Positions 1 through 64,000 of a DNA stretch of 64,000 bases are shown here, piece after piece. A model generated the notes under the pieces. The model was not told the origin of the DNA, searched no databases, and saw only the letters and a list, made by a program, of their open reading frames with translations. A program made the translations under genes and the position numbers. The first letter of the stretch is position 1. Each line of letters starts with the position of its first letter. This DNA is from Flavisolibacter longurius (GTDB lineage: Bacteria > Bacteroidota > Bacteroidia > Chitinophagales > Chitinophagaceae), in assembly GCA_013327885.1 (NCBI GenBank), contig JABUMY010000004.1, positions 310,001 through 374,000 on the forward strand, read 5' to 3'.

Positions 1-305
1 CGCGGTTCCTTTTGGGTATTTTGCTGGGCGCCATCTACTGGTACAGCGGCAGCATGTGGACGGCCATCCTGGCGCATTTTCTTTACGATGCCGTGATCAT
101 CCTGGTGGTTTATTTCAACCCGCAACTGCTGGCCAATCCAGAAACCACCATCATACAGGGACAAACGCTGCAATTGCTGGCGGGTGCAGCGGTAAGCCTT
201 GTACTCACCATTGTGCTGCTGCGCTACATGAAAAAGCGATCAGCAACGAGCTACCAGGAGGTGTACCGCGATGATTTCAGCAAACCGGACCAATTTAGTT
301 TTTAG
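1..305 (+). CDS. CPBP family intramembrane metalloprotease, C-terminal end (partial)
   Basis: The reading frame is open from the window edge, so only about the last 100 residues are present. They contain the block AILAHFLYDA, which matches the third conserved His motif of CPBP (CAAX/Abi) intramembrane proteases, followed by two hydrophobic segments and a polar tail. The family comprises multi-pass membrane proteases that in bacteria act on membrane or secreted peptides; the substrate here is unknown. The catalytic Glu-Glu motif lies upstream of the window and cannot be checked. The stop is 2 nt before the cdsA start, so the two genes are almost certainly co-transcribed. Confidence 0.75.
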   Translation, partial: RFLLGILLGAIYWYSGSMWTAILAHFLYDAVIILVVYFNPQLLANPETTIIQGQTLQLLAGAAVSLVLTIVLLRYMKKRSATSYQEVYRDDFSKPDQFSF

Positions 306-307
306 CG

Positions 308-1168
308 ATGGCACTGAACGTACAAACCTTTAAGACCAGGGCTCTTACCGCTGTCATTTTTGTTGCGGTGATGATGGTGGGCCTGCTGTGGAACGAGACC
401 GCTTTTTTCCTCCTGTTTTCGCTGGTGCATTTTGGTGCCTGGATTGAATACCAGAAACTGGTGGAAGGCTTTAATCCCGATTACAAAAAGATCAGCCCCT
501 TACACCGCTACGGCATTATGCTGGCCGGCTGGTGCCTGCTGCTGGTGTTCACCAACAACCGCATCTGGTATAACCTTTCCGAAATTGGATTTTGGGCCGG
601 GCTGGTTTTGGTGATCATCCTTCCGCTTGTAATTCTTTTTGAAGCCAAAGGCGCCCTGGTAAAGAACCTGGCGTATTCGGCATTTGGCGTTCTTTATATT
701 TCGCTGGCCCTTGCCCTTTTGGTTGGCATCCGCATGCTCTATGGCGTGGAATCTGAAGGTCGCGGTGATTTTGGAAAATACATTGCGCTGACGCTCATCT
801 TTTCCATCTGGATCAACGACACGATGGCCTATATCGTGGGTTCCTTCATCGGCAAAACGCCGTTCTCCAAGATATCACCCAAAAAAACCTGGGAAGGCAC
901 CGTGGGTGGGGCTATTCTTTGCGTGGTGGTAATGGCGTTTATTGGCAAAGCGCTGGGACTGTCTTATGTGGATGCTGCGGTTATTGCCGCCCTGGCAGCC
1001 ATTGCCGGTACCTTTGGCGACCTGTTTGAAAGCAAGCTCAAACGCATGGCCGGCGTAAAAGACAGCGGCAGCTTTATGCCGGGTCATGGCGGCTTCCTGG
1101 ACCGCTTCGATTCCCTTTTATTTGCGTCTGTGGTTGTATGGATCTACATGGTGCTGGCGATGCAGTGA
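308..1168 (+). CDS. cdsA: Phosphatidate cytidylyltransferase (CDP-diacylglycerol synthase)
   Basis: A 286-residue, strongly hydrophobic protein with about eight membrane segments. It carries the CdsA signature near residues 240-265: KLKRMAGVKDSGSFMPGHGG followed by FLDRFDS, plus the upstream SPKKTWEGTVGG block near residue 195. The enzyme makes CDP-diacylglycerol from CTP and phosphatidic acid in the inner membrane and feeds all phospholipid synthesis. Length and motifs are normal for the family. It starts 2 nt after the stop of the CPBP protease gene, so translation is probably coupled. The downstream gene is convergent. Confidence 0.95.
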   Translation: MALNVQTFKTRALTAVIFVAVMMVGLLWNETAFFLLFSLVHFGAWIEYQKLVEGFNPDYKKISPLHRYGIMLAGWCLLLVFTNNRIWYNLSEIGFWAGLVLVIILPLVILFEAKGALVKNLAYSAFGVLYISLALALLVGIRMLYGVESEGRGDFGKYIALTLIFSIWINDTMAYIVGSFIGKTPFSKISPKKTWEGTVGGAILCVVVMAFIGKALGLSYVDAAVIAALAAIAGTFGDLFESKLKRMAGVKDSGSFMPGHGGFLDRFDSLLFASVVVWIYMVLAMQ

Positions 1169-1172
1169 GAAA

Positions 1173-1277
1173 AGCTGTGAGCTGTGAGCCATGAGCTTTG
1201 AGCTTTTGTTTTCGAATTACTAATAGTGAACCTTGCGCTGTAAGCTACCAACCCCAAACGCCAAACCCCAAACTCTC
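1173..1277. repeat. Two heptamer tandem arrays between convergent genes
   Basis: Directly after cdsA, five successive 7-mers run without a phase break at 1173-1207 (AGCTGTG, AGCTGTG, AGCCATG, AGCTTTG, AGCTTTT). A second array at 1250-1277 reads AACCCCA, AACGCCA, AACCCCA, AACTCTC and runs into the stop region of the amidase gene. Both have period 7, but the two arrays are not complementary to each other. See the finding on heptad-periodic intergenic repeats. Confidence 0.75.
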
Positions 1278-2427
1278 ATCGCATACTTTTCAACCAATCC
1301 TCTACACCCTTTACGATTTTCTTAGCCACCTCCTTGTGAAATTGCGGGTCCAGGATGCGCTGTTCGTCTTCCGCATTGCTCAGGAAGGCTACTTCCACCA
1401 GGCAATTGGGATATTCGGTAGGACCGCTCAGCGAAAAATTAAAGGCGCCAATGTTGCCGAAATTATGCAGGCCCAGTTCCAGCATTCGATCCAACACAGC
1501 TACCGACAACGGCCGGAAGCCAATGTGCCGGTAATAGGTGCTGGTGCCTTTGGCAGCCTTGTTGCCGGCAGAGTTGAGGTGGATGGAAAGCAACAGGTCA
1601 GGCGCTTCTTCGTTCAGCCGTTGCAGACGGTTCGCCATGGGGATATCGGTATCGTCGCAGCGGGTCATCACTACTTCAACACCTTTTTTGCAAAGTGCGG
1701 CTTCCAGCTCCTTGGCGATCTTCAGTGTGTAGTCTTTTTCCAGGACTTTTGAATTCAGACCCGAAGCACCGGTTTGGGCGCCGCCATGACCCGCATCTAC
1801 AGCAATTTTCAGGTGCTTGAGCTTCAGCTTTTCGGGCTGACGCTTCACCTTTACTACCAGCGCATTGCCGCGGTAAGTAATGGCGTGCCCCCAATGCTGC
1901 TTATTCTTGAGTTCAATGAATACCCGGAACACATCATCCTCGGTTTGCTCATACCACACATTCTTTATTTCCTTAACCGTTTTAAGCTGGGTGATCCAGT
2001 TGGTGTTGCTCACCGCACCAAAGATGTCCACCACGATCCGTGAGGGCTCTACCTGTTGCAGGCTGCGGTAGGGCAATTTTTCGGGCAGGCCAATGCTAAC
2101 ATAATCGGCCAGGCTGTCGCCCCAAACCCGCCAGCTACCGGTGAGGTACATGGGTAAAATATTTGCCGAATCATCGCGGCGGAAAGCGGTTTTGGGCAGG
2201 TAAGCTGCATGCTGCGCTGAAAGCTGCACTTTGTAGTCGCCCTTGCTGCTATCCACTACTTTAAGCAAAACATTGGAGTCGAGAAAGGTCATTTTGGCGC
2301 CGCCCAGGCGGTCTTCACCAAGGCCGAAGTTGAGGTAGGGCAGGCGGCCGGTCGTGCGGCCAAGAAGCGGTTGTGCGTTGGTTGTTTTCAGGAAAAAGGC
2401 AAAGGCCAGCAGGAGCAGGATTCTCAT
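1276..2427 (-). CDS. N-acetylmuramoyl-L-alanine amidase (Amidase_3)
   Basis: A 383-residue protein with an N-terminal signal peptide ending near TTNAQP. The C-terminal half is an Amidase_3 domain: the zinc-site His in IAVDAGHGG (about residue 215), a Glu in VLEKDYT, the second His in LLSIHLNS, and the catalytic Glu in CLVEVAFLSN. The N-terminal half looks like an SH3-like segment followed by an AMIN-like beta domain (PSRIVVDIFG onward), which may target peptidoglycan. The enzyme cleaves the bond between MurNAc and the stem peptide in the periplasm, in daughter-cell separation or wall turnover. It is transcribed alone, convergent with cdsA. Confidence 0.9.
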   Translation of the reverse strand: MRILLLLAFAFFLKTTNAQPLLGRTTGRLPYLNFGLGEDRLGGAKMTFLDSNVLLKVVDSSKGDYKVQLSAQHAAYLPKTAFRRDDSANILPMYLTGSWRVWGDSLADYVSIGLPEKLPYRSLQQVEPSRIVVDIFGAVSNTNWITQLKTVKEIKNVWYEQTEDDVFRVFIELKNKQHWGHAITYRGNALVVKVKRQPEKLKLKHLKIAVDAGHGGAQTGASGLNSKVLEKDYTLKIAKELEAALCKKGVEVVMTRCDDTDIPMANRLQRLNEEAPDLLLSIHLNSAGNKAAKGTSTYYRHIGFRPLSVAVLDRMLELGLHNFGNIGAFNFSLSGPTEYPNCLVEVAFLSNAEDEQRILDPQFHKEVAKKIVKGVEDWLKSMR

Positions 2428-2565
2428 GGCGGCAAGATAAAGAGAAAGGGCCTTTCCTTCGTAATAGTACGAGGGCCGTGGCGGTTAGTACCCAATTTTA
2501 GCGCCTGTTTTTGAAATCATCGGGAGGAAGGTTTATTTTGTCCTGTATCCTAAATTTTCCGTCCT

Positions 2566-3255
2566 ATGATACCGAATAGCTTATTTGGAATCACCTCTGT
2601 CGCCTGCTTTTCACTGCCCATTTTTGCTATCCTGTATTTCCGGTTGTACAAGCATATCAGTTTGATCGCCCTGATGGTGTATTACGTCCTGATCATCCTG
2701 CACTGCCTTGGCAGCAACACGGTACCACCGGCGCCAGACCTGCAAAATAGCTGGGAAGTGCTCTTCAACTATATCGAAATTCCACTGATGTTATCGGCAC
2801 TGCTATTTTTCTGTCCTGCCAAACAGAAAAAACAAAAGATCCACTTCCTGATCGCCTTTTTTGTTGCCTATGAATTGCTCATTGCTTTGTTTCATGGCTT
2901 TTCGGCTGCGGCCAGCATGTATGTGATGATGCCGGGCCTCCTGGTAGTGGTGTTGTATTCGCTGTTTCTTTTCCTGCGGCAGTTGCGGTTTAGCGTTATG
3001 CACCGCAAAAACTGGGGGCGGGTGTTGATGCTTGGGTCCCTCTTGTTTTCGTACGGTTGTTACCTGGCCATGTTCTATGCCTATTTCTTTGTGCAGAATG
3101 CCGATGTGGCCGGCATTTACGCAGCGCATTTTTTCTCTTCCAGCATTGCCGCAGTGCTGATGACCGTTGGCTTGTACATGATGCGCAACCGCATCAAAGA
3201 CCTGCAGGAATTAAAAGTGACAAGAAGAGAATTGCAGATGGTGTTTGGCGGATAA
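2566..3255 (+). CDS. Polytopic membrane protein of unknown function
   Basis: A 229-residue protein, mostly hydrophobic, with about seven predicted membrane helices and a short basic, helical C-terminal tail (RNRIKDLQELKVTRRELQ). No catalytic motif was recognised. The layout of seven helices with a cytoplasmic tail resembles membrane sensor modules, but there is no output domain and no linked kinase or sigma factor, so no function is assigned. The gene stands alone, divergent from the amidase gene and convergent with the acyl-CoA dehydrogenase gene. Confidence 0.7.
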   Translation: MIPNSLFGITSVACFSLPIFAILYFRLYKHISLIALMVYYVLIILHCLGSNTVPPAPDLQNSWEVLFNYIEIPLMLSALLFFCPAKQKKQKIHFLIAFFVAYELLIALFHGFSAAASMYVMMPGLLVVVLYSLFLFLRQLRFSVMHRKNWGRVLMLGSLLFSYGCYLAMFYAYFFVQNADVAGIYAAHFFSSSIAAVLMTVGLYMMRNRIKDLQELKVTRRELQMVFGG

Positions 3256-3257
3256 GA

Positions 3258-3381
3258 ACGTCAGACGTCAGACGTGAAACGATAAACGTGAAACGGGAGA
3301 AACGAAACCTTTTAATGGTTCGTTTCTCCCATTTTTCGCTTCGTTACTAACGTTTCGCGTTTGACGTTTGTCGTCTCACGT
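3258..3381. repeat. Paired heptamer arrays forming one long inverted repeat
   Basis: The left arm begins 2 nt after a stop codon and reads in exact 7-nt steps: ACGTCAG, ACGTCAG, ACGTGAA, ACGATAA, ACGTGAA, ACGGGAG. On the opposite strand the right arm (about 3317-3381) reads ACGTGAG, ACGACAA, ACGTCAA, ACGCGAA. The arms meet in a hairpin with the stem GGGAGAAACGAA / TTCGTTTCTCCC (one bulged A) near 3296-3331. The region lies between two convergent genes and could work as a bidirectional terminator. Confidence 0.8.
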
Positions 3382-3382
3382 A

Positions 3383-5161
3383 CTACAGCGCATACCTGTC
3401 TTCGCTGATCAGGTGGGCCGCAATGCGACGGCGGGCATCTTTGGAGTTGAACGGTTGTGCCTTCGTAAAGCGGCGCAGTCCCATCAGGATCATCCGTTGC
3501 TCATCGCCTTCGGCAAATGCATTGATAGCGTCTTTACCGTTCTTTAAGATACGGTCGGCCGCATCGTACAGAAAGCAGTTCAGTATGTCTTTGTGTACGC
3601 TGTCGGTACCTTCCTCAGAAAGCTTCATGACACGCAGCAGCAGGCTTTCGGCCACAAACGTATCGATGCTCATATCGGCAATGTTGAGTAAAACTTCCTG
3701 CTCGTTCTGCAACTGCATCATCAGCTTTTGCGCGGCGGCACCGGCTGTTAATAACACAGCTTTTTTAAAGCCTTCCACCAGCTTTTTTTCCTGGGCAAAC
3801 GGCGTTTCGTCTTCTTCACCAAAATCCGGAATGCTCATCAACTCTCCCTGCACTTTCATCGCAGCACCCATCAGGTTCAGGCGGCCCTGCATGGCACGCT
3901 TCAGGGTCATGTCCACAGTTAATAGGCGGTTGATCTCGTTGGTACCTTCGTAAATGCGGTTGATGCGGCTGTCGCGGTAAGCACGGGAAATATTGTATTC
4001 GGCGCTGTAGCCATTTCCGCCATGCACCTGCACGCCTTCGTCCACAACATAATCCAGCATTTCGCTGCCGTACACTTTCAGGATGGCGCACTCGATGGCA
4101 TATTCTTCGGCGGCACCCAGCAGGGCTTCGTTAAACGGTTTGCCTTCGGCCATCAGTTCGTGTTCGCGGTCGGCGATCCATTTGGCCGTGCGGTAAAGTG
4201 CCGCTTCGGTGGCAAAGGTGCGGATGGCCATCTCCGCCAGTTTGTACTGAATGGCGCCAAAGCTGGCGATAGGGGTTTTGAATTGCTCTCTTGTTTTGGC
4301 ATACTGCACCGAGGTAGTGGTGGCATGCTTGGCGCCGCCCAATGTGGCTGCGCACAGCTTCAGGCGGCCAATGTTCAGGATGTTGAAGGCGATCTTGTGG
4401 CCTTTGCCGATCTCACCCAGCACATTCTCCACCGGCACTTTGCAGTCCTGGAAATAAAGCTGCACGGTGGAAGAGCCTTTGATGCCCATCTTGTCCTCTT
4501 CGGGACCATTGCTGAATCCTTCAAATCCTCTTTCCACGATAAAAGCGGTAAACTTATCGCCGTCTACTTTGGCAAACACAGTATACACATCGGCAAAGCC
4601 GCCGTTGGTGATCCAAACTTTCTGCCCGTTAAGAATGTAATGCTTGCCGTCTTCACTTAACACGGCGGATGTTTTAGCCCCAAGTGCATCGGAGCCACTC
4701 CCGGGTTCTGTTAAGCCATAAGCACCGGCCCACTCACCGCTGATCAGTTTGGGAATGTATTTCTGCTTTTGCTGGTCGGTACCAAAGTATAAAATAGGGA
4801 GTGTGCCAATGCCTGTATGTGCCGAAATGGCCACTGAAAACGAATGCCCGGCACCGAGGTATTCGCTTACGATGGTGGAGGTGACAAAATCTTTTCCCAG
4901 CCCGCCGTATTCTTCGGGAAAGGCTACAGCCAGCATGCCTTGCTCCCCGGACTTTTGCAGCAGCGACCGCATATAGCCCGGTTCCATTTTATCCATCCGC
5001 TCCACGTTGGGCAGCACTTCGGTGCGGAGAAACTGGTCGCACATGTCGCGGATCATGGTCTGCTCTTCGCTGAATTCTTCGGGGATAAACGTTTCCCCGG
5101 GGGTACTGCTTTTCACAAGCCATTCGCCCCCTTTCAGGGTTGTGTTGATGGTAGCTTCCAT
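3383..5161 (-). CDS. Acyl-CoA dehydrogenase, VLCAD/ACAD9-like long form
   Basis: A 592-residue FAD enzyme, about 200 residues longer than short-chain types because of a C-terminal extension as in VLCAD-type dehydrogenases. Family blocks seen are YGLTEPGSGSDALG, KVWITNGGFADVYTVFAKV and, near residue 400, RINRIYEGTNEINR, which carries the Glu expected to abstract the alpha proton. It catalyses the first step of fatty acid beta-oxidation in the cytoplasm, passing electrons to an electron-transfer flavoprotein. No thiolase or hydratase gene is adjacent. It lies just upstream of a MarR-type regulator gene on the same strand, which may or may not control it. Confidence 0.93.
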   Translation of the reverse strand: MEATINTTLKGGEWLVKSSTPGETFIPEEFSEEQTMIRDMCDQFLRTEVLPNVERMDKMEPGYMRSLLQKSGEQGMLAVAFPEEYGGLGKDFVTSTIVSEYLGAGHSFSVAISAHTGIGTLPILYFGTDQQKQKYIPKLISGEWAGAYGLTEPGSGSDALGAKTSAVLSEDGKHYILNGQKVWITNGGFADVYTVFAKVDGDKFTAFIVERGFEGFSNGPEEDKMGIKGSSTVQLYFQDCKVPVENVLGEIGKGHKIAFNILNIGRLKLCAATLGGAKHATTTSVQYAKTREQFKTPIASFGAIQYKLAEMAIRTFATEAALYRTAKWIADREHELMAEGKPFNEALLGAAEEYAIECAILKVYGSEMLDYVVDEGVQVHGGNGYSAEYNISRAYRDSRINRIYEGTNEINRLLTVDMTLKRAMQGRLNLMGAAMKVQGELMSIPDFGEEDETPFAQEKKLVEGFKKAVLLTAGAAAQKLMMQLQNEQEVLLNIADMSIDTFVAESLLLRVMKLSEEGTDSVHKDILNCFLYDAADRILKNGKDAINAFAEGDEQRMILMGLRRFTKAQPFNSKDARRRIAAHLISEDRYAL

Positions 5162-5179
5162 GGTAGTTGTTTTAAGAAA

Positions 5180-5337
5180 AGCGAGTGGTAAGTAGTAAAT
5201 AGCAAGTCGCCACTACGCTTTTGAGTTATTACTGTTTTAAAAATTTCTATCGCTCGGTTTGCTGAAAGATGACCTGGGTTTACGCGGCGCAAGCTGCATT
5301 CAAGCGCTACTCGCTACTTGCCCCTCACTACTTACTC
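5180..5337. repeat. Paired heptamer arrays flanking the dehydrogenase-MarR gap
   Basis: The left arm at 5180-5207 reads AGCGAGT, GGTAAGT, AGTAAAT, AGCAAGT. The right arm at 5304-5337 reads, on the opposite strand, AGTAGTG, AGGGGCA, AGTAGCG, AGTAGCG. Both have period 7 and are roughly reverse complementary. The right arm overlaps the 3' end of the MarR gene and contains its TAG stop codon. Confidence 0.75.
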
Positions 5338-5771
5338 AAATTATCATACACCTTTTGCAGCACTTCTTTACACATTTCCACCTGCTCCTGCGGTACGCCG
5401 GCCAGGGCTTCATTCAGCGTCTCTTCGGCCAGTTGCATCGTGAGGCTTTCCAGGGTATCCGCGTTTTTGGTCAGAAAAACATTGTTGATCCGGCGGTCCC
5501 GGCCATCCGGCACCCGCTTTACCAGTGCCAGTTTTTCCAGGTTATCTACCAGCCGGGTGATGCTCGGTTTGTCGCGGAACGTGGCACTGCACAACTCCTG
5601 CTGGCTCATGCCGTCCGACTTCCACAAATGGTACAGCACACTCCATTGTTCGATCGTCAGGTTTACGCCGGCGCCGTTGAACTTTTTCTGCAGGCGCCTT
5701 GCGATGGCTGTCGACGCTTTGCCGGTGATAAAACTGTATAGCTCTCCTTTTTTGAAGTGAGTCAGTATCAT
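5328..5771 (-). CDS. MarR family transcriptional regulator
   Basis: A 147-residue winged-helix regulator starting at MILTHFKKGE. The centre shows the MarR pattern: LTIEQWSVLYHLWKSDG, then SQQELCSATFRDKPSITRLV (recognition helix region), then the wing KLALVKRVPDGRDRRINNVF. The frame stays open upstream for another 66 codons, but that stretch is low-complexity and not MarR-like, so the ATG at 5771 was chosen. MarR proteins are usually dimeric repressors of nearby genes that respond to small phenolic or other ligands. The ligand and target are unknown; the divergent glycosyltransferase gene and the dehydrogenase gene are the nearest candidates. Confidence 0.88.
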   Translation of the reverse strand: MILTHFKKGELYSFITGKASTAIARRLQKKFNGAGVNLTIEQWSVLYHLWKSDGMSQQELCSATFRDKPSITRLVDNLEKLALVKRVPDGRDRRINNVFLTKNADTLESLTMQLAEETLNEALAGVPQEQVEMCKEVLQKVYDNLSK

Positions 5772-5864
5772 ATGGTTGTTTATGCAACTACTTAAAAATA
5801 CAATTCCTTTTGGAACTGCAAAAAAAACTTTCAAAAAAATCCTGCCGCTGTAAAAGGAGTAGTT

Positions 5865-7049
5865 TTGACCCGCATGATTCTGGTGGTGATTTCCCTCTTT
5901 TTGCTGGTGCTCTATGCCTTGCTGATCGGTTTTTATTACCGGCAATGGAAGGGGATGCCCACCTTTCAACCGGCACCAGCAGAGCCGGTTGGTGTATCAG
6001 TGATAGTAGCCGCCCGCAACGAAGAAGCCGCCCTGCCGCATCTTATCCGTGACCTCCAGCAACAGGATTACCCGGCTCCGTATTTTGAAGTGATCCTTGT
6101 CGATGATTTTTCCACTGATAACACGGCGCATTTGGGCAACGGCCTGCCGCCTCATTTCAGGATGATACAACCCGCAGGCACAACCGAAAATTCATCCAAG
6201 AAAAAAGCCATTGCTGCCGGTGTGGCCGCAGCCACTAAAGAATTGGTCCTGGTGACCGATGCTGATTGCCGCGTAGGCAAAAACTGGGTTTCCACGCATG
6301 CCGGTTTTTACCGGCAAACAGGCGCTTCGTTTATCGCCGCACCGGTGCAGTACACCTATCGCTCCACGCTTTTAGAGGTGCTGCAAACGCTGGATTTTCT
6401 TACCCTGCAGGGCATAACGGCGGCCGGCGTATCGGCTAATTTTGGCATGATGTGCAACGGGGCCAATCTTGCCTATACCAAAAAAGCGTTTGACGCCGTT
6501 GGCGGCTTTGCTGGCATCGACAACATTCCCACCGGCGACGACATGCTGCTGATGCACAAGATCTGGCAACGGGAGCCGCAGAAGATCGCTTACCTCAAAA
6601 GCAGCGAAGCCATTGCTGCCACGGCGGCTGTGCCTACCTGGCGGGAGTTTATCCGGCAGCGGCGGCGCTGGGCCAGCAAAACAATGGTGTACAAAGACCG
6701 GCGGCTGATTGCTGTCCTGGGTTTTGTTTTGCTCCTCAACTTGTTCCCGTTCTTTTTGCTGGTGGCCGGCGTGTTTGCCCCAACCGCATTTGTTGTTCTG
6801 TTTTTTTATTTGCTGCTAAAGGGGTTGATCGAGTGGCCGTTTGTGGCTTCGGTAGCCCGTTTTTTTGGCCAGCAAAAGTTGATGCGTTTCTTTCTCTTCC
6901 TGCAGCCCCTGCATATTTTTTACACCGTGTTTGTGGGCATCAGCAGCCAGTTTGGAAGCTATACCTGGAAGGGGAGAACGGCCCACCCCGCCCCTCCCGG
7001 TGGGAGGGCCCAGATCGAAGACCCTGATTTTGTTGGCAACATTCATTAA
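5865..7049 (+). CDS. Family 2 glycosyltransferase, membrane-bound
   Basis: A GT2 enzyme of 394 residues. An N-terminal membrane helix is followed by VSVIVAARNEEAALPHLI, VILVDDFSTDN (about residue 80), the metal-binding DAD (about residue 130), GDDMLL (about 224) and RQRRRW (about 265), the Q/R-x-x-R-W type motif of processive enzymes. Two or three C-terminal membrane helices follow. It probably adds sugars to a lipid or polysaccharide at the inner membrane. The start shown is TTG, 6 nt after AAAAGGAG; an ATG 9 nt later is the alternative. The last 25 codons run through a GC-rich palindromic repeat, so the C-terminus looks newly acquired. Confidence 0.88.
   Translation: MTRMILVVISLFLLVLYALLIGFYYRQWKGMPTFQPAPAEPVGVSVIVAARNEEAALPHLIRDLQQQDYPAPYFEVILVDDFSTDNTAHLGNGLPPHFRMIQPAGTTENSSKKKAIAAGVAAATKELVLVTDADCRVGKNWVSTHAGFYRQTGASFIAAPVQYTYRSTLLEVLQTLDFLTLQGITAAGVSANFGMMCNGANLAYTKKAFDAVGGFAGIDNIPTGDDMLLMHKIWQREPQKIAYLKSSEAIAATAAVPTWREFIRQRRRWASKTMVYKDRRLIAVLGFVLLLNLFPFFLLVAGVFAPTAFVVLFFYLLLKGLIEWPFVASVARFFGQQKLMRFFLFLQPLHIFYTVFVGISSQFGSYTWKGRTAHPAPPGGRAQIEDPDFVGNIH
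6980..7013 (+). repeat. GC-rich REP-like hairpin, copy 1, inside the glycosyltransferase gene
   Basis: A 34-bp element whose core folds into a 7-bp stem, CCCTCCC (6992-6998) with GGGAGGG (7002-7008), around a GGT loop. It is the inverted partner of the element at 7110-7143, with 26 of 34 positions identical. It encodes the odd Pro/Gly-rich stretch HPAPPGGRAQ at the end of the glycosyltransferase. Confidence 0.75.
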
Positions 7050-7109
7050 TTATTCGAGTCTGCAACGGATAACAAAAGCTAACAGCACAAAAAAAGCAGT
7101 ATGTTACAC

Positions 7110-7143
7110 CTGGACCCCTCCACCGGAGGGGGCGGAGGAGGCC
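7110..7143 (-). repeat. GC-rich REP-like hairpin, copy 2, intergenic and inverted
   Basis: Read on the minus strand this 34-bp element aligns without gaps to 6980-7013. The stem is CCCCTCC (7115-7121) with GGAGGGG (7125-7131). Two stem positions differ from copy 1 and both are matched by compensating changes on the other side of the stem, so the fold is conserved. It sits upstream of the SurA-like gene. Confidence 0.75.
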
Positions 7144-7188
7144 AGGGAGGCCGCCCAGGGTTAGAACTTTGTTAACCATTTTTAGCAC

Positions 7189-7220
7189 TTGCGCAGGTTA
7201 GGGCAGAAAGGTTATTTTTG
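7189..7220 (+). promoter_or_regulatory. Putative Bacteroidota-type promoter for the SurA-like gene
   Basis: TATTTTTG at 7213-7220 fits the TAnnTTTG -7 consensus of Bacteroidota. A TTG at 7189-7191 lies 21 nt upstream, a reasonable -33 element. The implied leader is very short, under 12 nt. Confidence 0.45.
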
Positions 7221-7234
7221 ACAACATTAGCATT

Positions 7235-8602
7235 ATGAAAAAAATACTTTTTCTTTTCGCGGCTGTCACCACTACGGCAACCCTGTTTGCCCAACCCAAA
7301 AAAGTGGTGGCCGATAAAATCATCGCCGTGGTAGGCGACAGGATCATCCTGCAATCTGACATTACCAATTCCATTGCCGATGCCAAGCGCAACGGCAACC
7401 CGGTTCCCGATAACGCCGAATGTGCGGTGCTGGACCAGGCCCTTGTTTCCAAGGTGCTGATGATGCAGGCTATCAAGGATTCCCTCCCGGTAACCGACGA
7501 CGAAGTGGAGGCCGACCTGGACCTGCGGGTACGGGAGTTCATCCGCGTGTACGGCAGCAAAGAAGCCCTGGAGACGATGGCAGGCAAAACCATCTACCAG
7601 ATCAAGGACGATGCCCGTGAGTCGGTAAAAGAAAGCAAGCTGGCGCAGGCCATGCAGCGCAAGATCGTTGACAACGTAAAAGTGACACCAGCCGAAGTAA
7701 AAGCCTATTTCGATAAAATCCCCCAGGATTCACTGCCTTATTTTGAAGCGGAGTACCAGATCGGGCAGATCGTTCTTTTTCCCAAGGCAACCCGCGACAT
7801 GGAAACCTACGTAGTAGGTGAGCTTTCCAACTACAAACGCCAGGTGGAAAATGGAACCACAACGTTTGAGTCGCTGGCAAAGCGTTACTCCGAAGACCCG
7901 GGTTCAAAAGAACGGGGTGGTCAGTACCAGATTAGCCGTGCCGACAAAAGCTGGGACCCTGCCTTTGTGGCCGCTGCCTTCCGCCTGAAAGAAGGACAGA
8001 TCTCCAATCCTTTCAAATCAAAATTTGGTTACCATATTGTGCAGTTGGTGGAGCGGAACGGCGACGAAGCGCTGGTTCGCCACATTCTTCGTGTACCGCC
8101 GGTGAACGATGAGGAAGTAGTGGAGTCCACGCAAAAAATGGATTCGATCCGCAACATGCTGGTAAAAGGCACCATGGACTTTAATACCGCTGCCGGTAAG
8201 TTCAGCGATGACGAGCAGGCCAAATTTGCCGGTCCTTACCTGCTGAACCGCTCTGGCGAAACAAGGGTGACCATTGATGAAATGGACAAAAGCATTGTAA
8301 CCATCCTGGATAAATTAAAGGTTGGCGATTTTTCACAGGCCATTCCTTTCACGGATGAACGCACCCAAAAGAAAGGGGTTCGTCTTATCTACCTGAAAGA
8401 AAAATCCGAGCCGCACCGTCTCAATCTCCGCGACGATTACAACCGGATTGCGACGGCTGCCATCGAAGAAAAAAAATACAAAGCCCTGGACAAGTGGATG
8501 ACCGAAAATCTGAATGCCCAATACATCATGCTTGATACCGATGCAAGTTGCCCGCAACTAAAGAAGTGGGCTGATGCGGCAAGACTCTACGCTTCCAATT
8601 AA
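7235..8602 (+). CDS. SurA-like periplasmic peptidyl-prolyl isomerase
   Basis: A 455-residue protein with a signal peptide ending at ATLFAQP. It follows the SurA plan: an N-terminal chaperone region beginning KIIAVVGDRIILQSDI, then two parvulin-type domains at roughly 175-285 (FESLAKRYSEDPGSKERGG, NPFKSKFGYHIVQLVE) and 290-400, and a C-terminal helix. SurA proteins escort outer-membrane barrel proteins through the periplasm, fitting a genome rich in SusC-type porins. The second parvulin domain lacks the typical FGYHI ending seen in the first and may be inactive. The gene has its own putative promoter. Confidence 0.9.
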   Translation: MKKILFLFAAVTTTATLFAQPKKVVADKIIAVVGDRIILQSDITNSIADAKRNGNPVPDNAECAVLDQALVSKVLMMQAIKDSLPVTDDEVEADLDLRVREFIRVYGSKEALETMAGKTIYQIKDDARESVKESKLAQAMQRKIVDNVKVTPAEVKAYFDKIPQDSLPYFEAEYQIGQIVLFPKATRDMETYVVGELSNYKRQVENGTTTFESLAKRYSEDPGSKERGGQYQISRADKSWDPAFVAAAFRLKEGQISNPFKSKFGYHIVQLVERNGDEALVRHILRVPPVNDEEVVESTQKMDSIRNMLVKGTMDFNTAAGKFSDDEQAKFAGPYLLNRSGETRVTIDEMDKSIVTILDKLKVGDFSQAIPFTDERTQKKGVRLIYLKEKSEPHRLNLRDDYNRIATAAIEEKKYKALDKWMTENLNAQYIMLDTDASCPQLKKWADAARLYASN

Positions 8603-8728
8603 GCGGGCTCAAAAAGGTATACGGAAAGGATTTCCTGCTGTTGATCGATATCATAGCGGAAATCCTTTCTTTTTTGGTAGCAAACAGTTACTTTAGTTGC
8701 TTCTTTATCCTCTAATGCGCCTATCTCC

Positions 8729-10570
8729 ATGAAAACCGGTACGATCGCTCCATGGCCTCGGTATGATGAGCTGTTATTCCAAAACGTCTCTGACATCATC
8801 GTGATCACAGACCTGGAATTTTATGTTCAGACCTGGAACAAAGCTGCCGAAAATGCTTACGCCATCTCCGCCTCCGAAGCCATTGGCCAGCACATGGCCG
8901 CCCTTGTAAAATTTACTTTTTTCGGCACCACTAACGAGCAGGCTATCGTCGATTTGCGGGAGAACCATGTATGGGAAGGAAAGGTGTCGTTTACCAACCG
9001 CAAAGGGCAAACCTTTTATTTTTTGCAAACGGTTAAATACATCCTTGACGATAGAGGCAACGCTGTGGGCATCCTGGCACTTGGTCACGACATTTCCGCT
9101 CGGCAGCGGGCCGAGGACCAACTGGTGAAAAGCGAACAGTTTTACCGCACCCTCATCGCCGACTCGCTTGACCTGACGCTGCTGCTGAATGCTTCCGGCG
9201 AGATCATTTTTTCCACGCCGGCCATCCGGCGTATTCTTGGCTATACCGAAGAGGAAGTGCTGCAGACAAATGCCTTTCAATACATCCACCCCGAGGACCT
9301 GGGATGGGCCCTGCAGTCGTTTGAAAGAGAAATCGTGGAAAATCCCGAGATCAAATTTATCGTGGTTCGCATCCGGAAGAAAAACGGTGACTGGCTTTGG
9401 TGCATGGCACGTGGCCATAACATGCTGGATAACCCTAACATCAATGCGGTTGTGATTTACATTCACGACGATACGCCACGGAAAATGGCAACCGAAGCTT
9501 TGCTGGAAAGCGAACAGCGTTTTCGCAGCCTCATCCGCGACCTCCAGATCGGCGTGTTGCTGCAAGGCGCAGATGGCACCATTGAAATGACCAACAACGC
9601 CACCTGCCGCATGTTTGATGTTAGCGAAGAAGTTTTTCTGGGCGGACGTATCTGGGAACTTTATACCGATGTTACCCACGAGGACGGCCGGCGCTTTTTG
9701 CAGGAAGAAAGGCCTTCTTACAAAGCCCTGCAAACCCGTCAGCTGGTAAAAGACGTGGTGATGGGTGTATGGCATCCGAAACGGCAGGAGCGCATCTGGA
9801 TCATGATCAACGCCGATCCTATCCTTGACGAGGCTGGAAATGTAGTGCGGGTGGTTTGCTCGTTTACCAACATTACGGAGCGTAAAAAGCTGGAGCGAAA
9901 AAGCTTTGCCGAAAAAATGGCGCACCAGCGGCAACTGGCGCAGGCGACCATCGACGGGCAGGAGCAGGAACGCCTTGAAATTGGCAAAGAATTGCATGAC
10001 AACATTGGCCAACAGCTAACCACCATCAAACTTTTTTTGGACCTGGCAAAATCCACGGCCGACGAAACAACGCAGGTGATGCTCAACAGGTCGTTGCGCA
10101 ATGTAACGGAGTTAATCAACGAAGTGCGGTCGATGTCGCGGTCCCTGGTACCGCCAACGCTCAAAGACCTTGGCTTTATTGATTCGGTCAACGACCTTAT
10201 CGAATCGCTTCGCTGCACCGCTGTGGCCGTGGAGCTTGATTATTACGATTTTGATGAAGACAAGATACCCGACAACCAAAAGCTGGCCCTTTACCGCATT
10301 ATACAGGAGCAGTTGAACAACATTATCAAACATGCCAGGGCCAAGCAAGTGTCCATCATTTTACGCCTTACGGCGCACAATGTGCTGCTGCAGATCAAAG
10401 ACGACGGCGTTGGCTTTGAGTTTGAAAAAGTAAAGCGGGGCCTGGGCATTAGCAATATTTACAACCGCGCCGAACTGTTTGGCGGCAAGGCCCTGTTTAC
10501 CGCTTCACCCGGTAATGGCTGCGAAGTGAATGTTTCGCTGCCACATACGGCCAGCGTAGCCACCCTTTGA
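8729..10570 (+). CDS. PAS-domain sensor histidine kinase, HisKA_3 type
   Basis: A 613-residue soluble kinase with three PAS domains in a row (roughly residues 10-130, 135-255 and 260-395). Then come a HisKA_3 dimerisation helix with KELHDNIGQQLTTIKLFL (phospho-accepting His near 421) and an HATPase domain with QLNNIIKHA and DDGVGFEF. There is no membrane segment, so it senses something in the cytoplasm, perhaps redox or a ligand bound by a PAS domain. HisKA_3 kinases normally pair with NarL/LuxR-type regulators, but no response regulator gene lies nearby, so this is an orphan kinase. The start follows a 126-nt gap. Confidence 0.92.
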   Translation: MKTGTIAPWPRYDELLFQNVSDIIVITDLEFYVQTWNKAAENAYAISASEAIGQHMAALVKFTFFGTTNEQAIVDLRENHVWEGKVSFTNRKGQTFYFLQTVKYILDDRGNAVGILALGHDISARQRAEDQLVKSEQFYRTLIADSLDLTLLLNASGEIIFSTPAIRRILGYTEEEVLQTNAFQYIHPEDLGWALQSFEREIVENPEIKFIVVRIRKKNGDWLWCMARGHNMLDNPNINAVVIYIHDDTPRKMATEALLESEQRFRSLIRDLQIGVLLQGADGTIEMTNNATCRMFDVSEEVFLGGRIWELYTDVTHEDGRRFLQEERPSYKALQTRQLVKDVVMGVWHPKRQERIWIMINADPILDEAGNVVRVVCSFTNITERKKLERKSFAEKMAHQRQLAQATIDGQEQERLEIGKELHDNIGQQLTTIKLFLDLAKSTADETTQVMLNRSLRNVTELINEVRSMSRSLVPPTLKDLGFIDSVNDLIESLRCTAVAVELDYYDFDEDKIPDNQKLALYRIIQEQLNNIIKHARAKQVSIILRLTAHNVLLQIKDDGVGFEFEKVKRGLGISNIYNRAELFGGKALFTASPGNGCEVNVSLPHTASVATL

Positions 10571-10664
10571 ATTTTGCCGGTAAGGCGGTAAGATTTTCAT
10601 GAGGAATTTTTGAGGGTGTATTTTTTTACAAAAGTGACAGGTGATACAAATGAAAGACGCCGCC

Positions 10665-10695
10665 AATATCCCAATATCGAATATCCTAATATCGC
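10665..10695. repeat. Short degenerate tandem repeat upstream of the PurF-type gene
   Basis: Four units (AATATCCC, AATATCG, AATATCCT, AATATCGC) with a 7/8-nt period lie in the 204-nt gap before the PurF-type gene. They resemble the other intergenic short-period arrays in this window, but no complementary arm was found here. Confidence 0.5.
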
Positions 10696-10758
10696 ACACT
10701 TTCCGCCTCCCTGCCACCTCGCCACCACCTTCTAACATTTCGCTAAAAGAGATTACCC

Positions 10759-10766
10759 TAATTTTG
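10759..10766 (+). promoter_or_regulatory. Putative -7 promoter element (TAATTTTG)
   Basis: An exact TAnnTTTG match ends 8 nt before the ATG of the amidophosphoribosyltransferase-like gene, implying an almost leaderless transcript. No clear -33 TTTG was seen. Confidence 0.35.
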
Positions 10767-10774
10767 CCCACTTC

Positions 10775-12622
10775 ATGAGTGACGCTATCAAACACGAATG
10801 TGGTCTTGCCTTCTTACGGCTTCGCAAATCATTTGCACACTACCAACAAAAATATGGATCGGTACTCTGGGGCTTGAACAAGATGTACCTGCTGATGGAA
10901 AAGCAGCACAACCGTGGCCAGGACGGTGCGGGGGTGGCTTCTGTCAAGCTAAATGTAGAACCCGGGTATCCTTTCCTATCGCGGATCCGCAGCAACGAAT
11001 CGCAGCCCATTGCCGATATTTTTAAAAAGATTGGCGAGGAGTTTAATGAGTTGCAAAAGTTCAATGTAGACATTGCCCAGTATCCCGGCCTGATGAAAGG
11101 GCATCTTTCGTTTTTGGGCGAACTCCTGCTGGGACACCTGCGTTATGGTACGCAGGGTCGCAATTCTGTTGATTTTTGCCATCCGTTTATCAAGCGGCAT
11201 ACAATCCCTGCACGCAACCTGGCGCTGGCCGGCAATTTTAACCTGGTCAACACCGACGAGCTGTTTGAAAGCATTGGCATGGAGCCCGGCAATTTCCAAA
11301 AGCAAAGCGACCTGGCTGCCATGATGGAAGTGCTGCACCATCAACTGGTAAAGGAAGATGAAGCAGCCCCGGAAAAGCTGGATATTGTTTCGGTGCTGAA
11401 GAAAACCATTCCCCGGTTCGACGGTGGCTTTCATGTGGGTGGCCTCACGGGCAACGGTATCGGCTTCGTGTTTCGCGATGCACATGGCATCCGGCCTTCC
11501 TACTATTTTATCGACGAAGACGTGGTAGTGGCAGCATCGGAACGGGCAGCTATCCGTACGGCCTTTAATGTAGGCGAAAATGAAGTGCAGGAACTGATGC
11601 CGGGGCAGGCGCTGATCGTGTATGAAAATGGCGAAGTAAAAATAGAGCAGATCGTAGAAGCCAAAGAACGCCGGGCCTGTTCGTTTGAACGTATTTATTT
11701 CTCCCGCGGGTCAGACGAAAAAATTTACCGCGAACGGTCGCAATTGGGTTATAACCTGAGTAAACAGGTGCTTGATGCCGTTAACTACGATTTAAAAAAT
11801 ACAATTTTCTCCTTTATTCCCAACACCGCCGAAGTGGCGTTTTACGGTCTTACCAAAGGCTGTGAAGACTACCTGAATAAGATCAAGCTCGAACGTATTC
11901 TTTCCTGGGGTAACAGTGTGGATCCGGTGAAGCTGGAAGAAATGATCAAGCGCAGGGTGCGGATGGAAAAGATCGCCATCAAGGATGTGAAGATGCGCAC
12001 CTTTATTACACAGGATGTAAGCCGCAACGAGATGGTGCAGCACGTGTATGACATTACTTACGGCACTGTGCGCAGGGGAGAAGATACGCTGGTGGTGATT
12101 GATGACTCCATTGTTCGCGGCACCACGCTGCGGGAGAGTATCATTCGCATGCTGGCCCGCCTGGAGCCAAAACGCATCATCATTGTTTCTTCGGCACCGC
12201 AGATCCGTTATCCTGATTGCTATGGCATTGACATGAGCAAGATGGGTGATTTTATTGCCTTTAACGCGGCGGTGGAATTGCTGAAGGAACGTGGCAACGA
12301 GGACCTGCTGAAAACATTGTACGAGCAGTGTAAAGACCTGCACACAAAAGACGAGCTGCATACGGTGAACGTGGTAAAGCAATTGTACAAATCCTTTACC
12401 AACGACGAGATCACGACCAAGATCGCAGAACTGATCACACCAAAAGATTTACCCCTACCCGTTGACGTTATCTACCAAACCATTGAGTCGCTGCACGAGG
12501 CCTGTCCGAGTAATTTGGGCGACTGGTATTTTACCGGCAACTACCCAACCCCCGGCGGCAACCGCGTGGTGAACAAAGCCTTTATGAATTACATGGAAGG
12601 CCGCAACGAAAGAGGTTATTAG
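10775..12622 (+). CDS. Amidophosphoribosyltransferase-like protein, long Bacteroidota form
   Basis: A 615-residue protein, about 110-150 residues longer than standard PurF. The N-terminal part is a class II glutamine amidotransferase domain, with its candidate catalytic Cys at position 9 in MSDAIKHECGLA and the NRGQDGAG block near residue 48. The C-terminal part is a phosphoribosyltransferase domain with VVIDDSIVRGTT near residue 440. PurF makes 5-phosphoribosylamine in purine synthesis. In this long form Cys-9 would need processing to become N-terminal, and insertions separate the usual motifs, so it may be a paralogue with another role. No other pur gene is adjacent. Confidence 0.85.
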   Translation: MSDAIKHECGLAFLRLRKSFAHYQQKYGSVLWGLNKMYLLMEKQHNRGQDGAGVASVKLNVEPGYPFLSRIRSNESQPIADIFKKIGEEFNELQKFNVDIAQYPGLMKGHLSFLGELLLGHLRYGTQGRNSVDFCHPFIKRHTIPARNLALAGNFNLVNTDELFESIGMEPGNFQKQSDLAAMMEVLHHQLVKEDEAAPEKLDIVSVLKKTIPRFDGGFHVGGLTGNGIGFVFRDAHGIRPSYYFIDEDVVVAASERAAIRTAFNVGENEVQELMPGQALIVYENGEVKIEQIVEAKERRACSFERIYFSRGSDEKIYRERSQLGYNLSKQVLDAVNYDLKNTIFSFIPNTAEVAFYGLTKGCEDYLNKIKLERILSWGNSVDPVKLEEMIKRRVRMEKIAIKDVKMRTFITQDVSRNEMVQHVYDITYGTVRRGEDTLVVIDDSIVRGTTLRESIIRMLARLEPKRIIIVSSAPQIRYPDCYGIDMSKMGDFIAFNAAVELLKERGNEDLLKTLYEQCKDLHTKDELHTVNVVKQLYKSFTNDEITTKIAELITPKDLPLPVDVIYQTIESLHEACPSNLGDWYFTGNYPTPGGNRVVNKAFMNYMEGRNERGY

Positions 12623-12674
12623 TGGTGAGCGGTGAGTGGTGAATGGTGAGTAGGGACACGCCGTGGCGTGTCCG
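12623..12674. repeat. Heptamer array and 9-bp palindrome directly after a stop codon
   Basis: Beginning at the base after the stop of the PurF-type gene, the units TGGTGAG, CGGTGAG, TGGTGAA, TGGTGAG, TAGGGAC run in unbroken 7-nt steps (12623-12657). They merge into a palindrome, GGACACGCC (12654-12662) with GGCGTGTCC (12665-12673). The GGTGAGT unit recurs at 41134-41287. Confidence 0.75.
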
Positions 12675-12694
12675 CAAACAACAACGATACAAAC

Positions 12695-12734
12695 AAATAA
12701 AAAAACGCTGGCACCAGCCAGCGTTTTTTTATTT
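12695..12734 (+). terminator. Rho-independent terminator after the PurF-type gene
   Basis: A near-perfect stem AAATAAAAAAACGCTGG / CCAGCGTTTTTTTATTT around CACCAG. The A- and T-tracts on both sides allow it to work in either direction. Confidence 0.85.
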
Positions 12735-12815
12735 ATGCCCTGTCCAAAATCAATTCTGGATGCGTAGAAGAAAAAGTCTCTATCGTTACCGGTCGGCAAC
12801 CGCCTATCCGTAAGC

Positions 12816-12850
12816 CAATAATCAATAATCAATAATCAATAACTCATCAT
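12816..12850. repeat. Heptamer tandem array CAATAAT
   Basis: Three identical CAATAAT units followed by CAATAAC and TCATCAT, all in one 7-nt register. Confidence 0.7.
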
Positions 12851-13043
12851 TCTTCTAATCCTTTTTTAATCTCTGTCACACCCGTGTTAAAAAGGGGGCT
12901 GAAAGACCATCGGCGGCCCCTTTCTTTCTTTTGGTCGTCGTTTCTTCCTACCCTTTCACACCCTTTTAATGCCGCTATTCAATCCTTTCCTTTAATTTGT
13001 GTCAGATATCCACAACTGTAAAAAGATTGCTTTATTAATTGAC

Positions 13044-15950
13044 ATGAAGAAGTTTGTATTTGTTGTTACCTGCCTTTTGCTTTATGGTTCTTTTGTGCAA
13101 TTCAGCCGCCGTTCCGCCGCCGATGAGTGGGTGGACAACGTATTCAAATCCCTTTCCAAAGAAGAAAAGATCGCACAACTGATGGTGATCCGTGCCCACA
13201 GCAACCTGGGGCCTGATCATGTAAAGCAGGTGACTGAGCTGATTCAAAAATACAACGTGGGTTCGCTGTGCTTTTTCCAGGGCGGCCCGCTGCGGCAGGC
13301 CAACCTTACCAACTTTTACCAGTCCATTGCCAAAACGCCTTTGTTGGTAACCATCGATGGCGAGTGGGGACTGGGCATGCGCCTCGACAGCGTTACCAAA
13401 TATCCTTACCAGTTAACGCTGGGCGCCCTGCCCAACGAAAAACTGGTGTACCAGATGGGCATTGCCATTGGCGAGCAAATGAAGCGCATTGGCGTGCATG
13501 TAAACTATGCGCCGGTGGTTGACATCAACAACAACCCGGCAAACCCGGTGATCGGCTACCGCTCTTTTGGCGAGGATAAATTCAAAGTGGCCAACCTGGG
13601 TGTGGCTTACGCCAAAGGCATGCAGGACGCCGGCATCATGGCCTGCGCCAAGCATTTCCCCGGCCACGGCGATGTGGCCGTTGATTCGCACTACGACCTG
13701 CCGGTGATCAACAAAAGCAAAGAAAGCCTCGACACACTGGAACTTTATCCCTTTAAAAAATTATTTGAAGCCGGTGTGGGCAGCGCCATGATCGCTCACC
13801 TGTCCATCCCCGCTATTGACAACCGCACCAATCGTCCAACCTCGCTTTCCGTTTACAATGTAACGGACCTGATGCGGGAGGAAATGGGTTACGACGGTCT
13901 CACTTTTACCGATGCACTGGAGATGAAAGGCGTGGCCAAGTTTTTTGGCGGCGGCGAAGCGTCGGTGGAAGCCCTGATTGCCGGCAACGACATGCTTTGC
14001 CTGCCGGAAAGTGTTCCTGCTACCATCGACGCGGTGAAAAAGGCCATCAAGGATAAACGCCTGAGCTGGGATGACATCGATAAAAAAGTACGCCGGGTGC
14101 TGCACGCCAAATACAGTCTGGGCCTCGACAAACCGCAGGTTATTGACACAAACAATTTGCTGGAAGACCTGAATAAAAACACGGATGATCTTCGCCGCAA
14201 AGTAGCCGCCAATGTGGTTACGGTTATGCGCAATACTGCCGGCCTGCTGCCTTTTGTGGCTGGCGAACGCACCGCTTATGTAGGATTGGGAACAACGGTA
14301 ACCAACACATTTGGCAAGCGCCTGGCCGCCGATTTTAAAGCCGATACTTTTTTGCTTGACTACAAGGCAACGGCTGCGCAAGCCGCCACGTTGTTTAACG
14401 CGGTAAAAGAAGGCAAATACAACCGCGTGGTGATTGGCCTGCACAATTATTCGCACCGTCCCACCAATAACTACGGCATTTCCAAAGCGGCCATTGACCT
14501 GGTAAACAGCCTGCAGGACCAGAATGCGCTGACCTTTGTGTTTGGTAATGTATATGCGGCGCAAAATTTCTGCAACGCATCGACAGTGGTGGCGATGTAT
14601 GAAGACGATGATGCGTTTCAAAATGCGGCGGCTGATTTTCTGCAGGGTGGACTGGCTGCCAAAGGAACACTGCCGGTTACGGTTTGCGATGTGCGATACG
14701 GTACCGGTATTGCGCTGAATACCTTTATCCCCGTTGGCAATTCACCGGAGTGGGCGCCTGTTGACGCCATTGCGCAGGAAGGCCTGGACAAAAAAGCGTA
14801 TCCCGGCGCCGTGGTGCTGGCCGTGCAGAACGGTGTGATCAAATACCACAAAGCGTTTGGCCGCTACGAGTTTGATTCTTCCTCCAAACCTGTATCGCTG
14901 GAAAGCATTTACGATCTGGCTTCGGTGACCAAAATTTCAGCAACGACAGTAGGGGTGATGAAGCTGTACGAAGAAGGAAAGCTTGACCTGGACAAGACCC
15001 TCGGCGATTACCTCCCCATCACCCGCGGCACCGATAAAGCGTCGCTCCTGATCAAAGACGTGCTGCTGCACCGCGCCGGTTTGAACCCCTTTATTTCTTT
15101 TTACAGGGAAACGATTGACCTGGCCACCGGCGAACCTTCCAACGCTATTTACCGCACGGTTGCCGATACGCTTTATTCCATCCCGGTTGCGAACAAGGTT
15201 TGGCTGCGCCGCGACTGGAACGACACCATGATGAAGCGCATTGTGGACAGCAAGCTGGGACCGCACGGCAAATACGTGTACAGCGACAATGACTTTATTC
15301 TCCTGGGAAAAGTGATTGAAGCCATTTCGGGTCTTACACTTGACCAGTACCTGCACAAAACTTTTTACCGCCCGATGGGCATGGCCTCTACTTCCTTTCA
15401 ACCCTGGAAGCGTTTTGTACAGGCGGGCATCGTGCCTACCGAAAACGAAAAACATTTTCGCAAGCAAATGCTGCAGGGTTATGTGCACGATGAAGGCGCG
15501 GCCATGTTTGGGGGTATCTCCGGCCATGCCGGTCTTTTCTCGAATGCGTATGACCTTTCGATGCTGTACCAGATGTTGCTGAACGGCGGCAGCTTTAACG
15601 GCGAACGTTACCTGCAACCTGAGACCATTAAGCTGTTTACCGCTTATGGCGCAAACGAAAGCCGTCGCGGGCTGGGTTTCGACAAGCCGGAAAAGGACAA
15701 CGCTACCAGTAAAGAACCTTATCCCTCCGCCTTGGCATCGCCGGCCACCTTTGGCCATACAGGATTTACCGGCACCTGTGTTTGGGTAGATCCAAAGGCG
15801 GACCTGGTTTATATTTTCCTTTCGAACCGTGTGTACAATACCCGGGCAAATAACCTGCTGGGGCAACTGAAAATCCGCGGCCGCATCCAGGATGCTATCT
15901 ACAAAGCGCTGGAAGAAGAGCAGAAGATAAAAATGACAGCGAAGTTTTAG
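13044..15950 (+). CDS. GH3 NagZ-type glycosidase fused to a serine beta-lactamase-type hydrolase
   Basis: A 968-residue two-enzyme protein starting at MKKFVFVVTC; an in-frame GTG 45 nt upstream is less likely because the hydrophobic export signal begins at this ATG. The N-terminal half is glycoside hydrolase family 3 of NagZ type, with KHFPGHG followed by DSHYDLPVI (about 202-220), the catalytic His/Asp block of beta-N-acetylglucosaminidases. The C-terminal half has the penicillin-binding fold: SVTK (SxxK, about 626), YSDND (YxN position, about 745) and HTGFTG (KTG position, about 903). Together they suggest cleavage of peptidoglycan sugars and of an ester or peptide in the periplasm. Such fusions occur in Bacteroidota. 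A strong terminator follows. Confidence 0.9.
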   Translation: MKKFVFVVTCLLLYGSFVQFSRRSAADEWVDNVFKSLSKEEKIAQLMVIRAHSNLGPDHVKQVTELIQKYNVGSLCFFQGGPLRQANLTNFYQSIAKTPLLVTIDGEWGLGMRLDSVTKYPYQLTLGALPNEKLVYQMGIAIGEQMKRIGVHVNYAPVVDINNNPANPVIGYRSFGEDKFKVANLGVAYAKGMQDAGIMACAKHFPGHGDVAVDSHYDLPVINKSKESLDTLELYPFKKLFEAGVGSAMIAHLSIPAIDNRTNRPTSLSVYNVTDLMREEMGYDGLTFTDALEMKGVAKFFGGGEASVEALIAGNDMLCLPESVPATIDAVKKAIKDKRLSWDDIDKKVRRVLHAKYSLGLDKPQVIDTNNLLEDLNKNTDDLRRKVAANVVTVMRNTAGLLPFVAGERTAYVGLGTTVTNTFGKRLAADFKADTFLLDYKATAAQAATLFNAVKEGKYNRVVIGLHNYSHRPTNNYGISKAAIDLVNSLQDQNALTFVFGNVYAAQNFCNASTVVAMYEDDDAFQNAAADFLQGGLAAKGTLPVTVCDVRYGTGIALNTFIPVGNSPEWAPVDAIAQEGLDKKAYPGAVVLAVQNGVIKYHKAFGRYEFDSSSKPVSLESIYDLASVTKISATTVGVMKLYEEGKLDLDKTLGDYLPITRGTDKASLLIKDVLLHRAGLNPFISFYRETIDLATGEPSNAIYRTVADTLYSIPVANKVWLRRDWNDTMMKRIVDSKLGPHGKYVYSDNDFILLGKVIEAISGLTLDQYLHKTFYRPMGMASTSFQPWKRFVQAGIVPTENEKHFRKQMLQGYVHDEGAAMFGGISGHAGLFSNAYDLSMLYQMLLNGGSFNGERYLQPETIKLFTAYGANESRRGLGFDKPEKDNATSKEPYPSALASPATFGHTGFTGTCVWVDPKADLVYIFLSNRVYNTRANNLLGQLKIRGRIQDAIYKALEEEQKIKMTAKF

Positions 15951-15974
15951 TTTCTTCACTCAATAGATAACAAT

Positions 15975-16002
15975 AAAAAAGTGGCGCATGCGCCACTTTT
16001 TT
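15975..16002. terminator. Bidirectional terminator between convergent genes
   Basis: The palindrome GTGGCGCATGCGCCAC is flanked by six A on the left and six T on the right. It can end both the GH3 fusion transcript and the ricT transcript from the other strand. Confidence 0.9.
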
Positions 16003-16022
16003 ATTTTAATGAGACAACGATA

Positions 16023-17522
16023 TCAAGAACCTGGGTTGTCCGCTTTATCGTTGTTGGTTGCATTGTTGTTTGGAGTATTGCCACCGCCGCCCTGTGGCCT
16101 TCGCTGTTGGGGCGGTCTTCCGCCACCTTGTGGCCGCTGCCCGCCACCTTGCGGTCGTTGTTGCTGTTGACCGCCACTGCGCTGCTGCGGGTTGCCTTGT
16201 TTGGGCTGTTGGCCGCTGCCCTGGGGTCTTTGCTGTTGTGCGCCGGGTTGCCGCTGGTGCTGCTGGCCGCCTTGTGGCCGTTGTTGCTGCTGCGGACCGC
16301 CGGGACCTTTTTTCTGCACGGGCATATTGGGCTTGGCACCGCCTTGCGCATTTCCAGGCTTTTGCTGTTGCTGGCCGCCGCCCTGGGGCCGTTGGCCCTG
16401 GCGCTGGTCACGACCGCGGTCGCGGCGCTTTTTGTCGGCTTTCTCCAGGCTGCGCAGGCTGATGTGGCCCACCACATCCACAAACTCGGGTTCCACTTCT
16501 TTTACCTTGCTGGAAACCACTTCCACCGCCTCCAGTTCATCGGGAACGGTGCCCTGCATGTTCAGGGACTTGATCTTGCGCACCCGCTCAATGGTGAGGG
16601 GGTATTGCTTGTTGCTTTGCGGCAACACATACCACATCAGGTTTTTAAAGATGTCTTTTTTGATGAGGGTAGCCGTTCCTCTTGTCACCTGCAGCATGTC
16701 GGCGTTCTCGGGGAAGCCCTGCAAGGCATCGAGGTAGGTATCCAGCTCGTAGTTCAAACAGCATTTGAGGCGGCCGCACTGGCCACTCAACTTTGTTTGG
16801 TTGATGGATAAATTCTGGTAGCGGGCTGCGGCGGTGTTCACCGATTTGAAATCGGTAAGCCAGGTGGCGCAGCAAAGCTCACGGCCGCAGGAGCCGATGC
16901 CGCCTACTTTCCCGCTTTCCTGGCGGGCACCGATCTGGCGCATCTCCACCTTTACCCGGAACTCCGATGCAAAGATTTTGATCATCTCGCGGAAGTCAAC
17001 CCGGTCGTCGGCAATGTAATAAAAGGTTGCTTTTTTGCCGTCGGCCTGGAACTCCACCTGGCTCATTTTCATGTTCAGGTTCAGTTGCCGGGCAATGGCG
17101 CGGCTGCGGATGAGCGCATCGGCCTCACGGGCTTTGTTGGTGCGCCACTGGTCCACATCGCGGTCGGAAGCCCTGCGAAGGATCTTTTTCATTTCCGGCG
17201 ACATTTCATTGACGCCACGTTTCTTTAGCTGCAGGCGAACCATTTCTCCCGTCAGGGAAACTTCGCCCACGTCAAAACCACTGACACCTTCCACGGAGAT
17301 CAGGTCTCCTTTTTCGAGTTGGTGCAGCATTGTATTGCGGTAAAAATCTTTCCGGCTGCCCTGGCTAAAGCTGACCTCCACCACGCGGCAGGTGTCTGCA
17401 TCGTTTATCGGTAAGTTGCGCAGCCAGTCGTAGGTATTCATCCGGTTACAACCCCCGGTGCTGCAACCGCCGTTGCTTTTGCACCCATTGGGTTTGCCCG
17501 TGCCACAAGAACCACATCCCAT
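16023..17522 (-). CDS. ricT: PSP1-domain protein, RicT/YaaT family
   Basis: A 499-residue protein starting at MGCGSCGTGKPNGC; the frame is open further upstream but that part is not conserved-looking. The first 25 residues hold six cysteines. The PSP1 core (about 30-270) includes ELCCATWLTDF and GRLKCCLNYELDTY. In Bacillus, RicT works with two partners as an Fe-S containing complex that affects RNA processing and development. About 120 C-terminal residues are a disordered tail of Gln, Gly, Pro and Arg (RPQGG-type repeats), absent from the Bacillus protein and suggestive of RNA binding. It lies downstream of holB, as in many bacteria. Confidence 0.88.
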   Translation of the reverse strand: MGCGSCGTGKPNGCKSNGGCSTGGCNRMNTYDWLRNLPINDADTCRVVEVSFSQGSRKDFYRNTMLHQLEKGDLISVEGVSGFDVGEVSLTGEMVRLQLKKRGVNEMSPEMKKILRRASDRDVDQWRTNKAREADALIRSRAIARQLNLNMKMSQVEFQADGKKATFYYIADDRVDFREMIKIFASEFRVKVEMRQIGARQESGKVGGIGSCGRELCCATWLTDFKSVNTAAARYQNLSINQTKLSGQCGRLKCCLNYELDTYLDALQGFPENADMLQVTRGTATLIKKDIFKNLMWYVLPQSNKQYPLTIERVRKIKSLNMQGTVPDELEAVEVVSSKVKEVEPEFVDVVGHISLRSLEKADKKRRDRGRDQRQGQRPQGGGQQQQKPGNAQGGAKPNMPVQKKGPGGPQQQQRPQGGQQHQRQPGAQQQRPQGSGQQPKQGNPQQRSGGQQQQRPQGGGQRPQGGGRPPQQRRPQGGGGNTPNNNATNNDKADNPGS

Positions 17523-17867
17523 GCTATCTCTAATGTTTATTCGGTTAAATAATAGAGGCCGTGGGCAGGGCGAGAAGGGAAAGTCTGGATAAGTCAAAAG
17601 TCAAAAGGTACCATTCAAAACCTTTGGAACAAGCACTTTCATATAGGTTTCCAGATGCGTAAACGTACTACACCGTTTCCTGTAAAAGGAGATGCAAAGC
17701 AAGCTTCTTTCAACCGTTTTACTTTTGAGTTTTACTTATTTATACTGAGTATAGAATAACTTTCATTTCCTTCTGCACAATGCCGATAACCCCGGATATA
17801 TATTGATCCTCTTTCGAGGGAATAAGCAAATATAATTTTTTTAGGTTAGCGACGTACAATTGCTTTC
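17523..17867. other. 345-nt intergenic region between holB and ricT
   Basis: It contains the paired heptamer arrays at 17591-17738 and an AT-rich stretch near 17745-17850. No terminator with a T-tract and no plausible gene was seen. Confidence 0.5.
17591..17738. repeat. Paired heptamer arrays between holB and ricT
   Basis: The left arm is AAGTCAA, AAGTCAA, AAGG (17591-17608). On the opposite strand the right arm (17716-17738) reads AAGTAAA, ACTCAAA, AGTAAAA. The arms are approximately complementary and about 110 nt apart. Confidence 0.6.
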
Positions 17868-19085
17868 TTACACCGAAACCACCACCCCGCTTTTGATGAT
17901 GTGGAAGAGCTTAATGGTGAGGGCATGAAAAAGGATCTTGGCGTTGGCATTGCGTTCGATGTAGTAAGAGGCTTTGTCCAGCTCTTCGGCAATGGCTTCT
18001 TTTTGCTCCACCGAAATCTGCTTGTTCAGCTTCAGGGCAAAATCACGTTCGCCGGACGACATGCCTGCCAGCAAAGTTTCCTGCAACGCACCGGAACTGA
18101 TCTGCAGGCGCAGCGCCTGTTCCAGCAGGTGAATAAAATAACGCAGGAACTGCTTTTGCGCTTCGCGGCCCAGGCGGGCAATTTCTTCAATGATCTTTAC
18201 CTGGGCGGCAGGGCCGGTACGCAAAATCGCGTTGAGCCATTCCCGCAGCAGGTTAAAATAATCTTCGCCGGCGTGCTGCAAAAGCTGCAGCGCCTCGCGG
18301 TAATTGCCTTCGCAGGCGTTGGCAATAAGCTTGGCGCTATCGGCGGCAACGCCGGCTTTGGCCACAAGGGTTGCCTCGATATCTTCGGGCTGCAGGGCGG
18401 GGATCTTTACCAACTGGCAGCGGGAAAGAATGGTGTTGAGAATGGCGCCTTCGTTTTCGGCCACCAGGATAAAAAGCGTGTCGGCCGGCGGCTCTTCGAT
18501 CAGTTTCAGGAGTTTGTTGCCTTCCCTGCCCAGGTACTCGGGCATCCAAAGCACCAGTATCTTGTAACCGCTTTCAAAACTTTTGAGATTGAGTTTGCGA
18601 ATGATGTCGTTGCACTCCTGGGCGGTGATGTTGCCCTGCTTGTTTTCGGCACCAAGGGATTGCAGCCAGTCGTACACATTGCCATAAGGTAACTGCCTTA
18701 TAAACTCCCGCCATTCGGCGCCATAATCGGAACTCAGGGGAGGTGAGCCTGGTTTTTTGGTAATGACCGGGTAAGTATAATGAATATCGGGGTGCACCAT
18801 GCCGGCCGCTTTTTGATACGATGCCTGTTTCTGCATCCAGGCATCGGCTTCGCCGGGAGTGGAAGGCAGCGTTACTTCCACCGGTTCGCCAAACAGGGAA
18901 GCTTCCCCGCTTTTTTCAGCTGTAGGCAAAAGGGAAACATAGTTGGCAAAAGCAAGGGCCAGGGGCAGGGCGCCACTGCCTTCTTTTCCTAAAAAAAGTA
19001 GGGCATGGCTGATGCGGTTATGCTGCACCATTTCTACCAGGTGCTGCTTTACTTCCTGCTGACCGATAACATCGTTGAATAACAT
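17868..19085 (-). CDS. holB: DNA polymerase III delta' subunit
   Basis: A 405-residue AAA+ clamp-loader subunit. It opens with MLFNDVIGQQEVKQHLVEMV and HALLFLGKEGSGALPLA, where the P-loop is degenerate (no GKT/S), as usual for delta', which does not hydrolyse ATP. ILVLWMPEYLG and LKLIEEPPADTLFILVAEN match the Walker B-like and sensor regions. A 50-residue insert near 60-115 replaces the usual short zinc-binding stretch. The protein helps load the sliding clamp at the replication fork. ricT follows on the same strand, the usual holB-ricT order, although the gap is wide. Confidence 0.9.
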   Translation of the reverse strand: MLFNDVIGQQEVKQHLVEMVQHNRISHALLFLGKEGSGALPLALAFANYVSLLPTAEKSGEASLFGEPVEVTLPSTPGEADAWMQKQASYQKAAGMVHPDIHYTYPVITKKPGSPPLSSDYGAEWREFIRQLPYGNVYDWLQSLGAENKQGNITAQECNDIIRKLNLKSFESGYKILVLWMPEYLGREGNKLLKLIEEPPADTLFILVAENEGAILNTILSRCQLVKIPALQPEDIEATLVAKAGVAADSAKLIANACEGNYREALQLLQHAGEDYFNLLREWLNAILRTGPAAQVKIIEEIARLGREAQKQFLRYFIHLLEQALRLQISSGALQETLLAGMSSGERDFALKLNKQISVEQKEAIAEELDKASYYIERNANAKILFHALTIKLFHIIKSGVVVSV

Positions 19086-19086
19086 C

Positions 19087-19202
19087 GTCTGAACTGGGAT
19101 TAGTGAGATGATGGGATTAATAGGATCACTAAAAAAGGCCGCTGGTAAGGCGGCCTCAAATATCCTACAAATCCGGGTTATCCCATCTATCCCGGTTCAG
19201 AC
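19087..19202. repeat. Intergenic palindromic element with GTCTGAAC ends and central hairpin
   Basis: The region between holB and the peroxidase gene is almost entirely one inverted repeat. Its ends GTCTGAACTGGGAT (19087-19100) and ATCCCGGTTCAGAC (19189-19202) pair with one mismatch. Inside are GGGAT-containing units at roughly 8-9 nt steps on both arms, and a central stem AGGCCGC / GCGGCCT near 19136-19156. Confidence 0.7.
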
Positions 19203-19205
19203 AAT

Positions 19206-19727
19206 TTAATTCAGGTGAACGGTGATCTCCTCGCTCAGGGGCGTGACCTTGCTGGGAAATACCTTTACCAGCTTTCCTTTTTCGTCGATCAGGAACTTGG
19301 TAAAGTTCCATTTCACCACCGGATCGGGGGTACCCAGCTTTTTGGCTTCGGCTGTCAGGTATTTGAAGAGGGCATGCGCATCGTCGCCTACCACGGAAAC
19401 TTTTTCAGCCATAAGGAAAGTGACTCCGTAATTCTTTTTGCAGAAAGCGCCAATGTCTTCGTTGCTGCCGGGTTCCTGTTCGCCAAAATTGTTGGCTGGG
19501 AAGCCTACGATCACCAGTTTGCCTTTGTACTGCTCATGAAGTTTTTGCAACTCAGCATACTGTGGTGTGTAGCCGCATTTGGAAGCGGTGTTCACCACCA
19601 ATACTTTTTTGCCTTTGAAGTTGGCAAAATCAATTTCTTTTCCGTCAAGACCGGCCACTTTAAAATCGTAGATAGAATTTCCTGTCAGCATAAGGGTTAA
19701 AATAGATGCGAGGATGAAGGTTTTCAT
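19206..19727 (-). CDS. Glutathione peroxidase family protein (thiol peroxidase)
   Basis: A 173-residue protein with a hydrophobic N-terminal export signal (FILASILTLMLTGNS). Family motifs are NTASKCGYT with the peroxidatic Cys, FPANNFGEQEPGSN with the catalytic Gln, and VKWNFTKFLID with the catalytic Trp and Asn. A second Cys in GAFCKKNYGVTF is in the place of the resolving Cys, so it probably uses thioredoxin rather than glutathione. It reduces peroxides, likely in the periplasm. It stands alone, flanked by an intergenic palindrome upstream of its neighbour holB. Confidence 0.92.
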   Translation of the reverse strand: MKTFILASILTLMLTGNSIYDFKVAGLDGKEIDFANFKGKKVLVVNTASKCGYTPQYAELQKLHEQYKGKLVIVGFPANNFGEQEPGSNEDIGAFCKKNYGVTFLMAEKVSVVGDDAHALFKYLTAEAKKLGTPDPVVKWNFTKFLIDEKGKLVKVFPSKVTPLSEEITVHLN

Positions 19728-19808
19728 GTTTTAAGTTTTATACGCTAGCTGTATAACACAATAAAGATAAGTTGGTTGAACGGAGCCTGCATTCAATATT
19801 TTTATAAA

Positions 19809-21215
19809 TTATTGCTGCCGCTCGTAAGCACCAAGATCGGGGGCGGTGCCAACGGGCCGCGGCTTTCCGTCAAGGTCCCATTGCACACCGGCCGTTGTAC
19901 CGGCATTAACTGCCGGTGATCCTTCTTTCAAGCGAAAATTAAAATACCGCTCGGCGGTGTTGATGCTGTCAAACAGCGGATCGCTAGCAAGCGAATTGGT
20001 CGTGGTGACATTGGCCGGCGGCGTTTGCACCCGCCACAATACATTGTCGAAATGCACCGAAAAATTGGTGTTGCCTTGTTTTGCCGTTACCACTTCGTCT
20101 TTAACAAAGCTGTTTTCCTCGCCCCATATAATACAGTTGCGGAAGGTGGCGGAAAGATCATTAACGGTGGTGTTGTTGCTTTGGGTGGTAAAGTTGGTGA
20201 GCAGCAACACGGGATCTTTGTGCTGCACGTAGGTGTTAGAAAAAGAAGCAAACGTGCAGTGCGTAAACTGGTAGTTGCCGCCCAGTGCCAGCACGGCACC
20301 TTTGCCGCAATTTGAAACGAGCAGGTTGCGGGCCGTGATGCTGGTATTGATACCCAGCAGGCCAGCATCCATGGCATTGTCAATGATGGTTTCGTTCAGC
20401 GTAAGCTTGGTGCCTGTTGTTGCCGGGTCGGTTACGACAATTCCCTGGTAAGCATTCTTGATCACTGCATAGTTTAAAACATTGTTCTTACTGCTTGCGG
20501 TGAAAGTCAGCCCGGGGTACGACGCCGGGAAATTGCGGTAAGGCGCATCCAGCCTGTCGCCGGTAAAGATTACTCTTGTACTGTCGTAATGCTCGCCATT
20601 TACCCGGAGCGAACCGTGTACAATAAAGGGTGCATCGGCATGCAAATAAATCTTGCTTCCTTTATTAATGGTAAGCGTAGCGGTTGTATCTACGGTAAGT
20701 CCACCCAAAATAACATGCGGTAAGTTGTTGTCCCAGGTTTCGTTACCGGTGATGACACGGTTACGGTGAAATTGTGCATTCCTGCCGAAGGCTTCCAGTT
20801 GCACCCACTGGCTGTTTCCGTTGTAGATAATTTCTATGCTGTCGCGAACCACAAAGGGCATGTTTTGCGCCGTGGGGTTGATGCTTACCGTTACAAAAAC
20901 ATACACACTGTCGTTGCCCGGCACTTCCACACCACTGATTTGTGGTCCCGGTGTCCCATCGGCATTGATGCGGAAAGGAGAGGAAGCGCCACCGTCCAAC
21001 CGCACCGATGCTATGCGAATTCCGTCTTTGTTATTATTATAGATGGTAAAGGCTTGTGCGATGGAACCTGTTGTGGTAAAAACGGTATCAAAATGCAAGG
21101 TATCAACACTGGGCCGCAGCAGGGCCGTTTGATCGGTGGTGAACGATTCTTTCCGGCACGAAAAGAAAAAAAGGAGGAGTGCAAAAACACAAAAAAGGTT
21201 TTTCAACAGGTTCAT
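19809..21215 (-). CDS. Lipoprotein with parallel beta-helix fold, function unknown
   Basis: A 468-residue protein with a lipoprotein signal (LLLFFFSCRKE). After an N-terminal Ig-like stretch (about 35-150; TVFTTTGSIAQAFTIYNNN), residues 160-460 repeat short strands rich in Asn, Thr and Ile, including NGEHYDSTRVIFTGDR and GLLGINTSITARNLLVSN. This is typical of right-handed parallel beta-helices as in pectate lyase-like proteins. The end, GTAPDLGAYERQQ, matches the closing motif of many Bacteroidota beta-helix surface proteins. No catalytic residues were identified. It is probably an outer-membrane lipoprotein that binds or cuts polysaccharide. comF lies upstream on the same strand, 16 nt away. 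Confidence 0.8.
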   Translation of the reverse strand: MNLLKNLFCVFALLLFFFSCRKESFTTDQTALLRPSVDTLHFDTVFTTTGSIAQAFTIYNNNKDGIRIASVRLDGGASSPFRINADGTPGPQISGVEVPGNDSVYVFVTVSINPTAQNMPFVVRDSIEIIYNGNSQWVQLEAFGRNAQFHRNRVITGNETWDNNLPHVILGGLTVDTTATLTINKGSKIYLHADAPFIVHGSLRVNGEHYDSTRVIFTGDRLDAPYRNFPASYPGLTFTASSKNNVLNYAVIKNAYQGIVVTDPATTGTKLTLNETIIDNAMDAGLLGINTSITARNLLVSNCGKGAVLALGGNYQFTHCTFASFSNTYVQHKDPVLLLTNFTTQSNNTTVNDLSATFRNCIIWGEENSFVKDEVVTAKQGNTNFSVHFDNVLWRVQTPPANVTTTNSLASDPLFDSINTAERYFNFRLKEGSPAVNAGTTAGVQWDLDGKPRPVGTAPDLGAYERQQ

Positions 21216-21231
21216 ACAGGATAAAAATACA

Positions 21232-21933
21232 TTAGCGGCTCGAAAAACAAAGCGTGGCCACGCTCAGTTGCACATTGGCACCTTCCAGCAATGCGGCACC
21301 GCAGGCTTCCAGGGTAGCACCGGTGGTCACCACATCATCTACCAGCAGAATGTGTTTGGCTTCAATGGCCGTTGGCTTTTTCAATTCAAACCGGCCTTCC
21401 ATGTTCAGCCAGCGCTCCACGCGATTTTTCTTTGTCTGGCTTTCGGTATGCATGGTGCGAATGACGGCGTCTTTTAAAACCGGCTTTTGCAAAACCTGCG
21501 CAATGCCTTCACATAAGACCGTTGCCTGGTTGTAACCGCGGGCTTTTTCTTTTGCAGGGAAAAGCGGAAGCGGCACCAACGCATCCACATACCGGAAACG
21601 GTTAGAGGCTTCCAGGGCATAGCCCATCAATCTTCCCAAATAAAGCCCAAGGTCTTTGTTGCCGCGGTATTTTAACTGGTGCATCAGGTGCTGCATCATA
21701 GAGCCTTTGGTAAAATAATATTGTGCGGTAGCGGAGGTTAACGGCAGCCGGCCCCAATAGATCTTTTCCACCGGGTTGTTAGGGTAAAAATGAAAATCTG
21801 TTTTGGGAAGCGCTGCCAGGCAACGAAGACAAAGATGGTGATCGGGTTCCAGCACATCGGTGCCACAGGTTTCGCAAACATGCGGAAACAGCAGGTGCAG
21901 GAGCGATTCCTTTATATTGTTTAGCAGCAGCAT
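21232..21933 (-). CDS. comF: ComF family phosphoribosyltransferase-like protein
   Basis: A 233-residue protein with an N-terminal zinc ribbon (CETCG and LCLRCL), the linker YYFTKGSMMQHLMHQLKYRG and a PRTase motif HILLVDDVVTTGATLEACG near residue 200. ComF proteins act in DNA uptake and processing of single-stranded DNA during transformation in several bacteria. Length is normal. It precedes the beta-helix lipoprotein by 16 nt and follows radA on the same strand, separated by an octamer-repeat stem. Grouping of comF with radA is compatible with a shared role in DNA uptake or recombination, but that is inference. Confidence 0.9.
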   Translation of the reverse strand: MLLLNNIKESLLHLLFPHVCETCGTDVLEPDHHLCLRCLAALPKTDFHFYPNNPVEKIYWGRLPLTSATAQYYFTKGSMMQHLMHQLKYRGNKDLGLYLGRLMGYALEASNRFRYVDALVPLPLFPAKEKARGYNQATVLCEGIAQVLQKPVLKDAVIRTMHTESQTKKNRVERWLNMEGRFELKKPTAIEAKHILLVDDVVTTGATLEACGAALLEGANVQLSVATLCFSSR

Positions 21934-21940
21934 GGTTGCT

Positions 21941-22035
21941 ATGCGGATATGCGAATTTGCAGATATGCGGATAAACGTCTACCTAATTTAATCTATTTTC
22001 TTCATCCGCATATTCTCATATTTACATATTCGCAC
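21941..22035. repeat. Paired octamer arrays between radA and comF
   Basis: The left arm at 21941-21972 is ATGCGGAT, ATGCGAAT, TTGCAGAT, ATGCGGAT. The right arm at 22004-22035 is ATCCGCAT, ATTCTCAT, ATTTACAT, ATTCGCAC, the near reverse complement. Both have an exact 8-nt period. The right arm ends 1 nt before the radA stop codon. Confidence 0.85.
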
Positions 22036-22036
22036 A

Positions 22037-23413
22037 TCAAAACAAGTGACGGTACACTTCTTCCACTTTGCTCAGCATCACCACTTCAATATTGAACTTA
22101 TGCTTGCTCAACCCTTTCTGGTTGTATTTGGAAACAATGATCTTGCTAAAGCCAAGCTTTTCGGCTTCGGCAATGCGTTGTTCAATGCGGTTCACGGCTC
22201 GTATCTCACCACTCAAGCCTACTTCGCCGGCAAAACAAATGTCGTGTGGCACTGGTACATCTTCGTATGATGAAAGTAAGGCTACCAGCACCGCCAGGTC
22301 AATCGAAGGATCTTCCACTTTTAAGCCACCGGCCAGGTTGAGAAAAACATCCTTCACCCCAAAATGAAAACCGCCGCGCTTTTCCAGCACCGCTAGCAGG
22401 AGTTGTAAGCGTCTTGTATCAAAACCACTCACGGTACGTTGCGGTGTGCCGTAAACCGATTGCGTAACCAGCGCCTGCACCTCGATAAGAAGCGGCCGTT
22501 GTCCTTCGATAGTAGCAGCGATGGCAATGCCACCCAGTGATTCTTCTTTTTGCGTCAGCAGGATCTCACTTGGATTCAGCACAGGGTTCATGCCGTTGTC
22601 GTTCATCTGGTAAATACCCAATTCGGCCGTGCTGCCAAAGCGGTTTTTCAGTGTACGCAAAATGCGGTAGGCATAATGACGGTCGCCTTCAAACTGCAAC
22701 ACGGTATCTACCATGTGCTCTAAAAGTTTGGGACCGGCAATAGCACCTTCTTTGGTGATATGACCAATCAGGAAGACCGGTGTATTGGTTTCTTTGGCGA
22801 ACTGCTGAAACTCCGCGGCACATTCGCGAATCTGGGATACGCTTCCCGGTGAGGATTCAACAAAAGAAGATTCCAGCGTTTGAATGGAATCGACAATGAT
22901 CAGTTGCGGCTTGAGCTTTTTTATTTCCTGGAAGATGATGTTGGTCGATGTTTCGGTGAGCAGGTAGAAATGTTCATTCTGCATGTTCAACCGGTCGGCA
23001 CGCATCTTTATTTGCTGCTCGCTTTCTTCGCCGCTTATATATAAAGTAGTGATGCCTTTTAACTGCAATCCCATTTGCAGGAAGAGCGTTGATTTTCCAA
23101 TGCCCGGTTCTCCGGCCACCAGCACAATGCTTCCCGGTACAATGCCACCACCGAGTACACGATTCAGTTCTGCATCGGATGATAAGATGCGTGGTGATTC
23201 TTTTGTTTCAACTTCATTTAAGTGACGGGTTCTTTTGGTGGTTTCTTTATCGATGTAAGAAGTCCAGTCGTTAGTGCCGCCTTTCTTTGTTTCTTTTTGA
23301 ACCAGTTCTTCCACAAAGGTGTTCCATTGTTGACACCCGGGACATTTGCCTAACCATTTTGCACTTTCATAGCCACAGTTCTGACAGAAGTAGGCCGTTT
23401 TTACTTTCGACAT
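22037..23413 (-). CDS. radA: DNA repair and recombination protein RadA
   Basis: A 458-residue protein with the RadA layout: an N-terminal zinc finger (YFCQNCGYESAKWLGKCPGC, residues 8-27), a RecA-like ATPase with Walker A GEPGIGKST near residue 102, the RadA-specific KNRFG motif near 254, and a C-terminal Lon-protease-like domain without a catalytic role. RadA drives branch migration of recombination intermediates and is needed in transformation and DNA repair. Length is standard. The start is the ATG preceding SKVKTAYFCQNCG. The gene is divergent from the zinc peptidase gene across a 431-nt gap. Confidence 0.95.
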   Translation of the reverse strand: MSKVKTAYFCQNCGYESAKWLGKCPGCQQWNTFVEELVQKETKKGGTNDWTSYIDKETTKRTRHLNEVETKESPRILSSDAELNRVLGGGIVPGSIVLVAGEPGIGKSTLFLQMGLQLKGITTLYISGEESEQQIKMRADRLNMQNEHFYLLTETSTNIIFQEIKKLKPQLIIVDSIQTLESSFVESSPGSVSQIRECAAEFQQFAKETNTPVFLIGHITKEGAIAGPKLLEHMVDTVLQFEGDRHYAYRILRTLKNRFGSTAELGIYQMNDNGMNPVLNPSEILLTQKEESLGGIAIAATIEGQRPLLIEVQALVTQSVYGTPQRTVSGFDTRRLQLLLAVLEKRGGFHFGVKDVFLNLAGGLKVEDPSIDLAVLVALLSSYEDVPVPHDICFAGEVGLSGEIRAVNRIEQRIAEAEKLGFSKIIVSKYNQKGLSKHKFNIEVVMLSKVEEVYRHLF

Positions 23414-23844
23414 AGCACGAAATTAACCTTGTTCGGGATGAAAAAAAGTACCGGATAACGGGTTGGAAGGTGTGAATTGAGAAAGGAAAAATTGTAGTAA
23501 AAAGGGCTGATCTTTCGACCAACCCTTTTACTTACTAACCCATTAAATTCTGACACTAAATTACAATTCTGCGCCACTTTACAAAATAATTTTTTCGCGG
23601 TGTGCATAACTTTTGGTGAATTTTAGCAAAGGCTCCGCCTGTTTTTGCCACTTATAAGTAGCTGTAAACTAATCTCATATAAAAGTTTTTAAAAACATAT
23701 TATAAAAATGTATACTGATAAACTGTCAGATAAATTCTTTTCCGCGTAGGTAAAACTGACAAAAGGTTAAACCTTGCTGACGGGAGCGCTTTTTTGGGAT
23801 TTTGGACATAGTTTTGAGGATTAAGAACTAAAATAGAAAAGACG
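23414..23844. other. 431-nt divergent intergenic region
   Basis: It lies between the starts of radA and the zinc peptidase gene. It holds a strong stem-loop at 23500-23529 and an AT-rich stretch. TAGTTTTG at 23809-23816 fits the TAnnTTTG -7 element for the peptidase gene. No coding frame of note was found. A small RNA carrying the stem-loop is possible. Confidence 0.5.
23500..23529. other. Stem-loop of unknown role in divergent region
   Basis: AAAAGGGCTGATC pairs with GACCAACCCTTTT around TTTC (GAAA on the other strand). On the minus strand the stem is GACC/GATC-type with G-U pairs and a GAAA tetraloop, followed by a short T-run. There is no gene directly upstream on either strand, so it does not look like an ordinary terminator. 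Confidence 0.5.
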
Positions 23845-24537
23845 ATGACACCATCCATTATGATTGTTTCGCTGCTTTTTATTGGGATCAGTATGGTTGT
23901 TTCCATGATACTGAAGAGTCGGTTTGCTGCCTACAGCAAAATTCCGCTTTCAGCCCGGCTGACCGGTAAAGAAGTGGCGGAGAGAATGTTACAGGAGAAC
24001 GGAATTTTTGATGTAAAGGTCGTTTCGGTGGAGGGTTTTTTATCCGACCACTACAACCCGGCCAATAAAACAATTAACCTGAGCCCCGAAGTGTATAATA
24101 ATTACAGCGTTTCAGCTGCCGCTGTGGCTGCGCATGAGACCGGTCATGCCATCCAGCACGCCACCGCTTACGCCTGGCTTAACCTCCGCAGTAAGCTGGT
24201 TCCGGCCGTGCAGGTAAGTTCCACTGTTGTAAACTGGGTGCTCCTGATTGGTGTATTTATGGCCGCTTCCGGCAATTCTACCCTTTTGCTGGTGGGTATT
24301 GCCCTGTTTGCGTTGTCGGTAATTTTTTCAGTGGTGACCCTGCCGGTAGAATTCGACGCCAGTCGCCGGGCCCTGGCTTGGCTTAACCGCACCAATGTAA
24401 CCAATGCACAGGAATACCCCAAGGCCAAAGATGCCCTAAAATGGGCGGCAATGACCTATGTGGTTGCCGCTTTGGCTGCTGTAGTAACCTTGCTTCAGTA
24501 TGTAATGATCTACATGGGCGGCAGGGACAGAGAATAA
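23845..24537 (+). CDS. Zinc metallopeptidase, YugP family
   Basis: A 230-residue membrane protein with the zinc motif AAHETGHAIQHA (HExxH, about residues 97-101), preceded by SDHYNPANKTINLSPEVY, and three to four hydrophobic segments. The family (neutral zinc metallopeptidase, YugP-like) is common in bacteria, but its substrates are unknown. A downstream acidic residue in EFDASRRALAWL is in the expected place of the third zinc ligand. It is transcribed alone and followed by a clear terminator. Confidence 0.88.
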   Translation: MTPSIMIVSLLFIGISMVVSMILKSRFAAYSKIPLSARLTGKEVAERMLQENGIFDVKVVSVEGFLSDHYNPANKTINLSPEVYNNYSVSAAAVAAHETGHAIQHATAYAWLNLRSKLVPAVQVSSTVVNWVLLIGVFMAASGNSTLLLVGIALFALSVIFSVVTLPVEFDASRRALAWLNRTNVTNAQEYPKAKDALKWAAMTYVVAALAAVVTLLQYVMIYMGGRDRE

Positions 24538-24562
24538 TTCACGTTACTCTATTTTTTTCGAT

Positions 24563-24586
24563 AGCCACCTTCGGGTGGCTTTTTTA
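24563..24586 (+). terminator. Terminator after the YugP-type peptidase gene
   Basis: A stem AGCCACC / GGTGGCT around TTCG, followed by TTTTTT. Confidence 0.85.
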
Positions 24587-24809
24587 TTTTTATTAAAAGT
24601 TTGTTTCCAAGTTTGAAACCTTTCGCCTTTAGTAACCTTCCTCCTTTAAATGGGTCAGCTTTTCTGTTAGGAAATGGGAGAGAGTCCAGTCTCTTTAACT
24701 GCAAACACTTTCCTCTCAACACGATGAATGATAAATTTTTCACCTAAAAAAATTAATCGTAATCACCTAGTTACGAGTAATACCTAACTAATCAACACTG
24801 TTCTCCACC

Positions 24810-24817
24810 TATTTTTG
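24810..24817 (+). promoter_or_regulatory. Putative -7 promoter element (TATTTTTG) for susC 1
   Basis: An exact TAnnTTTG match 25 nt before the ATG of the first SusC gene. The -33 region shows no clear TTTG. Confidence 0.4.
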
Positions 24818-24842
24818 CAAACCTTTTTTTAAAATAATAAGA

Positions 24843-27818
24843 ATGAGAAAATTGAAATGGCTCCTCTCCACGGGGCTCTTGTTCTGTGTCCAATTCCTAT
24901 GGGCCCAGGTTCAGGTAACCGGAAGCGTTACCGATCAGAAGGACGGAACACCCATTGCAGGGGTGACTGTAACCTTAAAAAACTCCCAAACCTCTACTAT
25001 CACCAATGCAGACGGCTCTTTTCGCATGACGGCCCCGGCAAACGGAACACTGGTTTTCAGCTCTGTAGGCTACCAGAATACCGAGCGGCCCGTTAGCAGC
25101 GTGATGAACGTAAGCCTGACAGCAGGTGAAAATGCCATGACGGAAGTGGTGGTGACAGGTTATACCAACATTCAGCGCCGCAAATTTGCGGCGGCCATTA
25201 CCTCGGTCAACGCAACAGAGATCCGCAAGCAGCCATTTGGCTCATTTGACCAGGCGTTGCAAGGACAGGCTTCGGGTGTTTCGGTAGTGGCCAACAGTGG
25301 CCAGCCGGGTGCTAACGCCGTTGTTCGCATCCGTGGTAACGGTTCCATCAACGGAAGCAACGTTCCCCTGTACATCATGGACGGTATCGAGATCACAGCG
25401 GCTGATTTTGCAACGCTGAATCAGGGCGATTTCGAAAGAGTAGAAGTGCTGAAAGATGCGGTAGCAACCGGTATGTACGGTTCCCGCGGTGCCAATGGTG
25501 TTATTGTGATCTCAACGCGGAAAGGTCGGTCCGGCCAGATTCAATTGAATTATGATGCCCAGGTAGGTTTTAGCGATCTGCCAAAAGACCGCCTTGAGAT
25601 GATGAACAGCAGTCAGAAGATCGACTACGAAATGCAGCGTGGCAATCCTTACGGTTGGTCGGATGCCGAAGCGGACAGCCTGCGCAATGTAAATTTTAAC
25701 TGGAGAGACGCCCTGTTTCAAACAGGTGTTACCCACCAACACCAGTTGAGTGCTACCGGTGGCAGCCAAACCAGTCGCTTCTACGCCTCTTTATCTTATA
25801 TGAACCAAGAAGGTATTGTAAAAACAACGGGTCTAAAACGTTATACGGCTCGTATCAATGTTGACAACAATATCAAAAACTGGCGTTTTGGCCTGAATGT
25901 GCAAGGTGGTTTTTCAAGAATTTCCCGGACAGCCGAAGGAGAAACCTATGTGAACCAACCCCTAAATGCTATCCGCTGGGCCAATCCTTACGAAAGGGAC
26001 ATTGACCCCAGAACCGGCACCTGGCAGCAAACCGGTTTCAGTCCTACACCCGGCAGCCCGCAGGCAGGACAGGGCACACTGATCTCTGGACAGCCCAACC
26101 CCGCCATGGAGCTTTTCCTGAATTACAACTGGACAAACCAGATCAAAGGACTTGCGACAAGCTACCTTGAATTTCATTTTCCTTTCCTCCAGGGACTGTA
26201 TGCCCGTACCAACTGGGGCATCGACTACGGCCAGAATGAATTTGCCGAATTCAGCAGCCCCCAGGTTTCTACAGGGGTTTCCCGCCAGGGTTCCCTGTAC
26301 CGTGCCATGAACCGGACCTTCCGCTACACCGGTACCACATCGCTTAACTACAAACAAAATTTTGGACAGCATGAGGTAGAAGGTGGCTTGTTTACCGAAG
26401 TGGTAAAAAGCGATTACCGCAACTTTGGCTTTACCGGTTTTGGTTTCACCAATGGCTTTACCAACGAAGCTGGTATTACCGGTGGTAGCGCTACCAATTC
26501 TAATTATATTCCCGTGGTCAGCGGCAATGGTACACAAAACAGCCTGCTGTCTTATTTCACCATCCTCAACTACGGCTACAGCGGTAAATATTATGTTACC
26601 CTGGTAGGTCGTCGGGATGGTTCTTCCCGCTTTGGTGTAAACCGCCGCTTTGCCAATTTTGGTTCGGTGGGTGTGACCTGGAACGTTATGCAGGAAGATT
26701 TCATGAAGAATGTAACCGCGTTAAATGAGTTGCGTCTTCGCGCCAGCTATGGTTCCAACGGCAACCAGTTAACACCGATCGGCGATTATCCAATTCCTAT
26801 TTTGGGACGTGCTACCTATGGTGGTGTAACCGGCTGGCAGCCTACACAACCGGGTAACCTGGATTATACCTGGGAAACCAACAAGACCACGAACATTGGG
26901 ATTGACTTCGGCTTCCTCGGCCGTCGCCTTACCGGTGCTGTTGATTTCTACAACAGGCAAACAACCAACCTGTTTTATTCCCGCCCGGTTGACTATGCAG
27001 GATCTGGCTTTGGCGAGATTCCCGGCAACTTTGGCAGCCTGCGTAACCGCGGTGTGGAATTGATGCTGCGTGGCGATGTGATTCGCGGCCGTGATTTTAG
27101 CTGGTCTATCCAGGGTAACGTTACGTACAACCAAAACCGCGTTTTGTCCCTGCCGGAAGATTCCATTCCAACAACAACTACTATCCTGGCCCAAGGCTAT
27201 CCTGTGAACAGCTTGTTCCTGGTAAAATATGCCGGTGTGAATCCTGCTACAGGAAACGCACAGTATTATGCCCGTGATGGAAAGATCACTGAAGTTTTCA
27301 GCACAGATGATAAGATCATCCTTGGAACCTCCGATGCGCCCTGGTACGGTGGTATCTCTACCACGGTTAATTTTAAAGGTTTTGACCTGGGTGCCCAGTT
27401 GAACTTTTTCCTGAACCGCGTGATGTACAACAACGACCTGAATAACGTAAGCAACCCTGCTTATCTCTGGGATAACATGTCGGCACACATGCTGAAAGAA
27501 TGGCGCCAACCCGGTGATATCACCAATGTTCCGCGTCCTACTTCCAGCGGTGGTAATGCTTACCAGGATGAAACCACCCGCTTTATGCAGGATGCCAGCT
27601 TCTGGCGCCTCCGGAACGTAACGCTTGGTTACACCTTCCCGGTTTCTATCCTGTCAAAAGCAAAAATGCGTTCAGCAAGAATCTTTGTTCAAGGCCAGAA
27701 CTGGTGGACCTCTACCAAGTTTGAAAGCTTTGACCCGGAGATGAGCGGTACGTCACTGGTAGGTGCACAATACCCTGCCCTTATTCAAACCACGGTAGGT
27801 TTATCAATTGGTTTCTAA
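24843..27818 (+). CDS. SusC/RagA-type TonB-dependent outer-membrane transporter 1
   Basis: A 991-residue protein with a signal peptide ending at FLWAQ. A carboxypeptidase-regulatory-like beta domain follows (about 25-105, VTGSVTDQKDGTPIAGVTVT), then MTEVVVTGYTNIQRR leading into the plug (about 115-240; the SusC signature VEVLKDAVATGMYGSRGANG), and a barrel ending in TTVGLSIGF with a C-terminal Phe. There is no STN domain, so it is not a sigma-regulator type. SusC proteins import oligosaccharides or peptides together with a SusD lid. The partner susD follows directly. No glycoside hydrolase is linked, so the substrate cannot be guessed. Confidence 0.95.
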   Translation: MRKLKWLLSTGLLFCVQFLWAQVQVTGSVTDQKDGTPIAGVTVTLKNSQTSTITNADGSFRMTAPANGTLVFSSVGYQNTERPVSSVMNVSLTAGENAMTEVVVTGYTNIQRRKFAAAITSVNATEIRKQPFGSFDQALQGQASGVSVVANSGQPGANAVVRIRGNGSINGSNVPLYIMDGIEITAADFATLNQGDFERVEVLKDAVATGMYGSRGANGVIVISTRKGRSGQIQLNYDAQVGFSDLPKDRLEMMNSSQKIDYEMQRGNPYGWSDAEADSLRNVNFNWRDALFQTGVTHQHQLSATGGSQTSRFYASLSYMNQEGIVKTTGLKRYTARINVDNNIKNWRFGLNVQGGFSRISRTAEGETYVNQPLNAIRWANPYERDIDPRTGTWQQTGFSPTPGSPQAGQGTLISGQPNPAMELFLNYNWTNQIKGLATSYLEFHFPFLQGLYARTNWGIDYGQNEFAEFSSPQVSTGVSRQGSLYRAMNRTFRYTGTTSLNYKQNFGQHEVEGGLFTEVVKSDYRNFGFTGFGFTNGFTNEAGITGGSATNSNYIPVVSGNGTQNSLLSYFTILNYGYSGKYYVTLVGRRDGSSRFGVNRRFANFGSVGVTWNVMQEDFMKNVTALNELRLRASYGSNGNQLTPIGDYPIPILGRATYGGVTGWQPTQPGNLDYTWETNKTTNIGIDFGFLGRRLTGAVDFYNRQTTNLFYSRPVDYAGSGFGEIPGNFGSLRNRGVELMLRGDVIRGRDFSWSIQGNVTYNQNRVLSLPEDSIPTTTTILAQGYPVNSLFLVKYAGVNPATGNAQYYARDGKITEVFSTDDKIILGTSDAPWYGGISTTVNFKGFDLGAQLNFFLNRVMYNNDLNNVSNPAYLWDNMSAHMLKEWRQPGDITNVPRPTSSGGNAYQDETTRFMQDASFWRLRNVTLGYTFPVSILSKAKMRSARIFVQGQNWWTSTKFESFDPEMSGTSLVGAQYPALIQTTVGLSIGF

Positions 27819-27825
27819 TTTAAAA

Positions 27826-29355
27826 ATGAATTATTCTATGTTCTCTAAAATAAAACGTTCACTGATCGCATTGGCTGTAATCGGCATGGCCATGCAGAGT
27901 TGTTCCAAAGACGACCTGGAACTGCGTCCGGAGTTTAGCCTGGATGCCCTGGAAAACCCATCCAGCCTGGAGCAGGTAGAGCAGGTGTTGCAAGGTGCTT
28001 ATGCACGCTTCCGGATCACCGCATTGCCTGACCGCACAATTTCTTCTTATTACTCATCGGGCAGCGGTACCGGTGCCGGTTGGGCCCTTATGCCCGATGT
28101 GATGAGCGATAACCTGTACGAGACCAATGAGACCCTGGCCAACTCACGGACCATGGCCGACTGGCTGTACCAACCCAACACCGACGAGGTGGAGAATATG
28201 TATGCCGCGCCTTATACAGTTATTGCCGCAGCCAACATTGTGCTGCGGGATGTAGATAAGTTTACGACAGCTGAAAACCAGAAAAAGGCCAATCGCATCA
28301 AAGGGCAGGCCCTGGCCATCCGCGCCATGGCACATTTTGACCTGTTCCGCTATTTCGCCACGAAATACGACCGGAACAGCACGTCTGACCTGGCGGTAGC
28401 TTATGTAAAGGAGTTCCTGGTTTCTACCTCCAACCAGCCGGCCCGTTTAAGCAACAAAGATTTCTACGATAACCTGTTTGCTGATTTAACAGCGGCGCAA
28501 GGCCTGCTTTCCGATGTGGATGCGACCATCAACACCAGTGCGGTAAGCCGTCCGTATTTTGACCTTGCGGCTGTGTATGCATTGCAGGCAAGGGCTTACC
28601 TCTATGCGCAGCAATGGACAGAAGCCATTACGGCATCTACCAATGCGATCAACCTCCGTCCGTTAGCCTCCCGTACAGCCTTTGCCGGTATGTATACCGA
28701 AGCAGCAGCAGGAGAGATCATTTGGAACGTGCAGTTTGAATCAGGCCAAAGCGGGCCCACTTACCTTATCTATTTCCCGGCCCAGCAGCGGAGCTATTTC
28801 AGGCCGGCGCCTGAAGTGGCGGAAGTAACTGGTTTGCTTGGTTTGATCAAGGCAACTGATGTTCGTTTTGATACCTATTTCAGCGAAATAAATTCAAACA
28901 TCAGCAGTGGTTTGTCGGTGACAAAATACAGCGGTAAAGGAACCCAAACCGATGGTGCGGCCAACTTCGTTGCGTTTAAAACCGGTGAGATGTACCTGAT
29001 CCGGGCCGAGGCAAGAGCCCGTAGCAACCAGGAAGGTCTGGCCCTGCAGGACCTGAACGCCTTGCGTGCTGCAAGGATCACTGGCTACCTGCCCGTTGCC
29101 GGACTGACGGGTGATGCGCTGCTGACAGCTATTGCCAACGAAAGAAGAAAAGAACTTGTTGGTGAAGGTCACCGTTTCTTTGACCTGAAAAGAACCACAA
29201 GAACCATACAGCGTGGTGCAGCTTGCGGCAATACGCAACTTTCTCCATCAGGTGCCTGTACCCTGGCGCCTAATGCAAGGGAATGGGCTTTGCCGATTCC
29301 GGAAGTGGTGCTGCGGGCCAACCCTAACATGCGCCAGAATCCAGGTTATAATTAA
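27826..29355 (+). CDS. SusD/RagB-type outer-membrane lipoprotein 1
   Basis: About 509 residues from the ATG at 27826, 7 nt after the SusC stop; the ATG at 27838 is equally possible. The lipoprotein signal ends at GMAMQSCSKDD. The SusD fold shows in LEQVLQGAYARF, KGQALAIRAMAHFDLFRYFA, GEMYLIRAEARARSN and, near the C-terminus, NERRKELVGEGHRFFDLKR. This protein caps the SusC transporter at the cell surface and binds the ligand. A strong terminator follows, so susC1-susD1 is a two-gene operon. Confidence 0.94.
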   Translation: MNYSMFSKIKRSLIALAVIGMAMQSCSKDDLELRPEFSLDALENPSSLEQVEQVLQGAYARFRITALPDRTISSYYSSGSGTGAGWALMPDVMSDNLYETNETLANSRTMADWLYQPNTDEVENMYAAPYTVIAAANIVLRDVDKFTTAENQKKANRIKGQALAIRAMAHFDLFRYFATKYDRNSTSDLAVAYVKEFLVSTSNQPARLSNKDFYDNLFADLTAAQGLLSDVDATINTSAVSRPYFDLAAVYALQARAYLYAQQWTEAITASTNAINLRPLASRTAFAGMYTEAAAGEIIWNVQFESGQSGPTYLIYFPAQQRSYFRPAPEVAEVTGLLGLIKATDVRFDTYFSEINSNISSGLSVTKYSGKGTQTDGAANFVAFKTGEMYLIRAEARARSNQEGLALQDLNALRAARITGYLPVAGLTGDALLTAIANERRKELVGEGHRFFDLKRTTRTIQRGAACGNTQLSPSGACTLAPNAREWALPIPEVVLRANPNMRQNPGYN

Positions 29356-29374
29356 TTGTTCCGCCTCAAATACC

Positions 29375-29406
29375 AAAAAAGCCCCGAAGTTATTCGGGGC
29401 TTTTTT
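29375..29406. terminator. Terminator after susD 1
   Basis: A perfect stem AAAAAAGCCCCGAA / TTCGGGGCTTTTTT around GTTA. Confidence 0.95.
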
Positions 29407-29636
29407 ATTGGAGTTCTGAAAGCATATCCTGCTTTACCTAAAAAAATATTTCTTGCTGCAAACATGCTAACACCAAGACTTGCGGACTTCATATAAATTA
29501 TAAATAATTCAATGTGATGTAATGTGATAATATAATAGGAAAAAAGATGCTCGTGTCTCTTTTATTTATTTTAAGTAGTTGCTGAAAACGTTTGTTGTTT
29601 ACCGATATGGTGAAATAAATAACATGCAGCGTAAAA

Positions 29637-29644
29637 TATATTTG
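29637..29644 (+). promoter_or_regulatory. Putative -7 promoter element (TATATTTG) for susC 2
   Basis: An exact TAnnTTTG match 42 nt before the ATG, in an AT-rich region. The -33 element is not clear. Confidence 0.5.
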
Positions 29645-29686
29645 TGTTGTCATTTTAAAGTAATTTAATCTTTCTAAAACAACACA

Positions 29687-32600
29687 ATGAGAAAATTGAG
29701 AATCTTTCTGCTTGTGGGATTGTTGTGCAGCTTTCAATTGCTGCTGGCACAATCCAGGCAGGTAACAGGCAGGGTCCTGGATGAAAACGGGGTGCCCGTA
29801 TCCGGCGCCAGTATTTCTGTAAAAGGCGGTAATACCAGCACGCTATCCGGTGTTGATGGTGGCTTTTCCATCAATGCTCCCGCCAACGCTACTCTTGTGG
29901 TGAGTTTTATTGGGTACAACCCCGCCGAAGTTGCCGCTTCTGCCTCGCCGTTAACCGTGCGGCTTTCCCAGGGGGATGGCCGCTTGTCAGAGGTGGTGGT
30001 GGTAGGCTATGGACAAACCGCCAAACGCGAATTAACTTCCAGCGTTACCCGGGTAAAAGGCAGCGAAGTGGCCAATGTGCCCGTTCCCAATTTCAACCAG
30101 GCGCTCCAGGGACGTGCCGCCGGTGTGTTTGTCGAATCCAATAACGGAAAGGTGGGCGAAGGCGTGAAGGTTCGCATCCGCGGGCAGGGTTCCATCAATG
30201 CCTCCAACTCACCGCTTTACGTGGTGGATGGAAATCCGATCAATACCGGTAGCTTGTCGGGGAATGCACTGGCCGATCTCAACTTCAACGATGTGGAGTC
30301 GTTTGAAGTATTGAAAGATGCCGCTGCCACCGCTATTTATGGTTCCCGCGGTGCCAACGGCGTGGTGCTGATCACCACAAAAAAAGGCCGGAGTGGCCAG
30401 CCGCGTTTCATTGTTGGCATGCAATATGGCAGTAACAAACCAACCAACAAGCGTGGGTTCCTCAACGCTGCTGAATACCTTGAACTCTACCGGGAAGCGG
30501 CCATTAACACGGCAGTTTATCATTACAACCGTGCCGGCAACTGGCGTGGTTATGCTTCGGAGCAAGCTGCCATCAATGACATGATAACTTACGTGGAAGG
30601 GCGTTTCACCCGGTACAGTGGGCACAGCGACTGGAGCAAGGTAGAAACCAATACCAATTGGGAAGACCTGGCCTTCCAGGATGCAAATGTGGGAAGTGTA
30701 GACGTTTCAGCGTCGGGTGGCAATGAGCGGACCCGCTACTATGTTTCGGGTTCTTACAACAGCCAGGATGGCATTCTGTTTGGTAACAATTTCGATCGCA
30801 TCTCGGGCCGCATCAATCTCGATCAGCAACTTTCCAACCGGTTTAAAATGGGGTTGAATTTGTCGGTGGCCCGCACCAATGCCCAACGTGTTGCCGAAGA
30901 CAACGAGTTCTTTACACCCATGCAAATTGTGGCGCTGGCGCCCATTACGCCGGTGAGAGATCAGCAGGGTGTTTTGTACAACACGCCAACAACAACCTAC
31001 TACAACCCGCTGAACGAACTGGAAAGCTCAGAGTACAAATCGTACAGTTACCGGAATATCGGCGCCGTGTTTGGGCAGTTTGATTTCAACCGCAGCCTCT
31101 TTTTGCGTACAGAGTTTGGCATTGACCTGAACAACCAGAACGACGAAGAGTTTTATGGTTCTACGTCTGTGCTGGGTCGCTCCACTAACGGCTTTGGCCG
31201 TAGTACCTGGCTTCGCAATGTGCGGTATACCACCAACACCTATGCAAACTTTAAAAAGACATTCAGCGATGTTCATTCCATTGATGCTACACTAGGTTTT
31301 GCCTATGAAAAAGGCAGTACCCGCACATCATCGGTGCAGGGAGAGCAATTTCCTTCCGACGACCTGCGTACACTGGCAACGGCGGGTAAGATCACAGGTG
31401 GTAGTTCTTCCCTTGCCGAAAGTGCCATTGAATCCTATTTTGCCCGGATCAATTATGCCTTCCGCGGTAAATACCTGTTGGGTGCAAGCGGTCGTTACGA
31501 TGGTTCGTCTGTGTTTGGCATCGATAAACGCTATGGTTTCTTTCCCTCTGTTTCCGCCGGCTGGGTGATCAGTGAAGAGGACTTTCTCAAAGGTGGCAAC
31601 ACGCTAAGCTTTTTAAAACTTCGGGCTAGTTACGGCCAGTTGGGCAACTCCCTTGGCTTTGGTAATTATGCGGCCCAACCAGCGTTTGTGGCAGGCCGTT
31701 ATTCCGGTATTTCGGTACTGGTTCCGGGCCGGTTGGGAAATGCAAACCTGACCTGGGAAACAAGCAATCAATTTGATGCCGGTATCGAGTTTGGTTTTTT
31801 CCGCAACCGCCTTACGGCCGAAATTGATTTTTATGACAAACGCTCGGCACAAAACAACCGGGGCTTCATCTTTAACCTTCCTATTCCGTTTACGTCAGGT
31901 TATGGCAGCTACATTACCAACCTGGGTGAAATCCAAAACACAGGTATCGAGTTCTCATTGAACAGTACCAATATTGCCGGTCGTGATTTTCGCTGGAGCA
32001 CCAGCTTCAATTTTGCCTACAACAAAAACAAAGTGCTGAAGATCGACGGCGACAAGGATACGCTTTCGTTTAATGATGGCCGTTATATGAATGCACTGAT
32101 CGTTGGCCAGCCCATTGGTGTGCATTATGGTCCGCGTTATGCCGGTGTGGATCCGCAGAACGGCGACCCGCTTTATTACGAGCAGGACGGCAAAACCACT
32201 ACCAACGATTACAATGCGGCCGGTGCGTTTGTAGTGGGTGATCCCAACGCAAAATACTTTGGTGGCTTGACCAACACCTTTTCCTACAAAGGCATTGAGC
32301 TAAGCGTATTGCTGCAGGGTGTATTTGATTATGATATTGTGAATGGTGCCGGCGGCTTTATGAGTTCGGCTGCCGACTGGTTTGATAACCAAACCCGCGA
32401 CCAGATGAAACGCTGGCAAAAGCCGAATGATGTCACCAATGTTCCGCAGGCCCGCCTCAACCGTTTTGGTGATTTTGCTTCGCCGGGTATTTCAACACAA
32501 TACATGGAAGATGGCTCTTACGTACGGTTGAAGAACATAACGCTGGCTTACAATCTGCCCAATTCGGTGCTGAGCAAACTGCGCCTGAGCTCTGCCCGCA

Positions 32601-32761
32601 TTTACTTCACCGGCGTAAACCTGGCTACGTTTACCAACTATACAGGCTGGGACCCTGAAGTGAACACGGACTACCGCGCCGGCAACATTAACCAGGGCGG
32701 AGATTTTTATGCCGCACCGCAAATCAAATCCATCGTTTTTGGTCTCAACATCGGCTTCTAA
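29687..32761 (+). CDS. SusC/RagA-type TonB-dependent outer-membrane transporter 2
   Basis: A 1024-residue protein with the signal peptide ending at LLLAQSRQ. The carboxypeptidase-regulatory-like domain has VTGRVLDENGVPVSGASISV, the TonB-box region LSEVVVVGYGQT and the plug FEVLKDAAATAIYGSRGANG. The barrel ends in SIVFGLNIGF. It is only distantly similar to the first SusC in this window, so the two operons probably take up different substrates and are not a recent duplication. susD2 follows after a very short gap. No regulator or degradative enzyme is linked. Confidence 0.95.
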   Translation: MRKLRIFLLVGLLCSFQLLLAQSRQVTGRVLDENGVPVSGASISVKGGNTSTLSGVDGGFSINAPANATLVVSFIGYNPAEVAASASPLTVRLSQGDGRLSEVVVVGYGQTAKRELTSSVTRVKGSEVANVPVPNFNQALQGRAAGVFVESNNGKVGEGVKVRIRGQGSINASNSPLYVVDGNPINTGSLSGNALADLNFNDVESFEVLKDAAATAIYGSRGANGVVLITTKKGRSGQPRFIVGMQYGSNKPTNKRGFLNAAEYLELYREAAINTAVYHYNRAGNWRGYASEQAAINDMITYVEGRFTRYSGHSDWSKVETNTNWEDLAFQDANVGSVDVSASGGNERTRYYVSGSYNSQDGILFGNNFDRISGRINLDQQLSNRFKMGLNLSVARTNAQRVAEDNEFFTPMQIVALAPITPVRDQQGVLYNTPTTTYYNPLNELESSEYKSYSYRNIGAVFGQFDFNRSLFLRTEFGIDLNNQNDEEFYGSTSVLGRSTNGFGRSTWLRNVRYTTNTYANFKKTFSDVHSIDATLGFAYEKGSTRTSSVQGEQFPSDDLRTLATAGKITGGSSSLAESAIESYFARINYAFRGKYLLGASGRYDGSSVFGIDKRYGFFPSVSAGWVISEEDFLKGGNTLSFLKLRASYGQLGNSLGFGNYAAQPAFVAGRYSGISVLVPGRLGNANLTWETSNQFDAGIEFGFFRNRLTAEIDFYDKRSAQNNRGFIFNLPIPFTSGYGSYITNLGEIQNTGIEFSLNSTNIAGRDFRWSTSFNFAYNKNKVLKIDGDKDTLSFNDGRYMNALIVGQPIGVHYGPRYAGVDPQNGDPLYYEQDGKTTTNDYNAAGAFVVGDPNAKYFGGLTNTFSYKGIELSVLLQGVFDYDIVNGAGGFMSSAADWFDNQTRDQMKRWQKPNDVTNVPQARLNRFGDFASPGISTQYMEDGSYVRLKNITLAYNLPNSVLSKLRLSSARIYFTGVNLATFTNYTGWDPEVNTDYRAGNINQGGDFYAAPQIKSIVFGLNIGF

Positions 32762-32772
32762 AATTGAAAACA

Positions 32773-34149
32773 ATGAAACTGAAAAATATAGCGCTGGCAC
32801 TGACGGCTACTCTTTTAATGGCCTCGTGCAAAAAAGAACTTGAACTAACAGACCCGCAGGCGCTCGACCCCGGATCAGCCCTGGCCAATGACGCCAATAT
32901 CAAACGGGTATTGCAGGGTGCTTATGATGTGCTCAGCTCATCGAACCTTTATGGCGGCAATACGCAATTGTTTGCCGACCTGGCGGCTTCCGACGGGCAA
33001 CTCAACTGGGTGGGCACGTTCAACACCTACCGCGAGGTGTGGGGCAAATCGCTGCTCACCACCAATCCCAATATCCGTGATCTATGGGGTGATGCTTACA
33101 ATGCTATCAACATTGCCAACAACGTTTTGGCCAATATTGATAAAGTGGCTTCTGCCGACCAGGACCAGGTGAAAGGAGAGGCCTTGTTCATTCGCGGGAC
33201 CATGCATTTTGAACTGGTTCGCTATTTTGCAAAAGACTACACCGATGGCGACCCGGCCAATAATCCCGGTGTACCGGTGGTAAAAATTCCTACCAATTCA
33301 TCCAACGAAGTAACCCGCCCGGCCCGCAATAAAGTGGCAGAAGTGTACACGCAGGTCATTGCCGATCTTACCGAAGCTGAAAGCCTGCTGCCGGATGATA
33401 ACAGTGTTTATGCCAACCAATCGGCTGCTGCCGCCATGCTTTCCCGGGTGTACCTGCAAAAGGCCGATTATGCCGCTGCCCGTGATGCCGCTGACCGGGC
33501 CATTCAAAGTGCTCCCGGCTCCCTGCTGCCTTCGTTTTTGGATAATTTCAACCAGGCCGCCAATACGGCCGAGGACATTTTTGCCATTCAGGTAAGCGAC
33601 CAGGATGGATCCAATAACCTGCAGTTGTTCTATTCGGTTGACATCTTTGGTGCCCGTGACGGCGACATTGAAATTGAGCCCACCTTTCTGAGCCTGTACG
33701 AAGCGCAGGATGTGCGCCGTACCAGTACCAGCAACCCGTCAACCGCCAATTTCAACACGGCGTTTTACACCAAGTACAGTGCTTACCGTACAGCCAAGTG
33801 GCGTGACCTTTATAAGAATATAAAAGTGATTCGCCTCGCGGAGATGTACCTGACAAGGGCTGAGGCTAATTTTCGGTTAGGCACCGCCGTGGGAGACACG
33901 CCACTCAATGATATCAACCGCATTCGCAGGCGGGCCAATGCTACGGCTTTGACGGCCTTAACGCTCAATGATTTTTACGATGAAAGAAGAAGAGAACTGG
34001 CTTTTGAAGGGTTTGGCCTGCATGATGCCAAACGCTTCAAAAAAACCGTTGATGGCCTGCCCTGGAACGACAACAAACTGATCTTCCCGATCCCTTTCCG
34101 CGAGATCAATGCAAACAGCAGCCTAACACAAAATCCCGGTTACCTGTAA
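32773..34149 (+). CDS. SusD/RagB-type outer-membrane lipoprotein 2
   Basis: 458 residues from the ATG at 32773, 11 nt after the SusC2 stop; a TTG 9 nt earlier is in frame but less likely. The lipoprotein signal ends at TLLMASCKKE. Family blocks are IKRVLQGAYDVLSSS, KGEALFIRGTMHFELVRYFA, AEMYLTRAEANFRLG and DERRRELAFEGFGLHDAKRF. It is the surface lid of the second SusC transporter. A long perfect terminator follows, shared with the RNase G gene on the other strand. Confidence 0.94.
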   Translation: MKLKNIALALTATLLMASCKKELELTDPQALDPGSALANDANIKRVLQGAYDVLSSSNLYGGNTQLFADLAASDGQLNWVGTFNTYREVWGKSLLTTNPNIRDLWGDAYNAINIANNVLANIDKVASADQDQVKGEALFIRGTMHFELVRYFAKDYTDGDPANNPGVPVVKIPTNSSNEVTRPARNKVAEVYTQVIADLTEAESLLPDDNSVYANQSAAAAMLSRVYLQKADYAAARDAADRAIQSAPGSLLPSFLDNFNQAANTAEDIFAIQVSDQDGSNNLQLFYSVDIFGARDGDIEIEPTFLSLYEAQDVRRTSTSNPSTANFNTAFYTKYSAYRTAKWRDLYKNIKVIRLAEMYLTRAEANFRLGTAVGDTPLNDINRIRRRANATALTALTLNDFYDERRRELAFEGFGLHDAKRFKKTVDGLPWNDNKLIFPIPFREINANSSLTQNPGYL

Positions 34150-34163
34150 TTGGTTTCTTTCCC

Positions 34164-34199
34164 AAACAAAAAAGCCTCCGAATGGAGGCTTTTTTGTTT
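34164..34199. terminator. Bidirectional terminator between susD 2 and RNase G gene
   Basis: A perfect 16-bp stem, AAACAAAAAAGCCTCC / GGAGGCTTTTTTGTTT, around GAAT. Confidence 0.95.
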
Positions 34200-34212
34200 A
34201 TCAGGGCTTGTT

Positions 34213-35766
34213 TTAGAGTTTGATCTCGTTCCCGCTTTCGTCAAAGAATTTGAATTCAGTGAGGTGGTAGCTTGTATCGCCAACGGCGGTGATCTTTTTC
34301 CCAAACTTGCGTTTCCATTTGGCCACTTTGGTTGCCCAGAAAAAGCCCTTGGTAAGATAGGCATGCAAGATGGGGTGGGTAACGATGGTAAGTTCTTTGT
34401 GGTTGTGGGTAAAGAGGTAGCTGAGGTTTTTTTCAATCTCATCTTCCAGCAGCAGGGTAGATGAGATTTTGCCGGTGCCGTTGCAGGTCGGACAAACTTC
34501 CTGCGTGTTGATGTTCATTTCCGGCTTCATGCGCTGCCGGGTGATCTGCATCAGGCCAAATTTTGAAATGGGAAGCACGGCATGCTTGGCCCGGTCGGGC
34601 TGCATGAATTTTTCCATGGCTTCTACCAGTTTCTTTTTGTTGTCCGGCAGCTTCATGTCGATAAAGTCCACCACGATGATCCCGCCGATATCCCGCAGGC
34701 GCAACTGGCGGGCAATTTCTTCTGCCGCTTCCAGGTTTGTTTCCAGTGCATTTTGTTCCTGGTTGTTGCTGACGCTTTTGTACCCGCTGTTCACATCAAT
34801 CACATGCAGGGCCTCGGTATGCTCAATGATGATGTAAGCACCGCTGTTCAGGTTCACCGTTTTGCCAAACGAAGATTTGATCTGTTTGGTTACACCAAAC
34901 TGGTCGAAGATGTGCGTGCCGTTCTGGTGAAACGTTACAATCTCCGCCTTCTCCGGTGCTACTTTCTGGATGTAGGTCTTGGAGTCGGTGTAAATGTTTT
35001 TATCGTTGGTGATGATGCGGTTGAAATCTTCGTTGAGAAGGTCGCGAAGGATAGAAGCCGTCTTTGTTTGCTCACTTAAGATTTTGGTAGGCGGTACAGC
35101 GCCTTTGAGGTTGTCCTGTATGGACTTCCACATGGCGGTCAGTTCCGACAGGTCTTCGTGCAATTCAGCCGTGTTCTTGCCTTCGGCCGCCGTGCGAACG
35201 ATGACACCAAAATTCTTCAGCTTGATGGATTCCACGATGCGCTGGAGGCGCTTGCGTTCTTCCGATGAATGAATCTTGCGGGAAACGGCAACAATATCGT
35301 TAAACGGGGTAAGTACCACAAAGCGTCCGGGCAATGATATCTCGCAGCTTAGCCGCGGGCCTTTGTTGGCAATGGGTTCTTTTAAGATTTGAACCAGGAT
35401 GTTGGGTTTCCCGTTCAGTACTTCGTTGATCTTTCCCGTTTTAATGATTTCCGGCTCTACCTGGAAGGTGCCGAAATCCATGCCGCCCGGTGTTTTATCG
35501 TTGATGGCGACCTGGGTAAATTTGAGGAGCGATTTGGCGTAGGGGCTCAGGTCGGTATAGTGTAAAAAAGCATCTTTGTCAAAGCCTACATCCACAAAGG
35601 CGGCATTCAGGCCGGGGATGAGCTTTTTTACCTTTCCCAAATAAAGATCGCCAACAGCAAAGCGGGCATCGGTTTTTTCGCTGTGCAGCTCCACCAGTTT
35701 TTTTTCTTCTAATAGCGCAATTTCCACACCCGACGAAGTGGAGTTAATGATCAATTCCTTATTCAC
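34213..35766 (-). CDS. rng: Ribonuclease E/G family endoribonuclease
   Basis: A 517-residue protein, the size of RNase G, without the long C-terminal scaffold of E. coli RNase E. The S1 domain comes first (GDLYLGKVKKLIPGLNAAFVD, DAFLHYTDL), then the catalytic core with the metal-binding Asp residues in HVIDVNSGYKS (about 322) and IIVVDFIDM (about 362), and the zinc-link EVCPTCNGTGKI near 423. The enzyme cuts single-stranded RNA in rRNA maturation and mRNA decay. It is the last gene of a minus-strand group HU, TPR protein, 30-residue basic protein, rng, although a terminator-like hairpin lies before it. Confidence 0.95.
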   Translation of the reverse strand: MNKELIINSTSSGVEIALLEEKKLVELHSEKTDARFAVGDLYLGKVKKLIPGLNAAFVDVGFDKDAFLHYTDLSPYAKSLLKFTQVAINDKTPGGMDFGTFQVEPEIIKTGKINEVLNGKPNILVQILKEPIANKGPRLSCEISLPGRFVVLTPFNDIVAVSRKIHSSEERKRLQRIVESIKLKNFGVIVRTAAEGKNTAELHEDLSELTAMWKSIQDNLKGAVPPTKILSEQTKTASILRDLLNEDFNRIITNDKNIYTDSKTYIQKVAPEKAEIVTFHQNGTHIFDQFGVTKQIKSSFGKTVNLNSGAYIIIEHTEALHVIDVNSGYKSVSNNQEQNALETNLEAAEEIARQLRLRDIGGIIVVDFIDMKLPDNKKKLVEAMEKFMQPDRAKHAVLPISKFGLMQITRQRMKPEMNINTQEVCPTCNGTGKISSTLLLEDEIEKNLSYLFTHNHKELTIVTHPILHAYLTKGFFWATKVAKWKRKFGKKITAVGDTSYHLTEFKFFDESGNEIKL

Positions 35767-35916
35767 ATTACAATGTCTTTAATAAATACAGGTGTACGTA
35801 AAAATACAGGCGCTGCGCTTGTTACCGGCTGCTGAAGTTGATGGACTGATGGGATAGGGAGAGGCAAATTGATGGGAACTGCAACCGGTAAGAATATGGC
35901 ATTGCCAAAAAAGGAT

Positions 35917-35947
35917 AACCGGAAGCCTCTTGCGGAAGCTTCCGGTT
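35917..35947 (-). terminator. Terminator after the 30-residue ribosomal-type gene
   Basis: A stem AACCGGAAGC (35917-35926) / GCTTCCGGTT (35938-35947). On the minus strand it is followed by ATCCTTTTTT, so it should end transcription coming from the small gene at 35961-36053. Confidence 0.75.
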
Positions 35948-35960
35948 TATCGGTGAGAAC

Positions 35961-36053
35961 CTATTTACGCTTTTTATGACGGTTCTTACGGAGTCTTTTT
36001 TTGCGTTTATGCGTCGCTATCTTATGACGTTTTCTTTTTTTACCACAAGGCAT
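35961..36053 (-). CDS. Very small basic ribosomal-type protein (AURKAIP1/COX24-like)
   Basis: A 30-residue reading frame, too short for most gene finders: it begins MPCGKKRKRHKIATHKRKK and ends with RLRKNRHKKRK before TAG. More than half the residues are Lys or Arg. The KRKRHK and RKNRHKKR pattern matches the small family related to the C-terminus of mitochondrial mS38 (AURKAIP1/COX24), conserved in Bacteroidota and thought to be a small-subunit ribosomal protein. Position between the TPR gene and rng on the same strand, with a terminator after it, supports a real gene. Assignment rests on memory of the family, not a search. Confidence 0.85.
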   Translation of the reverse strand: MPCGKKRKRHKIATHKRKKRLRKNRHKKRK

Positions 36054-36066
36054 AGTCTGAAAGAGT

Positions 36067-36942
36067 TTATTTATTGTTTTTTAAATCAGATACTCGTTTT
36101 TCAATTTCCTTCTTTATTTCAGGGCTGGATACAAGGGGAATGGCTTGCCGGTAGGCTTTGGCCGCATCTTCCTTGTGTCCCATCCGTTCGTAGGTGTCGG
36201 CGAGCAACAGGGTGGCCTGCAGGCTGCCGGGCTGAAGGCGGATAACGGTTTTCAGCCGCTCGATCGCCTTGTCCAGTTGTCCCGACATCAGGCTGGCTTC
36301 CGCCAGGGTCAGGTGGGCATAGGTGTTGGTCGAATCCCACTCCACCACTTCTCTGATGAGGGAGATGCCTTTCATCGGTTCGTGACCGCCGTAAAGGATG
36401 GTGGCACCCAAGCCTATTTTCGCTGAATCGTTTGCCGGATTCAGTTTCAAAGAACGGTTGAACAAATCGGTCGCCTGGTCTGCCTGCCAGTGTTTTACAC
36501 GGTGGTCAGTTTCGCGGCCCAATGCTTCCAAAAATAAACGGGCAGCAAAGGAAAGGGATTTTTCGGAATTTTCCAACCGGGCGGCTTCGGCGGTATAATA
36601 CGCATACGGATACCAGGCCATAGGTGTAAAGGCCCGGGCACTGTCGACCCAGAAGCGGGCCAGTTGATGCATGAGGTGTAATTTCTGATCGGCTACGTCA
36701 CCGCGGGTGATGCTATTTTCCAGTTGCGCCAGGCGGCTGACTTGCGCTTGCGGCAGCGACTTTTTGGCATAAAAAAGCACACTATCAGTTGAGAGGCCTT
36801 CATCGCTATGCCCATCCTGGGCGGCTACAGGAGCGGAAGATTTTGCTTTTCTTTCACCAAAAAGCGTTCCCTGCGTTGCAGCAAATAAGCCGATAACAAT
36901 CAAAAGGGCTACTGAAAGTGTGATCCACTGGGGCTTGTTCAT
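36067..36942 (-). CDS. TPR-repeat protein with N-terminal membrane anchor
   Basis: A 291-residue protein with one N-terminal membrane helix (WITLSVALLIVIGLFAATQG) and a periplasmic or extracytoplasmic helical part. From about residue 155 there are tetratricopeptide units, for example ATDLFNRSLKLNPANDSA, AHLTLAEASLMSGQLDKAIE and ATLLLADTYERMGHKEDAAK. TPR proteins hold other proteins together; the partner is unknown. The gene lies 13 nt from the 30-residue ribosomal-type gene and 40 nt from the HU gene, so the three are probably co-transcribed. Confidence 0.85.
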   Translation of the reverse strand: MNKPQWITLSVALLIVIGLFAATQGTLFGERKAKSSAPVAAQDGHSDEGLSTDSVLFYAKKSLPQAQVSRLAQLENSITRGDVADQKLHLMHQLARFWVDSARAFTPMAWYPYAYYTAEAARLENSEKSLSFAARLFLEALGRETDHRVKHWQADQATDLFNRSLKLNPANDSAKIGLGATILYGGHEPMKGISLIREVVEWDSTNTYAHLTLAEASLMSGQLDKAIERLKTVIRLQPGSLQATLLLADTYERMGHKEDAAKAYRQAIPLVSSPEIKKEIEKRVSDLKNNK

Positions 36943-36982
36943 ATGCTAACCACTCTCCTGGTAAAGGGAAAGAGCGGCAAAG

Positions 36983-37273
36983 TTAGTCTACGACAGTGGT
37001 TTTTTTCACGTCGGCTACAAACTCTTTGGCGGGCTTAAAGGCCGGGATGTGGTGTTCGGGAATATGCACGGCCACATTTTTTTTGATGTTGCGGCCAATT
37101 TTGGCAGCCCGTTTTTTGGTGATGAAGGAACCAAAGCCACGGATGTAAATGTTTTCCCCGGCGGAAAGGCTCTCTTTGATCTCCCGGAAAGCGGTTTCCA
37201 GTGTCATCAAAACATCCACCTTGGGAATGCCTGTCTTTTCTGAGATTTTGTTGACTAAGTCTGCTTTTCTCAT
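36983..37273 (-). CDS. HU/IHF family DNA-binding protein
   Basis: A 96-residue histone-like protein from the ATG at 37273; the frame is open upstream for 179 codons, but that part is the antisense of mutY. The core is MRKADLVNKISEKTGIPKVD, IYIRGFGSFITKKRAAKIGR (the DNA-binding arm begins here) and HHIPAFKPAKEFVADVK, with the conserved Pro of the intercalating arm replaced by the HIPEHHIPAF stretch typical of the family. The protein bends and compacts DNA as a dimer. It is divergent from mutY across 99 nt. Confidence 0.93.
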   Translation of the reverse strand: MRKADLVNKISEKTGIPKVDVLMTLETAFREIKESLSAGENIYIRGFGSFITKKRAAKIGRNIKKNVAVHIPEHHIPAFKPAKEFVADVKKTTVVD

Positions 37274-37299
37274 AGCGTTTTCTTTTGCGTATTGAGGAA

Positions 37300-37362
37300 C
37301 AATATAGCGTAAAAAAGAGTGTGCGTCAATAGAATAGACAAATTCTTGCCCTAAATTAGGGC
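37300..37362. promoter_or_regulatory. Divergent HU-mutY control region with a palindrome
   Basis: GCCCTAAATTAGGGC (37348-37362) is a 15-bp near-perfect palindrome that could be an operator. On the minus strand TTGAC (37329-37325) and TATATTG (37306-37300) are spaced about as expected for a Bacteroidota promoter driving HU. Confidence 0.35.
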
Positions 37363-37372
37363 TTTTGCCCAA

Positions 37373-38467
37373 ATGAAAAAACAAAGGATTGAAAAAGAAG
37401 GGATTAGAATTGAGCAACGCGGAGCATCCTTTGCCGGGGAACTCCTGCACTGGAACCGGTACGAAAACAACCGCGCCATGCCCTGGAAAGGCGAGAAAGA
37501 CCCTTACAAAATATGGCTGAGTGAAGTGATCCTGCAGCAAACAAGGGTAGAGCAGGGACTCAAATACTACCAGAACTTTATCGAAACCTTTCCCACCGTA
37601 CAGCACTTGGCAGAAGCCCCGGAAGAAAAGGTGTTTAAGCTTTGGGAAGGATTGGGCTACTATTCGCGGTGCCGAAACCTCATCCATACGGCTAAATATA
37701 TTGCAATTGATTTGAACGGGCAGTTTCCAAAAACCTATGCGGATATACTGGCCCTGAAAGGAGTCGGTGCTTATACCGCGGCCGCCATCGCTTCGTTTGC
37801 TTACAACCAACCTTACGCTGTGCTGGATGGCAATGTGTTCCGGGTGCTGTCACGCATTTTCGACAAAGAAGTTCCCATTGATTCTACCCAGGGTAAAAAG
37901 GAGTTTGCCGCGCTGGCACAGGCAGTTCTTCCGCCGGATAAAGCCGGTGAATACAACCAGGCCATTATGGATTTTGGGGCAACGGTTTGCAAGCCCTTCC
38001 CGCTTTGCGATGCCTGCTTTTTTGACAAGAGTTGCCTGGCCTACCTGACGGGCAAACAACAGTTGCTGCCTGTAAAAGAAAAAAAGCTCACCCTGAAAAA
38101 ACGCTGGCTGAATTATTTTATCGTGCAATGCGGCAACGAAGTGCTGGTGCAGCAGCGCACAGCAAAAGACGTTTGGCAGGGCTTGCACCAGGCTTACCTG
38201 ATCGAAACAGAGAAGGCACTTTCCTCCGCTGCGTTGCAGCGCCTGTTTCAGCAACAAAGCGGCATTGAAAACTACAAGCTGAAAGAAGAGTGGAAACAAA
38301 AGCAGGCACTATCGCACCAAAGCATCCAGTTTCATTTACTGCACCTGATGGTTACCCGTAAAAAAGTGGTGGAAGGCTACCAGTGGATGCCGGTTGCCGC
38401 CATACAGCAACTGGCCTTTCCCCGAACCCTGCAGGAAGCTGTGCAGCGCTTGTTTTCAACGCAGTAA
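37373..38467 (+). CDS. mutY: A/G-specific adenine glycosylase MutY
   Basis: A 364-residue base-excision enzyme that removes adenine mispaired with 8-oxoguanine. Seen are WLSEVILQQTRVEQG with the catalytic Glu (about 49), the helix-hairpin-helix LKGVGAYTAAAIASF, VLDGNVFRV with the catalytic Asp (about 151), and a C-terminal NUDIX-like domain (about 235-360) for 8-oxoG recognition. The iron-sulfur cluster cysteines read CKPFPLCDACFFDKSC, that is C-x5-C-x2-C-x5-C, one residue shorter than the usual C-x6-C. The gene starts the plus-strand series mutY-ssb-gldE-gldD, an order common in Bacteroidota. Confidence 0.94.
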   Translation: MKKQRIEKEGIRIEQRGASFAGELLHWNRYENNRAMPWKGEKDPYKIWLSEVILQQTRVEQGLKYYQNFIETFPTVQHLAEAPEEKVFKLWEGLGYYSRCRNLIHTAKYIAIDLNGQFPKTYADILALKGVGAYTAAAIASFAYNQPYAVLDGNVFRVLSRIFDKEVPIDSTQGKKEFAALAQAVLPPDKAGEYNQAIMDFGATVCKPFPLCDACFFDKSCLAYLTGKQQLLPVKEKKLTLKKRWLNYFIVQCGNEVLVQQRTAKDVWQGLHQAYLIETEKALSSAALQRLFQQQSGIENYKLKEEWKQKQALSHQSIQFHLLHLMVTRKKVVEGYQWMPVAAIQQLAFPRTLQEAVQRLFSTQ

Positions 38468-38623
38468 ACCAATTTTCTTATAGTTGCTTTATTGATGGCC
38501 GGCGCAGTTGTTGCCAAGAGAGCAGGGCAGCAAGGGTATGCTGGCAGAAAATTTGATTATATTTTTTAAATTTACAGGTAGGCATAGTTAGACAGATTCA
38601 ATTATCAGCAAAATTGTAATTGT

Positions 38624-39076
38624 ATGAGAGGCGTAAACAGAGTGATGCTCATTGGCAACTTAGGAAAGGATCCGGACATGCAGTACCTTGAAGGAAACAT
38701 TGGCGTGGCTAAATTTCCGCTGGCCACAACGGAAACATTCAAGGACCGCTCCGGTAAATTGGTTTCACAAACAGAATGGCACACCGTTGTGCTGTGGCGC
38801 GGCCTGGCCGAACTGGCGCAGAAATACCTGCACAAAGGAAGCCTGGTGTACATCGAAGGCCGCCTGCGTACCCGTAGTTGGGAAGACAAAGAAGGAAATC
38901 GCAAGTTTGCCACCGAAGTGGTAGGCGATAACCTGATCATGCTGGACAAGCGTACCGATGGCAGCATCCATGCCGCACCCGGTACCCCTGCCCAAAGCGA
39001 TACCAGCATAGAAGGCTTTCCCGGTAGCGATGTACCCCTGGGCGATGAAGGCGATGTGCCCATCGACAAATGGTAA
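38624..39076 (+). CDS. ssb: Single-stranded DNA-binding protein
   Basis: A 150-residue SSB. The OB fold spans about 1-110 (NRVMLIGNLGKDPDMQYLEG, TEWHTVVLWRGLAELAQKYL, SLVYIEGRLRTRSW), followed by a short acidic linker. The C-terminal tip reads GDEGDVPIDKW rather than the usual acidic tip ending in Pro-Phe, by which SSB recruits replication and repair proteins. It protects single-stranded DNA in replication and repair. Its position between mutY and gldE is the usual one for the phylum. Confidence 0.94.
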   Translation: MRGVNRVMLIGNLGKDPDMQYLEGNIGVAKFPLATTETFKDRSGKLVSQTEWHTVVLWRGLAELAQKYLHKGSLVYIEGRLRTRSWEDKEGNRKFATEVVGDNLIMLDKRTDGSIHAAPGTPAQSDTSIEGFPGSDVPLGDEGDVPIDKW

Positions 39077-39162
39077 ACGCTTTCGGTTATTTACAAAAGG
39101 AAGTTCTTACAGGCAGGGCATGGTCCTGCCTTTCGCCTTATTTTTGAACCAAAATACTTGCT

Positions 39163-40506
39163 TTGGACGATCATTCGGTTAGCCCTTTGCTCCATATTAT
39201 CCTACAAACCCCCGCAGCTTCACAGGCTACGCTTTTACTGGTTGTTTTATTATTGGTGCTCTTGTTTTTAAGCTTCCTTGTATCCGGTGCCGAAGTGGCT
39301 TTTTTCTCCCTTACGGCAAAGGATGTGAACATGCTCAAAACAAAACAGCACGAAGCGGCTCGGCGTATCACCAACCTGCTGGATAACCGCAAAGAAGTTT
39401 ATGCATCGCTGCTGATAGCCGGCGGCATCTTTAATATTTCCATCATCTTTCTCACCTACTTGTTGCTGGAGCCCCTGCGCATCAAAGGCATCTTTTTTAT
39501 TGTGCCCATTAACCTGGAGCTGATGGTCAAAATCGTGATCATTGCGTTTATCCTTGTTTTTGTTTGCAACATCCTGCCCAAGCTTTGGGCCAACCAAAAT
39601 ACCTTGCGCTTTGCCTATATGTCCTCCTCGCTGGTAGAAGGGCTGCACTTTATTTTGGGTGCCCTCAGCCGGCGCATGGTAGGCGTTGCCGACAGCATCA
39701 ACAAAACCAGCGGTGCTGCCGAATCGGAAACAGCCAGCATGCGGGAACTGGACGACGCCATTGATATCTCCCACGTTGAAACAACACTGGAAGAAAAAAA
39801 CATCCTCAAAGGCGTGATCAAATTTGGCAACATCACCGTGCGGCAGATCATGCGTTCGCGGCTCGATGTAAATGGCATTGCTTACGATACGCCTTTCCCT
39901 GACCTGGTAAAAAAAGTAGAAGAGTTGCATTACTCCCGCCTGCCGGTTTACAAAAACAGCCTGGATGAAATTGTTGGCGTGCTGAACACCAAAGACCTGC
40001 TGCCGCATTTGCAGGAAGAAGCGTTTGCCTGGCAAGCCGTGATAAGGGCGCCGATGTTTGTTCCGGAAACAAAACTGATCAGCGACCTGCTGAAAGTTTT
40101 CAAGACCAAGCGGGTGCATTTTGCCGTGGTGGTAGATGAATTTGGCGGCACCAGCGGCATTGTTACCATGGAAGATATCCTGGAAGAAATCATTGGCGAT
40201 ATACACGATGAATTTGACGAAGAAGAAAACACCGTTAAAAAAGTAGATGCCAATACCTACCTGGCTGATGCCAAGGTGATGCTGCCCGATCTTTGCCGGG
40301 CCATGCGCCTGCCCATCGATACGTTTGATGCGGTAAAAGGCGAAAGCGAATCACTGGGCGGATTGATCCTGGAACTGGCAGGAGAATTTCCGCAGGTAAA
40401 TGAAAAAGTGTCCAGCGGCGATTTTGAATTTACCGTGCTGGAAACCGAAAAAAACCGCATCAAATCGGTACGGATTTATATCAACCATGTTATCAATGAA
40501 GAGTAG
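39163..40506 (+). CDS. gldE: Gliding-motility-associated protein GldE (CNNM/CBS/CorC_HlyC)
   Basis: A 447-residue protein with a DUF21/CNNM membrane domain (four hydrophobic segments, about 20-190), two CBS repeats (about 215-335; IMRSRLDVNGIA, GVLNTKDLLPHL, VVVDEFGGTSGIVTMEDILE) and a CorC_HlyC domain (about 350-440). It starts at TTG, the only suitable initiation codon in the region. In Flavobacterium, GldE is linked to GldD and its loss can be bypassed; related CNNM proteins move Mg2+. The overlap of its 3' end with gldD and the conserved order support the name. Confidence 0.93.
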   Translation: MDDHSVSPLLHIILQTPAASQATLLLVVLLLVLLFLSFLVSGAEVAFFSLTAKDVNMLKTKQHEAARRITNLLDNRKEVYASLLIAGGIFNISIIFLTYLLLEPLRIKGIFFIVPINLELMVKIVIIAFILVFVCNILPKLWANQNTLRFAYMSSSLVEGLHFILGALSRRMVGVADSINKTSGAAESETASMRELDDAIDISHVETTLEEKNILKGVIKFGNITVRQIMRSRLDVNGIAYDTPFPDLVKKVEELHYSRLPVYKNSLDEIVGVLNTKDLLPHLQEEAFAWQAVIRAPMFVPETKLISDLLKVFKTKRVHFAVVVDEFGGTSGIVTMEDILEEIIGDIHDEFDEEENTVKKVDANTYLADAKVMLPDLCRAMRLPIDTFDAVKGESESLGGLILELAGEFPQVNEKVSSGDFEFTVLETEKNRIKSVRIYINHVINEE

Positions 40507-41134
40507 CGTACGTGATACGTTAAACGACAAACGTGAAAGAGGGCGGCAATTGCTAATGGCCTGTTGCCTGTTGCTAATCGCCGGTTGGCTAACAGCCTGC
40601 AATACGGATTTTGTGCAGAAAGAAAGGGGCTATTTCAAGATCGATTTTCCCGAAAAAAAATACCAGGTTTTCGACAGGCCCGGTTTCCCTTACACCTTTG
40701 AATATCCTGTTTATGGCAACATTATCCAGGACTCATTATTCTTTGACGAAAAGGCTGAAAATCCGTACTGGATCAATGTTGACTTTCCGCAGTTTGACGG
40801 GCGGCTGCACCTGAGTTACAAAGAAGTGCAGCGGTATTCCTTTGATTCATTGGTAAACGATGCGTTCACTCTCTCGTACAAGCAGCATACATCGCGGGCA
40901 TCGGCCATTCAGTCCGAACCTTTTGCAACTCCTAACGGTGTCAGTGGGGTTTATTTTAACCTGAAAGGAAATGCGGCAACGGCCAACCAGTTCTTCGCAA
41001 CCGATTCGGTGGAGCATTTTCTCCGTGGTGCCCTTTATTTTAACGCTACGCCCAACGAAGATTCGCTTCGTCCCGTGAACAATTTTTTGAAAGAGGATAT
41101 GGACCACCTGATACAGACCTTGCGGTGGAGATAG
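40496..41134 (+). CDS. gldD: Gliding motility lipoprotein GldD
   Basis: A 212-residue lipoprotein beginning at an ATG that overlaps the end of gldE by 11 nt; an ATG at 40556 (MACCLLLIAG) is the alternative. The lipobox is GWLTAC. The body YFKIDFPEKKYQVFDRPGFP and the paired PYTFEYPVYG and WINVDFPQFDGRLHLSYKEV are typical of GldD, needed for gliding and, through the type IX machinery, surface protein export in Flavobacterium. The region between the two candidate starts is itself a heptamer repeat (40510-40537), so the N-terminus may be a recent addition. Confidence 0.92.
   Translation: MKSSVRDTLNDKRERGRQLLMACCLLLIAGWLTACNTDFVQKERGYFKIDFPEKKYQVFDRPGFPYTFEYPVYGNIIQDSLFFDEKAENPYWINVDFPQFDGRLHLSYKEVQRYSFDSLVNDAFTLSYKQHTSRASAIQSEPFATPNGVSGVYFNLKGNAATANQFFATDSVEHFLRGALYFNATPNEDSLRPVNNFLKEDMDHLIQTLRWR
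40510..40537 (+). repeat. Heptamer array inside the 5' end of gldD
   Basis: Four units ACGTGAT, ACGTTAA, ACGACAA, ACGTGAA in one 7-nt register, 3 nt after the gldE stop. They belong to the same unit family as 3258-3381 and 44681-44771. Confidence 0.75.
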
Positions 41135-41287
41135 TGAATGGTGAGTGGTGAGTGGTGAGTGGTGAGTGGTGCTTTACTATATTCAGATTCATTCAATTTT
41201 GTTTGAAAGGACTTATTGAACGAGTTTGGATGACGCTACTGAAAGATGTTTTAACGACTCACCACTGACCACTCACCATTCACCATG
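41134..41287. repeat. Paired GTGAGTG heptamer arrays between gldD and DUF3109 gene
   Basis: The left arm starts at the last base of the gldD stop codon: GTGAATG, then GTGAGTG four times (41134-41168), then GTGCTTT. The right arm at 41256-41287 reads on the other strand ATGGTGA, ATGGTGA, GTGGTCA, GTGGTGA. Arms are complementary around an 85-nt spacer and the second arm ends 23 nt before the next start. Confidence 0.85.
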
Positions 41288-41310
41288 TTATCTTTGCCAA
41301 AATTGTTTCA

Positions 41311-41895
41311 GTGATCCAAATCGATAATGTTCTGGTAAGTGACGATGTGGTGGAAGCCAAGTTTGTGTGCGACCTGCACAAGTGCAAGGGCGGCTGCTGC
41401 GAGGATGGTGATGCCGGTGCCCCGTTGGCCAAAGAAGAAAAAAAGATCCTTGACGAAGCCTTCGACGCTGTAAAGCCTTACCTCACCCGGGAAGGCCTGG
41501 CCGAAATTGAGCGGCAGGGAAAATATGTGTACGATGCGGAATTTGGCTGGGTCACGCCAACGGTAAATGGTGCCATTTGCGCCTATGGCGTTCGCGATGA
41601 GAAAGGCATTATCAAATGCGCCATTGAGCAGGCTTATTACGATGGCAAAGTGACGTGGAAAAAACCAATCAGCTGTCACCTGTATCCCATTCGCATTGTT
41701 GATGCCAGGCATGCGACCTATGTCAATTACGAGCCCCGCGAAACCTTGTGCGATCCGGCCTGTTCGCTCGGCAAAAAATTAAAAATGTCGGTTTACCAGT
41801 TTTTAAAAGAGCCCATCATTCGTAAGTTTGGCGAAGAGTTCTACGATGTTCTGCACCAAATTGCCATTGAACATTACGACGAAAAGAAAAAATAA
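41311..41895 (+). CDS. DUF3109 family cysteine-rich protein
   Basis: A 194-residue protein with GTG start. It contains at least seven cysteines in patterns CDLHKCKGGCCEDGD, GAICAYG, KCAIE, SCHLYPIRI and LCDPACSLG. The cysteine spacing suggests a metal or Fe-S site, as proposed for DUF3109/YkgJ-like families; the biochemical role is unknown. It lies 5 nt upstream of the LutB-like gene, so they are probably co-translated, which hints at a shared redox function. Confidence 0.85.
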   Translation: MIQIDNVLVSDDVVEAKFVCDLHKCKGGCCEDGDAGAPLAKEEKKILDEAFDAVKPYLTREGLAEIERQGKYVYDAEFGWVTPTVNGAICAYGVRDEKGIIKCAIEQAYYDGKVTWKKPISCHLYPIRIVDARHATYVNYEPRETLCDPACSLGKKLKMSVYQFLKEPIIRKFGEEFYDVLHQIAIEHYDEKKK

Positions 41896-41900
41896 CCTGC

Positions 41901-43283
41901 ATGTCTGAGCAATCAACCTCGTTTGTAGCCAAAAGCACCATCAAAGCCGCCGACAGAGAGCATCGCCGCAAGATCAACTTCAACATATCCCGCTACAACG
42001 CGGTTGTGCCCAATGGCAAACAACAGTTTACCGATGTGCACCTGGCCCGCGAAAAAGCCAAGAACCTGAAATGGCAGGCCATTGGCTCGCTGGACAAGCA
42101 ACTCGAAAGCTTCGAGGAAAAGATCACCAGTCGTGGCGCTAAAGTGCTGTGGGCCGAAACGGCCGACGATGCCCTGGAAGAGATCCTGAAGATCTGCAAA
42201 GTAAAAGCCTGCACCACACTTGTCAAAAGCAAAAGCATGGTAACGGAGGAAATTCACCTCAACAAATTCCTGGAGAAGAACGGCATTGAAAGCGTGGAAA
42301 CGGACCTGGGTGAATACATTCAGCAACTCGATGGCGAACCACCTTACCATATTGTAACGCCGGCCATGCACAAAAGCAAGGAAGACGTGGCGCGGCTGTT
42401 CAACAATAAGCTGGGAACAGACCCCGGGCTCAACCCCAGCCAACTAACCCTTGTGGCCCGCGAAAAGCTGCGGGAAAAATACACCGCCGCGCAAGTAGGC
42501 GTTACTGGTGCCAATTTTATCATTGCCGATACCGGCGCCATTGCTCTTACCGAGAACGAAGGTAACGGCCGCCTAAGCTGCGCCTGGCCCCAAACGCACA
42601 TTGTGATTGTAGGCATCGAAAAGGTTATTCCTTCGCTCACTGATCTTTCCCTTTTCTGGCCTTTGCTGTCAACCTATGGCACAGGGCAAAGAGTAACCTC
42701 TTATAATTCGATCATCAGCGGGCCGCGGCAGGAAGGTGAATCGGACGGCCCTGAAGAAATGTACGTGATCCTTCTGGATAACGGTCGAACCAACATTTTG
42801 GCCAATCCAAAAAGCCGCGAATCGCTTTATTGCATTCGTTGCGGTGCCTGTTTGAATGCCTGTCCCGTGTACAAGAACATCGGTGGTCATGCTTATGAAA
42901 CCACTTACAGCGGACCGATTGGATCGGTGATCACACCGCACCTGAAAAAGATGAACGACTGGAAGCACCTGAGCTATGCTTCCTCGCTTTGTGGAAACTG
43001 CACGGAGGTGTGTGCCGTTAAGATCAACCTCCACGAACTGCTGCTCGAAAACCGACACGAAGCGGTGGAAGAAGGCGCTGCTGCCATGACCGAACGGGTG
43101 GCATGGAAGTTTTGGAAAACGGCCATGATGAGCCGGCGGTTGATGAACACAGGCTCGGGAAAAATGAAAAGCTGGGCGGTCAGCAGTTTTGTAAAAGACT
43201 GGAGCCGTCACCGCGCCGACCTGCAATTCCCGGCCAAATCATTTAATCAGCAGTGGAAAGAAAGGAATAACAAAAGGCCTTAA
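41901..43283 (+). CDS. lutB: LutB-type iron-sulfur protein (lactate utilisation)
   Basis: A 460-residue protein with an N-terminal LUD (DUF162) domain (about 60-300; GANFIIADTGAIALTENEGN) and two 4Fe-4S binding motifs, CIRCGACLNACPVY near 312 and LCGNCTEVCAVKI near 365. In Bacillus LutB is part of the LutABC lactate dehydrogenase. Here lutA and lutC are not in the window; the neighbours are a DUF3109 gene (5 nt upstream) and a deacetylase gene (8 nt downstream). The protein may act with subunits encoded elsewhere. Confidence 0.9.
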   Translation: MSEQSTSFVAKSTIKAADREHRRKINFNISRYNAVVPNGKQQFTDVHLAREKAKNLKWQAIGSLDKQLESFEEKITSRGAKVLWAETADDALEEILKICKVKACTTLVKSKSMVTEEIHLNKFLEKNGIESVETDLGEYIQQLDGEPPYHIVTPAMHKSKEDVARLFNNKLGTDPGLNPSQLTLVAREKLREKYTAAQVGVTGANFIIADTGAIALTENEGNGRLSCAWPQTHIVIVGIEKVIPSLTDLSLFWPLLSTYGTGQRVTSYNSIISGPRQEGESDGPEEMYVILLDNGRTNILANPKSRESLYCIRCGACLNACPVYKNIGGHAYETTYSGPIGSVITPHLKKMNDWKHLSYASSLCGNCTEVCAVKINLHELLLENRHEAVEEGAAAMTERVAWKFWKTAMMSRRLMNTGSGKMKSWAVSSFVKDWSRHRADLQFPAKSFNQQWKERNNKRP

Positions 43284-43291
43284 TTTACAGT

Positions 43292-44599
43292 GTGATCATT
43301 TATAGCCATACGTTGTCGCCACGCTTGCAGTACGTGGTTGATTTCCTGTCGCAATACTACAATACACCCATCAAGCTGCTGTGCGATGAGGAGAAATACC
43401 TTGTGCACCCCGATCCGCACCGGATCAACTACAGCTATCACCGTTTGCAGGAAGGCGAAGTGTGGATCCACTCGCATGTGCTCCTTTTCGAGTCCACCAT
43501 CCGGCCGGTGAAGATTGAATGTTTTGAGCACAACGGGCACAAGGCTTTTTTTAAAACGGAAGGTGATACCGGCTTTGATCTTTTTGCCGGTATTTTCTTT
43601 TTGCTGACCCGCTACGAAGAGTACCTGCCGCACCGCAAGGACATGTACGGCCGGTACGATCACCATGCCTCGCTAGCTTCTAAAGAAAACTTTTTGCACC
43701 TGCCGCTAGTCAATCTTTGGCTGGAAGATTTCAGGCAGTTGCTGCAGGAACGCTTTCCGGATCTCAAACTGCCGATGCCGCGTTTTCAATACAAAGCAAC
43801 GTATGATATCGACATTGCCTGGAGCTACAGGAACAAAGGCCTCCAGCGCAATGCAGGCGCCATTGCCAGGCTTTTCTTTGCGGGCAAATGGGGCTCAATG
43901 CTGCACCGCATCGGGGTAATAAGAGGCCGCAGGCAAGACCCCTTTGATGCCTATGAGTGGATGGATGACCTGCACCGGCAGGCAGGCCTGCAGCCACTTT
44001 ATTTTATCCTGGCAGCCCAGCAGCGCAGCCGGTACGACAGGAACATTGATCCCAGGAACCCGGCCTTTGTTGAACTGGTTAGGGATCTTGCATCGAAGTA
44101 TACCGTTGGCCTGCATCCTTCCTGGGCCAGTGGCGATCAGCAACCGCTTTTGGCAAAAGAAAAAGGCTGGCTTGAAAACATTTCCGGAAGATCCATAACA
44201 GCATCGCGGCAGCACTTCCTTCGTTTTGATTTGCCTGCAACCTACCGGCGATTACTTGCAGCAGGTATTTCCGACGAATATTCCATGGGCTATGGCACCA
44301 TCAATGGCTTCAGGGCTTCGGTTGCCACACCGTATGATTGGTTTGACCTGAAGGCCGAAAGCAAAACAGGGCTGCGCATTCATCCATTTTGTTTTATGGA
44401 TGCCAATGCTTTTTATGAAGAAAAAAAATCAGCTGCCGATGCCTTGCAGGAAATGCTGCAGTTGTACGATACGGTTCGCTCGGTGAAAGGAACCATGATC
44501 ACGGTTTGGCACAATAGCTTTCTGGGTGTTGATCCAACATTCGAAGGCTGGCGGGAAGCATACGAACAGTTTGTGTTGCGAATTAAAGAGGAAAAGTGA
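43292..44599 (+). CDS. Polysaccharide deacetylase family protein
   Basis: A 435-residue protein starting at GTG. Residues 120-280 and 330-425 show carbohydrate-esterase-4-like blocks: ATYDIDIAWSY with the metal-binding Asp pair, TVGLHPSWASGD with a His, the YSMGYGTINGFRASVATPYDW segment and VWHNSFLG near the end. There is no signal peptide. The family removes acetyl groups from peptidoglycan or exopolysaccharide sugars; the long N-terminal part (1-120) is a Bacteroidota-specific addition. It is the last gene of the mutY-to-deacetylase plus-strand run. Confidence 0.82.
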   Translation: MIIYSHTLSPRLQYVVDFLSQYYNTPIKLLCDEEKYLVHPDPHRINYSYHRLQEGEVWIHSHVLLFESTIRPVKIECFEHNGHKAFFKTEGDTGFDLFAGIFFLLTRYEEYLPHRKDMYGRYDHHASLASKENFLHLPLVNLWLEDFRQLLQERFPDLKLPMPRFQYKATYDIDIAWSYRNKGLQRNAGAIARLFFAGKWGSMLHRIGVIRGRRQDPFDAYEWMDDLHRQAGLQPLYFILAAQQRSRYDRNIDPRNPAFVELVRDLASKYTVGLHPSWASGDQQPLLAKEKGWLENISGRSITASRQHFLRFDLPATYRRLLAAGISDEYSMGYGTINGFRASVATPYDWFDLKAESKTGLRIHPFCFMDANAFYEEKKSAADALQEMLQLYDTVRSVKGTMITVWHNSFLGVDPTFEGWREAYEQFVLRIKEEK

Positions 44600-44605
44600 G
44601 GGAGG

Positions 44606-44646
44606 AGAAGTTCACGAGTTCACTTGTTCACGGGCTCACGAGTTGA
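44606..44646. repeat. Octamer-type array after the deacetylase gene
   Basis: Units of roughly TTCACGAG, TTCACTTG, TTCACGGGC, TCACGAGT follow the stop codon with a period near 8 nt. It lies next to the larger heptamer array at 44681-44771, but the two are not complementary. Confidence 0.6.
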
Positions 44647-44680
44647 ACAGCCAGCATTACAGTTTAAAATTTGTATAAAA

Positions 44681-44771
44681 GTTCCGTTTCACGTTTGACG
44701 TCTCCCGTTTGACGTTTCTCGTCGCACATCTCACTTCTCTCGTTTCTCGTTTCTCATCTCCCGTCTCGCCT
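44681..44771. repeat. Thirteen consecutive heptamers overlapping a permease 3' end
   Basis: Read on the plus strand, 13 units of exactly 7 nt follow each other without a phase break: GTTCCGT, TTCACGT, TTGACGT, CTCCCGT, TTGACGT, TTCTCGT, CGCACAT, CTCACTT, CTCTCGT, TTCTCGT, TTCTCAT, CTCCCGT, CTCGCCT. On the minus strand these are ACGTGAA/ACGTCAA/ACGAGAA-type units. The stop codon and last 13 codons of the permease lie inside. Confidence 0.9.
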
Positions 44772-45747
44772 GCCTGTTTACCAAAAAAACTCCCAGCAAT
44801 GTTATCAGCACGCCGGCCACTATGGCACCAGTGATCTTTTCATCAAACAAAAGAGCGCCGGCAGCAAAAGCCACCATGGGATTGATGTAGGCATAAAGCG
44901 AAGCCTGTTCTGTCGGCAGGTTTTGCAACGCATACAAGTACGCAATAAATGACAGCACGGAGCCAAACAAGACCAGGTAAAGAATGGCCGTCCACGCCTG
45001 CCAGGGAATGGCTGAAAACGCAATGCTGCTGTTGGTAGCGCTTGCAATTAGATACAACAGCGGCCCGGAAATGATCATTTGCAAACCCAGGGCGAAATAA
45101 GGATTAAAGCGCAAGGCATGTTGCTTGGTGTACAACGTGCCAAAGGCCCACGACCAGGTAGAAACGAGCGAAAGAAAAATACCAAAGCGAAATTCTGCGT
45201 TGAGGAAATCATGGAGGTGTTCGTAAAAAATAACACAGATGCCGGTAAAGCCCAGCACCAGTCCCGCTACAGTTCCCCGCTTCATCGTTGACCGGGCACC
45301 CCAAAAACCGATCAGCACCAACCAAAGGGGAAAGATGGCGCCAATGATGGAACCCAGTCCGGCCGAAATGTATTGCACGCCCCAGGTGGAAAGCCCGTTG
45401 CTTAGCATAAAATTCAGGATGCTTAAAACAAGGATGGGCCCCCATTCTTTTCCCTTCGGAAAGCTGGTGCCGCGAATCAAAAAATAAGTGACATATACCA
45501 GTCCGCCCAGTGTTTGACGAATACCGGCCAGTTGCAAGGCGGGCATGTACCGCACCCCTTCCTTGGATGCCACCCAGGTAGTGCCCCAAAAAAGACAAAC
45601 AACACCCAGGGCAAAAAGAGCTTTGGGCCTGGTGCCGCGTTGCAAAAAGCCAAACGGGTTGAGCAAGCTTGCCTGGCGGGTAAAGGCCACAGCGCCATTC
45701 AAGGCATCGCTGACTTTTGGAAACGAAAAAATGATCTTACGGCGCAT
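44731..45747 (-). CDS. DMT superfamily permease (EamA domains)
   Basis: A 338-residue protein with ten predicted membrane helices in two EamA halves: LFALGVVCLFWGTTWVASKE opens the first, and VLFGSVLSFIAYLYALQNLP followed by EQASLYAYINPMVAFAAGAL is typical of the second. DMT permeases export amino acids or other metabolites; the substrate is unknown. The ATG at 45747 was chosen because the open frame upstream (to 46005) is only translated heptamer repeat. The C-terminal tail ARREMRNEKREK and the stop are encoded by the 44681-44771 repeat, so the natural end of the protein has probably been replaced. Confidence 0.85.
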   Translation of the reverse strand: MRRKIIFSFPKVSDALNGAVAFTRQASLLNPFGFLQRGTRPKALFALGVVCLFWGTTWVASKEGVRYMPALQLAGIRQTLGGLVYVTYFLIRGTSFPKGKEWGPILVLSILNFMLSNGLSTWGVQYISAGLGSIIGAIFPLWLVLIGFWGARSTMKRGTVAGLVLGFTGICVIFYEHLHDFLNAEFRFGIFLSLVSTWSWAFGTLYTKQHALRFNPYFALGLQMIISGPLLYLIASATNSSIAFSAIPWQAWTAILYLVLFGSVLSFIAYLYALQNLPTEQASLYAYINPMVAFAAGALLFDEKITGAIVAGVLITLLGVFLVNRQARREMRNEKREK

Positions 45748-45850
45748 GGTTCCTTTGCTCTTTTTGCCCCGCAAAGAAAAGAAGATTACTGCATGCCGCT
45801 TGCAGGATTGCGGATGAGTGGTTGGTGCGCAGGAACAGGAGGAGGGAGCA

Positions 45851-45949
45851 GGTTTGAGGGTCGATGTTTGAGGTTTGACGTTCGATGTTCGAGGACAGTG
45901 TTCGGGGTTGAAGGTTTGATGTTCGATGTTTGCTGTGCAAGGTTCAAGG
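45851..45949. repeat. Array of about 14 heptamers upstream of the permease gene
   Basis: Six exact 7-nt units (GGTTTGA, GGGTCGA, TGTTTGA, GGTTTGA, CGTTCGA, TGTTCGA) are followed by one 8-nt unit and seven more heptamers (TTCGGGG, TTGAAGG, TTTGATG, TTCGATG, TTTGCTG, TGCAAGG, TTCAAGG). On the minus strand they read as AACATCR/AACGTCA-like units. Confidence 0.85.
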
Positions 45950-46116
45950 AGTTTGTTGCCTGTTTTTCGTTTTTGTTTTATGTTGAAACTTCCCGGCCAG
46001 GTCAACTCTTGTTTATTGTTTGTACTACAATGGATAGTACTATTAAGCTATTGCTATCCATTTAGCGATAAGCATTAACAGAATTTTTCTCTCGTTATCG
46101 AGAATTCGTCTACCAA

Positions 46117-46258
46117 AGTTGCCCCGCCATTTATGGCGGGGGTGACAATCATGGGATTAAATAAGTAGCGGCTATAGCCAAACCGGTTTGGCTATAGCCG
46201 CTATTAAGACAGCCTATCAAATCTTATCTTATCCCCGCGCTAAAGCGGCGGGGCAACT
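46117..46258. mobile_element. 142-bp MITE-like element with nested palindromes
   Basis: Terminal inverted repeats AGTTGCCCCGCC (46117-46128) and GGCGGGGCAACT (46247-46258) are perfect. Each end also forms its own hairpin (CCCCGCCA / TGGCGGGG at 46122-46141; CCCCGC / GCGGGG at 46233-46253). The centre, 46166-46203, is a perfect 38-bp palindrome with half-site TAGCGGCTATAGCCAAACC. No transposase gene and no clear target duplication were seen. Confidence 0.65.
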
Positions 46259-46516
46259 GGAGAAAAGCAATACAGCAAGAAGAGCACTGTCTCAAAAAAG
46301 TATATATGACGTAGCAAATCAAAAATTGAAAATTGCTTTTTCACCAAAAATGCATGTAACCAAAATAAAGTAGCCGGTTTTCTATCTCCACATTTTTGCT
46401 TCACTCCAACACCAACATCACCATCAACTTCCGCTTCAATTGTGAATACTATTCTTACATAGAAATACATTCCAGCAAGAACATCATGCTACAAATGCAA
46501 CTCCTTTGTTGCTGAA

Positions 46517-47782
46517 TCAGTAATCGATCTTTGTTTGCGAAGAACTGCCGCCGCCATTGTCCATGTTTTCAATAAAAGCAGCTGTGCCCAGTGCAATAAC
46601 AACAATGATCAAACCCACCATAAACACCGTGTAAGCTATGCGCAGGTAACGGTATTTGCGGGCCAGCACCACACCCAGGTAATAGATGTCCATCATCATG
46701 GTGTTGTACAGGTATTCTTTGTCGCGGATCATTTGGTTCATGCCCCACTGGTAATCCTGCAACTGCATGCGGTGAAAATTGCCAAAGAAAAGAAGGTTGG
46801 TTTTTTTGTTGCGGATGTCTTCTTCCGTAAACCGTCCGCTGTTGATCGAAGGCCGCGTGGCCAGGATGGCAAAGGTCACACAAACCAAACATGTAAGCAC
46901 CAAAATTACCACCGGGATAATATAGCCTTCGTTACCCGCTGCCATTATGCGTGGCAAGCCATACGAAACGGCAACGGAAAGAATAATGGAGTTGACGGTA
47001 ATAAGAATATGCGCTTTGCTGTCGGCCATGCCGCTCAACTCAATGTGGTTGTTGGAGGTGGTGCGAAACATGGTTTGAATGCCACGCTCTGCATTTTTTT
47101 GTTCCTGCGCACTGATGGCTTCCACTTCCGTCAGGTAAGGAAATATTTTTTCAGGTTCTGCTGCAACAGGTTCCAGCTTGTCGTTTTTCTTTTTGGTGAG
47201 CTGGGAAAGATTGGTCTGCTTTTTCGGCTCCAGAAATTCCTGCCCGTAATCGGTAAAATAGCGGTGATTACCAAGAAACTGGATGTTGTTCTTACGCCAT
47301 TCTTTTTTGTTGATTTTGTGCCCAAGCATGCTTTCACGTTCCTGCTTCAGCAACAGGTTTCTGGCTTTGAAATCTTCCGTGGAAAGATGAAAAAGATCGG
47401 CATCGCAAAGAATTTTTTCAATCAGGCTTACCGGCGATTGCGGCATTTTGGTGGCCTGGATGCAGGAGGCCACACGCTGAATGGTGGTATCATCTACCTG
47501 GTGATTGGCGAGAAACTGTGTAGTAATCTGTACACTCACATCCTCATGTCCTTCGGCACGACCGGCAGAATATCCGGTATCGTGAAACCAGGCAGCCAGC
47601 ATCAACACCAACCGGTCCTCCTCCTGCAACTGATAATGATTGGCCATATGGCTACAGGCTTCCACCACGTCCTCGGTATGCTCCAGACTGTGGAAAACAA
47701 ATTCCGGATTTACCTTGTGTTGGAATACATCTGTAACGTAAGCCCGGGCTGCGCCCAACAACTGGCTGTTCGTTTCATTCAT
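46517..47782 (-). CDS. HD-domain protein fused to Pycsar-effector-type (DUF5706) membrane domain
   Basis: 421 residues from MNETNSQLLG; the open frame upstream is not protein-like. The N-terminal half (about 1-200) is an HD phosphohydrolase: FHSLEHTEDVV (His 35), AAWFHDTGY (His-Asp 67-68), GHED, and LCDADLFHLS (Asp 127/129). A charged linker follows. The C-terminal half has ADSKAHILITVNSIILSVAVS, a second helix PVVILVLTCLVCVTFAILAT, and a third near 395, the arrangement of DUF5706, the family of the Pycsar effector PycTM. PycTM damages membranes on binding a cyclic pyrimidine nucleotide; no cyclase gene is adjacent. The HD part could destroy or sense a nucleotide. Divergent start 38 nt from the next gene. 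Confidence 0.85.
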   Translation of the reverse strand: MNETNSQLLGAARAYVTDVFQHKVNPEFVFHSLEHTEDVVEACSHMANHYQLQEEDRLVLMLAAWFHDTGYSAGRAEGHEDVSVQITTQFLANHQVDDTTIQRVASCIQATKMPQSPVSLIEKILCDADLFHLSTEDFKARNLLLKQERESMLGHKINKKEWRKNNIQFLGNHRYFTDYGQEFLEPKKQTNLSQLTKKKNDKLEPVAAEPEKIFPYLTEVEAISAQEQKNAERGIQTMFRTTSNNHIELSGMADSKAHILITVNSIILSVAVSYGLPRIMAAGNEGYIIPVVILVLTCLVCVTFAILATRPSINSGRFTEEDIRNKKTNLLFFGNFHRMQLQDYQWGMNQMIRDKEYLYNTMMMDIYYLGVVLARKYRYLRIAYTVFMVGLIIVVIALGTAAFIENMDNGGGSSSQTKIDY

Positions 47783-47820
47783 GGTACTTGGTGCATTGTT
47801 TGATAAAGTAAAAGTAACAA

Positions 47821-48720
47821 ATGCGTAAAATGTTATTTCAAAAGAAATGCCTGCCTCTTCCGTTCCTATTTTTCGTTTGTACGCTGCTGTTTGTTGCAGG
47901 ATGTAAACAAAAAGGATCCTCACCGCCCGATTATGACCTGGGAAACCCCCAAACCACACTGCTCGGGAAAGCCCTGAACGAAATTTCCGGCATTACCTAT
48001 GCCAGTGCAGAAGACAGCACCCTCCTGGGAATTGTTGACGGCCAGCAAAAAGTTTTTATGCTGAACATGCGTACGGCAAAGTTGACTGACTACACGGCGG
48101 ATGTGGTGCCGAAAAACAGCGATCCGGAAGATATTGTAAAGAAGGACAGTTCCGTTTTTATTTTACTGAGCAAGGGCATTATTTACGAAGTGCCCGGAGC
48201 TGCAAAAGACACATCAGGTAAAGACACAACAGGTATCAAGATCTACGACCTTGGTCTCAAGGGTACCAACGATTTTGAAACGATGTATTACGATTCATCG
48301 GCAAATGCGCTGGTGATCATGTGCAAAGAATGCGCACATGAAAAAGGAAAGGGTTATCGCACGGCCTACCGCTTTGACCTGGCCACCCGCACATTTGACT
48401 CCTCGGAGCTTTATACCATCGATAAAGAAGAAGTACGGAAAATTGTCAACGACGCCGAGGCCAAGTTCGATCCATCGGCCGCCGCCATTCATCCCCTGAA
48501 CAACCGGCTGTATATTCTTTCGTCGGCCGGCAACCTGCTGGTGGTTGCTACCCTGCAGGGCGAGGTGCTGGAAGCTTATAATCTCAATCCCGATGTATTT
48601 CCCCAATCCGAGGGCATTGCTTTTGCACCCAATGGAGATATGTTGATCACAAATGAGAAAAAGCATGGCGAACCCACCCTACTTCGTTTTCCGTATAAGC
48701 CTCAAAAAAGCAAAAAATAA
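47821..48720 (+). CDS. SdiA-regulated-domain lipoprotein
   Basis: A 299-residue lipoprotein (lipobox FVAGCKQKG). The body is a beta-propeller-like repeat with KALNEISGITYASAEDSTLL, NDFETMYYDSSANALVIMCKE and the C-terminal DVFPQSEGIAFAPNGDMLIT, matching the SdiA-regulated/phytase-esterase-like family. The function is unknown; related proteins are periplasmic or outer-membrane. The stop overlaps closely with the metallophosphoesterase fusion gene (start 5 nt downstream), indicating an operon and suggesting that both deal with the same organic phosphate. Confidence 0.85.
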   Translation: MRKMLFQKKCLPLPFLFFVCTLLFVAGCKQKGSSPPDYDLGNPQTTLLGKALNEISGITYASAEDSTLLGIVDGQQKVFMLNMRTAKLTDYTADVVPKNSDPEDIVKKDSSVFILLSKGIIYEVPGAAKDTSGKDTTGIKIYDLGLKGTNDFETMYYDSSANALVIMCKECAHEKGKGYRTAYRFDLATRTFDSSELYTIDKEEVRKIVNDAEAKFDPSAAAIHPLNNRLYILSSAGNLLVVATLQGEVLEAYNLNPDVFPQSEGIAFAPNGDMLITNEKKHGEPTLLRFPYKPQKSKK

Positions 48721-48724
48721 TTTG

Positions 48725-51700
48725 ATGAGAAGCCTCTTGTTTTGTGTTTTCGCCCTGGTGACAACCACCTGCATAGCGCAGACCGACACCCTTACCCAAC
48801 GCGTTTTTTTGATTGGCGATGCCGGCGAAATCTTTGCCGGTGACCGTCACCCGGTTGTGGACTGGCTGCAGAAAAATGTAAACTGGGACGATGAACGAAA
48901 CAGCGCCGTTTATCTTGGTGATAACATTTACCCGCTGGGTCTGCCCATGAAAGGTGAGCCGGAATATGAGAACGCCAAAAGGATTGTAGATTACCTGGTG
49001 AAACCATTCGTGGGTAAAAAAGGCAAAGCGTTTTTTGTACCCGGCAACCACGACTGGGAGAACGGCAAAATGGGCGGCTGGCAACGTATCCGCAACCAGC
49101 ACAATTACATCAATGGTATGGGACAGAGCAATATCCAGTCCCTGCCCACCGACGGTTGTCCCGGGCCCATAGCTGTTGACTTCAACGACCAGTTGGCCGT
49201 GGTGTTTATCGATAGCCAATGGTTTTTATACATTCATGAAAAGCCGGGCTTTAGTTCCTCTTGTAATAGCCGTTCGGTACAGGAGTTTGCTACCGAATTG
49301 CAGGAAATTGTAGCGCAGCACCAAAACCAGTTGCTGCTGATTGTAAACCATCATCCTATTTATTCGTTTGGGCCGCACGGCGGCGACTATACGTGGAAAG
49401 AGCACCTTTTTCCCTTAACCGCCGTCAACAAAAATCTTTGGATACCGCTGCCGGTGCTGGGTTCCATTTATCCCATTGCCCGCGGTGTATTTGGCAACCT
49501 GCAGGACATTAAGCACCCGTTGTACCAAACAATGGCCGAAGTGCTGGAAGAAGCTATCCGCAAGCATCCTAACGCCATCATTGCTTCGGGTCACGACCAC
49601 AGCCTTCAATTTATCCGGCGCACCATTCAAAAAGATACTATTTACCAGATCGTTAGCGGGTCGGGTGCAAAGATCAGCCGCATCAAAGAAAACAAGGAAG
49701 GCGACCTGCTTTTCCAGGACCTGATGCACGGCTTTTCTACGCTGGAGATCTACAAAAGCGGCCGTACGGTAACCAAGTTTTACAACCTGAACAGCAAAGA
49801 CCTTTCGGACAATACCTGGAGCCGTGACCTGGAATCCATCACAGCACCAACAACCGTAATCTCATCAGACAGCATCCCCGTTTTGCCGGAAGCGGTAACG
49901 GTGGCTGCCAACCCGGGGCTTGCTTCAAGTGGCATGCGCAATTTTTTACTGGGAAAAAATTACCGGTCTGAATGGACAACACCGGTTACCGCACCAGTGC
50001 TTGACCTGGGTAAAGAGTTTGGCGGTCTTACACCAACAAAGCAAGGTGGCGGAAAACAAACCCGGTCGCTGCGGGTGGTCGATGCCAACGGCAAAGAGTG
50101 GTCGCTTCGCTCAGTGGAGAAGTTCCCTGAGGCGGCCATTCCGCCCGACATGCGGCAAACCTTTGTACAGGACCTCGTGAACCAGGGCATCTCGGCTTCT
50201 TACCCTTTTGGAAGTTTGTCAATAGAGCCGCTGGCAAAAGCTGCCGGTGTTCCTTATCATCGCAAAAAACTGATCTATATACCTGACGATCCCCGGCTGG
50301 GACGTTTCCGGCCAACGTTCAAGAACACGCTGGCTATTATGGAAGAGCGGGAACCCGATGGCATCACCAAAACCGACAACACCGATGAAGTGGTGCTGAA
50401 GCTGGCAAAGGACAATGATGACCACATTGACCAGGTAGCGGTGTTAAAGGCCCGCCTGCTGGATAATTTTTATATGGACTTCGACCGCCACGAAGGGCAA
50501 TGGGATTGGGCTACAAGGGACACCGGCAAGGGCAAGGTTTATTTTCCCATTCCCAAAGACCAGGACCAAGTGTTTTTTGTGAACCAGGGTGTGGTGCCGC
50601 ATTTTGTAAAACGTCCCTGGCTGGTACCCGAACTCCAGGGTTTTGAAGGCGAAGCAAAAGACATTAAAACCTTTAACCGGCCCGCCCGCAACTTCGACCG
50701 CTTTTTCCTCAACGAGTTGGAAAGGGAAACCTGGAGTAACCAGGTGGATACTTTTTTAAGTAAGATGACGGATGCGGTACTGGAAGAAGCACTCTTGCGC
50801 CAACCCAAAGAAGTGCGGGGCTTTCACTACGATAAAATTTTATCGACACTCAAAGAGCGGCGCAAGTATTTCAAGTCCGACATGCTGAAGTATTACGACT
50901 TCCTGTCGGAAGAAGTGAACATTGTTGGTTCCAACCAGCGGGAGTTGTTTGTGATCGACAAACTCGAAGGCGGCAAGGTACATGTCAAAGTCAACAAGAT
51001 CGATACGAACGGCAACATTGCCACCCGTGTTTACGAACGCACCTTTGATGAAAAGTTCACCCGCCAGTTGATGATCTATGGATTGGAAGGCAAGGACAGT
51101 TTTGTGGTAAAGGGAGTGGCCAGTACCATTAAGATGCGCATTATCGGTGGCCCCGGCGATGATTATTTCCGCAACGAAAGCAGCGAAGGAAAGGCCATCA
51201 GGGTGTATGATGTGAGCTTTGAAGACAACAAGTTCGAGGGCAATCTTTCCGGCTTTTTACAACGGGTAGGCAACAACCCAAGCAACAACGAATACACGCC
51301 TATATTTTACCGGTATGGTTATGTAAAACCTGGCCTGACCGCGGCCTTTAACATCGACGACGGCGTATTCATTGGCGGCCGTATGGAAGTGCTTACGCAT
51401 GGCTTCCGGAAAGAACCCTTTAGTGAACGGCATATTTTTACAGCAGGTCATGCCCTGCGTACCTCCTCGTATTATTTTACGTATGCCGGCGATTTTACAC
51501 GGGCAGTTGGCATTAACGACCTGCTCATTCGCGGCGACTTACGGGCACCTATAAACGTAAGCAACTTTTTTGGCATTGGTAACAATACCACCTACAACCG
51601 AGAACTAGGCGGCCCGCGGCTGCAGTACTACCGGTCAAGGTACAACATCGGTAACCTGTCTGTTATGCTGCGTCGTCACCTGCAGTCGTGGATGCGTATT

Positions 51701-52381
51701 TCGTACGGCCCTACATTCCAGTACTTTCACATTCACCGCAATGAAAATGCTGATAAATTTTTGGGCAGGGAGCCGTTGCAATTTGTAGATGCAAACACCT
51801 TGTATAGCCACAAAGCGTTTCTCGGCGGCGAGTTCCGGCTGGACATCAACTCCAAGAACAGCGAACACCTGCCAACACGCGGCTTTAAAATGGATGCCGG
51901 TGCCAAGCAGTTGTTTGGGCTCAACGCCGCCAGCAACCGGCTGACACAGTTTTATTTTGACATGAGTGTGTTTGCCTCCTTTACACCGCGTTCCATTGCC
52001 GTGTATGCGGCACGGTTAGGCTGGGCAAAAAACATTGGCGCCTTTGATATTCCGCAGGCCAACTACCTGAGTGGTACCGAAAACCTGCGGGGTTATCGCC
52101 GCAACCGCTTTGCCGGCCGCGAAGTATTGTACAACAACCTGGAATTACGGATTCGCCTGGCCGAATTCAGCACCTATCTTTTCCCGGGTTCGCTGGGGCT
52201 GTTGCTCTTTAATGACGTAGGCCGGGTTTGGGTAGATGAAGAATCCTCGCGGCGCTGGCATCATGGTTATGGCGCCGGCATTTGGGTGGCACCCATCAAG
52301 CGCTGGGTAGTAACAGCTTCCGTTGCCCGGTCGCGGGAAGAAAGCCTCCTGCCTTATGTCAGTGTGGGCTTCCGTTTTTAA
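48725..52381 (+). CDS. Metallophosphoesterase fused to an Omp85/surface-antigen-type beta-barrel
   Basis: 1218 residues from the ATG at 48725, 4 nt after the upstream stop. A signal peptide ends at TTCIAQ. The calcineurin-like phosphoesterase domain (about 25-370) shows RVFLIGDAGE, VYLGDNIYP, VPGNHDWENG, IVNHHPIYS and ASGHDHSLQF. A middle part of about 400 residues is followed from about 860 by barrel strands with the Omp85-type ENLRGYRRNRFAGR motif and a C-terminal Phe (YVSVGFRF). The protein probably sits in the outer membrane with the phosphatase on one side. A terminator follows. Confidence 0.9.
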   Translation: MRSLLFCVFALVTTTCIAQTDTLTQRVFLIGDAGEIFAGDRHPVVDWLQKNVNWDDERNSAVYLGDNIYPLGLPMKGEPEYENAKRIVDYLVKPFVGKKGKAFFVPGNHDWENGKMGGWQRIRNQHNYINGMGQSNIQSLPTDGCPGPIAVDFNDQLAVVFIDSQWFLYIHEKPGFSSSCNSRSVQEFATELQEIVAQHQNQLLLIVNHHPIYSFGPHGGDYTWKEHLFPLTAVNKNLWIPLPVLGSIYPIARGVFGNLQDIKHPLYQTMAEVLEEAIRKHPNAIIASGHDHSLQFIRRTIQKDTIYQIVSGSGAKISRIKENKEGDLLFQDLMHGFSTLEIYKSGRTVTKFYNLNSKDLSDNTWSRDLESITAPTTVISSDSIPVLPEAVTVAANPGLASSGMRNFLLGKNYRSEWTTPVTAPVLDLGKEFGGLTPTKQGGGKQTRSLRVVDANGKEWSLRSVEKFPEAAIPPDMRQTFVQDLVNQGISASYPFGSLSIEPLAKAAGVPYHRKKLIYIPDDPRLGRFRPTFKNTLAIMEEREPDGITKTDNTDEVVLKLAKDNDDHIDQVAVLKARLLDNFYMDFDRHEGQWDWATRDTGKGKVYFPIPKDQDQVFFVNQGVVPHFVKRPWLVPELQGFEGEAKDIKTFNRPARNFDRFFLNELERETWSNQVDTFLSKMTDAVLEEALLRQPKEVRGFHYDKILSTLKERRKYFKSDMLKYYDFLSEEVNIVGSNQRELFVIDKLEGGKVHVKVNKIDTNGNIATRVYERTFDEKFTRQLMIYGLEGKDSFVVKGVASTIKMRIIGGPGDDYFRNESSEGKAIRVYDVSFEDNKFEGNLSGFLQRVGNNPSNNEYTPIFYRYGYVKPGLTAAFNIDDGVFIGGRMEVLTHGFRKEPFSERHIFTAGHALRTSSYYFTYAGDFTRAVGINDLLIRGDLRAPINVSNFFGIGNNTTYNRELGGPRLQYYRSRYNIGNLSVMLRRHLQSWMRISYGPTFQYFHIHRNENADKFLGREPLQFVDANTLYSHKAFLGGEFRLDINSKNSEHLPTRGFKMDAGAKQLFGLNAASNRLTQFYFDMSVFASFTPRSIAVYAARLGWAKNIGAFDIPQANYLSGTENLRGYRRNRFAGREVLYNNLELRIRLAEFSTYLFPGSLGLLLFNDVGRVWVDEESSRRWHHGYGAGIWVAPIKRWVVTASVARSREESLLPYVSVGFRF

Positions 52382-52397
52382 CCAAATTCAAATGAAT

Positions 52398-52426
52398 AAA
52401 AAGGAGAGCAACCGCTCTCTTTTTTT
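52398..52426 (+). terminator. Terminator after the phosphoesterase-barrel gene
   Basis: A stem GGAGAGC / GCTCTCT around AACC, with A-rich left flank and TTTTTTT at the right. Confidence 0.85.
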
Positions 52427-52536
52427 GTGCTTAAACAAACGATAAAATTGGGAGTGTGAAAAGATTCTAACAGTTGCTGGCACAGTTTGGGCTGATGGCA
52501 AAGTGAAAACAATTTCTTACCCGTAAAAACAAACCT

Positions 52537-52983
52537 ATGCGCCAGCTTTTTACTTTCGCCGCTCTTGCGTTTTCCCTTTTGCTGCTGATCAGCAGTTGTC
52601 AAAAATCAGATGTTATTCGTGATGAAAGAAGCCTGGATGGTACCTGGCTCGTGACGGGCATCCGTTCGGACAGGGCCTATGATTTTGATGGTGATGGTCG
52701 CACTGAAACTGATATTTATAGCAATTACAACAACTGCGAACGGGATATTGTCATTGTCTTTAACAGGGATGGTTATGGCCGCATGCAACAAGGCTGTGAT
52801 GCTTATTGGGAGAACATCTCCTGGCGGCTTTCCAACAACAACCGTCAACTCGATATTCAATTGCCCGGTGATGACCTGAACCTGGCCATCTCGCAGTTTG
52901 ACAACTATACCATCCGCGGTGTCGACCAGGTGTCGATTGACGGCAGAAGCTTCCAGATTACGTATACGCTACAACGTCAGTAA
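52537..52983 (+). CDS. Lipocalin-like lipoprotein, function unknown
   Basis: A 148-residue lipoprotein (lipobox LLISSCQKS). The body RSLDGTWLVTGIRSDRAYDF through SFQITYTLQRQ has the alternation of short strands seen in Bacteroidota lipocalin-like proteins, starting with the GTW motif. A DFDGDGRTETDIYS stretch looks like a calcium-binding loop. Role unknown; probably an outer-membrane or periplasmic ligand-binding protein. It is convergent with the DUF4846 gene, 4 nt apart. Confidence 0.75.
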   Translation: MRQLFTFAALAFSLLLLISSCQKSDVIRDERSLDGTWLVTGIRSDRAYDFDGDGRTETDIYSNYNNCERDIVIVFNRDGYGRMQQGCDAYWENISWRLSNNNRQLDIQLPGDDLNLAISQFDNYTIRGVDQVSIDGRSFQITYTLQRQ

Positions 52984-52987
52984 GAGT

Positions 52988-53773
52988 TTATTCGAAGGCT
53001 TTTAGCTGGTATGAGCGAAATGTATAACTGGCTGTTTGGACAACACCCTTGCCTAGGCGGTGCCAATAGCCCAGGTCCGGATCATGGGTGTTTCGAAGAA
53101 CGTAGATGGATTGCGCCGGTGTGTAGCCTTCCACCAACTTGTATAAGGTATCGCCGGTGGCTGTTGTTGCCATGTCGGTGATGATCATGCAATGTCCCGG
53201 GCTTCCCGGTGTGAGAATAACGGTACCGATGGTAAATGCATCAACGCTTTTTAGTTCGCTTGCCAGGGAAATGGTGCCTGCGTAAGCATACACAAGTTCA
53301 AGGTAGCTGCGCAGGTGCGCATAAGTGTACGAAGCCGGTTGCGTGGTAATGAACCTGACCCTGCTGCCGCTGGCAACAGGCCGCTGACCACTAACATAAG
53401 CTTTGAATGTATACAGGGTTCCGTTGGTAAAGTGAAAGCGGATCTCATTGTACCGTTGCCGGGCAAACAGGTATTCGGCACGCAACCGCATCAGGGCATC
53501 GGCACATTGTTGCAGGTCTCTTTTACCTACATCATAATTGATCAGCGAAAACATTTTTTCCTGGTCAGCAACAGCCTGCCCTTTGTAATCAACAACAGTT
53601 CCTTCTTTTTCGGGCAGGTGTTGCAGAAAATAAGGCCAGCTTTCTTTGTCGGTTATTTTTATCTTTTTTAAAGGCGGGGGGTCCGGAGCAGAAAATACAA
53701 ACCGTGGTTCAGTTACTTTGTTCTCACAGGCAATAAAACAAAGGGTAGAAAAGGAGAGAAGCAGCTTTCGCAT
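52988..53773 (-). CDS. DUF4846 family lipoprotein
   Basis: 261 residues from MRKLLLSFST, with lipobox LCFIACENK. The conserved DUF4846 pieces are SWPYFLQHLPEKEGTVVDYK, INYDVGKRDLQQCADALMRL with RAEYLFARQRYNEI, and GHCMIITDMATTATGD. An in-frame ATG 24 nt upstream would add eight polar residues in front of the signal peptide and is less likely. The family is widespread in Bacteroidota and is uncharacterised. The neighbouring genes are convergent on one side and on the other a GAF protein gene on the same strand, 69 nt upstream. Confidence 0.85.
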   Translation of the reverse strand: MRKLLLSFSTLCFIACENKVTEPRFVFSAPDPPPLKKIKITDKESWPYFLQHLPEKEGTVVDYKGQAVADQEKMFSLINYDVGKRDLQQCADALMRLRAEYLFARQRYNEIRFHFTNGTLYTFKAYVSGQRPVASGSRVRFITTQPASYTYAHLRSYLELVYAYAGTISLASELKSVDAFTIGTVILTPGSPGHCMIITDMATTATGDTLYKLVEGYTPAQSIYVLRNTHDPDLGYWHRLGKGVVQTASYTFRSYQLKAFE

Positions 53774-53842
53774 ACTGTGGTTTTTGCTGGGATGCAAAGC
53801 CAGTTTCTTTCCATAACAAAACCGTTGTTGCGATTAAAAATA

Positions 53843-56218
53843 TCAGCGCTTCACCAACTGTTCTTTTCCCAACCTTGCATTGCTTTCTTTCGGCGCTGCT
53901 TCGGGTTCAAACAAAACATCCACCCTTACCGCTTTTAACCCGCTGATGCCCTGGGTGTCTTCCAGGTCAAAATGCTCAAGGTTGTCGCCTAACAAATTTT
54001 CTGCCTGCAAAAATTCAATGTATTCAAGGTACTCCATCAACTCTTTGTGCTGCGAATACACAACGGCAATTTTGCCGGGTTGTGTCAGCCGCTCTTCCGA
54101 GTCACGGATATGTACTTTGTCGATGCGCTTTTTGATGATCTCGTAGCGGATGTTATAAGCGCCATCCACATCAAACTTGCGTTCTTTCCGGCGGAATGAA
54201 ATGGTGAGCGGAACCGAATGCGCCAGGATCAACTGCGTTGTTTGCAAAGTGAGCGGAAGGCGTTTTTCCAAAGTATGCGTTAGCCGTGCCGCCTTGGTTA
54301 AAAACGAAAGCTGCCAGAGCTTTAAGTTGCGCACATAAATATCGCTGAACGGTATGTGCGGTGTCAGCGATTGGCCTATATAAATATTGAACTCCGCACC
54401 ATCGGTAATGTAGCGTTCAAAATAGTGGGGGTATATCTCCTGCACGGCTTTTTGCTCGATGTCGATAAAGCGGTCCAGCGTATCGTTGATGCGGGTAATG
54501 CTTTCTTCGTATTCCTTACGGTGATGATAAACGATCTTCCGGGTTGGATCAAGCGCAGAAAAATAATCGTTGATCACTTTTTTCAATTCCGGTTTCAGCT
54601 CCAGCAGGTTTTGAAACACGGCATCAAGATGGATCTGCAGGAAATCGTAGATCTGCATTTCATCATCCGACAACAAGGTATCGCTGGCGGAATCGATGTA
54701 TTTGTCGATGCGAAACTGGGTTTCTTTCAGAATGGGAAAGTCAACGATCTTGCAGGCTTTTTTCAGGGCTTCGCCGGCAAGCGTCAACTGCTCCAATAAG
54801 TCCAGTTGAATGGCATTGCTTCTTTCCACCGATGAATTGCGAATATCAATGGAGCCATACAGCGGGTACACATCCTTGAACGAAATGGCCGGCATTTTGG
54901 TCATTTCCGTTGTTTGCCGGTTTTGCAGGTAATGAAAAGCCACTTCGGTAAACTTCCATTCCACAGCCGGTTGAATGGCCGTAAAATGTTCCTTGATGGT
55001 TTTGTCGATCTGCATCTGCAGGCTTTCGTTTGTTTTTTTCAGCGCCAGCGTAAACAGCTCAATGGCCGGTGTAATGCGGCTTACGTGCTGGTACTGCAAC
55101 CTGCCGCCCTGTTCGCTCATGACTTCCAGCAAGCCAATCAGGCTGCCGTCCTCGCATTTCAGCGGGCAAAGCAAAAGGCTGTTGGCACCCAGGTTCTGAT
55201 AGATCTGCAGCAATTCATTGTGCTTTGTATTTTGCGGACCCAGGTTTTGGTACAACACCGGTTGCGCCGTATGTTGAAACACTTCCTGGCACAGGTCACT
55301 AATCTCGTCCTTCCGGCTGATGATGGCATCGTTTCGAAACAGCAAGCTGTTACGGTAATGCGTTTCGGTATAGAGATAAAAATTGTTCTTTTTGAAAAAA
55401 GGCGTGATGCCGATCTTAATGCCGCGCAGGCGAATCAGGCTTTGTACATGGTGCTCCAACTCATCATACACTTCCACATTGCTGAACGCATTGATGTTGA
55501 GCAGGGCATTTTTAATTTCATTGGTTACCTGCACTTCCGTAACATCGGCTACGTCAATCACCACCAGGCCCTGGAACTGGAAGTTCTCCAGCGGCAACAA
55601 CTCTCGCAATTCATCGATTTCCAGGGTGCGGTAAGGTGAAAAACCGGCCGGCAGTGTAAAGTCTTTGTTGATGCATTCCACATCCACAAATTCGGCGTTC
55701 AGGTTTAGCTCGTAATAGGTAGTGAGATTGTTTTCTTCGTCCGGAAAGGCATGCACTGATGTTGCCGTCAGTGGCATGGAAGCCGAATAAAGTTTGCGCA
55801 GGATCACATTATACGCAAGCGAAAGACTTGCCTTGGCAATATCTACCGTTGTACGCCGGTCAGGCACATTGATGGCCGTGCCCTCCTTTAAAAAATAACG
55901 CTTAAAGCTGGGCGAGGCATAAATGGTTTCGGAACTAAACGGAAAGGTGATGGCATACATTCCCTGGTTCGATGAAATGGAAGGCGGAAATATGGTTGCC
56001 AGCAGGGCTTCCACCAACGCCCCGTGTTGGCGCAGCATCTCCTTGTTGATGCTGGGTTGCAACAAATCGGGTTGCGCTTCAATTTCTGTCAGCAGGTCCT
56101 GATAAAGCTTTTTGGCTCCGGGTTTGTCTTCATCTACCATTCGCTTGATAACGGTTACCAACGGCAGAATAGATAGAACTGAATTAAAACCCGTGTATGT
56201 GTTTTCAACGGAGGTCAT
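53843..56218 (-). CDS. Large GAF-domain protein of unknown output
   Basis: A 791-residue soluble protein. A GAF-like domain spans about 305-395 (ISDLCQEVFQHTAQPVLYQN, SLLLCPLKCEDGSLIGLLEV). The N-terminal 280 residues are not recognised but contain repeated strand-helix patterns (FSSETIYASPSFKRYFLKEG, GLVVIDVADVTEVQV), and the C-terminal 400 are mainly helical with no kinase, cyclase or phosphodiesterase motif. GAF domains bind nucleotides or other small ligands, so this may be a sensor working through a protein partner. Similar long GAF proteins occur across Bacteroidota. Confidence 0.7.
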   Translation of the reverse strand: MTSVENTYTGFNSVLSILPLVTVIKRMVDEDKPGAKKLYQDLLTEIEAQPDLLQPSINKEMLRQHGALVEALLATIFPPSISSNQGMYAITFPFSSETIYASPSFKRYFLKEGTAINVPDRRTTVDIAKASLSLAYNVILRKLYSASMPLTATSVHAFPDEENNLTTYYELNLNAEFVDVECINKDFTLPAGFSPYRTLEIDELRELLPLENFQFQGLVVIDVADVTEVQVTNEIKNALLNINAFSNVEVYDELEHHVQSLIRLRGIKIGITPFFKKNNFYLYTETHYRNSLLFRNDAIISRKDEISDLCQEVFQHTAQPVLYQNLGPQNTKHNELLQIYQNLGANSLLLCPLKCEDGSLIGLLEVMSEQGGRLQYQHVSRITPAIELFTLALKKTNESLQMQIDKTIKEHFTAIQPAVEWKFTEVAFHYLQNRQTTEMTKMPAISFKDVYPLYGSIDIRNSSVERSNAIQLDLLEQLTLAGEALKKACKIVDFPILKETQFRIDKYIDSASDTLLSDDEMQIYDFLQIHLDAVFQNLLELKPELKKVINDYFSALDPTRKIVYHHRKEYEESITRINDTLDRFIDIEQKAVQEIYPHYFERYITDGAEFNIYIGQSLTPHIPFSDIYVRNLKLWQLSFLTKAARLTHTLEKRLPLTLQTTQLILAHSVPLTISFRRKERKFDVDGAYNIRYEIIKKRIDKVHIRDSEERLTQPGKIAVVYSQHKELMEYLEYIEFLQAENLLGDNLEHFDLEDTQGISGLKAVRVDVLFEPEAAPKESNARLGKEQLVKR

Positions 56219-56324
56219 GTATTGGTACTGATTGTCTGTACTAATCTATTCAACCACTGCGCCAAACTTGTGGGGAGGGGAAAGAAGAAGGGTAAAAGGG
56301 GAAAGATTAACGCAAAAAGCGGCC

Positions 56325-56984
56325 TCAGGCGCTTTTTGCCACTTTGGAAACCACGGTTTGGTAATATTTACAAACCGGTCGCAGGCCACATTCCCCACAT
56401 TTGGGGTTGCGGGCTACACAAATGTAGCGGCCGTGCAGGATGAGCCAGTGGTGGAAAATATAAACCAGGTCTTTGGGGATGAACTTGATGAGCTGCAGTT
56501 CGGTTTGCAAAGGGTTTTTAGCACCTACCGTAAGGCCAATGCGGGCCGAAACACGAAACACATGAGTGTCCACCGCCATGTTGGGCTGTTTGTCTACCAC
56601 CGACGTAATCACATTGGCTGTTTTCCGTCCTACACCCGGCAACTGCACCAGTTCTTCCACCGTCATTGGAATTTCGCCGCCAAACCGGTCGATCACCATC
56701 GTGGCCATACCCAGCAGGTGCCGGCTTTTGTTGCCGGGAAATGAAATGCTGCGGATCAACTCAAACACATCATCGTATTCGGCTTTAGCCAGCGATGGAA
56801 TATCGGGATAGCGCCGGAAAAACGCCGGCGTTACCATGTTTACCCGCTTGTCGGTGCATTGGGCCGACAGAATCACCGCTACGAGCAATTCGTAGGTATC
56901 GCTGTAATCCAATTCCGTTTCGGCATTGGGCATGGCTTGCTGAAAATAAGCCACGCAGGCCTCAAATCTTTCTTTGCGGGTCAT
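56325..56984 (-). CDS. nth: Endonuclease III
   Basis: A 219-residue DNA glycosylase/AP lyase for oxidised pyrimidines. The helix-hairpin-helix LPGVGRKTANVITSV contains the catalytic Lys, and MAVDTHVFRVSAR the catalytic Asp. The iron-sulfur cluster motif CVARNPKCGECGLRPVC has the standard C-x6-C-x2-C-x5-C spacing, unlike mutY in this window. A 106-nt gap separates it from the GAF-protein gene downstream. Confidence 0.95.
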   Translation of the reverse strand: MTRKERFEACVAYFQQAMPNAETELDYSDTYELLVAVILSAQCTDKRVNMVTPAFFRRYPDIPSLAKAEYDDVFELIRSISFPGNKSRHLLGMATMVIDRFGGEIPMTVEELVQLPGVGRKTANVITSVVDKQPNMAVDTHVFRVSARIGLTVGAKNPLQTELQLIKFIPKDLVYIFHHWLILHGRYICVARNPKCGECGLRPVCKYYQTVVSKVAKSA

Positions 56985-57107
56985 GGGCCGCTAAGGTAAG
57001 AAGGGGAGTGGTTTAGACAATTGGCAACGGGCAATTTGCCATAGGCAAAAAGCAACCGGCTGCCGGCTAAAATTTGCTGGAAATACCGTACAGGTAAAGC
57101 TTGTAAC

Positions 57108-57341
57108 TCAGGAAGTTTTTACCGTTTGCTGGGACGCGGCGTATTTTAATACAGCCAGTACCGTTTCGGTGCGGGGAGAAACCGTAAGGTTATTCAGGCG
57201 TTCCTGCGCTGCTTTCAACACAGCCAATTTTTCACGGAGTGTCCAATCTTTCTGCAGTGCCTCTTCGATCGCAGCAGTCTGCTGTGTGGAGGTTTCTTTG
57301 TACAGGTACAAAAGCATGTCCTCCGGCGTAAAATTGTGCAT
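57108..57341 (-). CDS. Small helical protein, function unknown
   Basis: A 77-residue, acidic to neutral helical protein: FTPEDMLLYLYKETSTQQTA, AIEEALQKDWTLREKLAVLK. The start resembles the N-terminus of anti-sigma-factor or zinc-finger-like proteins (an E-D-M-L-x-Y-L-Y-K-E pattern), but it has no cysteines. Composition and start make it look like a real gene. It lies between nth and the DivIC-like gene on the same strand. Confidence 0.6.
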   Translation of the reverse strand: MHNFTPEDMLLYLYKETSTQQTAAIEEALQKDWTLREKLAVLKAAQERLNNLTVSPRTETVLAVLKYAASQQTVKTS

Positions 57342-57433
57342 AGGCTTTCTTATAACTAGGTGGTGAGCAGGTTTTGCTTATATGCCTTCTTAAACGCAGC
57401 CGTGGGACGGATATTGTGCGGCAGCACCGGAAA

Positions 57434-57739
57434 TTACTTTTCTTCGGCGGGTACAATAATGAACAGGTCTTCATTTTCCCGCTTCATCTGGTATTTTTCC
57501 CGGGCAAATTTTTCAATGGCCGCCGCGTTGGATTGAATGTCTCTCGAGAACTTTTTACTCTCTTCGATCTTTTCTGCAAAATAGGCTTTGTTGTCTTCTA
57601 TCTCGGCCAGTTCCTTACGCCGCTCCAGTTGGGTGAACATGTCATTCTTGTCAAAGAAGATCATCCAAACGGCAAATACCGCCAGCGACAGCAGGTATTT
57701 GTTACGCAGGAATGAAGGAATAAAGTGAATGAACTTCAT
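57434..57739 (-). CDS. Septum formation initiator (DivIC/FtsB family)
   Basis: A 101-residue protein with one membrane helix (KYLLSLAVFAVWMIFFDK) followed by a coiled coil (about 35-75; LERRKELAEIEDNKAYFAEK) and the family motif EKFAREKYQMKRENEDLFII. Such proteins join the divisome at mid-cell. It lies next to eno, as in many bacteria, although the enolase terminator separates them. Confidence 0.9.
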   Translation of the reverse strand: MKFIHFIPSFLRNKYLLSLAVFAVWMIFFDKNDMFTQLERRKELAEIEDNKAYFAEKIEESKKFSRDIQSNAAAIEKFAREKYQMKRENEDLFIIVPAEEK

Positions 57740-57844
57740 GGCGGTGGAATTGGCGGCTAAAATAAGGACTCCCTTTGTAAAATTTGTACTGTTTCTTGCT
57801 GAATCCTACTACTGGCCTGCTTTTTCGGTAAAAGCTACCGATAT

Positions 57845-57880
57845 AAAAAAGGGTTGACAAGGATTTCTCCTTATCAACCC
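57845..57880 (-). terminator. Terminator of the enolase transcript
   Basis: On the minus strand the stem GGGTTGATAAGGA / TCCTTGTCAACCC (57880-57851) is followed by TTTTTT. Confidence 0.85.
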
Positions 57881-57902
57881 AATAACGTATCAACCTTTCA
57901 AC

Positions 57903-59219
<1,317 letters not shown>

Positions 59220-59288
59220 TTATGCAGCCCATATGTGGGAATGGCTTCAGCAACGCAAAGAAAGGAAGAGATGCAGTAGCGGCAAAAT

Positions 59289-59603
59289 CTATACTTCTTT
59301 ATCCAGCTTGTCCTGAAGAAATCCAATTTCACGCCGGTTATGAAGAACAGCGTTGATGATGATGATTTCTTCTTTTTCCTTTCTGCGGTAATAAATGCTG
59401 TATGGAAATTTACGTAAAGGGAGTTTCCTGTTGTCTTTATAAACGATGCGGTGTTCAACCTGGCCGGACTTCAGGTTATCGATTGCCGTGACAAGTTCTT
59501 CTACAAAGTTCTTAAGTGCAATGCCAGATTGCTGACGATACCATTGTTTGATTTCGTAGATATCATCGCGAGTGGTTTGGGTAAGTTGAACCTTCCACGC
59601 CAT
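59289..59603 (-). CDS. RelE/ParE family toxin
   Basis: A 104-residue protein from the ATG at 59603, which shares one base with the antitoxin TGA (TGATG). The RelE/ParE fold shows in KVQLTQTTRDDIYEIKQWYR, LPLRKFPYSIYYRRKEKEEI and VLHNRREIGFL. Toxins of this family cleave mRNA at ribosomes or block gyrase; which it does is not clear. With the gene at 59603-59821 it forms a compact toxin-antitoxin pair. Confidence 0.85.
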   Translation of the reverse strand: MAWKVQLTQTTRDDIYEIKQWYRQQSGIALKNFVEELVTAIDNLKSGQVEHRIVYKDNRKLPLRKFPYSIYYRRKEKEEIIIINAVLHNRREIGFLQDKLDKEV

Positions 59604-59821
59604 CAATCCAGGTTTTTTATATCTTCTTTGATATCGTCCCAGTTGTGCAAGGTTTCAGCCCCAGTATCAATACGTTGATTGCGGTTGTCCAATGCAAGTT
59701 TTTGCCAATCCTGTATTTCATCCTCATCGATCTGAAGCAAACGGTTTATGGCAAATAAAATTCGCTCGTCGTCGGTTTGCTGGATTGCTTCAATGATCCG
59801 GGATTTATCGATTACTGTCAT
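59603..59821 (-). CDS. Antitoxin of the RelE/ParE-type pair
   Basis: A 72-residue acidic protein: MTVIDKSRIIEAIQQTDDER, LFAINRLLQIDEDEIQDWQ. It is rich in Glu and Asp at the end, as expected for a small antitoxin binding a basic toxin. It has no obvious DNA-binding motif, so regulation may be by the complex. It lies 30 nt from the gldA stop, so it could be read from the gldA transcript. Confidence 0.7.
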   Translation of the reverse strand: MTVIDKSRIIEAIQQTDDERILFAINRLLQIDEDEIQDWQKLALDNRNQRIDTGAETLHNWDDIKEDIKNLD

Positions 59822-59851
59822 ATCCCAACAATTTATTTAAAGATAGAATTT

Positions 59852-60772
59852 TCAACTGTTTTGCGGTTGTGCACCCGTCAGCCCACGAAACACTTCTTCC
59901 AGCGATTGGCTTTCGCTTTGCAACGAAACAATATTGAGGTTTTGCTCCAGCGCTAATTGCAGTAACTGCTTGCGTACTGTTTCCGGCTCGGACGTCTCCA
60001 TCGTCCAGGTATGCGTATCTATTTTATTCACGTTGTTGACGCCTTGCAGGCGGCGCAGCCATTCGGCTTCCAGGGCTTCTTTGAATTGCACCCGCACAAT
60101 ATCGTTTGTGGAGCGTTGCTGCAGATTGGTGAGCTTGTCATCGGCCACGATCTTGCCGCGGTTGATGATGATCACCCGGTCGCAGATGGCTTCCACTTCC
60201 TGCAGAATGTGCGAAGAGAAGAGCACCAGTTTATCACGGCCCTGTTCTTTGATCACATTGCGTATCTCCACGATCTGGTTGGGGTCAAGGCCGCTGGTAG
60301 GCTCATCCAGTATCAAAACCTCAGGTTTGTGCAGCAGGGCGGCAGCAAGGCCTACCCGCTGTTTGTATCCTTTGGAAAGCTGCCCGATCTTTTTTGCTTT
60401 TTCCCTTGTCAGTCCCACCTGTTCTACAACCTGGCTGATGGCCTGTTGCTTGTTGGCAACCTGGTGTACATCGGCAATAAATTCGAGGTACTCTTTGATG
60501 TACATGTCGTAATAAAGCGCATTGGATTCGGGCAGGTAGCCGATCTTTTTCTTGGCCGCCTGCGGGTCCCTGATCACATCCACACCGCTCACGGAAACGG
60601 CGCCGCTGTCAGGTGCCAGGTAGCCGGTGATCATTTTCATGGTAGTGCTTTTGCCGGCACCGTTGGGGCCGAGAAAGCCCACGATCTCTCCCTTGTTTAC
60701 AGTAAAAGATATGGCATCCACTGCTTTTTGCTCACCGTAAGTTTTCGTCAGGTTATTTACCGTAATGGACAT
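59852..60772 (-). CDS. gldA: Gliding-motility ABC transporter ATPase GldA
   Basis: A 306-residue ABC ATPase: Walker A GFLGPNGAGKST, signature QLSKGYKQRVGLAAAL, Walker B LILDEPTSGLDP and a C-terminal extension (about 225-306) typical of GldA. In Flavobacterium GldA works with GldF and GldG. Neither gldF nor gldG is next to it in this window. It is downstream of a repeat-rich gap and the small membrane protein gene, and upstream of the toxin-antitoxin pair. Confidence 0.9.
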   Translation of the reverse strand: MSITVNNLTKTYGEQKAVDAISFTVNKGEIVGFLGPNGAGKSTTMKMITGYLAPDSGAVSVSGVDVIRDPQAAKKKIGYLPESNALYYDMYIKEYLEFIADVHQVANKQQAISQVVEQVGLTREKAKKIGQLSKGYKQRVGLAAALLHKPEVLILDEPTSGLDPNQIVEIRNVIKEQGRDKLVLFSSHILQEVEAICDRVIIINRGKIVADDKLTNLQQRSTNDIVRVQFKEALEAEWLRRLQGVNNVNKIDTHTWTMETSEPETVRKQLLQLALEQNLNIVSLQSESQSLEEVFRGLTGAQPQNS

Positions 60773-60804
60773 GGTTCAAAGATAGAGTAGGGATGTGCAG
60801 AATA

Positions 60805-60990
60805 GCGAACAAGGATTTCGAACCGCAGAACAGATGAACAAGGAAGAAAGAATCACGAAGTGTTGACAGTTTATCTTTTCCTTTTGCTCACAGGCGGTCT
60901 GCTATAGTTAGAAATGCCGAACAGAGGACACCTCCTTCGAAATTCCTTGTTCCTTGTTCATCTGTTCGATATTCTTTTCACTCATTCCTC
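60805..60990. repeat. Paired short-period arrays upstream of gldA
   Basis: The left arm (60805-60860) contains GAACAAGGATTTCGAA, GAACAGAT, GAACAAGGA. On the other strand the right arm (60931-60985) contains CGAACAGATGAACAAGGA, ACAAGGAATTTCGAAGG. The arms are near-complementary around a 70-nt spacer. Periods are near 8. Confidence 0.65.
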
Positions 60991-61209
60991 CCTTTCATAC
61001 TCTCCCTTCCAGGCATACCAGCCAAAAATGGTAAGGCCGATGGCAATAGGGGTAAAGATGGCAATGATGATGATCCAGGGAAGCGGCTTGTTGATATCGT
61101 CGGTGCCGGTTGGGTTGATGTTGGTAAGGGCGCCCCAAAGCAAAATAGCAATGCCAATGGGACCCAGCACCATCCAGATCAAACCCAGGAAACGTTTCAG
61201 TTGGTTCAT
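60982..61209 (-). CDS. Small two-helix membrane protein
   Basis: A 75-residue protein with two membrane helices (FLGLIWMVLGPIGIAILLWG and LPWIIIIAIFTPIAIGLTIF) and a short charged end KGEYEREE. It follows the MFS transporter gene by 57 nt on the same strand, so it may be an accessory of that transporter. No function is known. Confidence 0.75.
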   Translation of the reverse strand: MNQLKRFLGLIWMVLGPIGIAILLWGALTNINPTGTDDINKPLPWIIIIAIFTPIAIGLTIFGWYAWKGEYEREE

Positions 61210-61266
61210 GCGAAAATCTTTTTATCGTAATAATGATTTTGTTCTTTTTTCTACCGTGGCAAACGC

Positions 61267-62736
61267 CTAATCCGCAACATCCGGGTCCACTTTGTTGGAC
61301 AGGTACAGGGAGCCGATAATAAAGCTGAGCGCTGCAATGCCGATAGGATACCACAATCCCGAGAGATGGTCGGTACCTTTCACCGTCGTGATCAGCGTGG
61401 CAATAAAGGGCACCAGGCCGCCGAATACGCCGTTGCCAATATGGTAAGGCAGCGACATGGACGTATAACGAATACGGGTGGGAAAGAGCTCCACCAGGAA
61501 AGCCGCAATGGGCCCGTACACCATCGTTACAAAAAGCACCATCACAAAAATCAGGATGATCATCTGCCACTTGTCGGATTCATTTACCGTTATCTCGTTC
61601 TTTACTTCCGCCTTGCCATCTTTTTGCGTAGCCGTTGTTTTTAACTTACTGCCGTCTTCAAAATCTTTGAGTACCGTGGTCACCGATTCCAGGGATGCAT
61701 TGTTGGCTGTGCTGGAGGTGGTGGCTGCAATGTTTTTATGCGTTACATCGGCTACGGTATACAGCCGGTCAAAGATGGGCCGGTAAAGCAGCACACCAAG
61801 CAGCATGCCTACCATCATAATGTTCTTTCGTCCCCATTTATCTGAAAGGCTGCCAAACAGCACAAAGAACGGCGTGGCAATGGCCAGTGCAATCAGGATG
61901 ATGGTGTTGGCCTGCTCGTATTCCAGGTTGCATTTGTTGAGCAAAAAGGTTTGCGCATAAAACTGGCCGGTGTACCAGATCACGCCTTGTCCCATGGTAA
62001 CGCCAAATAGCGCCAGTAACACCATTTTAAAATTGGTCTTGTTGCCAAAGCTTTCTTTCAGTGGGTTCTTGGATGTTTTGCCTTCGCCTTTCAGCTTGGC
62101 AAACAGGGGCGACTCCTGCATGCGCAGTCGAATAAAAATGGATACGCCTACCAGCACAATCGAAAGCAGGAAGGGATAGCGCCAGCCATCGCCATTGGTG
62201 AATTCATCCACGCCAACAACACGGCGAATGGAAAGAATAACTCCCAGCGAAAGAAACAGGCCCAGGGTAGCTGTTGTTTGGATCCAGCTTGTATAAAACC
62301 CCCGCCGGTTAGCCGGTGCATGTTCGGCAACATAGGTGGCTGCGCCGCCATACTCGCCACCCAGCGCAAGGCCCTGCAGCAGGCGGAGTATCAAAACCAG
62401 AAAGGGTGCCCACGCACCAATGGTGGCATAAGAGGGAATGCAACCAATAAGAAAGGTGGATAAACCCATAAGCACCAACGTTAGGAGGAAGGTGTACTTC
62501 CGCCCGATAAGGTCGCCCAGCCGGCCAAACACCAGGGCGCCAAAAGGCCGCACAATAAAGCCTGCGGCGAAGGTGGCCAGGGTGGAAAGCAGTGCTGCCG
62601 TTGGATTTGCAGAAGGAAAAAACTTTGCTGCGATAATAGTGGATAAGCTGCCGAAAATGTAAAAGTCGTACCATTCGATCAGTGTGCCTACGGAAGATGC
62701 CGTGATGACCTTCCAGATTCCTTTGGGTGATGCCAT
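61267..62736 (-). CDS. MFS transporter, metabolite:H+ symporter (MHS) type
   Basis: A 489-residue transporter with twelve helices. It opens TASSVGTLIEWYDFYIFGSL, then GRLGDLIGRKYTF and LQGLALGGEYGGAATYVAEH, the MHS/ProP-like pattern, and LFPTRIRYTSMSLPYHIGNG near the end. Between helices 8 and 9 there is an extra hydrophilic loop of about 75 residues rich in Thr, Ser, Lys and Asn, unusual for the family. Substrates of MHS carriers are organic acids, betaine or proline. A small membrane protein gene follows. Confidence 0.9.
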   Translation of the reverse strand: MASPKGIWKVITASSVGTLIEWYDFYIFGSLSTIIAAKFFPSANPTAALLSTLATFAAGFIVRPFGALVFGRLGDLIGRKYTFLLTLVLMGLSTFLIGCIPSYATIGAWAPFLVLILRLLQGLALGGEYGGAATYVAEHAPANRRGFYTSWIQTTATLGLFLSLGVILSIRRVVGVDEFTNGDGWRYPFLLSIVLVGVSIFIRLRMQESPLFAKLKGEGKTSKNPLKESFGNKTNFKMVLLALFGVTMGQGVIWYTGQFYAQTFLLNKCNLEYEQANTIILIALAIATPFFVLFGSLSDKWGRKNIMMVGMLLGVLLYRPIFDRLYTVADVTHKNIAATTSSTANNASLESVTTVLKDFEDGSKLKTTATQKDGKAEVKNEITVNESDKWQMIILIFVMVLFVTMVYGPIAAFLVELFPTRIRYTSMSLPYHIGNGVFGGLVPFIATLITTVKGTDHLSGLWYPIGIAALSFIIGSLYLSNKVDPDVAD

Positions 62737-62801
62737 GCAGAGGGTTGGGTTCTTTACTACTTAAAAGCAGAAAGATAAGCCCTTCATCCCATAAAAAATT
62801 A

Positions 62802-62822
62802 ATCCCCGCTGTTTGCGGGGAT
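62802..62822 (-). terminator. Terminator after the zinc-ribbon gene
   Basis: A stem ATCCCCGC / GCGGGGAT around TGTTT. On the minus strand a TTAATTTTTTAT tract follows. Confidence 0.75.
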
Positions 62823-62828
62823 AACCTG

Positions 62829-63164
62829 TTAATCGAAATCGAAGAAGTCGCCTAGAAAGCCTTTCTTCTTTTTATGCCGGTAATAAGGATCATTGTAATG
62901 CTTATCGCCGTAATAACGATCCTTCTTGTAATAGTCATCGTTGTATGGCTGTTGTTGCTGTGGCGGCGGAACCGGTTGCGCCGGTTGATTCTGCGGCGCC
63001 TGCTGGCTTCCTTCCTGGCTTGCAAAATAGGCGTTGGAGCGTTCGATGATCTTATCCAGCTCACCACGATCGAGCCAAACGCCGCGGCATTTGGGACAAT
63101 AATCGATCTCCACTCCATTGCGGTCAGACATGACCAGCGTTTCATTACAATTCGGACAATTCAT
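62829..63164 (-). CDS. zf-TFIIB-type zinc-ribbon protein
   Basis: A 111-residue protein with an N-terminal zinc ribbon: CPNCNETLVM and YCPKCRGVWLDRGELDKIIE, matching the zf-TFIIB family. The rest is disordered: Gln/Pro-rich (65-80), then Tyr, Asp, Lys and His-rich (KKDRYYGDKHYNDPYYRHKK). Such proteins are common in Bacteroidota and Proteobacteria, and their role is unknown. It follows the carbonic anhydrase gene by 26 nt, probably in one transcript. Confidence 0.85.
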   Translation of the reverse strand: MNCPNCNETLVMSDRNGVEIDYCPKCRGVWLDRGELDKIIERSNAYFASQEGSQQAPQNQPAQPVPPPQQQQPYNDDYYKKDRYYGDKHYNDPYYRHKKKKGFLGDFFDFD

Positions 63165-63190
63165 ATCAAAATGGTTTAAAATAACTGACC

Positions 63191-63838
63191 TTATTTCGAA
63201 GGCAACAAACCGTCAAACTCGTAAATAGGATCAATATGTGTGCCTGCTTTCATTTCGTATACCGGTTTGATCAGGCCGTCCTTCAGGCCGTATACCCAGC
63301 CATGCAGGTCGGGACGTTGCTCTTTTTGCCAATAGCGCTGAATTATACTTGTTTTTGCCAGGTTGTTTACCTGTTCCTGCACGTTCAGTTCTACCAGGCG
63401 GTTGGTCCGCTCATCTTCATCTTTGATGGATTCAATCTCGTCGCGATGAATACGCACCACGTCTTTTATATTGCGCAACCACATGTTCAACACCGGCTTG
63501 AAGTCCTGGTGCGTGGAGGCGGCTTTTACGCCGCCACAGCCATAGTGGCCACAAACAATAATGTGTTTTACTTTCAGGTGAGCAACGGCATAGTCAAGAA
63601 CGGCCAGCAGGTTGACATCGGTATGTACCACCAGGTTGGCCACGTTGCGGTGAACAAAGATCTCACCGGGTTGCGTACCCGTAATTTCATTGGCCGGTAC
63701 ACGGCTGTCGCTGCAGCCGATCCATAAAAACTCCGGCTTTTGTACGTCGGCAAGCCGCTCAAAATACGCAGGATCTTCGGTTATTTTTTCCTGTGCCCAT
63801 GCCTTATTCTCTAATAATAATTTTTCGTAAGAATGCAT
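63191..63838 (-). CDS. Beta-class carbonic anhydrase
   Basis: A 215-residue enzyme interconverting CO2 and bicarbonate. The zinc ligands are in [13 protein letters not shown] (Cys) and [13 protein letters not shown] (His and Cys), with the Asp-Arg dyad in CSDSR. No signal peptide, so it is cytoplasmic. A gene ending 32 nt upstream on the same strand may belong to the same transcript. Confidence 0.95.
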
Positions 63839-63869
63839 ATTCTGTTTTTCGGTTTTAAAATTAATTCAA

Positions 63870-64000
63870 TTAAGCGCCTGCAGGAACGAGTTTTTTATCG
63901 TGTGTCCGAACCACACCGGCTTCTGTTCGGGTGCTTTCTACCACCAGCTTGCTGAAGCCATGGTTGCGAAACTGGCTTGTTTTGATCTCCACGTAAATGT
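63870..64000 (-). CDS. Unidentified gene, C-terminal end only (partial)
   Basis: The minus-strand frame is open from the window edge to a TAA at 63870-63872, giving 43 residues that include YVEIKTSQFRNHGFSKLVVE and HDKKLVPAGA. No family was recognised. Codon use fits the region. It stands upstream of the carbonic anhydrase gene, where SulP anion carriers are sometimes found, but the sequence does not show a STAS domain. Confidence 0.5.
   Translation of the reverse strand, partial: IYVEIKTSQFRNHGFSKLVVESTRTEAGVVRTHDKKLVPAGA

Follow-up and report, generated by a model that had tools for sequence, protein, structure and literature searches.

Many spacers downstream of stop codons in this Flavisolibacter-like genome hold degenerate arrays with a constant 7- or 8-nt step, and several hold an array on one side that is the reverse complement of the array on the other. 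How such inverted arms come about, and whether they are kept as RNA structures, is the question raised by the window, the whole stretch of 64,000 nucleotides that was analysed. The answer preferred here, at roughly even probability, is that inverted arrays are copied at the DNA level, grow by slippage and are tolerated after stops.

Periodic arrays and mirror arms

The loci of the window are as follows (IR, arm score, given with that of the best shuffle).

1173–1206, plus strand: period-7 array AGCTGTG, following the stop at 1168
1250–1273, minus strand: period-7 array AACCCCA, ending 2 nt short of the stop of a minus-strand gene; no mirror of the preceding array
3265–3306, plus strand: left mirror arm with an ACGTSAA word, overlapping the array 3258–3298 just past the stop at 3255 (IR 24, best shuffle 11)
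3340–3381, minus strand: right mirror arm, partner of 3265–3306 (IR 24, best shuffle 11)
5180–5203, plus strand: weak left mirror arm, period 7 (IR 12, best shuffle 10)
5306–5329, minus strand: weak right mirror arm, period 7, partner of 5180–5203
12621–12649, plus strand: period-7 array GTGAGTG, which overlaps the stop at 12622
12816–12842, plus strand: period-7 array CAATAAT, with no complementarity to 12621
17591–17609, plus strand: AAGTCAA repeat, partner 17713–17731 (IR 13, best shuffle 13)
19084–19109, plus strand: left arm of a GTCTGAACYGGGAT-type mirror pair, non-periodic at 7 or 8 (0.32, 0.22; IR 14, best shuffle 8)
19180–19205, minus strand: right arm of the GTCTGAACYGGGAT-type pair, non-periodic
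21937–21975, plus strand: period-8 mirror arm with a TATGCGGA word (IR 19, best shuffle 8)
22001–22039, minus strand: period-8 mirror arm, partner of 21937–21975 (IR 19, best shuffle 8)
41131–41171, plus strand: GTGAGTG array over the gldD stop, with left mirror arm 41138–41170 (IR 27, best shuffle 11)
41254–41286, minus strand: ACTCACC right mirror arm, partner of 41138–41170
44609–44640, plus strand: period-8 array AGTTCACG, starting 9 nt past a stop
44685–44767, minus strand: period-7 array CGTTTCA/CGTCTCT, its word differing from that of the 44609 array
45850–45892, plus strand: period-7 array AGGTTTG
60828–60860, plus strand: loosely periodic arm, the left one of a GAACAAGG element that spans about 140 nt and has dispersed copies (IR 25, best shuffle 11)
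60935–60967, minus strand: right arm of the GAACAAGG element, containing the repeat 60943–60959

The first-pass annotation had reported at least twelve places with strict 7- or 8-nt arrays. At a score of at least 9.5, 15 places were found outside gene calls, 14 of them with period 7 or 8, in agreement with that count, and the 8-nt step placed at 21941–22035 was verified over 21940–22031. Gene calls came from the study's own codon-usage script, so gene starts are approximate. At a run score of at least 14, the window contained seven period-7 segments, compared with none in each of five simulations. The 854 kb of the genome that was searched held 89 period-7 and 21 period-8 arrays, compared with 0 and 1 in a single second-order Markov simulation; the absence of an excess, by which the first-pass annotation would have been refuted, is clearly not what was observed. 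Scanning 200 kb of E. coli MG1655 yielded no period-7 and no period-8 arrays. Genic sequence accounted for 7 of 92 period-7 matches and none of 26 period-8 matches. Units of 6, 7 and 8 nt and many different words occur within the one genome, with no single dominant unit word, and sister species also carry arrays. Among twenty 20-kb stretches sampled from the phylum, arrays of period 7 or 8 were present in 2 of 11 from the same family, order or class and in 1 of 9 from other classes, so little can be said beyond the family.

Mirror arms were sought in 41 window spacers longer than 30 nt, with loop and length used beforehand to keep terminator-like hairpins apart from arms. Non-terminator pairs, their kind judged by eye, were accepted when none of 20 shuffles scored as high; the pair at 8624/8658 (score 12, best shuffle 10), short and lacking a period, was excluded. 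Six pairs were accepted: 3265–3306/3340–3381, 5180–5203/5306–5329, 19084–19109/19180–19205, 21937–21975/22001–22039, 41138–41170/41254–41286 and 60828–60860/60935–60967. Because the 19084 pair is non-periodic and the 60828/60935 arms are only loosely periodic (0.54 and 0.58), the periodic pairs number five, plus 17591/17713, which equals its shuffles. The earlier claim of mirror pairs at six or more loci therefore stands for the arms and is slightly high for the count. The window arrays 1173/1250, 12621/12816 and 44609/44685 are not mirrored: in each case the word on one side differs from that on the other.

Inverted partner arms are genuine: none of 1,199 shuffled spacers reached the arm threshold. 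Complementarity between the arms of a spacer averaged 11.0, compared with 7.1 against other array-bearing spacers, and 17 of 94 beat all 40 of their controls (2.3 expected). Where the genome offered an arm three or more other arms of the same word, the own partner was strictly closest for 15 of 41 array-type arms (6.0 expected), or for 20 of 52 (8.0 expected) when non-periodic perfect repeats were included. The arrays also form inverted doublets in the REPIN/RAYT sense.

Position, strand polarity and RNA structure

Arrays cluster just 3′ of stop codons, as the first-pass annotation had it: 53 lie within 12 nt of a stop, compared with 26 expected. An excess at gene starts was looked for and none was found; divergent spacers rarely contain arrays, and several convergent spacers carry different words on their two sides. 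One candidate explanation, that a step coprime to 3 supplies backup stops in all frames, was rejected: 31 of 88 near-stop arrays put a stop in every frame, compared with 318 of 880 phase-permuted arrays, and there is thus no excess.

New here is a G-rich polarity of the 5′ arms, of which 79 of 92 are G-rich and 10 C-rich (two of the five ties in this count are runs of N). The same arms are not T-rich, with A exceeding T in 56, T exceeding A in 35 and the two equal in 1. On the coding strand of near-stop arrays from three species, G exceeds C in 70 of 88 and C exceeds G in 12; array-free post-stop sequence gave 289 versus 269 of 613. In two of the three species, the sense strand of the far arrays is rich in C.

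This polarity (79 of 92), together with the geometry and a unit length of 6–8 nt, agrees with an extension of break ends, in which each 3′ end of a break would be extended with G-rich repeats before the two are joined head-to-head, like fused telomere repeats. Such an origin is nevertheless highly improbable, since the loop can retain a terminator common to sister species, the words are many and different, and an RVT_1 search, on which a telomerase-like idea was rejected, returned one gene (two matches in one frame). The C-rich far arms might instead serve as Rho loading sites or, more broadly, the arrays as RNA- or DNA-binding sites with a 7–8-nt step. Unit positions vary unequally while the step is kept (z −4.4), but the phase test makes no correction for units copied from each other; furthermore, one genome holds many unrelated words and turnover is fast, making binding sites a very unlikely explanation.

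Selection for RNA 3′-end structure, which the first-pass annotation had proposed as a possible cause, was not borne out. In the arms of tandem spacers, one-sided transitions showed no preference for G·U pairs (55 versus 64), and two-sided changes left 14 pairs intact and 19 broken; no selection on RNA structure was seen in this test. Terminator-like hairpins leaned the opposite way in the same test, at 18 versus 10 (one-sided p 0.09), with two-sided changes paired in 13 cases and broken in 3. Paired arms acting as a 3′-end stem that protects mRNA or aids termination would suit the post-stop location, the scarcity in divergent spacers and an earlier count in which 24 two-sided changes were paired, where about 7 would be expected. 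Array-bearing tandem spacers also have somewhat fewer terminators, with no length class significant; the idea of arrays as terminator substitutes was rejected, as tandem spacers lean that way, convergent ones do not, and no length class is significant. Set against an RNA element are the lack of preserved G·U pairing, rapid gain and loss, conservation no higher than that of the spacer, and the convergent spacers with different words on their two sides. Overall, a selected RNA element is unlikely.

Arm fate and the origin of the pairs

Comparison of orthologous spacers (340 between the genomes G000 and G010; 102 and 83 in the other pairs) revealed rapid turnover of the arrays among sister species, in most cases of both arms at once. 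Spacers that were divergent or longer than 450 nt were dropped from the arm-fate, G·U and one-species-only counts, and 3 non-array-type rows were set apart from the original 22. Among the 19 array-type comparisons with arms in both species, 12 had the same word on both arms, 7 (at 6 loci) had another word on both, and none was mixed, although the way the comparisons were chosen favours unmixed cases; the arms tend to change together. For the 48 array-type pairs seen in a single species, the sister lacked both arms in 34, had one in 11 and had both in 3.

Individual loci illustrate these fates. F. longurius has GGATGACAG-type words on both sides at 3265/3340 (by eye; outside the six counted loci), keeps both arms of the 19084/19180 pair and has the same word on both arms at 21937/22001. 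An early count by eye of the RadA–ComF spacer across the genus found no period-8 mirror pair of its word except in G000 and G010. At the gldD locus, genome G006 has ACGTGAA-type arms on both sides that are nearly identical to each other. The loop also differs at several replaced loci (by eye), and the loop of the arm-bearing spacer C44:384204 contains a terminator common to both sister species.

Arrays are no better kept than other spacer sequence (0.61 versus 0.65 and 0.67), and the unit count can change in a single arm. Unit similarity drops with distance from 0.79 to 0.66, in a detector that favours adjacent units. This gradient and the length changes by whole units would be expected of plain slippage with complementarity by chance. 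That explanation is already contradicted, as no shuffled spacer reached the arm threshold and replacement is coupled on both arms, and it retains next to no probability.

The arms tend to change together and show no sign of retention as RNA hairpins; copying and remodelling therefore seem to take place on DNA. Under DNA-level copying, both arms of a pair would arise together and already matched: replication might switch template and turn one arm into its reverse complement, or an inverted block might be brought in as a copy from another locus. Each arm would afterwards gain or lose whole units by slippage and drift by point mutation, and persistence in the post-stop spacer would reflect tolerance more than function. 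The excess of periods 7 and 8, the arm complementarity, the coupled arm fate, the lack of G·U bias, the ordinary conservation of the arrays, the fall of unit similarity with distance, the changes of unit count in a single arm and the sharing of one word by many family genomes all favour this reading. PMC8794818 describes stems that template switching creates or repairs and links the process to over-represented G-C as well as U-A pairs; in the arrays, G exceeds C in 79 of 92 5′ arms, whereas T exceeds A in just 35 of 92. Against DNA-level copying, the sister retains a single arm in 11 of the 48 one-species pairs, and in 26 of 41 array-type cases the own partner is no closer than some other arm of the same word. 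No intermediate stage of such copying was observed. Shared arm fate may also stem from whole spacers diverging at unequal rates or recombining between species.

Slippage and template switching also leave the reach of one word unexplained. New here is the spread of a 23-mer present in 22 of 147 family genomes (phase-permuted control 0), with 90 matches in its own genome (overlaps counted), 59 in a genome of another genus and none in two congeners. Cross-genus sharing was weak by array comparison (16.4 versus 15.3, control SD 0.3) and stronger in this single-word search. A tentative reading, less likely than not, is a self-spreading class: a shared stock of 7- and 8-nt words might be copied between loci and genera and inserted pairwise, the 5′ arm being G-rich, so that a locus could swap its word on both arms at once.

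Movement of whole inverted pairs with their loops, by a putative transposase preferring post-stop sites as in REPINs, is rather unlikely. The sporadic distribution of words over genera and the altered loops of replaced loci speak for it, as does the dispersed GAACAAGG family, which has additional copies in its own genome and in G006, distinguishable arms and a partly common loop. Similarly, loops of same-word loci are more alike on average than shuffled ones (11.1 versus 7.7 over 70 pairs). However, a loop score of at least 20 was reached by just 7 of 70 same-word pairs (1 of 1,265 different-word pairs), these including the GAACAAGG family and ACGTGAA loci, at which an array running into the loop may be the cause; moreover, the C44:384204 loop holds its shared terminator. 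A link to RAYT genes was rejected on the flanks of eight Y1_Tnp matches, at least six of which have other GC-rich palindromes (by eye). One Y1_Tnp match (L204) also has a GTGAGTG stretch upstream.

Comparison with known systems

Heptamer arrays are known from scattered bacteria, their origin unexplained. Sister species provide a natural experiment: arm exchange is paired, polarity is strong and selection on RNA is not apparent. The origin, be it template switching, mobility or both, thereby becomes testable. Foldability alone is no ground for calling such spacers RNA devices.

The earlier statement that no published description exists was partly right; heptamer arrays, inverted pairs and strand polarity have been reported (PMC4692102; arrays also in PMC4679880). 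Among long simple sequence repeats, heptanucleotides are commonest (Mrazek et al. 2007, as cited in PMC4679880 and PMC4692102). The present arrays share with these a 7-nt step above chance (89 versus 0), a mainly intergenic location and the slippage idea; what those two papers cite from that study includes no mirrored arms. MacGregor (2015, PMC4679880) reported TAACTGA direct repeats as intergenic heptamer arrays in Beggiatoaceae, Cyanobacteria and five Bacteroidetes, some Bacteroidetes spacers having further heptamers that vary among relatives. In the part of that report cited here, the repeats differ in lying, in the main genome, for the most part directly before gene starts, in having one word and in including one indirect repeat.

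REPINs (Bertels and Rainey 2011, PMC3116915) are likewise inverted extragenic doublets with a spacer between; in the portion cited, their REP palindromes are tied to RAYT genes, whereas here the arms are periodic and a RAYT link was not found. In template-switch hairpins (Monttinen and Loytynoja 2022, PMC8794818), a single event can make or repair both arms, and stems are reported to favour G-C over C-G. They are shown, in the sections cited, for RNA genes rather than periodic intergenic arrays, and their U-A excess is absent here. Intergenic inverted repeats are over-represented in almost all bacterial phyla, with template switching discussed as a possible cause (PMC4060949); unlike the present arrays, periodic arms do not figure in the cited part of that survey.

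Close published cases are those of Xanthomonas and Nostoc, in which GGGAATC and GGGGA(T/C)T intergenic heptamer arrays form inverted pairs with the same strand polarity (Rehm et al. 2015, PMC4692102). As in Xanthomonas, the G-rich strand is the coding strand after stops (70 of 88 here). For each of those organisms, one motif family able to form G-quadruplexes was studied. Unlike the Xanthomonas and Beggiatoaceae types, the Flavisolibacter-like arrays have no one dominant unit word; they comprise many words at steps of 6, 7 and 8 nt, and a single locus can swap the word on both arms between sister species.

Abundance, position and strand polarity

Arrays were scored at +1 where a base equals the base one period on and at -1.5 otherwise, and runs scoring at least 12 were counted. 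The window is C44:310001-374000 in a genome of 5.75 Mb. In 854 kb of the window's own genome, this gave 89 period-7, 21 period-8 and 9 period-6 runs, with harmonics at 14 and 21, whereas one second-order Markov simulation gave 0, 1 and 0, respectively. The arrays are real and exceed what simulated sequence gives. Period-7 and period-8 arrays together number 12.7 per 100 kb in the own genome, 7.2 in a sister species (G010, treated as Flavisolibacter longurius; median protein identity 88%), 4.8 in a more distant congener (G006; 76%) and 0 in the 200 kb of E. coli MG1655 scanned. The best named match to GldD of the window is that of F. longurius BT320 (87% identity).

Named records of 80 gldD loci (1.37 Mb; many labelled Chitinophagaceae, and one F. 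longurius itself) held 44 period-7, 16 period-8 and 5 period-11 arrays; the matching simulation gave 0, 2 and 0. Period-11 arrays occur in some relatives (L197, L213, L059, L073 and L076), several with TTATA- or ATAAG-type units. Two gldD contigs are labelled Candidatus Babeliales (L083) and Beijerinckiaceae (L108); these bins look mixed or mislabelled, because gldD is presumably a Bacteroidota gene.

By the gene calls made in this analysis, period-7 arrays are carried by 28/98 convergent, 35/362 tandem and 6/110 divergent spacers, and 7 of 92 period-7 matches are genic. Fifty-three arrays lie within 12 nt past a stop, whereas random placement inside those spacers predicts 26; starts show no excess (13 arrays near them, 12 expected). 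Of the 88 arrays lying no more than 12 nt from a stop, 70 have G>C on the sense strand and 12 have C>G, and post-stop sequence without arrays is not skewed towards G (289 versus 269 of 613). Among far arrays, C-rich ones predominate in the own genome (33/49) and in G010 (21/26), but G006 has equal numbers of both kinds (4 and 4 of 8). Of 92 mirrored array pairs, 79 have a G-rich 5' arm, 10 have a C-rich one and 3 are tied (34 to 2, 22 to 5 and 23 to 3 by species); the three species share orthologous loci, which do not count as independent. The 5' arm leans likewise in 34 mirrored pairs from other loci of the GldD search (26 to 3; of the 5 ties, two are runs of N). Non-array inverted repeats gave 24 versus 19 of 45.

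Mirror arms and their turnover

The complementarity of an array to the remainder of its own spacer averages 11.0, compared with 7.1 for other array-bearing spacers. All 40 control spacers were beaten by 17/94 arrays in the own genome (2.3 expected) and 13/39 in G010 (1.0 expected). Among spacers of 50-500 nt, non-terminator arms scoring at least 14 were found in 59/488 (own genome), 46/427 (G010) and 32/284 (G006), and in 0/1,199 mononucleotide-shuffled spacers. In the own genome the excess is clearer in tandem spacers, where complementarity ranked in the top two of 41 for 17/50, versus 4/35 convergent; in G010 the classes are alike (12/26 and 5/11). Several convergent spacers carry different words on their two sides.

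Orthologous non-divergent spacers of sister species were compared 387 times. Both species had arms in 22 comparisons, a set that by design excludes loci whose pair broke when one arm changed: both arms keep the word in 15 (12 array-type), both carry another word in 7 (all array-type; six loci, one counted in two species pairs) and none is mixed. Examples of both-arm replacement are:

C33:40223, period-7 GTTTGTA arms versus period-8 ATTTGATA arms
C44:272239, period-8 GGTTCACA versus period-7 ACGTGAA
gldD spacer, GTGAGTG in the own genome versus ACGTGAA type in G006

A literature search, in which subscription journals were poorly covered, found no report of such paired replacement. For the 48 array-type pairs that occur in one species only, neither arm is present in the sister in 34 cases, one is kept in 11 (some with traces of the other below threshold) and both in 3; the 25 non-array pairs gave 16, 7 and 2. 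In random control spacers, both arms were missing in 70/73. Pooling 67 array-type comparisons gives 15/11/41 for both, one and neither arm, against ~6/29/32 under independence by our own arithmetic, a contrast inflated by uneven divergence of loci. Unit number may shift in one arm alone: the left gldD arm has 5 versus ~1.5 units, with right-arm length unchanged.

Selection on the transcribed stem would favour changes that preserve pairing. One-sided transitions at paired sites of tandem-spacer arms comprise 55 that keep G.U and 64 that make A.C (sense RNA; one-sided p 0.82), and two-sided changes leave 14 sites paired and 19 broken. Terminator-like hairpins lean the opposite way (18 versus 10, p 0.09; 13 paired, 3 broken); in these G.U counts loci may enter from both species' sides, so events are not independent. 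An earlier count over 174 spacers, with weaker alignment rules, found 24 two-sided paired changes against ~7 expected. The arms thus co-vary, and co-variation does not tell the cause. Conservation of the arrays does not exceed that of other spacer sequence (0.61 against 0.65 and 0.67, all inflated by global alignment of unrelated spacer), and their association with terminators is not significant in any length class. There is no sign of RNA selection on the arms.

Shared words and other inverted elements

The further apart two units lie, the less alike they are (0.79, 0.74, 0.73, 0.69, 0.66), as local duplication predicts; similarity of adjacent units is also favoured by the detector itself. 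The word GGTGAGTGGTCAGTGGTGAGTGG, allowing up to two mismatches, has 90 matches in the own genome, overlapping ones included, and 59 in one genome from another genus; it is absent from the two congeners sampled and found in 22/147 family genomes (21/100 genera). Since GGTGAGTGGTCAGTGGTGAGTGG is close to symmetric, its reversed form also matches genomes rich in arrays, with 66 matches in the own genome; a phase-permuted word was therefore relied on as control, and this single permutation matched 0/147 genomes. Read backwards, the permuted control has 40 matches in one genome, G128, possibly another amplified word.

An array-type arm's own partner is strictly closest in 15/41 cases (6.0 expected), and same-word arms elsewhere are often equally close. 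Seventy same-word loop pairs score 11.1 on average, versus 7.7 shuffled, with only 7 reaching at least 20. One inverted element is dispersed:

window 60828-60967, GAACAAGG, distinguishable arms, loop partly common to copies
own genome (G000) C11:201.9k, C11:225.8k, C44:388.0k and C44:405.1k, further copies
G006 C1:27.9k, further copy

Its core pattern (up to three mismatches) has two matches in 815 kb of G010, both genic. Non-periodic mirror arms of TCTGAACC type lie at window 19084-19205 and, by eye, in the radA spacer of G017 (L139); similar sequence occurs in other Bacteroidota. A perfect 17-bp hairpin, TAGCGGCTATAGCCAAA, lies within a long spacer at window 46166-46203.

RAYT transposases, which are tied to REP/REPIN palindromes, could in principle have mobilised the arrays, and the genome has eight Y1_Tnp (RAYT-like) matches (L202-L209). 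At least six are flanked, by eye, by other GC-rich palindromes of the AAGCCCGGAGGGCTT kind, which makes RAYTs unlikely agents; an ordinary REP/RAYT system looks to coexist beside the arrays.

Proposed origin and published parallels

With excess, position, polarity, pairing, coupled turnover, shared words and the lack of G.U bias established, it is proposed that matched pairs may be born by template switching or copying of an inverted block, would grow by slippage and would be tolerated past stops; spread of words between loci would require an additional step. Through template switching a stem arises in a single step, and the process is linked to G-C pairs outnumbering C-G pairs and to U-A pairs outnumbering A-U pairs (PMC8794818). 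The G-C excess agrees with the G-rich 5' arms described here, whereas the U-A excess is not seen (T>A in 35/92 5' arms, A>T in 56/92).

Inverted repeats are over-represented in intergenic DNA of almost all phyla (PMC4060949), and TAACTGA arrays, as well as mixed heptamers in a few Bacteroidetes, are described in PMC4679880. Two Xanthomonas genomes carry 186 and 183 GGGAATC arrays, with 70 and 75 inverted pairs and few arrays in divergent spacers; their polarity is the same as that of the arrays reported here (PMC4692102).
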